This document shows positions 1 through 52,224 of a stretch of DNA of 52,224 bases, piece by piece (the first letter of the stretch is position 1; the number at the start of each line of letters is the position of its first letter). A program made the translations under genes and the position numbers. The notes under the pieces are model-generated. The model did not search any database and was not told the DNA's origin. It was given only the letters and a program-made list of their open reading frames with translations. Source of the stretch: Cudoniella acicularis (taxonomy: Eukaryota > Ascomycota > Leotiomycetes > Helotiales > Helotiaceae); NCBI GenBank assembly GCA_013054445.1, contig JAAMPI010000202.1:1-52224 (forward strand), written 5' to 3'.

Positions 1-296
1 TTAACTGACCTTGCTATTTTGTATAACACAAGTACAGCGCTCTAGCACGTTTTCAGAAGGTGTTAAGGACTAGTTCCCGTGTCTGTATTCTAGTGCTCTG
101 CTATAGGGCTGTAATTGTTACAGCTCTGCAAAGGCACGAGGGCCCTGACGTCACGTGGGGACGTATTTGCAAGAAGGTGCTGTATTACGATGAAACTAAG
201 CTGGGGAGCAAAGAAGGAAGAGGTGTCCCGTAAGGGGCTTATATATAGGAAGTAAGTGCTTGTAAGCGAGGGCACGTGATAAGGGGTTAGGCAAAG

Positions 297-325
297 GGGG
301 ACGCGTCAGGTAAGGGGACGCGTCA
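297..325. repeat. 12-bp direct repeat in an otherwise gene-free 5' end
   Basis: Bases 1-560 hold no coding sequence I can support. The unit GGGGACGCGTCA occurs at 297-308 and again at 314-325. Nearby at about 508-524 an inverted pair GTGATAT/ATATCAC sits around AGC. The stretch has an LTR or MITE flavour, but no TG...CA termini with a matching target duplication were found, so no element is called. Confidence 0.4.
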
Positions 326-560
326 CACTGTCTGAGTCTCCCTAGTCACAAGACTGTGCGTTGAACTAGGTCTGTGACAAACTACCATCTATATAGCCAT
401 ATAGTTTTCCTTTGTAGAGCTGCGTGCTCAACTTCGATAGCCTTAGCAAGACAACCCTCTATACCGATCTGCTTGACGCTTCAATTGACTAAGTAAACCC
501 TTCCACGTGATATAGCATATCACCTGACCATAGAACGTTACATCGCGTTTCTGAGCCAAA

Positions 561-800
561 TCATGTGACTATCTCTATAAATCCAACTTCAACGACACCT
601 ACATCTCTAAATACATCTTCAACAATTACTTGCTTTTCTCTTGACTGCACTTTGACACTGTTACTGTTAGCGCCTCCTGCCTTTTGACGGGCCATGCACC
701 CGATTGCGAGAAGGAACTTCTCGACAGGCCAGTAGATGGAGCTTGCAATCTTAGGACGGAAGCTGTCACACGGTCGCGTCTTCTCGGAGTTGTTTTCCAT
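561..800 (-). CDS. possible small hypothetical protein (79 aa)
   Basis: An open frame runs from an ATG at 800 to a stop at 561. The N-terminal half is mixed charged and aromatic, and the C-terminal half is rich in Val, Glu and Ile. I recognise no domain, signal peptide or membrane segment. The third positions of the first 50 codons lean to C and G, which is weak support for coding. It stands alone upstream of the NLR relic on the opposite strand and may be noise. Confidence 0.2.
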   Translation of the reverse strand: MENNSEKTRPCDSFRPKIASSIYWPVEKFLLAIGCMARQKAGGANSNSVKVQSREKQVIVEDVFRDVGVVEVGFIEIVT

Positions 801-1000
801 TTCTTAGTTTGTATTTTTTACATTTTACCTTCATAATATTTTCTAGGGGGTGTAGACAAACATAGCTATGTAGAAGCCCTGCTCTTGGAACGGCAACTAA
901 TAGAACTACCCTGCCCCAAGATGCGTTAAACTAACAAGGCAGCAACAGCTGAACCTTGAACTGCTCGACAAGTCGGGATTCACTAAGAAATTAAAGAGCC

Positions 1001-4000
1001 ATGGAATATCGTGAGCCGCGTCAAGTGTCATTGCGGTCATACAGATCGCGTAGTCCATTGGATCGGTGCTCAAAGATTACTACGAAGGTGTTCGTGATGC
1101 CCGAGACGACATCAAAAAGCTGTACAATTCTATCACCAGCCTGCGAGCAATTCTCTCGAGCATCCACCACATTCTCAATCGTGAGATCGGACAGTCTCTC
1201 TTCGACGAAACCCTTCTCGCCAATCCTTCAGGTCCGCTGAGACAAGCTGAACTGGAACTCCACAAACTGCAACTCAAGCTCAAAGTATTAGCGAAGGGGC
1301 AAAAGTCTCTTGATAAGGCTGTCCAGTCCCTAATTTGGCCCTTCAAGGAGAAGGACATCGAGAAAGCAGTAGGGACAATCGAACGATACAAGTCCAGTTT
1401 GACACTAGAGCTTCAGGTCGAACATCTGTAAGTCAAGCAGGTCACATGATAGCCACGGTCTGTTGACGTTCGCGCCTATTGCAGGCACCTTGCGGCCAAG
1501 CACTTCAATATGTCGGAAGATATAAGAATAGAAATCAGAGCTGCTCGGTTTGATGAGACCCGACGTCGAATTATCAGCTGGTTATCAAGAGGTGTTCCTG
1601 ACCCGTCAAAGGAACACAATCTCGCTCGTGCTAGATATGAAGAAACTACAGGATCTTGGCTTATTGAGAGCCCATCGTTTGAGACCTGGCTTAAGACTGA
1701 AAACTCGCTGCTGTGGCTGAACGGTGGAGGTAAAACTCTCCTTCGTCAAATATTCCACTTGCTAACGACCGAGCGCAGCCGGTGCTGGCAAATCAATCCT
1801 ATCGTACGTACTCCAGAGTTCCCAGCTGCTATTTTCCGATTATATGACAGTTCCACAGTAGTAGATCACGTGCAGAATGACTGTAAAGGCAAGCTTAACG
1901 TTGCGGTAGTTTATTGGTACTTTACTTTCACAGACGTCGAAAAGCAGAAAGCCTCCCACTGCCTGTGTTCCCTTATCGCAGACATTTGCAGCAATCGATG
2001 AGACACCCCCACTACTTTACAAGAAGCCTATGATCAGGCGAATTACGGTCAGCAAAAGCCAATTCAAGAAAGCCTTATCACAGTGCTCAAAGCTATATTG
2101 GCTGGCTTTGAGCATGTATACATAGTTATCGATGGTCTGGGCGAGTGTCCGAAGGGCGAAGGTCAGCGAGACGAGCTCCTGGCTCTCATTCATGAAATCT
2201 ATGGTTTGAAATTAAGTTGCCTACACATTTTACTCGCTAGTAAAAGGGAAATCGATATTGAAGACTCTTTTAATAAGCTTCCTGCCCGTCTGGGTTGTGC
2301 GACAGAAGTCAGCGTTCGCGGCGCGCACGTTGAGCAAGACATTCGAAATTATTTAAAACACCCTCACGCAACGAACCTTCGAAAAGTGGAAGCCGGCATT
2401 AAAGAAAAAGGTAGAGACGAAATTGTCCACTCAAGTGGATGGCATGTATGTGATGCAGTTCTATGAATCTTCAAGTGGCTTACCCGCTCTAGGTTTCGAC
2501 TCGCAGCACTGCAGCTCGATGCTTTGAGCCAGCTTTGTACCGAGTCGAAGATTATGGCTGCAATCCGAGAACTGCCAAAAACCCTGGATGCCTTCTACGA
2601 TCGGATATTGAGCATGAAGATGATCAAAAACACGCTCGTCGTGCGCTGCAGTGGCTTGCTTTTGCAGCTCAGCCTATCTCACTAAAGGAACTTGAAGAGG
2701 CGGTGATTGTACAAGTCGATGACGAGCCATATTTGAACGAAGAAGAACAATTCATGGATTTCAAGGATATACTCGAAATATTACCGGCGGGCCTTGTCAA
2801 AACAATTTCAAGTGAGGTGAACTTGAACAACTATATTTAAGAGAGTCCGAACCCACATGGCGGTTTCCAACCGGAAGCATTTTATGCTCAATTTAAACCC
2901 GAGGCGGATAGTGAGGTGGGTCGTGTAGACTCAGACGTAGTCGATGAGACTAAGACTACAGAAGGAGAGCAGAACTCTAGCGATATGAATGAGGACGGCG
3001 ACGATGTTAAGCAGGTGGACGACGTTGAGAATTCGAGCCACACAGATAAGAAACCTAAAGAGGAAACAGGGACTGAGAACAGAAAGGAGAGTAAACTGAT
3101 GGTTCAATTTGCGCACTTCTCTGTTAAGGAATACCTCGTTTCCGCACGAGTCGCAAGTGGCCCTCGATCGAAATATTACATTGACTCTAGGGCATCGGAG
3201 CTCGAAATTATCCAGGTTTGTTTCGCCTACCTCCTGTACGTTGGAAGCTAGAAGCCTGTCGTACAAAAAGAATTATACAGCAGGTTTCCACTCATACACT
3301 ACGCAGCGAATTGCTGGCCATACCACCTAGAGAAACTAAATCTATCAGCGACGGCAGAGCCGCTGACGAAGTTATCTTCTGCATTTTTGCAGTATGATTG
3401 TCCTGCATCGCAGGTCTGGGAAGTTGTAGGATTCGATGATGTCTGCAACAATCACCAGGAATTGAAGCGACTAGCTCTCCGGAGGCGAAAATTCTTCACG
3501 CAACGCAGCTGGATACACCCCCTGACTAGGATCTCGGCAAGCGGTATATCGTGCCTCATGGCCAACCTCTTAGCTCAGAAACCGGAGCTCAACGACGTTC
3601 CCTAGACGTTTCATATGGGGAATCCACTGTATGCCGCAGCCGTCAACGGCCGACGTCAATTTGTCGAAAAGCTCTTGGCTGAAAGTGCAGACGTCAATTA
3701 TCCGACGGGAGCTTATCGGCATTCACTACAGGCTGCGTGCTTTGTGGACCAAACTGCCATTGTTAGACTCCTCTTAGATGTTGGTGCAGAGGTCAACGCC
3801 GAAGGTGGTCACTTTGGCGATGCTCTCCAAGCTGCAGCATAGTCGTGGCAACTTTATTGTTGGAACATGGCGCCGATGTCACCATCCAACTCCTAGCGTT
3901 GTCCATGGGTTCTCTATTGCGTATCGCAGTCAGAAATTCATTCACGAGCATGGTGGAAGTGCTTTTGACTTCTTCCGGACACGAAACTAATCGCGAACAA

Positions 4001-4193
4001 TGGGACTTGACTCGCAAGTTTCCACTCGAACTTGTTAGGGTGCTGGATGAAAAGTACAAAAAATAAACCTACGGATAATTCGAAAGAATTGAGGCTGGTC
4101 AGAGAAGTTTTGGCGATGCTTGATGTGTATGCAAAGGATCATGGAATCGAAATAGAGGAAGAAACAGAGGAGGAAAGGAGTAACTCTCCTTAA
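1001..4193 (+). pseudogene. NACHT-ankyrin STAND (NLR-type) gene, broken
   Basis: Domain order is that of a fungal STAND receptor. A helical N-terminal domain (1034-1427, including KDYYEGVRDARDDI) is followed by an intron at 1428-1484 that restores frame to the NACHT domain. A Walker A relic (WLNGGGKTLL, near 1710) and a Walker B relic (VYIVIDGLGEC, near 2115) are present, then the winged-helix-like stretch ELPKTLDAFYDRIL and the segment VQFAHFSVKEYLVSAR. At least two ankyrin repeats follow from 3615 (NPLYAAAVNGR, VRLLLDVGAEVNAEGG, TLLLEHGADV). A C-terminal acidic tail ends at 4193. There is an in-frame TAG in the N-terminal helix and repeated frameshifts, for example near 2610, 3250 and 3842. 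The P-loop is about three residues short of the usual GxxGxGKT spacing. Such proteins mediate heterokaryon incompatibility or innate defence; this copy cannot encode one chain. Confidence 0.85.
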
Positions 4194-4617
4194 TACAACT
4201 TTGCAGCCAATATGATTCTGCCCTGCTAAGCTTTGCATGTATTTCCTAGCTATCTAGGGGCAGACCAAACCTTGATGCAGGCCTATTCCTTAACACAGTT
4301 CCGCCACTAGATAAATCACACCAGTTGTTGTAGCTGCCTTGTTGTGCATGAATTACCTAGCGCCAAGCAGACAGGATATTCGCACGATCTTTCTTTGGCG
4401 TGACTCCCTTGCTATATGAATGTCTTGACAGGAACCATATCCTTTCACCAATACAGCTTGCACGGAGACAATTCTGCCTGCTTTGCTTGCTTGTATAACT
4501 CTCCTGATACTTCAGCTAAAGCCTAAACTGTAATACTGCCATTTCCTCCTCGATAGTGCATGAATCACATGAGGCTTAGCAGGCACAGAAGCCACCCAAC
4601 CACCCACCATCAACGCA

Positions 4618-4788
4618 ATGCGTCGAGACGAATCTACCTTCAACGATCTCAGCATTCCGGCCACCGAACCTTGGTATGAACCATGTCCCAGATGCAATTT
4701 CGCATTTGCATGGATCCCACGCTGCTCAAAAAGTTCACCGACTATCGTATCCCCTACAGTCTTTGGTACAGCTGAGGGGATACACTGA
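4618..4788 (+). CDS. possible 56-aa ORF with a CxxC pair
   Basis: A short frame starts at an ATG at 4618 and stops at 4786-4788. It contains one CxxC (EPCPRCNF) but no second pair, so it is not a zinc finger by itself. Codon choice looks ordinary for a gene, but the frame is short and isolated within about 1.2 kb (4194-5424) that has no other coding signal. It could be an orphan exon or chance. Confidence 0.15.
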   Translation: MRRDESTFNDLSIPATEPWYEPCPRCNFAFAWIPRCSKSSPTIVSPTVFGTAEGIH

Positions 4789-5424
4789 TGTTGCATGATC
4801 TTGTAATACCTTGCCTAATAGAATCACCAAAAGTCGTATTCCTGTTGCATAGTGCTAGGAAGACTGTTCCTTGACTTGCATGAATCGTAGAATGTGAATA
4901 AGGGAGCCCTAGACGTTTAACAGGCCCTAAGATTTGCAGTGCCACCTTTTATGCCATCTTTGGTAGTCATACAGAATCAATTTTCGCCTAGTATGATAGA
5001 GTAGTTAGTTGTATAAGTGAAAGTTCTTTTAATAGAGGAGTTGAACAACTGCCAGCAAATTAAGGCCACACACTTGCATAAGATGACGTTGAGTTAGTAA
5101 TATTTGCTAAACTATGAGGCTAAACCACTAGTCACGTGCTACTAGATTAGAGGGATCCAAAATAGGCTCACAGCACAACCCTTGAACTATTTTCTAATTT
5201 TAGGGGGCGACAGCAATTATAACCAAGGAGTCGAAACAGATCCCCTGGCTTAATCGCCCAGGCGCTATTCACCATTGCTCATCTGCTTCCCCCTTCGCCT
5301 CACCCTTTCCCACCTCCGCCTCACCTTACTTTTCTTCGCCTTACCTTTACTCACTTTAACTCACTCAATATTACCGATAAAATAGCCTTACTCACCTTTC
5401 CGAACAGAAACAGATTTCGTACAG
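4789..5424. other. intergenic, with pyrimidine-rich tract
   Basis: No gene is seen. Bases about 5285-5375 are strongly C+T biased, with repeated CACC/TTCGCC words. Tracts like this often sit just upstream of transcription starts in filamentous fungi, so this may be the relic promoter of the F-box-like frame that follows. Confidence 0.35.
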
Positions 5425-6451
5425 GTGAGGATTCACGTTAAACAACCAGCTGTTATCTTGTCGAAAAATGTTTTGACGCTTCGCAAATTCCCAGTCGAAA
5501 TTCGAAAGATAATCTACTCAGACGTCATCGCAGATAGCGGGCTCACAACCGGCTTAATCGCAGCGGCTCGACCCGATTCTCTCTTATACGGCGAAGTTCT
5601 CGAAACCCTCTTCAAAGAGCACGTTTTTGTCCTCTCAGTGGGAAATCAGAAAACCTTTAGTTCGTTGTCTAACAAGCCTGGTCAGCTAAGTCTACGTTTT
5701 CAGGGCGTATTTAAGCGATTTTCAGGCTTCGCGACCCCACCTTAAGGCTTCCGAAAAGCAAAGTTATCGCGATCACTTGAATATTATAAAATAACCAAGA
5801 ATAACTATAATAAAAATACCCGTATTTGAGAGTTATAGAGGGCAAAGTCACTTTCTATTCACTAACTTTTAAAGGTTCACGAATTTTAAATTTAGATTTA
5901 CTAGTTAAATGCCCTGAAAACGCAGACTTAGTTAACCAGGTTCGTAAGGCAATTACTCAGCGTGTTCCCAAGTTTTACCTAAAGTAAGTGAATAATTATT
6001 TTCAGATTGGTAGAAACATTGCTAACAAATTAGGGGTACGGAGGGGCTTCTCACGAGTGATGTATCTATGTATTTTCCCATTCGTACGAGAATCACCGAT
6101 ATCACGATGGAATTTCAAGGCAGACGAGTGAATGTTCATCAATTCTATGATATCACCAAGCTTTGGTTCAAGTATTTCTCTACCGTCGTAAATTTTACCG
6201 TTATATGGACTAATGTCAGCATTCAGGGAAATAAATCTGTGTTTGGAAGGGCCCCATACCCACCTGAAGCATTGAAGGGTGCTATTCGGGTTGCGAATAA
6301 GTGGTTGAAGGTAGAAGCAGTTCTTGTTGAAGAAAAAGGAGAGTTGCAAATGAAGAGGCAGGGCAATACTGTGCGTTCGGAGGGACGAGGGATGTCCCGT
6401 AGCAGGGACATGGCTCAAGGATCGGAGTTGGAGATATTTACATGGACATGA
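5425..6451 (+). pseudogene. F-box-like hypothetical protein relic
   Basis: A first open frame (5425-5745) contains LRKFPVEIRKIIYSDVI, which has the L-x2-[FL]P-x-EIR-x-I(Y) pattern seen at the start of many fungal F-box-like proteins. It has no clear ATG; the frame opens at GTG directly after a CAG that could be a splice acceptor. After an AT-rich stretch, a second frame (6068-6451) on the same strand encodes a basic, tryptophan-containing segment I cannot assign. The 320 bases between them have stops in all frames, so the pieces belong together only if introns or frameshifts are assumed. No reliable function can be given. Confidence 0.35.
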
Positions 6452-6599
6452 CCGGCAGAGAAAGGCAATGTTTTAGCTTGGAATTCTTAATTTCCTAGGG
6501 TGCTTAGTCAGGAACTTTAGGAATTTATAAATAGAAAAACAAATTCGACAGAAAAAACTTTGAGGTTTAAAAAGCCTCCCGCCCCTTCACCGCCCCTCA

Positions 6600-6973
6600 A
6601 GGTGACCTAATCGTCCTATTTTCGAGACGGTCGCTACACTAGCAAAGGGAACAGAGATATTAGCTCATGAAATGACTTTGTTAACAGCGAAGTTAGAACT
6701 CTTCGCAAGGCAAATGAAGCCCTTAGTAAACACCGTAGAGCTAAAAAGACTCGGGTTCGTCAAGGAGGTGCATTTACTATAGAGGATGCACAGGACGTAT
6801 TAGCTCAAAGGGATGCAAAGGAACAGGCTCAAAAGGATAAGCAGTTTAGGGAGGGTAGGCAAAATCAGGGGCAATCGACTAGACGACGCTGTGGTACTTG
6901 CGGGAAGACTAGTCATAATGCACGAACTCGTCAAGAGGTTGTAAATATATCTAGTTCATCAGATTCCGAGTAG
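6600..6973 (+). mobile_element. 3' fragment of a pogo/Fot-type transposase
   Basis: The frame ending in TAG at 6971-6973 encodes the typical C-terminal tail of fungal pogo-family transposases: a helix (LRKANEALSKHRRAKKTRVR), RQGGAFTIEDA, a basic glutamine-rich stretch and a zinc knuckle. The knuckle reads CGTCGKTSHNARTR, so the last ligand of the CCHC is Arg. Upstream, the matching frame (ATLAKGTEILAHEMTLL) is joined only after a one-base frameshift near 6690. The DDE core and 5' end are missing. It is a dead, truncated element. Confidence 0.8.
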
Positions 6974-7059
6974 TTTCAATAAATATTAGGTGTTGTGGTG
7001 GTTCAATTGTAGTTTAAAGTAGTGGGGTAGTAGAGAAGTGATCCACTCGATGATAAACC

Positions 7060-8177
7060 ACGTTAATAAAAAAAATAAAACTAGAAATACAGCTCGACCG
7101 GGCTAGCTCGATTTATATATTGTAATTAAAAAGTAGTCGATTTTTTTATTTTTATTTTTAGGGTTAAACAGTGTTAACATGAATATTGAGGAATAGTGTA
7201 GCTGAAAACCGACATGGGAAGCCAGAATATTCATGTGCCGGGGTAGGAGCATGCCGACGGTCTAAATCAATATGACGGTGCGGAGGTGCCGTGTTAGTAA
7301 AATAAGTTATGAGAAAGCCGAGGAATTAGAAGTCTAAGTTGAAAGAGCTTGTTGATTTGGTCATTGTAATACAACAATTATTGCAATCTGCCACAAATTT
7401 TTTCGTGCTCTTCTTTCGGCTTCTATCTTCGATGTATAGGAATATCACAGCGTCCTATTCGGGCCTTGCTACTCTTAGATATCTCACATTTTACTTAGTG
7501 TAATTCCCTAGAGTAACTATTTCTCTAGTGTATCCCGGGCTTCTCATTCCAAATTTCACACAATGCAGTCAGCAAATAATTTGAAAATCCGATATCAGGC
7601 TCAGGCGTAGAAACAAATGTATTATGCACAGAAAGTTTAAGGAAATAATCCTCACAATTGCAACTAACTTGAAATATCTTCCTCTTATATGCCAATATTC
7701 ACCTTCTATTCTCTATCCTACAGGTCGCAATCTTATTTTTATGTACTGTACCTCTGTAAGGTTTTTGTTCTTCAATTTCTTAATGTAATTCCACAGTCGC
7801 CGCCAAGCAAATGGATTTATAAGCTATACTAGCTAGCAACTGCGCTTTTTGTCGGGAGCTTATAGCAACTAACTACACGCTGCAAAGCATTCTCGAAGTA
7901 TGAACTTGATATATTTTATGGATATTATAGTTCTACATCACACTGGATGTAATAAAGATTACGGTGATATTACTAGCCTGAAGTTCGGATCACGATATTT
8001 AGTAGTCTGGCATGAATTCAGTCTTTAGATAAACGAATTCTTTAACGCATTGAATTATTTGCACTACAATTATATCATAATGAACATGAGTTATTCACTA
8101 AATGGTTGGTAATTACTGCATTAAATATTCATAAAAACTACTCTATTCTNNTTTTTAANTNNAAAAAAACTAAACAA
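7060..8177. other. AT-rich intergenic, possible degenerate LTR
   Basis: No gene is seen. Between about 7175 and 7490 the sequence has the feel of a retrotransposon LTR: it begins TGTTAAC, is moderately GC-rich inside an AT-rich background, and contains an AATACAACA word. I could not find paired TG...CA ends with a target-site duplication. Ambiguous bases at 8150-8162 mark poor sequence or an unresolved AT tract just beyond the 3' end of the NmrA-like gene. Confidence 0.3.
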
Positions 8178-9264
8178 TCAGGCTTCGAACGTGAGATTAT
8201 CGGCAGCAGAAGCCAATTCATCAAATTTGTGACGTCTGAAAAAATCCTCAAAGGTCACCGGCACGACGTGAGAATAGTTGGTATTGTCCAAGTCTCTCTT
8301 CAAGCGGGCTTCTTCGTTTTGGCTCCAATAGAAAAAGAACCTTTTTAATAATGTTAACTTTATATGCCTGTTGCTGCAATTTGGAGGAAATGCTTTGAAT
8401 TAAGTCATGTTGGAAAATAATAGGCAAACTCACTTGGGCATCCAAGCCATAACATCAGCAGGGTTTATTTGCAAACTCTCATGCATGCTTTGGTGCAAGT
8501 CCTCTAATGAACCAAGATTGTGGAGATCAGGTTTATAACCGTAGACCTTGGCGAATATTTCCATGATTTCAATTAGGCTTTTGCGATCTCCGAGGACTGC
8601 TGGAATTAGTTTCTCCCCCATATACTAACTCAAAAAAGGTTGTAGTAGACTTACACTGCTGAATTCCAACCGCCGCCGTATCCGTCGCCACTGCTGCTGT
8701 ATAGTCGGCTGCAGTTCCATAAGTTGTTGACTCCCATATCTCATGGCCTGTACCCCAGTAGGAAAGCTTCTTCTGCCTTGGGTCCCAGATTTGCATAAAG
8801 TCGCTCCAGAATGTCTCCATAAAGACTCCGATGAGGATATGGATACCCTGAATATCTCTTGACTCTAGATATTTCATGATGTCTTTGCATGGATCTTTTG
8901 GAGGAAGAGCACCGTATGGGATGTTGGTAATATCAACCGAGAAGTCGCCGGCAATGTATCGTGGAACATTCTTCGCCACGCAAGCATCAATCAGAAGTTT
9001 CTGGCCCTCGAGCATGAGTTCTGCGTTGCCAAGGTAGCAGCAGATCACCACATCGGTACCTGTCACAAAAGATTGTAGCGCATCCTTGTCATTGAACTCT
9101 CCTTTGACAATGTGGATCCTGGACGAAGCTGTGACGGACGGTGGAAGCTTGCTCGGGTCTCGACAGAAGCCACGCACTGAAACCCCAGGATTTTGGAGTA
9201 AGCTTTTGACTACACAACGTGCAAACTTTCCAGTAAATCCAGCGACGCCAATCGTTTGAGCCAT
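8178..9264 (-). CDS. NmrA-like / isoflavone-reductase-like NAD(P)-dependent reductase
   Basis: Three exons (9264-8655, 8596-8434, 8340-8178) join in frame across introns with GTAAGT and GTGAGT donors to give 311 residues, the usual size for this atypical SDR family. The N-terminus carries the dinucleotide-binding GxxGxxG (GVAGFTG, residues 7-13) followed by a beta-alpha-beta pattern. Later landmarks are VICCYLGNAELMLEGQKLLI, RYIAGDFSVDI, FLGDRKSLIEIMEIF at the first splice junction and AWMPKFFFYWSQNEEARL at the second. Members either reduce phenylpropanoid-type substrates (isoflavone reductase, phenylcoumaran benzylic ether reductase) or act as redox sensors like NmrA. The gene is intact and divergent from the AT-hook regulator at 10103. 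A role in phenolic metabolism would fit the cluster downstream but is inference. Confidence 0.9.
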
Positions 9265-10102
9265 TTAGAAGTTGGTGTGGTTTCAATGTCGATGAGGTTT
9301 GATGCTATACACGCAGATTTGATTGCTAAGATGCAAGGGATGATAAATGTGAGCAGACTCGACTTCGGAATCAGAAGCCTATTTATACTTGAAATCACTG
9401 TCTCCTTGTTTCGGCATGTAATAATTGAGCGGAGAAAACAGTTAGTCATATTCTACTTCAGTGCCTCACTTGTTCCCTGAACCCTAAATCCGCACGATAA
9501 TACTGACAAATGTAAGTAAGTTAGTCTGCGGGAGCCCGTGCATTGGTAACATGTCTTTTCTTAACTTTATCTTACAGATAAAGTGAAAGCTCGTCTGTGG
9601 GAGCCGTGACTTTCACCTTTCAAGATATCGGTAGTAGTTTAACTGTCTTAAGACAGTTAGAACCGGCCACCGCTTTTTACAGGGGATGAACAGCAGAAAA
9701 TAATAACCAGTAAGCGAGTGCAACAGAAGTGACCGAATTCCCTAAATAGGTCAATGCTCTCTCGGACAGCCAGAACCGGTTAGGGAAGTAACGAATGCAG
9801 ATCGATCTGCAGCGCGCTGTGCTGTGCACGGACGGTGACATGAAGCCCGTGAAACATCCCAGCCACAAAGCACTATACTCAATGTGGAATGATTTCGAAG
9901 GGACCATAATCTGAACTAGGAAACATAAGCGAGATCATAGAAATACAGAATTAGCCTCCTCATCTGTCATCTTTGCGGACTTTGGAGATAAGCCTAGCGT
10001 TATCTCCGTTATCTTAAACAAACAATGCTCTCGTAAATCATCCTATTTGCGTTCTAGCAATAACCAAAACATTGAGGAGTGCATCTTTTGCTAATCTTGG
10101 TA
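9265..10102. promoter_or_regulatory. shared divergent promoter region of NmrA-like gene and regulator
   Basis: This 838-bp spacer separates two divergent intact genes and holds no convincing coding sequence. It contains a 20-bp perfect palindrome (9640-9659). It also carries two degenerate copies of GTCTGYGGGAGCC (near 9523 and 9593) and an imperfect inverted pair around AAAGTGAAAG/CTTTCACCTTT (about 9580-9620). Whether any of these binds a regulator is unknown. Confidence 0.45.
9640..9659. promoter_or_regulatory. 20-bp perfect palindrome
   Basis: TAACTGTCTTAAGACAGTTA equals its own reverse complement. It lies 376 bp upstream of the NmrA-like start and 444 bp upstream of the regulator start. 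It could be a dimeric operator or the residual end of a small inverted-repeat element. Confidence 0.5.
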
Positions 10103-12107
10103 ATGACTGGAACTACAAGCAGATCACCTCCTTCCTCTAACATAGTCATCTTTGACAGTTCCTCATCATCCTCCACCACTTTTCACTCCAATAATTCGAT
10201 TCTCATTTCTTGTCGAGATGGTCCCCAAAAGCTGACTGGACTTGTGAAAAGAGGACGGCCTAGAAAAGGTTAGTTGTTAAGAAACATCTCTATTACCTCT
10301 CCTGCCTTGACTCATCATATTATTACTGGACAGAATGCCAAACATCTCCTTCTGGAGAGTGTAATGAAGAATCGCAGATTAACGAGTACTCATCGACGTC
10401 AAAGTTTAGCTTCGTCACTTATACTGCATCGCCTCAAAATGCTGGGCCTAAAATCCAAAGGCTCGTTCGAAGGCGTGCGATGCTTAATTATCGGCGACAA
10501 GAGAGAGAACAGAAGAGTGTATCTGAAGAAGCAGAGAAATCCAGGGCCAATTGTCCAGCTAATCATCCCTTTCCTGAGGCGAAGGACGACGACGAAGTGC
10601 TTCGGCAGTACGTCGCCGATGACCGCATGAATTCCGCATTGCCAACGACCACTACCGATCTCTTGCCGAAGGAGATCACAGCTGTCGAACCTTTCAACGC
10701 CTTTCCTATTAAAATTGAGCCGTACATGTTAGAGCTCCTTTCTTCCTGTGAGTGTCTCCCCCCCCCCTTCCTCACTTTCTTCTGCCTGCCTTCTGCATTT
10801 CTAGCAAAAGGGGCTAGCTCTGACTGAACCATACCTCTTTTAACAGATACAACTTCCATATACGAGACCATGTACACTATTGAAAAGCATGTGAATCTTA
10901 ATCCAGCCAAGGACTACTGGCTGCCCATGGCATTCCAAGACGCCGCCTTGCTCCACGCATTCATTTTCTGTGCGGATGGGCACGGCACCATCTCACAGGG
11001 CAGGAAAGAAGGTCCAGCTGCTGTGATACATCTGAGGAAAGCAATTCAAATAGTGAATGAAAGGCTTCGAGCGCCAGTGCCAAGTATTACAGACGCAACT
11101 ATTGCCGTGGTATGCACATTTGCTCATACGGAGGTACGTTGTTAGCTAGCCTCAGAATGACGTGGCTGGGGGACTTATCTCCTTTCAATGCTCTCCATCC
11201 ATCTTTCTTACCCGTTGGCTTTAGATATTGAATGGCAACCATGAGAATTGGCTGGTTCATATGCGCGGCTTGGAGCAGATGGTCCAACAGCGAGGAGGTA
11301 TGCAGGCTTTTGAATCGAATCGACTGGTGCGGAGTAAGATCAATCGGTGAGTTATTGCTATCAAATTTTTTAGTCTTTTTTTGAGTGCTGTGCTAATCTC
11401 GAACCAGGGCTGACTTGTGTGGATCGATTGATGCTGTTCAAAGTCCTTATTTTGAATTTGTTGTCAGAGAGTTACCAACGATGCCAGGATATCAGATGAC
11501 AACAATAACAACAACGGGATTTTGTAGAATTACAAATTCTATCAAACTAGATGAAGCACTTATTCGGATCCTTTGCCAGATCCAAGATATAACGTCTAAT
11601 CTAAACATGTTTCATCATCACAAGACGCAGATACATCCTCTAAGTTTGCGAGAGGCCATTACATCATCTCAGTACTCTTTGCTCTCCTTTAAACTCCAGC
11701 AAAGTAACACCACCCGCGAAAACTTGATCCACGAAATACTGCGACTTGGCTTGTTAATATACCTCGTCACTCTTCTCAATGAGTCTCCCCCAGGAGTATC
11801 ACTTTACGACATGCTAGGCGCAAGGTTGAAGTCCACTTTAATAGAAATCAGGCGGAACGGTGGCTTGAATCTTGAGTTTTCCCTCTGGATTATGTTCATC
11901 GCCGCTTCAATGGTTAGGGATCCAGACACCAAAGGTTACTTTATGGCGTCAGCCACCGAGATTATAGAGGAACTAGGTGTTTCTTTCTGGGATAATGTCG
12001 AGACCCTGTTCAAATCTTTCTTTTGGGTAGAGAAGATTCATAGAGGGACTTTCAGACCGATATGGAATGCCCTTGAGGTTGTGATAACACACACTCGTAA
12101 AGAATAA
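10103..12107 (+). CDS. transcription factor with AT-hook and Fungal_trans_2 domain
   Basis: Five exons (10103-10268, 10334-10747, 10847-11133, 11225-11346, 11408-12107) join in frame to 562 residues with no stop. The chosen ATG at 10103 opens a Ser/Thr-rich N-terminus that ends in an AT-hook core, KRGRPRK (residues 49-55), exactly at the first splice junction. Next comes FSFVTYTASP followed by a basic stretch (RLVRRRAMLNYRRQERE). This is the arrangement of the PF11951-type fungal regulators that often lack a Zn2Cys6 finger. The remainder is the helical domain, for example NWLVHMRGLEQMVQQRGGM and LGLLIYLVTLLNESPPG. No Zn2Cys6 motif is present, so DNA contact probably relies on the AT-hook and basic region. 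Its position between the NmrA-like gene and the transporter makes it a candidate local regulator (inference). Confidence 0.88.
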
Positions 12108-12660
12108 CGTAAAGTATCTACTGTGTATACAACTGAATTTAAGCCAGCCTCAAGCCCTAAGACTTAACTGATTTTCAATCTTAATATTCTCGCCCCGATT
12201 GGAAGCCCATGAACCCGCCACGCTAGCGCAATGGGGGCAGGATGAGGATGAGGATAAGGATGATGTGGGCCAAACGTATTGACGTCGGAGAATTAGTTCT
12301 GTGTTCGTAAACAAAACTCACCCGCCGACTGCAGTCGCACGATATCACTATCAAAGTTCGCTGGTCATGTCCTCCCGCGCGAGGCCCGCAGGGCAGCAGC
12401 AGCAGCATGCCTAACCCCCTACTCTCTGGAATAAAAAACCCGATGTGGCCCGAGCGCCGCGCGCCGGACTAGAACGGCGTGTTGGGGCTTAGAATTAAAG
12501 CTTTCGACATTTTAATAGTGAGGGTTAGGAGTTATTAATTGTCTATTTCGGGACCGTTAAATTCGTCGTGCTAAGCTAATAATACCATAGGCTAGCAAAC
12601 AACCTTTTTACGGTACAATCGGTTCCGATAAGTGTTCGCCACGTGACCTATAGACGCCCC
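12108..12660. other. intergenic
   Basis: No gene is recognised between the regulator stop and the AT-rich block. The middle part (about 12430-12480) is unusually GC-rich (CCCGAGCGCCGCGCGCCGG) and then changes abruptly to AT-rich DNA. Confidence 0.4.
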
Positions 12661-13022
12661 GACTCTAAAAGACTATAATTAAATAATAAATAAATCCTAT
12701 TATATTATTATTAAATGTTTATTAATAAAAGTCTTTATAATTATTCTAGAAATAAAATTTCTAAAAATAAAACACATATAAATAATTAAATTATTTATAA
12801 AAATAAATTCAAATTTTAAATATTAAAATATATTAATTATAATTTATTTAGTTATAAGTTTTTAAAAAGNATAACTTTTTAAAATATTTATATATTTTTA
12901 AAGAATGTTTAGAAATACCTACTTTTTAAAAACTTATAATTAAATAAACTTATATTATTCTATTTTAAATCTCAAGAATTATATAAAATTTTATATAAAT
13001 ATATATAATTAATATTTTATAA
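12660..13022. repeat. AT-rich block with imperfect long inverted repeat
   Basis: About 360 bases are almost wholly A and T. A 25-base arm at 12845-12869 matches, as reverse complement with one mismatch, an arm at 12922-12946. The pairing continues outward with more mismatches for roughly another 25 bases. One undetermined base (12870) lies at the start of the loop. It may be a RIP-degraded inverted-repeat element or an AT-rich isochore fragment. Nothing in it is coding. Confidence 0.6.
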
Positions 13023-13030
13023 AGTAAAGG

Positions 13031-13231
13031 ATGTCCTGGTTAGCGGGGCGCGGGTTCCAGCTCATGTTCGTTATCGTATGCTACTTCTTCGCCCCCTTCC
13101 CATATGATGCCGGCTTCGCTCGTGGACTGAGTCTCAGTGCTTTGGTGTCGGGTGCCAATATGCAATTCAATTCCTCCGCTGAGGTCGTTGCTGCTACTAT
13201 GTACGGCCCAGCGCTCATTAAGGCCGACTAA
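13031..13231 (+). CDS. unassigned 66-aa frame
   Basis: This frame opens directly at the edge of the AT-rich block and returns to normal base composition. The stretch YDAGFARGLSLSALVSGAN and the preceding hydrophobic FQLMFVIVCYFFAPF look protein-like, but I recognise no family. It may be the remaining exon of a gene destroyed by the AT-rich insertion. Bases 13232-13532 downstream hold nothing I can support. Confidence 0.2.
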   Translation: MSWLAGRGFQLMFVIVCYFFAPFPYDAGFARGLSLSALVSGANMQFNSSAEVVAATMYGPALIKAD

Positions 13232-13532
13232 AGGTGCTCACTAAAGAGCGGGGTCAGGACTCGTCGATTGGTAAGATAGGATAGAATGACGATGATGGAA
13301 AGACATTGAATTGCACTCGCTCACTGCGATGAAGAACATCCAAAAGAAGATATGTGTACATAACGAACTTAATTCAACCACAATGAATCTTCCAAATGAT
13401 TTCAATTGCTTGCGCGCACCAGTCTCAATTAGTGAATTCAAGACTCAATCAGGGTCATCGCCATCAAAACTCATGGATGTCGAATCGCTATCCCAATACT
13501 CTATCCTCATATTCTACCCTCACTTCATCCTT

Positions 13533-15083
13533 TCATCCCCAGACCTTCTCGAGCTCCTGGTGGGAGACTTTGGTCACCTCATTACTCTCATCCTTCGAAG
13601 TCTCATCGAGCGGATGGAAGACGTGAGTCCTCCACTTTCTAACAGGGATGTGCTCAAGGAAGAATCTATCGATCTCGGTATTCGTGCGTCCAGTGGTCTC
13701 TCCAACACAGAACCAGACATACGACAAGGTGAATAAAGTGGTACCAGCGAAGATAAAGCCAAGCATCGGGCCCAAATTTGCTGAGAAGTAAAGATAAGGA
13801 CTGACGAAAACCAGGAGCCAAACCGTAAAGAAGAACACACCGATGGCAGCGGCAGTGATCTTGTTTCGGTTGCGACCAACAGCCATTTCGGATGCCATCG
13901 TGTAGGAGAGTGTGCCGATGGAGAAATTGAAGCAAATGATGTTGATGTAGGAGAAGACGACGATTGTTATCCCAACGGGTTTGGAGAATGGACCTCCACG
14001 GTGAGTTGTGCCGAGACCACCAACGACGATGAGAGAGATTAACATGCCACATGTGCAGACCAATAGGTTGACACGGCGGCGCATCTTGTTGCCGAGAATC
14101 ACTGACAAGCCAACTGCCATGATTTGCAGGACGTTTGTGATAGTATTGATGGTGAAAGGTTGAGCAGTCCCGATGGACTGAGCGAAGACTACACCATAGG
14201 TGTACCAGAATTGAATGCCGTTGATCTGCTGTGCGAACATGGCACCGCATGAGTAGATGAGCTTGCGTCGCTCAACAGGATCGCGGAATACGGAAACCCA
14301 GCTAGATTGGTCTTCCATTTCGAGTTCCATGTTGACTTGATCTTGGATAACTTTCAGATCGGCTGCGCAATCGTAGCCTGGCATTGAGCGGTTGATCTTT
14401 TCCAGCGATTTCTCCGCCGCCTCATGCCTGCCTTTGTATACGTACCACACTGGACTTTCGGGTATGAATGGGAGGAGGATGATCATGAGTCCAGGGAGTA
14501 GAATGAGCAAGCCCATGGGAATGTGGTAGGAGTTCTTGTTGGGGATGGATTCGGTGCCTTGGTCGATACATGAGACGACGAATTGGGAGATCGATTGCAT
14601 GAATTGAAACATCATGAGTGCAGGGCCGCGGAATTCAGCAGATGCAACTTCACCAATATAAACCAAGCAAGTCGCGGTGAATTGACCAATTCCCAGACCA
14701 ACGAGGACTCGACCGACGGCGAATGCACTGTAGTGGCCATCTGAGACGAGCTGGACGACGGCGCCGAGGATGATGCAGATGGAAGCAGACAAGAAGACGG
14801 CTTTGCGCCCCCAAGCATCGTTGATTGGCGCAGTGATTAAGGCTCCGATAAATTCACCCACGTATATCAGAGACGCCGTGACAGAGAGGAATGTGGTCGA
14901 AAGTGCGTAAGTGCCATCGGCCTTCAATTCTCCGTAATCGTGGACGAAAGCTTTCATGCCCTGAATACCGGTGTAATAAATAGTATCGTATCCGTAGCAG
15001 AGAGCACCGATAGTAGAGACCAAGCAATAGAAAAGTGCCCATTTATGGTGCGCCCAGTTGATATTGAGGTTGAGGAGCGTCAT
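13533..15083 (-). CDS. MFS sugar-porter family transporter (alpha-glucoside permease-like)
   Basis: The open frame has its best start at the ATG at 15083, giving 516 residues, typical of the family. An upstream in-frame ATG at 15347 would add 88 non-homologous residues and is rejected. Landmarks in order are YGYDTIYYTGIQGMKAF in TM1, DAWGRKAVF (loop 2-3 signature), GRVLVGLGIGQFTATCLVY, PESPVWYVYKGR (the PESPRWL position), the long central cytoplasmic loop, QQINGIQFWYTYG in TM7 and ETTGRTNTEIDRFF near the end. This is the organisation of fungal maltose or glucoside proton symporters at the plasma membrane. There are no introns and no damage. Its position beside the phenolic-type enzymes suggests uptake of a sugar, a cyclic polyol or a phenolic glycoside; the substrate cannot be read from sequence. 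Confidence 0.92.
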   Translation of the reverse strand: MTLLNLNINWAHHKWALFYCLVSTIGALCYGYDTIYYTGIQGMKAFVHDYGELKADGTYALSTTFLSVTASLIYVGEFIGALITAPINDAWGRKAVFLSASICIILGAVVQLVSDGHYSAFAVGRVLVGLGIGQFTATCLVYIGEVASAEFRGPALMMFQFMQSISQFVVSCIDQGTESIPNKNSYHIPMGLLILLPGLMIILLPFIPESPVWYVYKGRHEAAEKSLEKINRSMPGYDCAADLKVIQDQVNMELEMEDQSSWVSVFRDPVERRKLIYSCGAMFAQQINGIQFWYTYGVVFAQSIGTAQPFTINTITNVLQIMAVGLSVILGNKMRRRVNLLVCTCGMLISLIVVGGLGTTHRGGPFSKPVGITIVVFSYINIICFNFSIGTLSYTMASEMAVGRNRNKITAAAIGVFFFTVWLLVFVSPYLYFSANLGPMLGFIFAGTTLFTLSYVWFCVGETTGRTNTEIDRFFLEHIPVRKWRTHVFHPLDETSKDESNEVTKVSHQELEKVWG

Positions 15084-15933
15084 TGCGACGATTTGAATGG
15101 GAAAATCGAAGACGGAAAGTTTCCAGAGGCGGTGTAAATGCTTCGAGGTCAAAGAACTCAAGAGACTCCAAGCTGATGGAAGGAACTGGGAGCGAAACTT
15201 AGGGATCGTCGAGCTTTTTATCCTCTTTCTAAGGCGGACTTCCATTTTGGGACAACAACCCCATGATGGGGTTGGGGTTGCGGGGTGAGCAGTGGCAGGT
15301 TCCCAAGTTGCAAGGCAAACCTCGCCTGTGGAGAGCCCTAAGGTCAAAGTGTCGCGTTCCGACGCAAGGGCGACGACCTAACAAAAAAGTAGCTTCAGCT
15401 TGCTGATTTAGAACGCGGCCTTTGACGGTCTGGATTTTGATAGAGATGAGCCCCCGTGTGCGGAGATGCGGAGACTCCATGTCAGCGGACTGTTTCCTAA
15501 TTGGGAAGTCCTACAATGAGGCGGCAAAGCCACTGGGCTTCCTTTTTGCGAGTATCAGCCCTCCATCTCGGCATCGCCGTAACCCGCAGTAGCAGCAGTT
15601 GAAATGCTCAGGTTACACAGTTGATGTTCTATTGAGACCTTCTAGCATACTTCTCCGAAAATGGATTTCAAGAACCAAGCTGGCGGGCATCACTAACTCC
15701 AAATGACTCGCTACACATATTCTTTGAGTGACTGGGAAAGTGGAACGTTTAGAGAACAGAAGTCGCAGCCCAGTTGATCTGGTCACTTGAAAGAGGGCAA
15801 ATTTGAGTGTGATATTTGTTCATCAATTCTTTTTTTACAAATCTATGTCCCCAGATCTCTATCTATCGCTAGAATGAATACAGGAATGAAAGCAGAATAG
15901 CATGACATACATTCTGAAGAATAAGAAAATGCC
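15084..15933. promoter_or_regulatory. intergenic between MFS and P450 (upstream of MFS)
   Basis: These 850 bases hold the promoter of the transporter and the 3' flank of the P450, both on the minus strand. No coding sequence is supported. One CGG-N5-CCG pair (CGGCATCGCCG, near 15572) is present but has no partner of the N3 type seen elsewhere in the cluster. Confidence 0.4.
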
Positions 15934-17553
15934 TCAATTCAATCGCCGCCGTGCAATCATTTCCAACTCTCCAGGATTAGAATTAAATCTCTCAATAGTC
16001 TCCAGCTCGAAGTCCTCGCTCAAAAACTCAAAATCAAACGCTCGCACCAAAGTGCCAATGACAATCAGCAGTTCGAAATACGCAATATTTCGCCCAATGC
16101 AGGCACGAGGTCCAGTGCTGAATGGGAAATGAGCCTTGCTCATTCGTTCCTTATCGCCATCAAACCACCTTTCTGGGATGAACTCCTCAGGCTTGTCAAA
16201 TGCGACAGGGTCCCGAAGCAAGGTGTATGTTGGCACCGAGACGGTGACACCTTCTGCGACAAACTGGCCTGCAATATAACGACCTCCTTTTGGCACAACT
16301 CGTGGTAAGCCAAAAGAACTCGCTGGACGGACGCGTAGGGATTCTTCAATACAGGCTCGTAGGAATGGTAAGGATGCTAGTGATTCGTAGGTTGGAACGT
16401 CAGAAGCTCCTATGGCGGCATCGAGCTCTGCTCGGAGCTTTGAAAGGACATCGGGGTGTTTGTAGAGAAGATAGATCGCGTTGGTGAGCGCAGCTGTTGT
16501 GGTATCTGTGCCGACGTTCATCATGACTGAGCATTCTGACAAGATCTCACCCGCTGATAGGTTGAGATCCTCTCCTTTTGAGCTGGTCAGCAGCTTTGAG
16601 AAAATGTCGTTTTCCGCGTCGGGATCGTGCAGTCTCTTCTTCGTATTGTGGAAGATGATGTTATCGTAATCTGCGCCGGCCTTCTTATATGGATGCCTCG
16701 AGAAAAGCTTCTTTGTGAGAGGAAGAATACCGGCTTCCATGCCGAGAATGGTGTTGATGATGGTGGCATCATGAAGACTCTTGATAAATGGCACTTGGTA
16801 GACTTTGCCGTCTTCGGCCTCTGCATTTACCATATCATCACCGCGCTCTAAACAGCCAAGCGTAGAACCATATAGCAGTTCAGCGAAGAGGTCGATGGTA
16901 TAATAATTGAGATAGCGGCGCATGTTGATGGGCTTCCCAGAAACAGCATGCTTGTCCACTTGCGCTACCAGAATGCCTGTGGTCTCTGTGACGATCGGCT
17001 CGAGATTTGCGATTGTCTTCTGGGCAAAGACGTGCGCCATCATCTTTCGTTTCCTCTGATGCTCAGCCTTGACACGTGTATCTGCCAGATGGCGGTGTTC
17101 GCCAGCGCCCCCATCATACCAAGCATCTTTGAGGAAGTTTGCGCCATGACCATAAATATCGGTAAGGGCTTGTGGGTCGGAGACGGAAATGTGATTTGGG
17201 GCGATGCGAACATGAGTGCCGAGTTTCTTGTGGGCCTCGTCAACGGCGAGATAATGCTGACATTTCAAGTTGTGGTATATCCTCCACAGAGATGAGAGCC
17301 CAGCATACGAAGGAGAAGCAAATTTGCGCAACGCTTTCTTGTCCAAGAAATAAAAAACGATTGGTTGAACCAAAATAGTCAAGGCTAAAGCCGCGGCCAG
17401 TACTGTATAGAAAGTTAGCAGGGGTTCAACTGTAAAGCAAAGAGAGAATTGGAGGTCTTGACATACTTTGAAGAAGCATTTTGATGATGGGGACTGTGAA
17501 AAGGTGTTGTTGTCACTCTGTGGTGAAAACTGGGAGCGTTTATAACAGCCCAT
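15934..17553 (-). CDS. cytochrome P450, benzoate 4-monooxygenase-like
   Basis: One uninterrupted frame of 539 codons contains every class II P450 landmark: an N-terminal hydrophobic anchor (LLTFYTVLAAALALTILV), the I-helix NVGTDTTTAA, the K-helix EESLR (ExxR), FIPERWF, and the haem loop FSTGPRACIGRN with the ligand Cys near residue 485. Sequence such as EAHKKLGTHVRIAPNHISVS and ETIERFNSNPGEL matches fungal P450s commonly annotated as benzoate 4-monooxygenases; true CYP53 identity is unproven. The start is uncertain. The long frame begins at 17553, but an ATG at 17479 plus a 37-nt GTATGT...ACAG intron (17466-17430) would also join in frame to the anchor; that intron would be very short. It is divergent from a P450 reductase relic, which suggests a dedicated redox partner once existed. 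Confidence 0.92.
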   Translation of the reverse strand: MGCYKRSQFSPQSDNNTFSQSPSSKCFFKVCQDLQFSLCFTVEPLLTFYTVLAAALALTILVQPIVFYFLDKKALRKFASPSYAGLSSLWRIYHNLKCQHYLAVDEAHKKLGTHVRIAPNHISVSDPQALTDIYGHGANFLKDAWYDGGAGEHRHLADTRVKAEHQRKRKMMAHVFAQKTIANLEPIVTETTGILVAQVDKHAVSGKPINMRRYLNYYTIDLFAELLYGSTLGCLERGDDMVNAEAEDGKVYQVPFIKSLHDATIINTILGMEAGILPLTKKLFSRHPYKKAGADYDNIIFHNTKKRLHDPDAENDIFSKLLTSSKGEDLNLSAGEILSECSVMMNVGTDTTTAALTNAIYLLYKHPDVLSKLRAELDAAIGASDVPTYESLASLPFLRACIEESLRVRPASSFGLPRVVPKGGRYIAGQFVAEGVTVSVPTYTLLRDPVAFDKPEEFIPERWFDGDKERMSKAHFPFSTGPRACIGRNIAYFELLIVIGTLVRAFDFEFLSEDFELETIERFNSNPGELEMIARRRLN

Positions 17554-18132
17554 GGCCTCCTTATTTACATATCGTTATGAACGTCAGCCTTGTCATCCGA
17601 TGTTGTTCTCAGTTCCCCTTCAAGCGCTCCGCGGCGTTTCCGTTTAAGGAACTCCGCCCACACATTCTGAAGAAGAGTGCGGGAAGTTCTGATCTGCCAT
17701 TGCCGCCTCGCTCCGCTTTTCAAATAAGCGGACATGGGGCATTCTGCGCTAGCGAATGATCCATGACTAAACGCACCTTTTGTGACCTTGTCCTGCTTCC
17801 CAGATCTCATGGCGTGAAGTGGAATTGCTCGAAACGGCATCTTCGCGTAGGGTAAATTCTCCGCACGGCCGGCAGATCATTGAGATTTCGGGTACTGTAC
17901 GACATCTGGGAATACCAATCACAGCGGAGCTGCCGTATGCGGTAAGGCCCGACGCTCTCAATCCGGCTCATCTAGTCCGCCATGCAGCGACTTCCAGTAA
18001 GGAGAAAGACCAATAGAGTGGCACGCAAGCAATGCAATAGAGATCGAAAATACTGGTCTGAGATATATAGAGTTAATCTCTGGTGTAGCAAATATTCGTC
18101 GTTCATCATTCATCCTCATACCCGTACACAAT
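17554..18132. promoter_or_regulatory. divergent promoter of P450 and P450 reductase
   Basis: This 579-bp spacer lies between two divergent start codons. CTCCGC or its complement recurs several times (near 17627, 17650, 17708 and 17859). Two CGG-N5-CCG pairs occur (near 17631 and 17922). These are plausible Zn2Cys6 binding words, though none has the N3 spacing found at the other cluster promoters. Confidence 0.4.
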
Positions 18133-18860
18133 ATGCTGCTCTTCAGTGACCTCGATATTCCCTTCCTCAAGGTTGTCTTTGCAAGTTTGGTCGCCTATAT
18201 CGTGAATCTTGCCGCGTCCCAACTAAATCGGAAACCCATTCTATCCCTCATCCCCGAAAAGAAGACAAAGCAAAAGAGTGGCACTCATGTCACAGCTCCA
18301 ACGAGTATCAAGCGAAAGCTTGAGCTTACGCAAACCAATGCGTGATTTCCTACGGCAGCCAGACCGGAACTTTGGAAAAGCCTGCAACGATCTTGTCCAA
18401 AGAGGCTCTTGCGAAATTTGGACTCGACTGCCTAGTCGCAAATCTCGAAGACTTTGATTACGATGACCTCCTGTCTTTGCTAGAAGATAAAGTGGCCATC
18501 TCCCTCTTGGCCACTTATCGCGAAGGCGAACCAACAGACAACGCGATTTCCTTTGATAAATACTGCAACTCACGGGAGAGGAGCATTGGCGCGGCCGCCA
18601 CTAGTGCCCACTATGCGGCTTTTGGGCTTGGAAGCAGTTCATACGCGCAATTTAATGCGATGATCAGACGCGTTGATTTGGCGCTGAATAGCATCGGTGC
18701 CACACGTCATGGCGATGTGGGGGTTGGAGATGATGTCCAAAACTCCACTCTGACATACGAAGCCGGAGACCACTTGGCTGTCTGGCTATCAAATGCAGAT
18801 ATGGAAGTCGCCCGATTCCTGGAAGTCTTTGGACTGAAGCAGAAGACACCAAAAATCCTC
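18133..18860 (+). pseudogene. NADPH-cytochrome P450 reductase, internally deleted relic
   Basis: A membrane anchor (FLKVVFASLVAYIVNLA) is followed after a frameshift near 18340 by the FMN-binding flavodoxin domain: ISYGSQTGTLEK, NLEDFDYDDLLSL, LLATYREGEPTDNAISF and YAAFGLGSSSYAQFN. The FMN loop carries Arg where reductases have Gly (TYGEGEPTDNA). Directly after GDVGVGDD the text jumps to LTYEAGDHLAVW and DMEVARFLEVFGL. That stretch belongs to the FAD-binding domain well over 100 residues later, so an internal block is missing. The NADPH-binding half is absent; after about 18860 the frame runs into unrelated AT-rich sequence. It should have supplied electrons to the neighbouring P450s at the endoplasmic reticulum. 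It cannot now do so, and P450s here would depend on the housekeeping reductase. Confidence 0.88.
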
Positions 18861-19313
18861 AAGCGAGGCCTTTTGCTGTGCTTCAGTGACGCCGCCGTCT
18901 TTGCACCAACTTTTAAAAAAGCTAAAATAGAAAAAAATCACAAGAACCCGAAAATGCCCCTTTTCGATAGGATTAATTCTCGTGAAAAGGAAATCATAAG
19001 TTTTGTGTTGTGTTTGAAATTTATTTATTAAAATAAAAGAATTATGAGAATTTTTTGGACTGTATTGCTGAAAAACGATCATATTGCTGAAGCGCACTAA
19101 AAAGCCTTACTTGTGAGATTTTTAGTGTAGTCCTGACGGACGATTAATTGGCTATGCGCGTCGCCGCCGTGCAGGTTCTGCTTCTGGCTCGAGTGGGAAA
19201 ACTCGCCATCAAGCTATACCCCCAAGCTAAGCCTGAGGATGGTTCGCTAGCAAACTACATGATAAATATACGTGCGAAGCTGTGTTCTCTGAAACCCAAA
19301 GCCAGCTCTTATC
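18861..19313. other. non-coding replacement of the reductase 3' half
   Basis: This stretch starts AT-rich (to about 19080) and holds no recognisable remainder of the reductase. A 60-codon frame at 19148-19330 overlaps the aldehyde dehydrogenase start and matches nothing I know. The rest serves at most as upstream region of the aldehyde dehydrogenase. Confidence 0.45.
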
Positions 19314-21234
19314 ATGGCAAAATCGGTTGAGGTCAGACTTTTCATCAATGGAAAGGTAAGAATCTCGAGAACTTTGATTCCCATGGTAACAAGGTGATCT
19401 AGTTTACGCCATCGTCTGACGGGGGAAGGTTCCCCATCTAGTCACCATACTCGGGAAAGATAGTTGCCGAAGGTGAATGAAACTACCTCCTCAGCTTTAA
19501 AGCCTAACCGGCGACTGGCTTTATTATATAAAGTTACGAAGCTACTGAAGACGATGTCAACGCGCTGTTGCAGCAGCAAAAGCCACATTCCCCGCATGGA
19601 GTGCATTATCACCAACAGAATGTGGCAAGCCAATGGCACAGCTAGCAGTCACTCTTGAGACTCTTCATGATGAACTGGCTGACCTGGAAGCATTATCAAT
19701 GGGAAGGCCTGTCTCTGGCTACATTGGCTTGAGAGGCGCCGCGCAAATATTCAAACAATACTCCGAGACGGGAATTAATAGCCGTGGAACTTCCAGCTTG
19801 AATACGCCCGGCTTTGTGAATATGACATTTCGATAGCCATATGGCGTGGCCGCTGCAATCATTCCTTGGAATGTGCCGTTGTATTTCCTCGCAAAGAAGC
19901 TGGCGCCTGCATTGGTCACAGGCAATACAGTGGTCTTGAAAAGTAGCGAAAAGGCCCCTCTAACGGTATGGAAACAGCCACTATAAAATGAAGATATTCT
20001 AATAGGCTTTAGTCTTTGAAACTGTTGGAGGTAAGGGTATAACCGTAGTACGCGGTATATAGTATATAGAGGATATATCTATATAGTCGTCGGTAGGCGG
20101 CTAAGGTGTGGGCGGAAGAAGAGTCGACTGTTAGGTCGAGAGTGATTCAAGTATGTGGAATAATAATATGATTTTGACTTAAAGACTTATCTATCTATAA
20201 AGGGGTGAGCGGACTATATATACTACAAGTATAGTTACTAGAAGCTTCTATATCATAGAAATCAAATAACAACCTAGAAGATTCTACTAAGTTTTAAACC
20301 TTAAGCCTAGAATAGTGCTTATTACTTAATAATACAACAGAAACTTGCAACACTTCTGAGCAAGGCCGGTTTCTCTGCTGGAGTAATTAACATTATTTCT
20401 GGCTTTGGTACATCAGGCGCCATATTAGCATCTCATATGGATGTCCGCGTACTGAGTTTCACTGGCTCGACAAAGACCGGGCGCAAAGTTCACAAGGCTG
20501 CAGCTGAATCCAACCTAAAAAGAGTTATTTCCGAATTGGCGGGAAAGTATCCAGCAATCGTCTTTGATGACGCCGATATCCACGATGCAGTCGAAGGCAC
20601 TCAACACAGTATCCAGTGGAATAGCGGCCAAACTTGCATGGCAAACTTTCGGATCTATGTTCATCAGAACGTTGCTGACGCCTTTTTTAAGAAGTTCAAG
20701 ACCAGATTCAGCTCTGCTCGCCTAGGTGATCCAACAGATCCTACAGTGAACCACGGACCTCAAGCGGACGAAATTCAGTACGAGACAGTACGCCAGTTCG
20801 TGGAGCTTGGCAAGAAAAGCGGCACGATAGCACTCAGGGGCGTCGAGGCGGAAGGGAGGTTTATCCTCCCAACGATCTTTACCGAGACGCCAGAGGATGC
20901 AAAAATCATGCGAGAGGAGGTCTTCGGACCCGTTGTCAACATTAACACCTTCGAGCGCGAGGATGATGTCATTACCAAAGCGAACGACTCAGAGTTCAGG
21001 TTATACGCAGCAGTATACTCCAGGGATATTGACCGGGCATTGAGAATGAGCCAGAGGCTTGAGGCTGAAACTGTGGGTATCAATTAAACGAGCCCCACAA
21101 CGGCTATGGACATGCCATTTGGAGGATACAAGGGAAGTGGTATTGGGCGGGAAGGATGGAACGAGAGCTTGGATAACTTTCTGGAGACGAAGACTGTGCT
21201 CATAAAGGTACAGAATAAACCACCCAATATGTAG
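19314..21234 (+). pseudogene. aldehyde dehydrogenase (NAD(P)+), broken
   Basis: The family is clear along the whole length: MAKSVEVRLFINGK at the ATG (19314), [34 protein letters not shown] (cofactor site), SELAGKYPAIVFDDAD with the general-base Glu, NSGQTCMA with the catalytic Cys, EEVFGPVVNI and DMPFGGYKGSG. Introns lie at 19356-19402, about 19472-19534 and 19966-20012. Lesions are an in-frame TAG near 19438, a one-base deletion near 19568 (in the Ala-rich helix), TAG before PYGV near 19834, a solo LTR at 20023-20339 inside the next exon, and TAA near 21085. The TAG before PYGV is where the family usually has Gln, so CAG to TAG is likely. Skipping to a later AG at 19439-19440 would bypass the first stop, but not the others. 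Expected role: oxidation of an aromatic or aliphatic aldehyde to its acid. Confidence 0.92.
20023..20339. mobile_element. solo LTR (317 bp) inside the aldehyde dehydrogenase
   Basis: The element begins TGTTGGAGG and ends TACAACA, so its ends form the TGTTG...CAACA inverted pair typical of LTRs. It is flanked by identical 5-bp copies of GAAAC (20018-20022 and 20340-20344). Removing it and one GAAAC restores the open dehydrogenase frame from the acceptor at 20012 through SLKLATLLSKAGF. It is therefore an insertion in an exon followed by LTR-LTR recombination. Confidence 0.9.
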
Positions 21235-21671
21235 CGGCTGCTCTTTAGTCTCAACAATAAATTTATAAGTTAAAAAGTGAAGCTTCTTTATGACCACACA
21301 GCACGCAAAACCTCATAGCTCCCAGAACAATAAGCCAGGTATTTAGATCATAGAGTAGCCTTGGAGATATGGTCATAATGAATGGCCATAACTAGGTTCG
21401 TCTTGGCTTATTTACGAATGGGCGACTTCGAAAATAGATGCCAGCTTCACATTAAGTTTTAACAACATATGAATGTTTGACATCTCGGGAAATCCAATCA
21501 GCTCTCTTGTTGGGACCCCAGACCACAAAGTAAGGAAAAGGCAAACGTGGAACCCATCACAAGTACAATAGTGACAAGCGGTGACCGAGCACAGAATTGC
21601 ATGGGAACTGGTTCAAGTGCGGCTTTAACATGTGCGTTCTCCGTTTTTCATAAGCGAAGGAAAATGTGCTG
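21235..21671. other. intergenic downstream of aldehyde dehydrogenase
   Basis: No gene is seen. The 3' part passes into the promoter of the second P450, whose base composition becomes GC-richer from about 21640. Confidence 0.4.
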
Positions 21672-21774
21672 CGGAACCCGCTCAAAGTTATATTAGCGGG
21701 ACCCGCTCTGTTACGGCACCGCGACAGACCCCTCTCACCGTAGTGTGGGTAGACGGAACGGGCCACGGAATCCG
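21672..21774. promoter_or_regulatory. three CGG-N3-CCG sites upstream of the second P450
   Basis: CGGAACCCG (21672-21680), CGGGACCCG (21697-21705) and CGGAATCCG (21766-21774) lie 136-238 bp upstream of the P450 ATG. Inverted CGG triplets with fixed spacing are the classic target of Zn2Cys6 homodimers. The second site extends to a 13-bp inverted repeat, AGCGGGACCCGCT. Three copies in 103 bp is far denser than chance would give. Confidence 0.6.
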
Positions 21775-21909
21775 ATCGTGGGGACTGCGGCGTTGTCTAG
21801 GATGGGGTTTCCGTGGCTAGGTATCAAAGGGTTCTTCGACGACATTGGACTTTCGTACCGAAACAACCACTTCTAGAGTAGTATTGGTTACTATTTTGCA
21901 ACAATTCTT

Positions 21910-24035
21910 ATGGGCCAACAACATAGGGCTGAGATTATGACTCTACAGCGTATTTCAAATGCGATTCCCCTGCATATGGGGTATGAAATAATTTTTGCAA
22001 TGTGGTTGAGTTTTGTTGCTCTGTCAATTTCCTACATCGTGTACCAACGATTACTCTCGCCCCTACGCAAGATTCCTGGTCCTTTCTGTGCCAGCATCAC
22101 TCCACTTTGGAGAATTCGACATGTTATAAAGGGTGACTGGCATGCAGAAATCACGAAACTGCATCGGAAATACGGTAAAAAGGCCCCCTCTTTTGCGGGA
22201 GATTACTTCGTCGTTTTGAAAAGCAACATTTCTAACCAGTCCTGTTCGCTTCCCAGGAAACACTGTTCGAATAGCCCCAAACGAAGTGTCTCTCAACACT
22301 CCATCCGCAGTTCATATAGTGTATGGACATACCGGAAAGCCGTGGGTCAAGGTAAGCCATTTACGCAGCGCGTATACATCTTCTTCACAGTCCTGATGAG
22401 CTTTAGGCAGCGTGGTATCAGGCGTGGTGGATCCGAAGTGACAACCATCCGTTCTTCGCCGAAATTGATCCTGCTCGACATCGAGATCTTAGGCGCCGGG
22501 TTTCCAAAGCGTACACGATGTCATACGTTCTGGCAATGGAATGGTATAACTGTTGACCAGTTGTTAAAGAAAAGAGGCTGAAACATTCCTAGTTACATAG
22601 ATAATATTATCGAGCTCTTTATGGACAAAATGTCTGCAAGTTCTGGCAGCCGCATTGATCTAGCGGAGTGGACACAGTTTTTCGCGTTCGACGTCGTTGG
22701 CGAACTGGCTTTTGGTAAGGAATGGGGGTTACTGGATGCGGGCAAGGACCACGACGGCCTCTTACATTGGGTCTACATGCTGTTATCAACAACTGCCTCG
22801 CTCGGGTGGACTTGGAAGACGCACAAACTTGCACGGCTTGGACTTGTGCGTTGGATCTTGAATAATCAACTTTTCAGCAGAGTCGGCAAAACCCTTGATT
22901 GCTGGCCGATGCCCGAGGTTCAGAAGGTGAGTGTTCCCTGTATTATTCTATTAGTAAAATACTTGAGCTAAGAGTCAAAGCGCGTCGTGACAAAGATGGA
23001 ATCCCACACAGACCCCGATCGAAATGACCTTTTAACACATTTCCAGCAAATGAAGAACCCTGATGGCAGCCCTGTGCTTCCTTTTGAGGTTCTCGGCGAG
23101 TCCATTAACGTTGTGGTTGCCGGCGCCGACACAACGGTCAGTTGGTTCTGATTCTTCATGAACAAGATGTTGACGGCTGACGTGAACAAAGGCAATTTCG
23201 ATTCGTGCAATCGTTCGTTTAGTTTCTAGTAACCCCCGTGTCTATAAGAAGTTACAGGAAGAAATCGATATGGCAAGTTATGCCGGCAAGCTGTCGCGAG
23301 TTGTGAGGTTTGAAGAAGGGCAGGGACTACCGTATTTTCAAGCTTGCGTGAAAGAGGCTCTCAGAATATTCCCTGCAGGTATACATATGGCTCTATATGA
23401 GCGTGATCGTCCCGATGAGCGAGGAAGCTAATGAAAATTTAGTTGGTTACCAACTGCCTCGAGTTGCTCCAGAAGGCACTTATATTGACGAAGTGTATAT
23501 CCCCAGAGGAGTTAGTGAACTCGTGCTCCTCGAAAGCGCATTTGACCACTAACATGGATATTAGACAACGGTGGGCATCAATGCTTGGAGCCTTCACCGC
23601 AACAAAGAAATCTATGGGGAAGACGCAGAAGAGTTCCGTCCTGAACGGTGGCTAGAAAAAGATAGTCCTGAAAATATCAAGTTGATGGAGCAATGTTTTG
23701 CCACTTTTGGCCTTGGAAGTCGAACCTGTATTGGTAAGAATATGGCACATATGGAGATATACAAGGTATTCCGTTTCCTTTCTGCACAGTCTGCTAGAGG
23801 TGGCTTAGTGTAAACGACGTCCACTTATGATAAAGCTAATCCCTTTTCATAGTTGGTTCCAACATTATTTAGAGACTTCGATATCGACATCTGCGATGCC
23901 GAAAATCCTTGGGTGCTCACGTGTGCATGGTTCGTCTACCAATCTAACTTTGGTGTACGAATGCATAAGAGACCGAAGGGTTCATCTCGTCCAGGAATCC
24001 AAGTAGAGAATCTTGACTCTCACGAGACTCTCTGA
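21910..24035 (+). CDS. cytochrome P450, pisatin demethylase-like (CYP57-like)
   Basis: Nine exons (21910-22174, 22257-22351, 22407-22543, 22593-22926, 22975-23136, 23192-23378, 23443-23510, 23565-23765, 23853-24035) join in frame to 543 residues with no stop. The landmarks are a membrane anchor, LRKIPGPFCASITPLWRIR, VRIAPNEVSLNTPSAVH, the C-helix HRDLRRRVSKAYTMS, I-helix VVVAGADTT, K-helix KEALR, FRPERWLE and haem loop FGLGSRTCIGKN with Cys about residue 471. The pattern matches fungal P450s annotated as pisatin demethylases; the reference enzyme O-demethylates a plant phytoalexin, but many relatives have other substrates. The gene looks fully functional although its neighbours on both sides, the aldehyde dehydrogenase and the amidohydrolase, are dead. 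Three CGG-N3-CCG sites lie in its promoter. Confidence 0.92.
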
Positions 24036-24244
24036 AGAATATCTATATGACAAATTGCTTAGAAAATTCCTCTGCAAAGCTTCAATATGGCATAGTTTCC
24101 ATCGCAAACACAATCACTTAGTTTAGCTAAAATAGGAATGAAAATTGGAGCCCTTAGCGCACCCAATGGTTCTTAACTTGCTGATATATTTTCCCTGACT
24201 CCGTAGGATCGCAGTTTGCAATCCTCAGCTGACATGTCTCTAAC

Positions 24245-24529
24245 TGTAGGAGTATACTACATGGTTATACAGTATATAGTCGGTAGGTTATAGCGAATAT
24301 CAATATATTATAGTAATTACAAGACTTAAGGGTTCTAATCCAAGTAAGAAACAGAGGCTCTATATATACTTAGTAGATTAATTCTAGTAAGTTCAATTAG
24401 GAGCAAATAGAACCTACTAGAACCTGTTAGTAATACTAGCTTACTAATTAGAAGTGTAAAGAAGCCTATAGAGTCTTTTACTAGATACTATATTAAGAAG
24501 GTTCTAGAAGGACTTATTATAAATCAACA
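24245..24529. mobile_element. solo LTR (285 bp)
   Basis: The element begins TGTAGGAGT and ends AATCAACA and is flanked by identical 5-bp copies of CTAAC (24240-24244 and 24530-24534). It resembles the LTR at 20023 in its start, in a GTATATAGTCGGTAGG-like word and in AT-rich body, so the two may be diverged members of one family. It lies between the second P450 and the amidohydrolase relic. Confidence 0.85.
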
Positions 24530-24534
24530 CTAAC

Positions 24535-25093
24535 AAAAGTCTATTATTCTTAGATTCGTGAAGTCAAGCTGGGTAAAACAGAATGCAAAGAATTTATGAT
24601 TCCCAAGCAAGGGCTTCCTTCCAAACACTTCCACTGTGCCGTTTATTAGAGCTTATTTATGTGTTCTGAAGAGTATTAGGTTACCATGCTATATCTCTGA
24701 GGTGCCATATTTAGTTTACGAGAACAACTTAGTAGTTATCGAGGTCCCAACGAGAACTGAATGTATGAACTTCGAGTGCCACCGCACCTTGTACACACAA
24801 TTTGCGATTTCAGGTCACCATAAATGCTGCTCTCTTCGAAAAAGAAAGGGGGCGGGGCGAAGGGGGAAATGGTGACAAATATGGTATACTATCAGTCTCT
24901 GACGCTCGCCCACTATATGTCAAAGCGAATGGCACAAGGAATAAGCTGAAAAAAACAAACCGACATTGAGCTAAACTTCATTCATTCACTGTAATCAATT
25001 CAGTTTATTTGTGCCCTTTTTTTTCATGAATATGAAGTAAAGATTTTTCAGCACTATGATGTTGACATAACTAACTTCAGACTCAACCCAGCA
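24535..25093. other. intergenic
   Basis: No coding sequence is supported. A short frame at 24636-24875 encodes nothing recognisable and ends in a poly-basic tail from a purine-rich tract. The rest is the 3' flank of the amidohydrolase relic. Confidence 0.4.
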
Positions 25094-26256
25094 TCATAGC
25101 TCCGAAGGAAATTTCAAAAGACGGATTTCATTCTGCCGGGCCACAGCATTCTTCTGATCTTCTGATAGATCCACTGGTTTCCACCATTCTTGAGCTTCGG
25201 AGATATTGTCGTACGGCGTGTCTTGGTTATATTAGCTTATGACTCATATAAACAGGAATATTAAGGCAATACCAATGGAATAAAGACATCTCTCAATTCC
25301 AAGCTCTGCAATACAGAACTTTAGACCTTTGGTAGAAAAGTTTCCCGACGTGGTAATGTACATGTTTTCGCGAAAATAGTACATGTAATCGTGGGCCGAA
25401 GGCCGAGATGCCCTCTTCTCCATTTTGTTGTACCAGTGAGATGCTCGGCACAGATTAAAAGGAATAATTGCTTGTGGTTAGCCAGCTACATTAAAATTGG
25501 GCAAACATACTTCTCTCCTAAATGACCAGCGATAATCTTGAGTTTAGGAAACCGGTCCAACACGCCTGAAGCTATTTAGTATAGAATGGAGGCGCCTACT
25601 GTGATTGTGTTTCTAATCCGAGGAGCAAAGTGCGTATATATGCCAGGATAAATCAAGATGGAATTGCACGCCAGCACCTATAAGGTTCTTCTTAGTGCCC
25701 TATATGTCCTCAAGGTCCTGAGACGTTGGAAAACGCGGATGGAGGTAGATAGGTACGTCAAGGTTTTCAACAACACCCAAAATAGACCATAATCGGGTGT
25801 ATCATAGTAGATATTCAGCTCATTCCTTCGGTTCCTGCAGCCTGATAATCATTGATCATCCCTCCAAGCATTCCAAGCTCTTTCACTGTTCAAGTGAGTT
25901 CCACAGCTGCTTGCTCTGGTCGATGCATAGAGAGTGGCGAATGCTCCGAAGCGTTGTGGGTTCTTCCTCACCTCCCCCGCAAGGTAGTTGTTTGCATTAG
26001 TAGCCATAGTTACTCAACTCCATTCGCCCTACCACGGCAGGTAGATCGACCCTTTTCGATAGGCTTGTTGATATACACTATATGAGATTGAAATATATGG
26101 ATGCGCATGGAGTTGAATACATGGTACTGTCACTAACAGAACCTGATCCGCAAGGTGAACTAGATGTGAATAGCGCTGAATATAGGCATACTTTTCGTGA
26201 ACATGAGGATAGCTAGGGTCAAGGATGGCTTCTTCAAAAGCAATTGTCCCTTTCAT
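25094..26256 (-). pseudogene. amidohydrolase, dihydroxybenzoate/gamma-resorcylate decarboxylase-like, broken
   Basis: The relic starts at the ATG at 26256 with MKGTIAFEEAILDP, the usual metal-binding N-terminus of the ACMSD-type decarboxylases. Reading through frameshifts gives ANNYLAGEVRKNPQRFGAFATL, KELGMLGGMINDYQ-like text, ENLDVPIYLHPRFPTSQD (metal His), VLDRFPKLKIIAGHLGE and NMYITTSGNFSTKGLKFCIAE. After a 50-nt intron come DTPYDNISEAQEWWKPVDLS and the stop at 25094. Several stops and frameshifts are present, and the ILSxTAPG region is unreadable. Intact members remove the carboxyl group of hydroxybenzoates without oxygen or cofactor. The reaction would follow aldehyde dehydrogenase and ring cleavage steps in a phenolic pathway. 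The exact substrate cannot be told. Confidence 0.85.
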
Positions 26257-26381
26257 CTTGAAAGTAGAACTGATGCCAGTGAAATTGGAAGTAATTTTGA
26301 AGTAATTTTGAAGTAATTTTGAAGGATCTAGCGAGGGGAGAAGTTTGGTCTTCTTAAAGGGTCTTTCAGCGCATAGGATAT

Positions 26382-26398
26382 TCCGCGAATATCGCGGA
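26382..26398. promoter_or_regulatory. 17-bp palindrome upstream of amidohydrolase
   Basis: TCCGCGA-ATA-TCGCGGA is a perfect inverted repeat with a 3-base centre, 126-142 bp upstream of the amidohydrolase ATG. It contains an everted CCG...CGG pair, another arrangement that Zn2Cys6 proteins can read. It also lies just beyond the stop codon of the hydrolase gene side of the spacer (26257-26500), which holds no gene. Confidence 0.5.
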
Positions 26399-26500
26399 GG
26401 ATTAGTCCGCACTCCGACCGCTCCATCAAGGGTCACATACTCTAGAAAGCAGCATTTATTTGAATGAAAATTATTGATTTTCGATTCTTTAACATGATAT

Positions 26501-27574
26501 CTAGGATATATGATTTGTCAAGAAATCTATACCATCTTGGATGTATTTAAACTGAGCATCACTCGAGTCCATTCCGCTGGCAAACCCGTGCGACTCGCCC
26601 TCTACCAACTGGATGCGTGTCTCGACACCCAGTTTGTGCAATGCTTCAGAAGCAGCAATACTGAACCGAGGCTCGATAAGGTCACCTTTGGTACCGTGAA
26701 TGAAGAATGTAGGCGGAAATTTTGGCGAGAAGAACCTCACAGGGTCAATCCTTTCATAGTCACCATCCTTCACGACCGCTTGCAAATGAGTTCCGCGCTT
26801 CAGCGAGTCAAAGAGCCAGGCATTGCGGGGGATTGATAAGTCCGGTTTAGGCATACCTTTCGATTTTGATGAAGTTTGTGACTTAGCGCTCCGCTCGAGT
26901 GAAGTTGCCGTAGTCGATATCACGCCTTCCTCGTAAACTTTGTTCAAAAAGGCTTCCTCGAACGGAGGGAGTTGGGCAAAAACCGGAAGAGGTGAGAACC
27001 AGAAGTTGTCTGTCAAATATTTCGCTCCGTAGAAGTCGAGTATCGCTTTAGGCGGGTCAGAATCTCCTCCCTATGAAGCGCAATCATTAGCAACGCATTC
27101 TTCATACTCCGTTTCGTGACCCGGTGAGGACGATTTACAAGGTAGAGAGCCATAAGTGCCCCAGCGGAATAGCCAACAGTGACGATCCGTGTGGGATCCA
27201 CCCTGACCTTGGTATCATTTGCCAAAGCTGCAGGAACTTAGTTTTGCACCAGGTGTATATATCTTTAGCATCCTGTAAAGGACCATCGTAGATGGATATT
27301 CCGGGACAAAGTTGGTAGTCTGGAGCAACCACAGCGAAGCCAGCCTCGGTCAGGCTCGCAATCTGTGCATGGGGGATCATGTCCTTCGAGCCGATAGTGA
27401 AGCCTCCACCGTGGAACGCAATAGCTGCATGAAATGAATAAGCTATGACAATGGGTAAAAAAATAGGTGCGTACCAATTGGACGAGGTTTGTTTTTCTCC
27501 TCCTCTGCCCAATACAAAGTAGTGAGAATGCTCTGTCCTTCCAACAATTTGTACGTGTAGTCTCTCGATTGCAT
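26501..27574 (-). pseudogene. alpha/beta hydrolase (HSL/esterase type) with one frameshift
   Basis: The ATG at 27574 opens MQSRDYTYKLLEGQSILTT. An intron at 27425-27474 joins NKPRPI to AIAFHGGGFTIGS, giving the oxyanion-hole HGGG motif. The nucleophile elbow GYSAG, acid KGDLIEP and base ESHGF complete the triad in the right order. A second intron (GTAAAT...CATAG, about 27066-27138) joins ALYL to GDSDPPKAILDFYG. The only lesion is a missing base near 27243, between YTWCKTK and PAALANDTK, which no intron explains. The gene is therefore either freshly inactivated or hit by a sequencing error. Esterases of this class cut short acyl esters, for instance of acylated phenolics. It is divergent from the cleavage oxygenase across a 295-bp promoter. 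Confidence 0.85.
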
Positions 27575-27869
27575 CTCGCCGTCAGTTCTCGATTTTCAGT
27601 GTTCGCTTCTGTGGTTTGTCATGACAGAATAGAGATGCAAGGCTCTATCACCGCTTCTTAATGATATCCGCTTTCCCCCCAGCACTGATCTTCGGAACCC
27701 GCGCGGAGATACGCAGCCGACTGGAGGGTTGCCTCCGGGAATCAACAATTTCCGCTTTCCGTGGTGTAAGGCGAACTTTAAATACAGTGGACATAAATTA
27801 GGAACGACGCCATTCTTCTGACACATTGCACTCAAAGGCCAACTACGACTTACAGCGTCGCGATACATA
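27575..27869. promoter_or_regulatory. divergent promoter of hydrolase and cleavage oxygenase, CGG-N3-CCG site
   Basis: CGGAACCCG at 27693-27701 is identical to the first site upstream of the second P450. It lies 119 bp from the hydrolase ATG and 169 bp from the oxygenase ATG, so one bound dimer could serve both genes. More CCG words follow (27730-27765, for example TTTCCGCTTTCCG). Confidence 0.6.
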
Positions 27870-29711
27870 ATGGCGAACATTACCGAGTGCGAGAATAAGC
27901 TCACCTTTCAGCCGGAAACCAGATTTCCGATTAGCGGGTTTTTTCAAGGCTCTGAAAAGCCATGCCGCTTCGAGGCAGAGGTTTACAATTGTGTCGTTCG
28001 AGGCACGGTCCCAAAACAGATTGACGGAACCTACTACAGATGCATGCCAGATCCCCATTGGGCACCCCTCTATGAGGATGATGTGTTTATCAATGGAGAC
28101 GGATGTATCGACGCCGTTCGTATTCAGGACGGCCACGCCGACTTCAAGCAAAAGTTTGTGCGGACCGAGAAGTTTGTTGTTGAGCGGGCGGCTCGTCAGT
28201 CGATTTATGGCAAGTATCGCAATCGGTACACCGACGATCCTCGTGTCAAGCATAGAGTCCACTCGACAGCCAATACGCACATAATCTACTTCGAAAATCA
28301 GCTTTTGGCACTCAAAGAAGATTCTCGTCCTTATGCTATGGATCCTGACAGTCTTGAGACCAAGGGTATGACAGCCTACCAAGCCATCTTCTAACCTGAG
28401 CTAATCAAACCTTGCAGGTCTCTACGACTTCCATGGTCAGTATGCGGCTCCAACACATACAGCCCATCCCAAAATTGATCCTCATACTGGCGAATTAATT
28501 ACAATGGGGTATGAAGCCAAGGGTGATTCCACTACAGATGTTGTCTACTACCTCTTTGACAAAGACGGGAAGAAGCTTGAAGAATGCTGGTTTAACGCCC
28601 CTTACGTTGGTATGATGCACGATATGGCTGCCACTGACAAATGGATCGTGTTCATCCTCACGCCACTGGCAGCCGTTCCATTAAGCTTGTTGGAAGAAGG
28701 CCATAAACATTTTGCTTGGGATGAAACCAAACCATTGATGTTCGGTATTCTTCCGCGTCGAAATCCTAGACCGGAAGATGTGAAATGGTTTCATTACGAC
28801 AACGCATTCTACGGTCATTCTGGGAATGCATTTGACGGCGAAGATGGTTGCGTATACCTCGATGCACCGTTAACCTACTTGAACAAGGTAAGCATTGCGT
28901 CTGTCCTTGCCTTCCATCCTCAGTACTCTTCTCTTTCTTTGATCCATTCTAGGGATTCTGTACTGACCACTGATTACAGTTTTGGTTCTTTCCGCCAGTT
29001 GGACAGGGCATGGCCAACGCACCCAGCTCGAAGCCACCCGTTGGGAAGGCAGCCAGTCACTATGTCCGCTGGCGGTTCGACCCCAACGCTGCGGATGGCC
29101 GCGTAGAGCCGCAAGAGCTTGTTGCTATCGATGGAGAAATGCCTAAGGTTGACGACCGCTACGCCACGAAGCCATACAAAAACCTCTTTCTCAGCGTGGC
29201 AGATCCAAGCAAGAAGAACTCACCGGTTGGTGGAACTTACAACGCAATCGCCAGGTGCGATGTTGATACTGGTAAGTATACTTACTGGTCCGCTGGTGGA
29301 GACACTGCCCTGCACGAAGTGGCTTTTGTTCCCCGAACTCCTGATGGTATGTACAAACCTTGATTTCTCTCATGCACCTTACATCCTCGTGGCAGAGACT
29401 GATATGTACAAAACACAGCACCTGAGGGGGACGGTTTCGTGCTTTCTGTTGCCAATAGGCGCGATACTATGCTGTCCAGTATCCTTATTCTCGATACTGC
29501 TGATATGCCTGCCGGGCCAGTTGCCATCATTGAGCTTCCTTTCCGACTGCGTAGCGGCATTCACGGTAGTTGGGTACCAGCAGCGGACTTCGCAGAAAGG
29601 AAAGACTTGTGTGATATGCATGGTGTAACAAAGGAAGTACATAGAGAATTTGGGAACACCACTGTTAATTTGCCTGCGGTCGCCATCAAATCAAACGGAG
29701 TTCATAATTGA
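27870..29711 (+). CDS. carotenoid/stilbene cleavage oxygenase (lignostilbene dioxygenase family)
   Basis: Four exons (27870-28365, 28418-28887, 28980-29346, 29419-29711) join in frame to 541 residues. The four iron-ligand histidines are all present: TAHPKIDPHTGE (H182), GMMHDMAATD (H233), FYGHSGNAFD (H299) and GIHGSWVP (H493). The second-shell Glu is likely E375 (AIDGEMPKVDDRY). Tyr116 (GKYRNRYTDD) and Lys149 (LALKEDSRPY) sit where, as I recall, stilbene cleavers such as NOV1 and Neurospora CAO-1 use Tyr and Lys to hold the 4'-hydroxyl. This favours stilbenes (resveratrol or piceatannol type) over carotenoids. The products would be two benzaldehydes. There is no signal peptide, so it is probably cytosolic. 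The gene is intact, with a Zn2Cys6-type site in its promoter. Confidence 0.93.
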
Positions 29712-30624
29712 CGCGGCTCTGTTCCCAAAGGCATTCTCTGCCTCACGATCTAGTCACACATTATAGTCCTATTCTAGACGAACATTTGATCATTGCAATT
29801 ACTGAAACTGGCATCCCACTTGAGCGATCTCCATCTCAGTTCATAACCTGTAATCTTGGCCTGTGAGACATTAATTTGACGGGTTGCGTACTTTAATAAC
29901 AGCACAATGAACTTTATGGACCAAACAGTCAGCATTTCCCCATTAACTAGAAGCATGTCTTTCCATCCCAACATCAATAACAGCCTGGCCCCGGGGAACA
30001 CGATGTGCGGTATAACGAGAAGCCTTAAAACTAAATAATCATGAACGTGGGATTTGAAAGCATGCCCCACCTCATGAGCTCACTGTCTGAGGATGCACCA
30101 CGATGCTGATGTTCAGGAGGCGAAGGTCACGGCTGTAATATAAAGCTGAATTCTATGGATTTTTTGAATAAATCTTGAAGCAAATGAATTGAATTATACG
30201 GTGGCCGATTCGAACCCTTCATGAATCATTCATGAAATCTTTGAAGAGCCTTGGCAAGGCTCAATCGGGCCTTTCGGGGCTTGATTTGGTGATTTTTGAT
30301 CATACTAATCTTATTGTTCTTAATTCAACTTCATTCAATTCAAATTCAAACTAGCATTTCTCAATTAGTCTTCGTTCAATTCAAAGGCAGTTAGACCCTC
30401 TTCAAATTCAAAGTCTTCAAATCTCAGCCCTAGCGAAGGGGCTATTACCAGGTCCATCAGCAGAATTACGGGACGGCTCAGAAGAAGTGATCGTTGAGTG
30501 GTGCTACATAAGGGGTTAGTAAAGGCGATGTGGGGTCTCGGCTCGGAGCCAGGTGCTTACTGGGTTGGGAATTGGGGTTTGCGTCCATTGGAGTTCGATC
30601 AGAAACTTTCCGACCATACTGTTG
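29712..30624. other. intergenic upstream of the Zn2Cys6 regulator
   Basis: No gene is seen. The middle contains an almost perfect inverted repeat, TTCATGAATCATTCATGAA (near 30221), and a run of ATTCAATTCAAATTC words (30320-30410). An open frame from 30498 and a longer one from 30553 cross the region but encode no known protein before the zinc-cluster exon. Confidence 0.4.
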
Positions 30625-30633
30625 CGGGGGCCG
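30625..30633. promoter_or_regulatory. CGG-N3-CCG site upstream of the regulator
   Basis: CGGGGGCCG lies 98 bp upstream of the regulator ATG (30731), centred in the wider inverted pair GTTGC...GCAAC. It has the same spacing as the sites at the second P450 and the oxygenase, consistent with autoregulation. Confidence 0.45.
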
Positions 30634-30730
30634 GCAACAATTTTCGGCAGATGCATGATTGTCATGGGGTTTGTGGGGTTAAGCGAGTATGCGGGGTTCC
30701 GTATACTTGTACGTGGTCTCAACTTCTTTA

Positions 30731-33219
30731 ATGGCAGGCAGGCCGTAGAATGCGGCGCTCACAATAGATCGACGACGACGTTCCACCTTCAGTTACGACA
30801 ATTGTCGTATACGCAAGGTCAGGGTAAGTTTGACGTGTGTAGCCTGGGAGACAACGGACAGCTAATCTTTTCTTCGCAGTGCAATAAACTCGAAGGCGGA
30901 TCCTGCGAAAGATGCCTGAAATACGATAAAACTTGTATGAATAGCCAAACCAAAACTTCCCGTCCACAATACCAAACCTCCAAGGAGCAGTTTGAATTGA
31001 TGACGGCGGCTCTCCGGCACTTTCTACCTTGCATTTCTCTCGAAACGAATCACCTTCGGCAGGCCGTGAAGGAGCTTTCTGCAGAGGACACACCAGGGGC
31101 GAGATATCCGCCGAGGAAACAGAACGAGTCGTTGTCTCCGCCAGAAAGAGCAAACAATGCAGCAATCTCTCAACATGACAGCGAAAGGGAACAGACCACC
31201 AGACGTCTGACAGAAGAGCAAGAACGTGTCAATGAGGGGGAAAACATCGATGGCGAAGTCAATCAAGAGGAGGTATGTACCGGGGGAAAGGATGTTGCAC
31301 CATATCTGGGAGCACGATCATCAAGGCAAGCTAGCCTAGAAAGTAAACTAGAAGACGCGCAAACCGAATTGCCGCAATCTAGGCCTTTGAATGCTCTGAG
31401 GGAAATGGACGAGTTCCAAGACTCAAGGTGTGAAACACAAGACATATCAGTTGACTCGTGGTCTACATCGCTTCTTTCTCCTCCCAGTTCCGACTCGCCT
31501 TGCCAGTCTATCATGGACGACGGTGTTATGTTCGATGATGCCATGCACATTTCCCGTCAGTGGCCCCGATCTTGGTAATCATTGGTCGTCACTATAACTG
31601 GTGCACTAGGCTTCCACTATGGCTCTAGTTATTCAGCATTTTTTCTCAAACTGAATGAAGGTCTTGCATCTACACCTAACAAGCTTTTCCATCGGCATCA
31701 CAGCACAACTTTTGACAGCTGGGGAGTTGATAGTCCCGTCGCAATGATCCATCCTCAAGATCTTCCCCCTCGGCAGGATCTTGTCAAAGCGGCCAAGATT
31801 TTTTTTGCTGAGGTTAACGGTGTTATCTATATATTACAGTATGAGCGTTTCCAAAACGATATTGGAAACATCTATGCCAAACGCTTTCCTATCACCAATG
31901 CTGGTCTTGCAATCCTGTACTTGATTCTTTCCCTATCTGAGAAGCATGAAAACTACTTTGCGGATGCATGTCGATATTGTAATGTGGCACTGGAAGAGAG
32001 TAGCATGGAAACAATTCAAGCTTTGATGCTGATGGTAAGATGCCATCAAAGAGATTTGTGATCCTGTGCTGATTTGAATAGACAATTTGTCATCTGAACC
32101 GAAACCAGAAAAATCTTGCTTGGATTGCTACAGGCTCGGCAATCAGAATAGCGCAATCTCTTGGTCTACACACACATGAATCTCAGTGGAACGACGAGCT
32201 CCCCTTTCAGATTGAGAGCAAAAAGCGTCTCTGGTGGTCTCTCTACAGCCTCGAAACAAGTCTCACCTGTAGCTCAGGTTTACCGCCGGGAATAGACGAG
32301 AGCATATGCCGAGTGTCATTCCCTAGCGAAATGGTGAGCTTATTTTAGGGAGATTTACTTCTTTTAGCACTAACCATCTCACAACAGGAATCTGACTTAA
32401 ATCCCTATAGCCCTCCCGGTTACGCTTCGGCATCGGCACAACTTGGTAGGCTACTTGGCCGGACTTTACGCCAAGTGTATATGCACAAATCTGCAACAGA
32501 AAATCCAAACCCTCCTATAAGCGCGCTCCTTACGAGCTTGCAAGAGTGGTGGGCTACTATACCAGCTTATCTCCGACCTGATTGCCCGACGGCGCCGTCA
32601 AATATTCGTGCGATCTGTCACTTAAGCTTGCGCTACTACCACATCATCACTCTAATCACCCGGCCTTACCTCCTCTATTCTGTCACATGCTCGAATCCTC
32701 TCGACGAGATTTCTACCCAGCGTGTCCAACTGTGTGAAGATGCTAATCACGAGTCCATACTCGCGATCAAGAAATTAGCCAGCAATAACTTGATCAGCAG
32801 GGTAAACTACTTCGACGGCCTCTACATTATTGCAAACAGTATGATACTATTTCTCCGCTGTCTCAGAAATCCGTCCGTGGAACTAGCGAAGCTAGCAGAA
32901 GAGATGGTGCCAATTATGGAACTGGTGGATCATCTCAGCTTTACAAGATATGGGCTTGAATCAATGCACCACCTACTCGAAGATCTCAAAACCTTCTACG
33001 CGAGGTAATGACCAAACTTCATTAGCCAAACAATGTGCTCATTCTTTAAATAGTGGCGAGTCCTCATATTCAGACATGTCTGGTTTTACATCCTTCGGCT
33101 TGGATTCACACGAAGCGGTCCCAGATCTATGGGATTCCATGGGTTTCTCATGGCCAATGGATTGTACAGACACAGAGCTACTAAATGTCTACAGCGATGG
33201 TGCGATGGAGGACATGTAA
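30731..33219 (+). pseudogene. Zn2Cys6 transcription factor with damaged zinc cluster
   Basis: From the ATG at 30731 the frame meets TAG at codon 6, then continues in the same frame into RRRRSTFSYDNCRIRKVR. An intron (GTAAGT...CGCAG, ending before TGCAATAAA) joins this to CNKLEGGSCERCLKYDKTC. In Zn2Cys6 proteins the motif begins CxxC; here the first Cys is Tyr (SYDNC), so five of six ligands remain. Later exons carry the PF04082 domain (NRNQKNLAWIATGSAIRIAQ, KKRLWWSLYSLETSLTCSSG, LPPGIDESICRVSFP) and an acidic C-terminus ending at 33219. Introns lie near 31557-31610, 32035-32081, 32334-32388 and 33007-33054. Both lesions fit C:G to T:A changes in CpA context. An unseen upstream exon could avoid the stop but not the lost Cys. 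It is the likely pathway regulator of the cluster. Confidence 0.8.
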
Positions 33220-33765
33220 AATTATTGTATATATTTGATACTATGTCTGTCAAGCTTACTCCGTATCGTTTCTCATCTATAGCTTAATCGACTATCGAGT
33301 GCTACCTACGGACTCCTTTATATTCCGAATGCTTTGAATATGGAGCCTGTATCTTTTCTAATTGCTCCTCCCCAAAATGATAAGCTATCCCCAAACCCTC
33401 GGCATTTTCTCGCAGGCTCCATCAACAGGAGCCTTGTCGTTGGTCATGGATGCAAACTTCCAGTTATAGCTTCAGGACTGTGACAGTTTAACATCTAATG
33501 AAACACAGCTGGTGGCATGGATATTCTTTTGTCTGCACATTGTGATTTTATCATGATCTAGTTGAATTCATGCACAAGAATATTGAAAATTCTCCAACAG
33601 AAGTAACGGTGGCATCAGCAGCATCCGCAAGGGTTATCATCCTGGAAATGAGATCTCCGCAACCTCTTCCATTAAATAGACTCTAGATAAATAGTAAAGC
33701 GGGAAGCCTGCTCAAGTAGAGGAAATTCATCACCCACACGGTGCCCCCAAAAAACCATGCTAGTT
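33220..33765. other. intergenic
   Basis: No gene or repeat is recognised between the regulator stop and the SDR relic. Confidence 0.4.
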
Positions 33766-34262
33766 TCAACGCAGAATCTTCGCCTGCTTCATCCTATCGA
33801 AGGCCAGCATGTAGCCTTTGGCAGGCTCCATCGTCTCTTTGAAGCCGATCTCTCGGAATGCACTCAAGTCGTAGTCAGTACGAATAGGAAGTGACATTGC
33901 TGTGGTGAGAATATCCCAAGTAGTTCCTTCTAAGGCATCCTCTGTCAGGCCATTCTCATAAACCCATGTCGCCCAGTAGTCCCTCTGTGCCATTACCTAG
34001 TCTACGCCTGACAATTCTCTGCCTCTCGGCTCGGAGGGTCCGACTCCCTTCAGGCCAAAATACGAGCAGATCATGGGGCCATTTTCGCTCCCATGTGACA
34101 GACTCACGGTCGCCAATGTTGAAGGATCGTGCATGAACCTTTTCAGGATTCATTGAGACGTAGATATGGAAGCGCGCTACTAAGTCTTGGAACCCATTTG
34201 TTTGTAGGGCCGTCCAAGAGTCTTTGCTGCCTGGAAACACACACACAGCCCCAACACCGTTC
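33766..34262 (-). pseudogene. C-terminal relic of a PRISE-type SDR (progesterone 5-beta-reductase-like)
   Basis: Reading from about 34262 down, the relic encodes VFPGSKDSWTALQTNGFQD and RFHIYVSMNPEKVHARSFNI. After a frameshift near 34075 it reads MICSYFGLKGVGPSEP. A TAG (where Trp is expected) then precedes VMAQRDYWATWVYENGL and EIGFKETMEPAKGYMLAFDR. This is the C-terminal half of the atypical SDR family that includes fungal and plant 1,4-enone reductases. The Rossmann-fold half is gone and the homology ends close to the left end of the pogo element at 34320. The frameshift and stop make it dead. Confidence 0.75.
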
Positions 34263-34319
34263 TTTGAGCGATAGAGTGAGAGAAAAAGGCCGAGTGTTTG
34301 GGAAATATTTATGGCATTA

Positions 34320-35753
34320 CAGTCGAACCTGGCTATAAGAATCCTTTAGATTAGAATACCTGACCAATAAGAATCAACCTTGTATTCCCCTTTTTTTTTA
34401 GGCGAGCCAATAAGAATATCTCTGTTAGAATATTCTTATTTAATCAGGATCCCAAACCTCAAGATCACACCTCATTTTACCTTAATATTCTTATAATTTT
34501 ATCATCATAACCACGAATATTATCGCTATGGAGGAAAAGAAGCGCCACAGAGCTCTTATTGGTGCCGATCGACTCATGATTCGAAAACGTAATCAAATAC
34601 ACTCTCTACAACAATAAAAAGACCTCGCAGAATGGTTCGCCCGAGACCGGCCATACGATAAATCAGTTTATGATCTCTAAGGTTCTTAGCTCTAAATACA
34701 ACTATCTCAATGGCATAGACAAGAGAAAAAAAATAAGCTCTGCTAGAGATTGGCCTGATCTTGAGGCAGCACTCTCCAAATGGCAATAACGTATAGAGCA
34801 CAAGAGGGCCATTATTACTGGCGATATCTTGAAGGAGAAGGAAAGACAATTGTTGGATGCTCTGCCACAATATAATGGCAAAGCACAACCAAAATGGTCG
34901 AATGGATAGCTGGACGGATTCAAGAAACTATTTAAGATTAAGGAATATGTACAGCATGGCGAAGCTGGCTCTGCTCAGACTGATCACCCTGACAATATCG
35001 CGCAAATAGAATTAGTGCGACAGCTCTGCAAAGAGTACGAACTGCGCGATATTCTCAATATGGAGAAGTTGAGGCCTTGGGTTATTGGCAAATCAGAGAA
35101 ACCACGGTGTTTTATACGAATCAATCGTGACAATCTTCGAATTATATACATGTTTAGCAAATAGAAGTGGATAACCGGGCTGATATGCGAAAAATACTTG
35201 CAATGGTTGAATACAAAGATGAGGGGTGAAGGAAGGAAGGTTCTGCTATTGATGGACAACTTCTCTTATCACGAGCTTGCTGTATAACTAGTAGGAGGAA
35301 AGACTGGTCTCTCGAACGTACGAATCGAATGGCTCCCACCAAATACTACCTCCGAATGGCAACTAATGGACCAAGGCATTGTTGCAAGTTTCAAGCTCCA
35401 ATATCGTCGGCAATGGGTTGCGTTTATGATCCGGGAGTGCAATACAGATAAGAATCCACAAAAGACAGTCAATCTATTGAAAGCTATACAGTGGGCACGA
35501 GTAGAGGAGGTAGATACAATAGAAGCTTTGAGGTACGTTGAGCAATTGAAGCTTTGGAAGTTACAGAAAGGGGATATTCAAGATCTCCAAGCACTTGATC
35601 GTCTTGAAAGAGAGATTGTACAATATAAGAGCTCTACTGTTACACAGACGACGATTTATAGGTTTTTTAGACCAGCACTTTGATATAAGAATACCTCCCT
35701 AAATTCTTACGAAATCGTGTTCCCGAACGTATTCTTATGTGGAGGTAAGACTG
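34320..35753 (+). mobile_element. full-length degenerate pogo/Tigger-like DNA transposon
   Basis: The ends are imperfect inverted repeats. CAGTCGAACCTGGCTATAAG at the left mirrors the right end, whose complement reads CAGTCTTACCTCCACATAAG. Both are bounded by the dinucleotide TA (34318-34319 and 35754-35755), the target duplication of Tc1/mariner-superfamily elements. The 1434-bp body holds a dead transposase. Confidence 0.88.
34528..35683 (+). pseudogene. pogo-family transposase, multiple stops
   Basis: The frame begins MEEKKRHRALIGADRLMIRK (34528) and runs, with at least six in-frame stops, through a DNA-binding helix region. The DDE domain follows: KVLLLMDNFSYHELAV carries the second Asp region, and VRIEWLPPNTTSEWQLMDQG is the hallmark before SFKLQYRRQWV. 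The tail ends TQTTIYRFFRPAL before TGA. Enzymes of this family cut and paste at TA dinucleotides. The copy is intact in outline but not translatable. Confidence 0.85.
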
Positions 35754-35859
35754 TATGATGAGGAACAAATCCTGGCTTCAAGCATATTAGGAGGAAGTCC
35801 GACTCATGGATTAAGATGGTAGAGAAATACTTACAAGAAAAGCCGGCCTGACGTCACAA

Positions 35860-36115
35860 AACTTCCATGAACTGTTGGAAGCGTATTTGGCCAGTGTCGT
35901 ACTGCGCATAGTAGAATATCTTGGAGGCGTATGGCTCCGGAAGACGTAGTAAAGTCTCCTTCCAAGGCCTAAGTGGCAAGGTCAAAGATATAATTTGCAC
36001 CAAGAATCGACCGGACACCGTGGAGGAATACATACAAAGCGCCTATATCATCGATGAGAGGCTTTCATTGTGGGAACAGGAGAAGCACAGGGCGGTCGGG
36101 CAGACAGCTCAATAA
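35860..36115 (+). pseudogene. retrotransposon Gag-like fragment
   Basis: The segment SFQGLSGKVKDIICTKNRPD and the following EEYIQSAYIIDERLSLWEQE resemble the conserved middle of Ty3/gypsy Gag proteins, where a short helix is followed by an IDxRL motif. Upstream codons are disrupted. No reverse transcriptase, integrase or LTR was found next to it. Bases 36116-36731 show nothing else recognisable. Confidence 0.45.
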
Positions 36116-36731
36116 TTACTTTCGCTCGGGCTGCGGATGGAGATCGTTAATGAGCTTTATAAGTTACGAGGGAGAGAAATAGCAAGACCATTTTCAAGAA
36201 TAGTAGGAACATTGGGCTGCTGGTATTTGGGCAGATGGAGAACTCTTCGCGGGAGCGGCACCTCTGAAGAAAGTGGCCTCGGTTTTCTCAGCACTATGTA
36301 TTTTGGCCCTTAAGAAATGCCACAGCTTCATATTTAGCACTTCTGCTTTGCGGCAACGCAACGGAAACAATTTATGCCATACCAGAGCGCGCGATTGAAT
36401 CCCTCACTCCATCAACCCCATATGAACACAACACGTGCTCAGCAACGCGACAGACAGGCAAATATCGACCGAGGAAAGCGTTATACGGTATCGGGTATCA
36501 ATGACAAGTTGTTCTCAATGGGACTACGAATAACCTTTTCAAATTCTCCCTCTGAATTTGAATTAAGGCTTGAGATTTAATCGACAGTAACACTAGCAAT
36601 CACATAAGAGAATCCTCATATCCACATGCTATTGTATTTCTTCCGGTACCGTAACCCGCTGTTCGTCTTAGACCAGCTAATGATTAAATTAAATTCAATC
36701 AGATTCAAACAAAACCTCTTGAAGCAAGTTT

Positions 36732-37320
36732 CTACTTCTTAATGTTCTTAAAAGCTGAAGGAAAGTACAAGATTTCTTCCTGTTCTTCCACAACTTCAAC
36801 TTCCTTTGCTTCTCCCGCGGGTTCATATTCCTCCGGAGGACAATCTGGGGGAGACTGGTTTCTGTGCTGGTCATACGTATCCGGTAGCGATCCGACGTCG
36901 TTTGAAATTGATTCATCCGGCGCCTGATCGGGGCCGCTAAGATCGTAGTCTGCGGAGCTAGACGTGGCCCCTGGTTAAATCGTGCTATCCTCTGCACCCA
37001 CCTAGCATATGAGTGATAGTTCACAAGTGGATAAGCTAGGTGCTGTCTTACTAAAGATTCTGACGCCGATAAAGCGCTTGCAGGTCTCAGTGCCTTTCAT
37101 GAGAACATCCAGCTGTCTGGTTAATTGCTCGCACTGGGCACGGCTCTCCTCAGACTCACCAGCGACGCTAGTCACGAGGTCTGCGGGCAGGGAAGTGACA
37201 GTAATAGGAGAAAAGATATCCTAGAATGGGCAGATGAGCTTGGCTTCAATAACCTCAATAGCAATATCGTCGACAAAACGTTTCAAAGCAACCTGTTCAA
37301 TCATATAAGATAAGATTAGC
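36732..37320 (-). pseudogene. C-terminal relic of a dynamin-like GTPase (GED region)
   Basis: Reading down from about 37312, the relic encodes IEQVALKRFVDDIAIEVIEA, KLIC, then IFSPITVTSLPADLVTSVAG, ESEESRAQCEQLTRQLDVLM and KGTETCKRF. This is the GTPase effector domain of fungal dynamin-like proteins. An acidic Pro/Glu tail (PPEEYEPAGEAKEVEVVEEQ) ends at 36732. In-frame stops follow KLICPF and ELSLIC. The GTPase and middle domains are absent. Confidence 0.65.
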
Positions 37321-37459
37321 CAGAGGTTCTGTAGGGGGAGGGGCGGAATGCGCAAACATCCTCGGAATCCGATAAGATATTTCCAAGTAGATTTTTCCTA
37401 GGTCAGATTTGCTTTCAAAAGTTCGGGGTTTATGATTGAAATCTTCTTGCCCTAATAGA

Positions 37460-38474
37460 TCTCTATGAGCTGAGAAATGAACATATTAGCAGTCCAGTCG
37501 AAAGCGATAGAGTGATCGAATTTGGAGTTGAACTGCGAGATGCGGGATGCCGAACCATGGTATCCCATGTTAGTGAGGCGTGGAATTTGGGGAGGACGTT
37601 ATGAATCATGAGGGTTTTGAAATTGTCTCCCGGATATAGCTGTTGACGATGATATTCTTGGATCATGTCGTTTACGTTCTTGGCTCGGTGGTTCATGGCT
37701 TGCTTTTCGGGGGAGAACTCGGCGAAGATGGTTTTCATACTTGATGGGAAAACACCATTCCAGGAGTATAACTTCCTGGCCATGACCTGCAAAATTGAGA
37801 TATTAATACGTTTCTTTCTTTTGAGGCATACTGAAGAGAAGCTAGTGTGTATATTTCCACAACAGCAGGCAAGTACTTTAGGGTGAGGGCAAAAATCCAG
37901 AAAAAAAAGGAAGCGACAACATAATTTGAGACGTACCGGAAGAGCTATGTTTGCCGTATTTCGATAGACCTCAGTGGCATGCGTTGGAGAAGTAACGATA
38001 CAGATCTTATCCCTGAAAACAGTAATTGTATATATCTCCCTACTAGGGAAATGCTTCCTGTCTACAGTCAGCTCATTGTTCAGGGCAGTATATATTACGA
38101 CTCGGTAGCAAAATTCTTACCTCCCTTGCTCCAAGACATAATTTGAATTCAAGAGGAATCCCCATGCGTGCCCTGTTCAAACTTAGACGTCATTCTGGCC
38201 CAAGAGTAATATGACTGTGGAATGACTGGGCAGTATTTACCTACAACTTCACAACAAGAGAGTGTTAGTATTTAAAGTGCTCCGTAAAACAAGATATCTT
38301 ACATGGTATCCAGTACGGAAGTTCTTTTGGGTCGTCCGGATGGAAGCGAGGTCTCAATGTGAACCTCCAGAATCTCCACAGGAGGAGAGCAACAACAACA
38401 ACTGCGACTCCCCATACCTGCTTAATTTCTGCCAGATCTGAAATATGGAAGAGTATCATTGTAGTGATTGACAT
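37460..38474 (-). pseudogene. N-terminal half of a cytochrome P450 (CYP7/CYP8-like)
   Basis: The ATG at 38474 opens an N-terminal anchor (VWGVAVVVVALLLWRFWRF) and the proline-rich hinge FHPDDPKELPYWIP. Downstream exons carry REIYTITVFRDKICIVTSPT, ATEVYRNTANIALP, SPEKQAMNHRAKNVNDMIQE and YHRQQLYPGDNFKTLMIHNV. This layout fits the fungal P450s related to CYP7/CYP8. The I-helix, ExxR and haem loop are missing, and the next recognisable sequence on the strand is a dynamin tail. The gene has lost its catalytic half. Confidence 0.65.
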
Positions 38475-39212
38475 TTCGGCAAAGGTCTTAGACTGTATGA
38501 CAAAGTTCTATTAAAAACATCAGATAGTTGGAAAGGTATTTGAGTATGAATGAAACTTGCCTTTTGCTACATTGGCTGCAGTATTCGCTTGTGAACAAGG
38601 GGTCGAACAAAGTGCCGACGCACGGACGTACTTGATCATCGATGACTTGTCTTTAGAGTAAGCCATACCTATATGCATGAAATAAATCTTTTTCTGGAAA
38701 GTCGTATTGTCATTCTAGGGGTATGCCAGTCTTACATTGTTGGGTCTAGGGTACCTGGCAATCAACCGGTCCTGAACCTCACCTGTGCAGAAAACAATAT
38801 TCCCCACCACCAACACCTGCAGTCACGGTGCAACCAACCAGCCAGCGAGCACCCACTTCCCTAAAAAGCAAACGACCTCACCAACACCAAACAGCGTTCT
38901 CTCTGGGTAAGTCCATCCTATTACGCGTTGAAACGTGGACTAACTGCAGCCGGTCCGATTCGCATCTACGGTGTCGCATCAATCATGTCCTGCATTCACC
39001 ATATCGGATTCGAATATCTCGACTCGGATTGCCCTGTTTGAAAGGGTCTCTTTTAGACTAGCTGCAGGTGATTGAGCCAGCATCGTATTTGGCAACGAAA
39101 GCCGTTAAAACGAACAATCATTCTCGGATTCCTAACGCAACGCTACACCATACCACTGCTTTCTCCAACGCTCAGAAATCTCTAGACCACTCAGTTCCTT
39201 CTCACGTTCACC
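38475..39212. promoter_or_regulatory. intergenic upstream of the SDR gene
   Basis: No coding sequence is supported. The last 80 bases before the ATG are C-rich and end in a good start context (TTCACCATGAG), as expected of an active fungal promoter. Confidence 0.4.
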
Positions 39213-40194
39213 ATGAGTTTAATTACGAAGAAAGCAGTGCTTATTACAGGCTGCAGTGATGGTGGACTAGGCTCAGCGCTCGCATCCGCATTTCTGAGCG
39301 AAAGTTATCACGTTTTCGCCACAACTCGAAATGTCTCCAAGATGAGCACACTCTCGAAGCTACCAAACGTAACACTGTTAGACCTTGACGTGACTGTTGA
39401 TTCGCAAATCACAGCAGCCGTTGAGTCGGTGAAGAAAATAACGGGACATCTCGATATCTTGATAAACAATGCTGGCCGCAACCACTTCTCACCTGTCCTC
39501 GATATCGATATCTCTGAAGCAAAGCAGATCTTTGAGATAAATCTTTGGGGCCCACTTGCATTGATCAAAGCCTTTATGCCGCTCCTTATGGAAAGCAAAG
39601 GCATAGTTGTAAATACTACCTCTATCTCTGGGTACTTGAATGTTCCTTATATGGGTAAGTGGTGAAGACGAGAATTTGGAAAGGTCCGGCACTAATATCA
39701 TACAGGTCTTTACGCTGCGACAAAGCGCTCACTCGAGCTCGTCGCCGAGACACTGCGATTGGAAATCGAACCGTTTGGCGTGAAAGCTGTTCAACTCGTG
39801 ACGGGTGCAGTCAAGTCAAACGGTCAAACGTACTTCGAAGACTGGAAGCTTCCGGAGGATTCGCTCTATAAACCCATCGAAGCATTGATTGCTCATCGTG
39901 TACGTGGGGGTGATGGCCATCCACGGGAAGAGACAGAGAAGTATGCGAAGGATGTCGTGGATGATATCCTTTCGGGCAAGACGGGAAAGGTTTGGAGAGG
40001 AGGAAATGCTACTTCCACGAAGCGCGCGATGACTTCGGATGTACCGCAATCTCTCTTGGTGAGCCCTTACGAAAATCTAATGCACACATAGTATACATGT
40101 AGGCTAACCTTGTGCATAGGACAAAGGTGCATCTAAAGACACAGGACTTGACCAGCTGGTGGCGAATAAAGAGTTGAATACCGTTGTAAAATAA
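39213..40194 (+). CDS. classical short-chain dehydrogenase/reductase (AYR1-like)
   Basis: Three exons (39213-39654, 39706-40058, 40120-40194) give 289 residues. The cofactor motif TGCSDGGLG (TGxxxGxG) is followed by ATTRNVSKMS, LDVTV, the NNAG motif (ILINNAGRN), the catalytic Ser in VVNTTSISGYLN and YxxxK (YAATK), which spans the first splice junction. The region EIEPFGVKAVQLVTGAVKSN is typical of NADPH-dependent 1-acyl-dihydroxyacetone-phosphate reductase-like SDRs. The last exon depends on a GTGAGC...CATAG intron; reading through would instead stop at 40091. The gene is intact in a region of relics. Substrate unknown. Confidence 0.9.
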
Positions 40195-40721
40195 TAGGTG
40201 AAATAACAGGACTCGTGTCCGATAATACAAATGCAATTCGTAATTTCTTCCCTGAAGTCTTACTAGATGCATATATCCTGTGCTCCATGCCCGTCAATTG
40301 TACCATCAACTGTCGGTTAAAAAGGTTGAAAGACAGTCTCAGTCTCAACTGGTCAGATAAACCAAGTGCCACGCGAGGTGTTCTTGAATCCTAAATTCTT
40401 TTCTCATACGATTTCCGAGCATACATTTGTCTGTCTTCGGTAACATTGAACTTAACATTCTTCTGTTTCTGCACGATAGACAGAATTCAATTGGGTGGAC
40501 TACTTGAGCCTAATAATTAGTAGTAGATCATAAAATAAGAAGCCTCTTCTAGTAGAACTTATTAGTTTCGAAAGGCTCGTTTATATAGGATAGCTTGAAA
40601 ATTCGACATAGCGCCCTATTATATTTATTTACTATCCGTTAGGGGGCATCGTGGTGAAAAGAGTCAGCACTCCTAACCTCTGGCGGCTGCACATGCACTG
40701 ACCAAGTAACCTTTACCCTAC
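40195..40721. other. intergenic, AT-rich
   Basis: No gene is seen. The part around 40500-40640 is AT-rich with LTR-like composition, but no paired ends were found. Confidence 0.35.
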
Positions 40722-41340
40722 AGGCTCTCGTGTACTCTGCGAGGAGGACAAGCAAACTGGTACAGCACCTCCATTATGCCTTTGTGTCTACCTATGCTAC
40801 CTTCTTTCTTGGTACGCCCCACTATGGCAGTAGCAAGGCAAACCTGGTGTCCACAGGGCGGCGCATAATTGATACCATCGTGCCTTCCAGGGCCTTGGCT
40901 ACCAATGGGCAGCTCCTCGATGCCCCACAAGAAAGCTCGGAGGTGCTGCAGAACATCACAGGCATGTTTACTCCACTGATGAAAAACTTCCAGTTTTATT
41001 TCTTCTGGGAATAAGAGAAGACCAATTTCGGACCTACGTTGGGATATGTACATCTTTTTTTCCTGACAATATCTTGCGAATGTTATTCTAATATCGGGTA
41101 AGTCGTAGAAGGGAGCTCTGCCGTCCCCATTTTAGACGTTACAGAAAGAGCTAGTCTTCCGCACGACCATGGAAATATATGCAAGTTCGAATGTCGAAAC
41201 TCACTTGGGTATAGGCTGATTGCTGCTGCTTTGATTCGGTACTCAAAAGAGGCTCCCGAGACCATCCCATAGCGATAGGCGATTGCCACAGAAATGCTGA
41301 AAGCGAAGCAGATGAACGAAGCGGGGGGATTAATTCAATA
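40722..41340 (+). pseudogene. relic of the lipase-like N-terminal domain of an NLR-type protein
   Basis: The frame begins at an acceptor-like CAG with ALVYSARRTSKLVQHLHYAF and VSTYATFFLGTPHYGSSKAN, the GTPHxGS region of the alpha/beta hydrolase (SERAC1/DUF676-like) domain found at the start of many fungal NACHT and TPR proteins. It continues SSEVLQNITGMFTPLMKNFQ to a stop near 41012. After a gap it resumes with EGSSAVPILDVTERASLPHD and CKFECRNSLGYRLIAAALIR. The nucleophile part upstream and all later domains are missing. Confidence 0.65.
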
Positions 41341-41559
41341 ATCTGGTTTACCACTGGTTGGATTTAAAAAGCACAGAGGTAAGCCCTCAGATTTGTCTTG
41401 TCTTTAGACACTAGGTAGATTCGACTTGCAACGAGATAGATTTCCCGGCTATTTGAAGTAGTGACTAGCACAAACCTATATCCACAAAACGATACAGTTG
41501 TACTGCAACATTCTCCCTTGCCTGTGATGAGCCCCAATTGGGAGTTTCCTACTGCTTTA

Positions 41560-42977
41560 CTATCCTAACTCAACTTTGCAATCCTCTGTGACAGACATCA
41601 CCAGAGTCATCCTCTGTTTGTCAGCTCCTGTCAATTTCACTGCCCCCCCCCCCCCCTTCGGAAAGTTTTATGGCCGGAAATCTTTGTAAAATTCGCACGA
41701 CCGCGTATGCAGCTTCTGTAAGTGCAAAATTCACTGTCGGAGACCGAGCGAGTTAGGAGGTATGTACCTGTAATTTGTACGCTGGGGGAAAGAGAAGGGG
41801 AGGGGGTGCTTACTTTTAATATAAATTCTTCTCCCACCATTAAAAGGTAGATAACCCAATTTGGAATTAGTTTTATCCTGATTCATTGGCAGATCTTCCT
41901 CCCAACGTTCAGGCCGGAACAGTTCAGCATCTAAGCCGTGCAGGTCGGGCCTTCGGTGCATGGAGTAAGCACTGTATGCAACAGCACAACCCTTAGGTAT
42001 AAGGACTAGGGATTTCGGTCAGGGCTACCACCTGTTAGTAGGACCTGTGGATATCTAACGAGCGAAAAGCTGTCCAAGGGTTGGTAAAAATATTCCGGGA
42101 AGGGAAAAATAGGATTGGATATAAAGTCCAGGAGATAAGGCAAGCAGTAGTGTCTCTACCCGCAACAAGAATATTGATGATCTGGCCTCTGAGGGCGTTT
42201 CTATCTGGCGTACTCTCAACGAACTCCCCGAATAGAAAGGCCGTCATTATATCAAGCGCCATGCGGAAAAAGAGTGGCCGTAAGTCGGCGGCCCCGCTGC
42301 TGCCCTGCAGAACATTGACCAAGTCTTTAATGGCTGGTTTGAAGATGTCCAGGTCCTCGTACTGTCTGTGGGTAAACTGCGGGCGGATTATTTCTCTGGA
42401 TTTCCTCCAGGCATCCCCTTCCTGCGTCAAGATGCCGTCTCCAAACATAGGGAAGGTGATATCACGGCGCAACTCCAGACCAAAATCTACGCAGATTAGC
42501 GCCAAAAGGCAAGGCAAGGGAAGGGACGATAGGAGCTCACAAACCTTTGAAGTTGGTGCAAAGAATGGCCTCCAGATTTTCTGGATCTATGGTTCCAAAG
42601 GCTTTGGTACCAAGGAAGACTTGCTCCAGAGTGCTCCCTGTTTGGCGGAAGTGAAAGAGGAATAGCTCCATTAACCGTGACTCTGCGTCGGCGCGGAAGA
42701 TCTGCTCCAGACGATCCACGCCAAAGGGACGCTGGTTCTGGAGCCGTGGCGGCGGGAGACAGCTATGAAGTGTTCGTAGTGCGTCATCTGTCTGCAGAGA
42801 GAGGTAAGAGAGAAGACTTCAAGGGGACGGGGATGGGGATGGGGATGGGGACAAGGAGGAGAATGAGAGGAGAAACCCCACTTGACGTTCTTGACGTTTA
42901 CTGATTGCGCAGTGGATCAGGAGGGCAGCAGTGGCGATGGCGCTGAGCAAAGCTAACCCCAAGGACAGTTGCGCCAT
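41560..42977 (-). pseudogene. cytochrome P450 (CYP52/alkane-hydroxylase-like) with deletions and mutated haem loop
   Basis: The N-terminus (MAQLSLGLALLSAIATAALL, from 42977) is joined across an intron to PPPRLQNQRPFGVDRLEQIF, RADAESRLMELFLFHFRQTG and GTIDPENLEAILCTNF. It continues through GDGILTQEGDAWRKSREIIR and LRPLFFRMALDIMTAFLFGE. A deletion of roughly 100 or more residues then jumps to LRGQIINILVAGRDTTACLI (I-helix). The ExxR segment is also lost before KGCAVAYSAYSMHRRPDLHG and LFRPERW. The haem loop reads FNGGRRIYIK where the family has FNGGPRICxG, so the iron-binding Cys is Tyr. The last exon (NFALTEAAYAVVRILQRFPA) contains a run of 14 G on the coding strand and ends at 41560. It cannot bind haem. 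Confidence 0.85.
42829..42850. repeat. GGGGAT hexamer microsatellite
   Basis: Three full GGGGAT units plus a partial fourth lie within the first intron of the P450 relic. It is an ordinary slippage repeat. Confidence 0.8.
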
Positions 42978-43775
42978 TGTAAATTCGAAAGGGGTTGTAG
43001 AGGGGAAGGCCAGCAGCAGCGGGCGAGGGTGCTAATGTACAGCGACTACAGCTACAAGGCCGAGGCTCTAGCGTCATCCGGCGAAGGGAGCGCAGACAGA
43101 ATTCACCATATTACTGGCTTAGTAGCGGCACATAGCACCCCCTTGCATCAACGTGCCAAAAGTGAAGCGAAAATTCCTAATCCCTTGCATCACAGCTTGG
43201 CATAAGGAATTGCTCCCGAATTGGGCTATCTAGCTCAGGCATCTAGCGGAGTGTATACCGTATACGCACCAGATGGGTATCTAAGCTAGTCTCTGGGACA
43301 TCGCAAGGCGATAATGAGCCATCTAGGTAAAGTGACCTTCAGTGCGGATGATATAAACATAATCACCAAATTCACTATTCGGGAAATCCCATTCCAAAGG
43401 ATAGTCAATCGCCCAGTCGCTGAGCACAGGGGTGCCGTCCACTTGCTATATATTTTTGCTTTTAGGCATTTTGAATTTATTCTAGAAAACTCTTTATGAG
43501 ATTATAGAATTCAACTAAATGGTCGAAGTTAGAAGAACATAGGTTCCCCAATATCCTCCGGCTATCGTGGAATTAAGAGGCTCCTGCCCAACTACTAAAA
43601 GCAATATATGTATTCTATAACACATCTATTGTCTATTGTCTTTTTATTTTAAATATCTACTATAACTTCTTTTATTATTTTTATTAAATAAGTTATATCT
43701 AGTTTTCTAACTAATATAGTAGAAATATTTACTGGTATACTATAATATCTCTAGTTTGCTATCTCTTAAATCTCT
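42978..43775. other. intergenic, AT-rich at its right end
   Basis: Nothing coding is supported. Bases 43590-43770 are strongly AT-rich with many TATTT and TTAAAT words, resembling other RIP-degraded stretches in the window. Confidence 0.4.
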
Positions 43776-45430
43776 CTAGTTTTTACCAAGTCTAGAGATC
43801 CGCCTCAGCCTATCCCTCTTCAGCGATCCCAGCATCACCTGATCCAACAACGCCTTATAATCCCATTTCCTTTCCTCCTCCGCCGCCAACGCCTCATCCA
43901 AAAGATCCAAATTATAGCTTTCAATAACCATCATAGTTCTTAACCCCCACTCTCTATCCACTTCCTCAATCGTTTCATACACCTCTTTACCTTCAAAATT
44001 CACATCTCTAGAACCAGAGTCCTCCATATCGTCACTCGACCCTGATATAGCTTTCTTTGCCACTGTCTTTTCCATGTGATGAAACCGCTTTTTCAAAGCC
44101 TCGAAGTGCTTCTTGCGGAGCTCTTTATTGCCACTATACATGTCATCATGAAAAGCATCTTCAGCTAAACTTTACGTTAGCCGGTAAGAAGCAGAGAAAT
44201 GATGTATATATGCCAGGACTCACAATCGAATTCTCTCTCGGGAGAAAAACCAGGCTTCTTCTGTAGTATAAAAAATCTCAACCACCAGCCCCCCGAGTCT
44301 TGAACCTTACCTCCACACGAGCCCACTTCGCAGGCAGCTTCCAAGGACTTCTTGTCCACCCAAGTAACTCCACCGCCTCCTCATTATCAATCTCCAGGAC
44401 CTGTGGATCATCCCTCAGCCCTCCTCTTCCAGGCAGCTGCCGCAGCAGCCACGTCGGACAAAAGAACAGAACATTTCCCCTTTCACGCATGAAACGGAGA
44501 TCATTTTCCACGCCTTTCAACTCAATTCCTGCTCGCACAATCGACGGACGGTTTCTAGCTTGTAGGGAATAAAATCTCGGGTCATCGATATAAGTGCATC
44601 TAGTTTGCACCAGGGAAGGGTCGTCCCGCCGTCTTCGTCGATGTAAAGGAGGTTGTCGAGACCTAGCATACGCCTTTGTTTGGTTAGTGTTCTCCGGAAT
44701 GGGATTGACTTCATGAGAGGCTCTAGGGATTTCATCCAGGTGATCATGGATATGATTCCGGGTAGTTCGAGGGATGGCTTGGGCATCTTCTCGAATAGGG
44801 CCATGGAGTTGGGCGAATCCTCTTCAATTAGTATTATTACGATCATGTATGCCAGGCTGTGACAATTGAGACCGAGCGCAAAGGAGTAGGTTTCCTTCAT
44901 GAAGACCGTCCAGAGTAAATAGACTAGAACGCAGTTCGTGTTAGCACTGTAGGAAAACTATAACACGGCAATATTATTTTGTCAAAAGGTGTGAACATAA
45001 AATTCACCTCGCTCATATATCTCCATAAGAGATAAACGCGACTGTCCCACTAACTTCTTTTGAGGGAGAGGCGAACCCGGGTGGTGCTTCTTATACTCAG
45101 CAACCCAATCGTCATAATCCGTCCATCGTAACACATAATCCTTGGCATTAATTTTGCATGAACCATATCCCTTACCGACGTTAGCGTTGCCGTTGTTTGA
45201 ACCAGGACTTGACGTGAGTTCGAAGCAAGTATTCTGAGTTACTATAATCCAGTAGCCACAGATTTGGATCTAGATATCATGTTCGGGATTTCGCAGGTCA
45301 AATCGCTTTTGGAGAAATTGAAAACCGCCGTCCATGGAGCTGTCCAATGGTTTATACATGAGGTAGACTGGATCGGGAAAGATAGACGATTGAATATTAT
45401 CCGTAGAATGCTGGAGAGCACGTATTAGTA
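43776..45430 (-). pseudogene. unidentified protein-coding gene, probably damaged
   Basis: I do not recognise the family. A consistent minus-strand message reads: TDNIQSSIFPDPVYLMYKPL from about 45410, an in-frame TAG near 45275, then DYVLRWTDYDDWVAEYKKHH. A well-formed intron (44924-45007) leads into VYLLWTVFMKETYSFALGLN, LLYIDEDGGTTLPWCKLDAL, ENDLRFMRERGNVLFFCPTW and EEAVELLGWTRSPWKLPAKW. Another gap precedes a highly charged C-terminal helix (NKELRKKHFEALKKRFHHME) ending at 43776. Frames change near 44600 and 44300 without a matching intron phase. The repeated Trp-rich segments suggest a real, perhaps lineage-specific, protein. Confidence 0.45.
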
Positions 45431-45479
45431 TAAAAGATATTCGGGCTTGACTATGTGTCGTTTTCTACCTTCTGAAAGT

Positions 45480-46828
45480 ATTCAATAGCCTGAGCTACAT
45501 TAGATCCTCGAAGTTCCCCCTGCATCAAAATTGCAAGTTCATGTATTTCTGAGGGAGACCGTTGAGACCCGTAGCTAGAAGCTCTTTTGCCCTACCTTCT
45601 TGACTTGTCAATGAGTTTTTAATTGCTTCATCTGAGCTTGTGTAATCTCCAAGTAAGTGTAGGAACATAGCCCAACTTTCCTAGCCATCGAGCAAAGGGA
45701 TAGTAATGAATCGATCAGCGAACTTTTCTAGATCTCGAATATACTGACGTAACGTGGCTAGGATTGCACCTCGACCATCGACTGGTACAACCTTCTCGAT
45801 TATTGAGAATGAGTACTAGTCGACGTTGTCAAAGATGAGGAACCATTTAACGTCTACGTGAATTAGCTAAAAGACTCAGAGAGGTAGAGTTCATAATCTG
45901 GTGGCTTACTAGTCTACAGGAACCAATCTTTCAACTTTAAAAGTAAGAGCTCTGCATTATGACCGTCATCTATGTTCGAGGCGGCCCAGTCAATGCCAAG
46001 ACTGATCGCAAATGCATCGAAGTCCTTGAGTAGAGACTGAGGCATTTCGACCTGCACCCAAAGGACAAGGTCGTAAATAGAGCAATTTCTTGCAACACAT
46101 TCGGCCGGGATTTCTGTTTTCCCATAACCCTTTTCACCAAAGAGGACACAGGGTTGATTGTTATAGCTATCCTGTGGATCCAGAGCTTCGTTAATCTTTG
46201 CCAATATATCTTGTCGTCCGAAAAATGTTTTGTTTCGCGGATGAGGAACTTCGTACATTTTGCATGTGGGAACTATGTAGCATGGCAGGGCATCCACGAT
46301 CTGGGTCTGGAGTGCATTTTTCCAGGAAGTCAAGTCGAGAGTTCTGGTTTCGATCTCTTTGATTGCAACCACAATAGCATTGGAATATCTGATCAACTCG
46401 CGGTCATATTCGGCCCGTGTTGTGCAGTCCTCATCTTCTGGTTGCGATAGTTGTAGAGTCTTTATGAAGTTTCGGAAGACAAGTCTGGTAGACTCATAGG
46501 CTGGTTCAATCGTCAATGCGCTGTGCTTAGGGAATATAGAATCGTTGGAGTATTCGTCCTCTACGGCATCTATAGCAGCAATGAATGACGACAAGGTTAC
46601 TTCAAGTTTAGCAAGCCAGCGATAAGATATATTCGATCGTGTTGATACTACACATGCCAACTGTTATACAAAGGTTAGCGGAGGCCTGCTGTAAAACATG
46701 TCAGATTTCTTTACCTCCAAGCTCCGAACTGCCAAGCTTCCTACTTTTGTACCATCCTGATCTATAAAATTGGGGTGTTTTGAAAACTTGTCTCCTAGCT
46801 GATCCAAGACAATCTCGACGTCTTCAAA
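45480..46828 (-). pseudogene. NB-ARC STAND (NLR-type) gene relic
   Basis: Reading down from 46828, a helical N-terminal domain (FEDVEIVLDQLGDKFSKHPN) is spliced at about 46671 to a second helical stretch. Next comes FFGRQDILAKINEALDPQDS and the P-loop VLFGEKGYGKTEI (GxxxxGKT). YDLVLWVQVEMPQSLLKDFD leads to LKDWFL. After an interruption the Walker B region KWFLIFDNVD is followed directly by TAG, then GRGAILATLRQYIRDLEKF, RFITIPLLDG with another TAG, and a final LNGLPQKYM. No TPR, WD40 or ankyrin sensor is left. Such proteins act in incompatibility or defence; this copy is dead. Confidence 0.8.
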
Positions 46829-47879
46829 CTAGTATATTATATTCCGAACTGTCCGCGTTTGAGTTGGTTTGGCTAACTGATGTTCAATTTCAGCCGCGAA
46901 GACATTTTCTGTTTCGTTGCTTTCTATCGATATATTATCATCGCTAAGGTCTATGCTGGACTCCGTTTCAGAAGGAGGCCCGTCGTATGTTGGTGGCGTC
47001 GATCCCTGCTCTGTAGGATTTTAGTTAGTATGGCAAGAGGTGAGCAGAGCATGAAGGCGTTAAAGGGCAGCATGCCTTGCAATTGCAACGAAGGTCTTAG
47101 GTTATTCTTCAACGAAGTTATATTAATGGCGACGGCTATTGCGGTGCTACAGACCTGTTCGAAGGCAGTAACGCTGCGGTCACGAGAGGAGCAAACCCGT
47201 GTAAGTTCTGACCCCGATCGAGAGCCTCGAAGGTCAAGGCTTTTTCTTACAGCATACAGGAACAGTTATCTTCTTGATACACAAGAATAAGACAGGTTGA
47301 GATTTTCAAGAGCCTCACCACATGGGCTTTGTGATGTCCTGGCTCAGCTGAGGGAGAAGGAGAAGGAGAATGCGGATGAGAGTACGCTTGAGAATGGGCG
47401 GTGGAGGCTACTCGCTATGCGGCGCATGCCTAAAAGCCATGCAGATGGGAGGTTGGATCGAGCGTCAGGCTTTGTTTCTCGCGCAGTCGAAATGATGTTT
47501 ATCAGCGAAATCTGGTAGCCTTACGCTCAAATCTCCACCAGACTTCTGCTCATGGCGGCTGAAACAAGCCTGCCGAATTGCACCTTCTTCTCCATGACCG
47601 TGGGGCTGAGGCGGACGCGAACCCCTGTAATTCATACTGTTCGAGGTGTAGCTCCATAGATGGCGTATTTGATTGGTTATCATGGCCTTTAACTTGCATC
47701 AAGTTGCATATTGAAGCCTTCTTTCTGCCTAGAGCACTGCCACTCTCGAGTGCGAACGTTCTGGGGACGGAAGATTATGCCGCGATGTTTACATCATGAA
47801 CCGCGGTTTTATTTTTAGCTAGATAAATATTATATTCCTCCTGCTTTTCCTCCTTCTACCTAGAGTGTTGTTCCAGGGG
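46829..47879. other. intergenic, no recognised gene
   Basis: Short frames on both strands (for example 46880-47290 and 47297-47518) encode nothing recognisable. No repeats or regulatory words stand out. Confidence 0.35.
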
Positions 47880-48474
47880 CGAGAAGCAAACATCAGCGCC
47901 ACCGCGAGCGCAAGCAGCAGCGGTGACGATTCCCAGGTCATTACATTAGCCAATGAATGGCGGATATCAAAACTGAAGGAGCTCCAATTTGTCAAAGTCG
48001 CTGTACGTCCGTGAAACTCTATCCCTTACTTGCTCTTTCTTTATAAGGGAATTTTAATTATTTTCTAACACAGAATATATAGAGTACAGCAGCAGCAGCA
48101 GCAGGAACAATCGGAGTCTTCTCCTGGCCTTCCATCAGCACTACAATCTGGATCACCCAAGCTCTTTAGTACACAAGTCTCTACTTTCCATCTAGGCTAT
48201 GATTTTATCTTCTCAACAGACCAGTTTATTAGATTCCCTTCCCATCTCTCCATACTCGAAGAAAGACCTACAACAGATCCTCAGAGCGATAGTATGCCAG
48301 AATCGCGCGAGAACTCAGGCTGGCGTGGATTGGAATATGGCGTACATACACCAAAACCCTACTATGCTCATGAGTTACTCGTGGGCTTTTTTCATGATTG
48401 CTCTCACGCTTTATATTATTGGTCCATTGATTAATGGTGATCCGTGGGGCGACGGAACAAAAGTAAAAGCTTGA
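47880..48474 (+). pseudogene. small fungal membrane protein relic
   Basis: A first exon (LANEWRISKLKELQFVKVA) ends at a GTACGT donor near 48001. After the acceptor near 48074 the frame reads STAAAAAGTIGVFSWPSIST and TIWITQAL. It hits TAG where I would expect Trp, and after a further frameshift near 48199 continues LSSQQTSLLDSLPISPYS, VDWNMAYIHQNPTMLMSYSW and a second membrane span, AFFMIALTLYIIGPLING. The layout (one span, a cytosolic loop, one span) is like uncharacterised small membrane proteins common in these fungi. The polyalanine is encoded by a GCA repeat. Confidence 0.55.
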
Positions 48475-49666
48475 CAATGATTTAGTAAAGTAGAAGGGAA
48501 ACTGATTAAGGGTTATTCGCAGATTGTAATATTCTTCTTAGCGATAGGAATGTTGACTGTTCAATTTTGCTTGGTACCATTATTGGTCTTATCAAGCGGC
48601 TAGGAAAGTATTATAAAATCACTTCGATAGGATCGAATTAAGGCGCTAAGCCATTATTATCACTTCGGCTAACTATATTACTTTAAAATAAATAATAAAA
48701 ATTAAAAGTATATTTAGAAGAAAAAGAAAATATAATTTACAAGTCTTTTTAAATAGATAGAATATAATATATAAGCTTTCTTTAAAAAGCGTTCATTAAA
48801 GAAAGATAAATAATTAAATCATTTTTTCTAGAAGCCTTCCTTGACGCATGCGAGGCTAAGCTGGATCAAGAAAGGTGACACGTGCAGTGTTTACGCCGGT
48901 GACGCCACAACCTTAACTATCGGAAGGTGTTTGCAGAAAAGGAGGCGTTGTTGCATATGAAACAGGCGGGAGACGCACTTCACCTGGACTCCAAGGAAAA
49001 TATTTATGTGCGGTCTGGGTATGTATCAATATTGTGAGGAATATCTCGCTATCTGTATGTATGTATTGGGCCTCTATGCAGTCGAGCCATCCTATGGGTC
49101 TCCATGCTATCCATGCCATGTCCAAATCAAATCAAATGCCATCTACGCGGGCGTACATGCCATGACCTGACCGAACATCCAATCTTAAATATGTCTGCAC
49201 CGGCAGACTTAAATGCCCAACCGACCTATCCCATCCCATCCCATCCCATTCATACCAAATCCAGGTAAGAAAAACGCCATACAAATCCCCTCGCTGTATC
49301 AAAAATGCAAAACTAATATCGTAAAAACATCCAAAGAATTAATCCCTCGTGTCAACCAGACAAAACGAGAGAACGAGAGTGGAGCTGGGCGGGCTCTGGG
49401 TATCAGCTAACCCAAATGCAAATGCAGTAAAAAGCAACGCAGGCATGATTCCCTGAAGACCGTAATATCATAACCCCAAAGTCCAGTCCCTTCCTGATCC
49501 AGGCTTTGACAAATGAAAAGTGTGTAGTCCGGATCCAGGTTGAATGAATCGATGCGAATACCCCCGGTAATGCAGTATGAAAGATGTGAAATGTTATCAA
49601 TCTCTGGTGTTGTGAGGTATCGCCAATCTCGGTCGTTATGTTGCTTAGAAGGCCAGCCAACCAAGC
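48475..49666. other. intergenic between relic region and SWIRM gene
   Basis: No gene is seen. Bases 48655-48830 are AT-rich. A CCCAT pentamer is repeated about four times at 49229-49250. The right end is the 3' flank of the SWIRM-domain gene. Confidence 0.4.
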
Positions 49667-50866
49667 CTATCTAAATCTCTCAACCCATCGAGCATCAAGC
49701 CAGTGGACTTTGTCGAATGCTTGCCACAACTTGCTAGCCTTGTTGACATCGATCTTGCATGCTTGTTGTGCGTCTGTCTTTCGGAACTCCTTGTTGATTC
49801 GGAGAGTTTCTAGACGTCGTTGGAAGATTCGACGTTTCGAAGTGAGGTATGTTGCACAATCAAGTCGGAGATTGGCTGCAAGAGCAACCTCATCTGGGTG
49901 AAGAAGGTGGGCGTGAGGATCGCTACGGAGATCAATTGGAGCACCTTTCCAGTCGACTTTGAGAGAATTGGGTTTGTTGGGAAGACTGGAGATAGGTGGG
50001 CAGTAGTCTGGGAGAGAAGCGAAATCCTTGTCCTCACGAGCGACACGCTTCGGTCCATCTGGGGTGTTTCCACGATCGCGTTGAGGTTTTGGTGCTCGAG
50101 GGGCTTTGATGACACCTGACCGGGGTCCAACAGGCCTCGGTGGTTGTCTCCCATTGCGGGGAGTTGGGGCGATGGCCGTGTATCTTCTGGCTCCCATTCT
50201 CAATGCGTTGTCCTCCTTTAGATATGCGAGTTCCCTTGCGGCCCACAGACTCCGGTTCGTATTGAAGACCTTCGCAACCTGAGACTTGAATTCGAGGGCG
50301 AGTTGGTATTCCTGTTCACGAGGAGGGGATGCCTCTCGAAACATGCTCGATTCCCTAGCCCTAACATGTTCATCCACCACCCGTTGCGTATCATCACATT
50401 CGAAGAGCGGCTGGGAGGAAGGGCTCTGATTGTCTGAAGGGAAGAGAATCGGATCTCGAACGACGATGGTCGAAGAGTCGTCGGGAGTGCTGCTGCTGCT
50501 GGAGTCGGGCGATACGGGTGGCGACAGAGGAGGTTGGAATCTGCCCGTGGGAATTGAGTATGCGTGCTTCATCTTGGAGTCCATTGATGGTCGCGATGGG
50601 GTTCTCGAGAAGCTGTCTTGGGGAATTGGTTCGGGTGGAGACATCAGGCTGGCCTTAATGTCCATTGGGTTCTTGCGCTCCATGTTGTGGGGTCGATTGA
50701 TGCCTGAGATGATGGCGTTGATGGAGGTTGATGGGTACGAGGGAGCGAAGGTTGGAGAGGGAGTTGAAGTAGTTCGCACGAGTGAATGTGATTGTGAATG
50801 TTTAGTTGACGAAGAGTCATCGAAAGTAGTGGAAGGGTATCGGGTCGGAGTTGTTTTGTCATCCAT
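49667..50866 (-). CDS. SWIRM domain-containing protein (Fun19/Laf-like)
   Basis: A single 399-residue frame without introns runs from the ATG at 50866. The first 280 residues are disordered, rich in Ser, Pro and Thr with basic patches (RPVGPRSGVIKAPRAPKPQR). The last 110 form the SWIRM fold: LPDYCPPISSLPNKPNSLKV, DWKGAPIDL, HLLHPDEVALAANLRLDCAT, YLTSKRRIFQRR and VNKASKLWQAFDKVHWLDAR. SWIRM domains bind DNA or chromatin partners. The architecture matches the yeast and fission-yeast Fun19/Laf proteins linked to histone deacetylase complexes. It is undamaged and marks the return to conserved sequence at the right side of the window. Confidence 0.9.
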   Translation of the reverse strand: MDDKTTPTRYPSTTFDDSSSTKHSQSHSLVRTTSTPSPTFAPSYPSTSINAIISGINRPHNMERKNPMDIKASLMSPPEPIPQDSFSRTPSRPSMDSKMKHAYSIPTGRFQPPLSPPVSPDSSSSSTPDDSSTIVVRDPILFPSDNQSPSSQPLFECDDTQRVVDEHVRARESSMFREASPPREQEYQLALEFKSQVAKVFNTNRSLWAARELAYLKEDNALRMGARRYTAIAPTPRNGRQPPRPVGPRSGVIKAPRAPKPQRDRGNTPDGPKRVAREDKDFASLPDYCPPISSLPNKPNSLKVDWKGAPIDLRSDPHAHLLHPDEVALAANLRLDCATYLTSKRRIFQRRLETLRINKEFRKTDAQQACKIDVNKASKLWQAFDKVHWLDARWVERFR

Positions 50867-52224
50867 ATTCGTTTGCTTGCGCCTCCCCCAGGTGGTCGCC
50901 TTGGTGTGGCAATTGGCACGATGCCGCGGATATCAGTCTTCTTAAGTCCGCTTGGTTCGCTCGATGGAGGGACAGTCGGAGTTTGTGAGAAGAGTCAAGT
51001 TGCGACGCGCAGATTCGCAGAAGCCTGAAGAGGACGATCGGGGTTGGGGTCAGCTGAGTCTAATCGGATTCGGTTCTTTGTTCTCTCTCGGGAGATTCCA
51101 GTCAATGCGAATTGATTGAATGAGCGACAGTCGGGCTCGGGCTCTGGCTCAAAGGAATGCGATTGTTATGTTTCAAGGCGGGGCAAAGGTAAGGAAAGGC
51201 AGGAAACAAGAAGAGTGTGAGAAGGCGGAGGAATAAATAGGGACTGGGGGAGGGGGGAGGGGGAAGGTCTTCTGGTATAGGAATGGAAACAAGCAACAGG
51301 CCGCCAACAGGACCGGGCAGAAATGACTGTGACTGGTACCTTGGACCAGCGCCCAGGTGGATGACTCCCTCGTGATATAAGCCCCGGATGACCTGGCCTG
51401 GCAGCCCACCAACCCAGATACTTAACGACGATACCTTACTCAAGAGGAAGAGTGTGCCTACGTCGTGCCTACCAGCAACTTCTGGACGGTGTACCTACCG
51501 TGCGCGATGCGTGCTTGGGTGTGCTTGGGTGTGCTTGGGTGTGCTGGGTGGGAGGTAGGCCTGCCAGCCTGCCAGCCTGCGTATGCGTACGCTTTCACTC
51601 TGGACGACACACCCGCCTAACACCCACCTTTGGCTGTGAGAGGCTGCCTTGAGTCGGTCTGACCAGTCGGCCCCCCGCCCAAGACGAATGTCTCGAATGC
51701 GGAGCCAGCCGACCAGTAAGGACGCGCCGTTGGCTCTAGCATCTCTGGCATGCGCTCTGTTAGGCAGCGGTTAATTGATTGCTCCTGCGGCGGGCTTCCA
51801 GCTGGAACTCTGCTGGTTGGTCTGGAAGCCGATGCGAAGCGGATGCTGGAGAGAGGGAGAAAGTGATACAGACCATTCACGCTCAGTGCGACGTTCGACG
51901 TTCTGCGGTTTGGCTGTTGTCTCTGTGGACTCTGTGGGCTGTGCTGAACAGGAGGGCGAATGATGGTGCTGGAATTCGTAAAGGGCCAACGCGTCGCCCT
52001 GCCAGTGCCTGTGCCAATGCCAATTGCCCAACACAGCAGCAACGCACTCCTGGAAGATGCGAGAAGCTTCAAGCAGCCATTGGCCAATGGCACACCGAGC
52101 AGGCGCCGCATTGGGGGGGAGCGGCAGTGGTGGGACAGGAGGGGCGAAGGTCTTCCTGAATGTCCAGACAGGATTGGTAAGATGATGGCAATTCATGCGC
52201 AAGAGGGCTATAGAGGGCCGACTC
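50867..52224. promoter_or_regulatory. long upstream region of the SWIRM gene
   Basis: Several long but mutually overlapping frames occur here on both strands, which is normal for GC-rich DNA, and none carries a recognisable domain. Pyrimidine-rich tracts (for example 51240-51265 on the complementary strand) fit a promoter and 5' leader. I support no separate gene. Confidence 0.4.
51511..51580. repeat. two short tandem repeats
   Basis: Three perfect GTGCTTGGGT units (51511-51540) plus a partial fourth are followed by about two and a half CTGCCAGC units (51561-51580). They are simple slippage repeats in the upstream region of the SWIRM gene. Confidence 0.8.

Follow-up and report, generated by a model that had tools for sequence, protein, structure and literature searches.

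We identified, between 13.5 and 33.2 kb of the 52,224-nucleotide stretch of Cudoniella acicularis DNA analysed here (GCA_013054445.1, contig JAAMPI010000202.1, positions 1-52,224; hereafter the window), a stilbene-type oxygenase gene linked to genes of phenolic-catabolism type, several of which are broken (Table 1). The locus is probably a fungal catabolic gene neighbourhood of the stilbene-cleavage-oxygenase (SCO) type, seemingly suited to breaking down plant stilbenes, that was caught while decaying and that shares its core with a second locus of this genome, on contig C228. The gene families, the broken genes with their lesions and a paralogous trio of oxygenase, aldehyde dehydrogenase and regulator are direct observations. 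New here is that the nearest relatives found in the genome for these three genes are linked on C228.

Table 1. Features of the window, in order of position.
Feature	Position	Strand	Basis and remarks
MFS sugar-porter gene	13536..15377	-	Pfam PF00083, 4.4e-81; TIGR00879 above cut-off
Cytochrome P450 #1	15937..17574	-	Pfam PF00067, profile 22-441/462, 2.9e-71; one 546-codon ORF
NADPH-cytochrome P450 reductase relic	18136..19031	+	Pfam flavodoxin and FAD-domain scrap; three-frame reading
Aldehyde dehydrogenase pseudogene	19313..21210	+	Pfam Aldedh in pieces; three-frame reading; pieces align with C228 aldehyde dehydrogenase
Repeat element (~300 bp) inside aldehyde dehydrogenase pseudogene	20035..20335	.	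Genome-wide matches
Four CGGN3CCG sites upstream of P450 #2	21579..21774	.	Candidate Zn2Cys6 binding sites
Cytochrome P450 #2	21937..24035	+	9 exons, GT..AG introns; Pfam PF00067, profile 19-445/462, 1.4e-65
Amidohydrolase (benzoate-decarboxylase family) pseudogene	25095..26257	-	tblastn against C1646 paralogue; frame reading
Micro-inverted coding segment inside amidohydrolase pseudogene	26061..26165	+	C1646 paralogue residues 47-81
Alpha/beta hydrolase (esterase-like)	26501..27577	-	N-terminal piece Pfam PF07859, 6.5e-7; three-frame reading
CGGAACCCG site	27693..27701	.	Within the 292 bp that separate the divergent hydrolase and oxygenase starts
Stilbene-type carotenoid-oxygenase-family gene (RPE65 family)	27870..29711	+	541 aa, 4 exons, intact
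Zn2Cys6 regulator	30743..33219	+	Fungal_trans 8.3e-21, Zn_clus 1.5e-5; first coordinate approximate

The oxygenase exons (27870-28365, 28418-28887, 28980-29346 and 29419-29711) encode a protein that the Pfam RPE65 profile matches end to end (2-469/469). In alignment with CAO1, the window oxygenase keeps the blocks TAHPK, MMHDM, YGHSG and GIHGS, which we take to contain the metal-ligand histidines. Its closest solved relatives are CAO1 and lignostilbene-type dioxygenases (3.7e-121 to 1.1e-105 across PDB chains), whereas solved carotenoid and apocarotenoid cleavers reach 2.9e-44 or weaker. CAO1 Tyr133 and Lys164, presumably the residues that hold the 4'-hydroxyl, align to identical residues. A motif scan found the Tyr and Lys blocks together at two of the five RPE65 loci in the genome, namely those of the window and C228. 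The remaining loci are on C1739, C1272 and C482; contig ends cut the first two, so C482 is the only informative negative. The stilbene-type call of an earlier note on this DNA thus holds, and we predict from sequence that the enzyme belongs to the stilbene-cleaving (CAO1/NOV) branch of carotenoid cleavage oxygenases. Cleavage of carotenoids, with the block serving as an apocarotenoid pathway, is very improbable. The shared Pfam family would allow it, as would the aldehyde dehydrogenase, a kind of partner that occurs in apocarotenoid pathways too. The far stronger match to CAO1 and the conserved Tyr/Lys pair argue against it, as does the lack of any carotenoid-biosynthesis family in the subset of window ORFs given to Pfam.

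Homologues were compared within this genome and among PDB chains. The nearest relatives found in the genome for the oxygenase (36-46% identical), the aldehyde dehydrogenase (55-57%) and the regulator (24-26%) all lie in C228:2139-8927, within 7 kb. In the reverse comparison, the window aldehyde dehydrogenase was the best match of its C228 relative among seven loci, the window's included, taken from 37 places of match in the genome. The window regulator was likewise the best match of the C228 regulator, the window and C645 being compared. A rough estimate puts the chance that two further nearest relatives fall on C228 (17.9 kb of 53.2 Mb) at ~1e-7. Pfam names no family for the three pieces of the C228 regulator scanned, and the gene is taken as a regulator because of its similarity to that of the window. 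The C228 exons examined carry no lesions.

Because all three relatives sit within 7 kb on C228, we regard oxygenase, aldehyde dehydrogenase and regulator as a linked unit. The cluster linkage proposed earlier is therefore supported for these three genes, within the same genome only, but not for the other members. A similarity search found no counterpart on C228 of the MFS, P450, hydrolase or amidohydrolase genes, so some of these may be neighbours by chance; the P450 reductase was not found there either. C228 appears to hold a surviving second cluster of stilbene type with a different composition.

Four window genes are undisturbed: the MFS sugar porter, both P450s and the oxygenase, whose more than 2,000 codons in total show neither stop nor frameshift. 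The MFS frame is open throughout, with a likely start ~98 codons into the ORF. Its nearest paralogue, on C1413, is 53-61% identical and by eye adjoins a transaldolase-like ORF and a Zn2Cys6-like ORF. The best-scoring in-genome relatives of P450 #1 are on C1093 (35%) and C18 (44%). By eye, its sequence style may resemble that of CYP53 benzoate para-hydroxylases; no entry under the name CYP53 or benzoate hydroxylase stands in the best 60 of its 359 PDB matches. The spliced reading of P450 #2 showed no disruption, and its best relative elsewhere in the genome is on C300 (33%). By eye, the hydrolase keeps HGGGF, GYSAG and the C-terminal Asp and His. Its C-terminal piece gave a Peptidase_S9 match only, below the cut-off, and as a query found no other copy in the genome. 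The sugar-porter MFS and the two P450s of the earlier note are thus confirmed, both P450s being open members of one family; its esterase-like hydrolase does fall in an alpha/beta hydrolase family, but the reading contains one apparent frameshift near 27230.

Aldehyde dehydrogenase, amidohydrolase and P450 reductase are clear pseudogenes, as the description of the cluster as partly dead had implied. The lesions comprise repeat insertion, micro-inversion, truncation and point lesions, and adjoin the undisturbed P450 and oxygenase genes. Signs of rearrangement in the window are a repeat element, a transposase piece and a micro-inversion. Pfam does recognise aldehyde dehydrogenase remains at 19.3-21.2 kb, but the gene is disrupted, with in-frame stops near 19439 (depending on the intron reading), 19834 and 21085 and a frameshift near 19570. 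The repeat inside it has at least 54 matching stretches in the genome, its own copy included (40 of 187 candidates scored), and its longer matches elsewhere are 84-97% identical.

The amidohydrolase carries several stops and frameshifts in addition to the micro-inversion and has no open frame over the whole PF04909 domain. PF04909 has zero matches on the window contig, and the piece 26032-26517 gave no Pfam match. The gene is recognised only through a paralogue on C1646; the solved structures nearest to that paralogue are 2,3-dihydroxybenzoate, salicylate and gamma-resorcylate decarboxylases. The inverted segment matches this paralogue on the + strand (65.7%, 3.7e-11), with the protein start and later parts matching the - strand on either side. 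The decarboxylase-type family assigned earlier is upheld through the paralogue, but the window copy is a pseudogene without a PF04909 match.

What had been described as a dedicated P450 reductase is a truncated relic. Of the flavodoxin, FAD and NADP domains that define a P450 reductase, the scanned piece holds the first (PF00258, 1.5e-21) and positions 34-73/222 of the second (FAD_binding_1, 1.8e-7, narrowly missing the curated cut-off). Read by eye, the relic appears to have its N-terminal part in another frame than the rest, most of the protein is missing and no further reductase part is recognised downstream. A 682-codon frame on C1604 shares 49% identity with the relic. The earlier gene list otherwise stands in outline.

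That these lesions are sequencing or assembly errors in an intact cluster is hardly credible. The assembly is a draft of 1,836 contigs, and an error of this kind could account for the one frameshift in the hydrolase. The multi-copy repeat in the aldehyde dehydrogenase, the micro-inversion and several stops in the amidohydrolase and the absence of most of the reductase, however, are not base-calling errors.

The regulator was scanned as a model spliced by hand, with a placeholder for its start; its Fungal_trans domain matched over 2-240/262. No start codon was found in the reading of its frames, and the true start lies near or before 30743. Both domains agree with the Zn2Cys6 assignment made earlier, and a tyrosine replaces the first zinc-ligand cysteine. 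Of the 12 CGGN3CCG sites in the window, seven lie in upstream sequence, which was delimited by hand and totals 3,943 bp (binomial 8e-6; 4e-4 when multiplied by the 48 patterns tried). If the four P450 #2 sites are treated as a single one, p is 0.003 before correction for the 48 patterns. Three of the four have the form CGGRAYCCG, and the 9-mer CGGAACCCG between hydrolase and oxygenase also occurs upstream of P450 #2. Sites are present in three of seven upstream regions and absent from those of MFS, P450 #1/reductase, aldehyde dehydrogenase and amidohydrolase. The paired-site pattern occurs twice in the 53 Mb genome, below the three occurrences of its reversed control.

These sites bear on how far the unit extends. 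It is plausible, although we lean against it, that the unit comprises the oxygenase, aldehyde dehydrogenase and regulator, perhaps with hydrolase and amidohydrolase, and that the MFS, the P450s and what is left of the reductase adjoin it without being related to it, in a region that is rich in repeats and has been rearranged. Only the trio is common to C228 and the window, the MFS paralogue has other neighbours on C1413, the best relative of P450 #2 is on a contig unrelated as far as seen, and the repeat, transposase piece and micro-inversion indicate rearrangement. The four sites before P450 #2, with their 9-mer shared with the hydrolase/oxygenase promoter, and the position of all genes within 20 kb speak for a wider unit. 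A narrower unit would still fit an SCO locus, but would not fit the full pathway.

Our doubt is a little milder about a second possibility, that the whole block is dead, its open genes being simply those that decay has so far spared, and that C228 alone now serves the organism. Three clear pseudogenes, the frameshifted reading of the hydrolase and the regulator tyrosine at a zinc-ligand position point this way, whereas the length of undisturbed coding sequence and the retention of recognised catalytic and metal residues in the oxygenase point the other way. This possibility is compatible with a decaying SCO-type neighbourhood as regards the past, but not as regards present activity.

For the decaying SCO-type neighbourhood we infer a substrate, an order of steps, co-regulation and a present activity. 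Originally, the regulator would have switched on phenolic uptake and release, and the oxygenase would have cleaved a 4'-hydroxystilbene at its central double bond, yielding two aromatic aldehydes. The aldehyde dehydrogenase would have oxidised these to benzoates, which the decarboxylase and P450s would have fed onward. Today, cleavage and P450 oxidation may persist in the window cluster, with the aldehydes perhaps handled by other aldehyde dehydrogenases, such as that of C228. The chain from import to ring hydroxylation drawn earlier does not survive as a working pathway: the genes for aldehyde oxidation, decarboxylation and a dedicated reductase are destroyed in the window. Ring hydroxylation, demethylation and ester removal are predicted from family membership only. 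The amidohydrolase decarboxylase family acts on ortho-hydroxybenzoates, which are not direct products of resveratrol cleavage; the family would fit ortho-hydroxybenzoates better than resveratrol products.

It is also conceivable, but unlikely, that the cluster is shifting from a catabolic pathway to a pure detoxification step, both clusters deriving from a common oxygenase-aldehyde dehydrogenase-regulator module. The oxygenase and P450s would be kept, and the carbon-yielding steps (aldehyde oxidation and decarboxylation) and the dedicated regulator would decay because the second SCO cluster, on C228, supplies an aldehyde dehydrogenase.

Two stilbene-type loci of different make-up in the same genome, one decaying and the other free of lesions in the exons examined, amount to a natural experiment on how resistance to plant stilbenes is put together and lost in fungi. 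The window cluster also corrects a tempting reading: the pathway is logical on paper and does not work in this window.

Among solved structures, the best relatives of the window oxygenase are those of CAO-1 (PDB 6n1y and 5u8x, with variants; 3.7e-121 and 4.7e-121), presumably from Neurospora crassa; the alignment covers residues 14-501 of the window protein. Lignostilbene dioxygenase 9lp3 is a relative of both oxygenases in this genome and matches that of C228 (6e-146, the query being its first 309 codons) more closely than that of the window (1.2e-118). The decarboxylases 7wjr, 6jqw and 3s4t are related to the amidohydrolase through the C1646 paralogue; unlike them, the window copy is a pseudogene. 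Gluck-Thaler, Vijayakumar and Slot reportedly described fungal SCO gene clusters of alternate composition in Mol Ecol in 2018, and the earlier suggestion that no fungal cluster with exactly this set had been described is doubtful. Since such clusters have reportedly been described already, we view the window cluster as a known type in decay and not as a new pathway. Fungal SCO clusters join a CAO1-type oxygenase to phenolic-catabolism genes in alternate combinations, and the two loci here likewise have a common core and different partners. Unlike the described clusters, that of the window is largely pseudogenised.

The genome comprises 53.2 Mb in 1,836 contigs, among which the window (52,224 bases) is contig C953, and it contains fungal-type introns and regulator families. 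Gene models were built by hand from the genomic sequence, and several lesions were read by eye from three-frame translations. The stilbene-type oxygenase covers RPE65 positions 2-469 of 469 (Pfam, 1.1e-127). Its best PDB matches are chains of CAO1, the stilbene-cleaving oxygenase of Neurospora crassa (3.7e-121 to 4.6e-120), with the lignostilbene dioxygenase 9lp3 at 1.2e-118 and similar dioxygenases down to 1.1e-105; carotenoid 9,10-dioxygenase chains come next, at 2.9e-44. In the alignment with CAO1, all four blocks with the metal-ligand histidines are retained, and identical residues face Tyr133 and Lys164, the pair that holds the 4'-hydroxyl group. The PDB ranking and the retained Tyr/Lys pair led us to reject carotenoid cleavage as the main reading of this stilbene-type enzyme.

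Three other genes in the block are intact. P450 #2 reads through nine exons separated by GT..AG introns of 48-87 bp, carries the heme-binding motif FGLGSRTCIGKN and spans P450 positions 19-445 of 462 (Pfam). The MFS gene and P450 #1, a possible CYP53 by general sequence resemblance, have uninterrupted reading frames along their whole length. Run against NCBIfam, eight proteins gave a single match above cut-off, to a sugar-porter subfamily. Bacterial equivalog models picked up the ALDH pieces and both P450s without reaching their cut-offs; no model matched the hydrolase piece or the two amidohydrolase relatives.

Features of the window and of related loci; the nine genes of the block (13.5-33.2 kb) are in genomic order
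Feature	Contig	Position	Strand	Remarks
MFS	window		-	
P450 #1	window		-	
P450-reductase relic	window		+	
ALDH pseudogene	window		+	
P450 #2	window		+	four CGGN3CCG sites upstream
Amidohydrolase pseudogene	window		-	
Alpha/beta hydrolase	window		-	one CGGN3CCG site in the 292-bp hydrolase/oxygenase promoter
Stilbene-type oxygenase	window	27870-29711	+	four exons, 541 aa
Zn2Cys6 regulator	window		+	two CGGN3CCG sites upstream (start uncertain)
ALDH insert	window	about 20035-20335		~300-bp repeat
Micro-inversion	window	26061-26165		~100 bp coding on the strand opposite to both flanks
AT-rich stretch	window	24230-24560		checked as a repeat; second copy not found in the genome
Contig-start sequence	window	27-305		resembles sequence close to an amidohydrolase locus (L016, C1208); probably a repeat
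NTPase piece	window	1453-3839		NPHP3_N-type, then ankyrin-like ORFs by eye, over several frames
PRISE-like Rossmann-fold fragment	window	33959-34345		next to right edge of cluster; PF22917, 2.9e-18
ORF	window	33769-33996		by eye, may continue the PRISE-like fragment
DDE_1 transposase remnant	window	35288-35680		right of cluster; presumably pogo/Fot1-type
Further P450	window	41734-42586	-	in pieces, separate frames
ALDH, regulator, oxygenase (in that order)	C228	2139-8927	one for all three	one CGGN3CCG site near oxygenase start
Locus L039, with a carotenoid-oxygenase-family gene	C1272	26001-35298		gene cut by contig end
Locus L052, with an ALDH relative	C385	1-10000		stops within match, which may be introns or lesions

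The remaining genes are broken or doubtful. The ALDH pseudogene has in-frame stops near 19834, near 21085 and near 19439 (the last depending on the intron reading), a frameshift near 19570 and the insert. This insert is a repeat: with 40 of the 187 candidates scored, at least 54 stretches of the genome match it, its own position among them, and the longer matches elsewhere show 84-97% identity. It has tens of genomic copies and resembles a small mobile element without coding sequence. The amidohydrolase pseudogene, identified via its paralogue on contig C1646, shows stops and frameshifts beyond the micro-inversion. The P450 reductase relic retains a flavodoxin domain plus a scrap of the FAD domain, and elsewhere in the genome matches only C1604 and, weakly, C224. 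The hydrolase contains HGGGF and GYSAG motifs in frames that join only via a frameshift near 27230. In the regulator, tyrosine occupies the first cysteine position of the Zn2Cys6 motif; Zn_clus still scores above the Pfam cut-off (25.4 vs 21 bits).

Repeat-induced point mutation was considered as a general cause of this decay, using dinucleotide indices in 52 one-kb windows and the usual thresholds. Five passed (starts 1, 5001, 12001, 20001 and 24001), including one that contains the ALDH insert and one with an AT-rich gap behind P450 #2. The four intact genes are free of passing windows, save the last 35 bases of P450 #2. Repeat-induced point mutation was therefore rejected as the general cause.

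Comparison of the oxygenase with relatives on four other contigs with RPE65-family matches placed the nearest on C228 (46% and 36% over two stretches), with C1739 reaching only 20%. The nearest ALDH relative also lies on C228 (56%, top of 36 match places excluding the window's own), as does the nearest regulator relative found (26%, the better of two other matches to the piece searched). In the reverse comparisons, the window copy was best for both ALDH (56.9% vs 53.2% for the next among seven loci) and the regulator (1.9e-15 vs 1.2e-9 for C645 among the loci compared). Among PDB chains, 9lp3 is the nearest relative of the C228 oxygenase (6e-146). In this second stilbene-type locus (L033 and L034), the matched exons of the oxygenase and of the ALDH contain no stops. 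The three C228 regulator pieces run against Pfam matched no family. Next to the C228 trio lie a SnoaL-like gene and pieces of a berberine-bridge-type oxidase; an O-methyltransferase match there is weak and falls below cut-off. A tblastn search of window ORFs (1e-4) found no relative of the MFS, P450s, hydrolase or amidohydrolase on C228. The two loci thus share a core module with different partners.

The remaining RPE65 loci were also read for trio relatives. On C482, an ALDH-like N-terminal piece sits at the end of the contig, some 9 kb from the RPE65 locus, and the genes in between are unrelated by eye; C1272 has a P450-plus-reductase-type ORF several kb from its RPE65 locus (by eye, with weak tblastn to both window P450s); and in the part of C1739 read, the oxygenase was the sole relative of window genes found. 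No comparable clusters were found around amidohydrolase relatives on C1646, C365 and C1280 (10 kb each; ORFs of at least 110 codons, by eye), the C1646 gene sitting at a contig end with only one flank visible. Neighbors of the C385 ALDH relative include, by eye, sugar-porter-, metallo-beta-lactamase- and dehydrogenase-like ORFs.

We scanned seven hand-delimited window upstream regions (3,943 bp in total) for candidate Zn2Cys6 binding sites. CGGN3CCG was seen 7 times, whereas its frequency in 100.6 kb from other loci of this genome predicts 0.39 occurrences, and these regions contain 7 of the 12 window sites (binomial 8e-6; 4e-4 after 48 patterns; 0.003 uncorrected when the four P450 #2 sites are counted once). 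Within the seven regions, the motif was absent upstream of the other window genes. Whole-window dinucleotide shuffling gave 5.45 expected vs 12 seen, a count reached in 2 of 100 shuffles. Among 48 CGG/CCG spacing patterns it was the sole clear outlier; inverted N5 and N10, everted N2, N12 and N13, and direct N14 (p 0.005-0.035 before correction) were set aside. Genome-wide, the paired form occurred 2 times and its reversed control 3 times, so pairs alone are no proof. No 9- or 10-mer was common to at least four of nine upstream regions (seven window, two C228). CGGN3CCG is a lead to a possible regulatory signal, not a result.

The earlier note proposed a chain of import, ester removal, double-bond cleavage, aldehyde oxidation, decarboxylation and ring hydroxylation or demethylation. 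This chain is plausible as an ancestral function but does not hold as a present capacity, as the ALDH, decarboxylase and dedicated reductase genes are broken. The decarboxylase family to which the amidohydrolase belongs, named from its solved members, has ortho-hydroxybenzoates as substrates; a 2-hydroxylated stilbene or earlier P450 hydroxylation would therefore be required. Gluck-Thaler, Vijayakumar and Slot (2018) reportedly described three types of fungal stilbene cleavage oxygenase (SCO) gene clusters, which bring together differing sets of phenolic-catabolism genes and whose enzymes are said to act only on 4'-hydroxystilbenes and molecules related to them. A study by Gluck-Thaler and Slot (2018) is said to have treated clusters with stilbene dioxygenases from across the fungi. 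On that basis, the window cluster would be a decaying further example of already described fungal SCO clusters.
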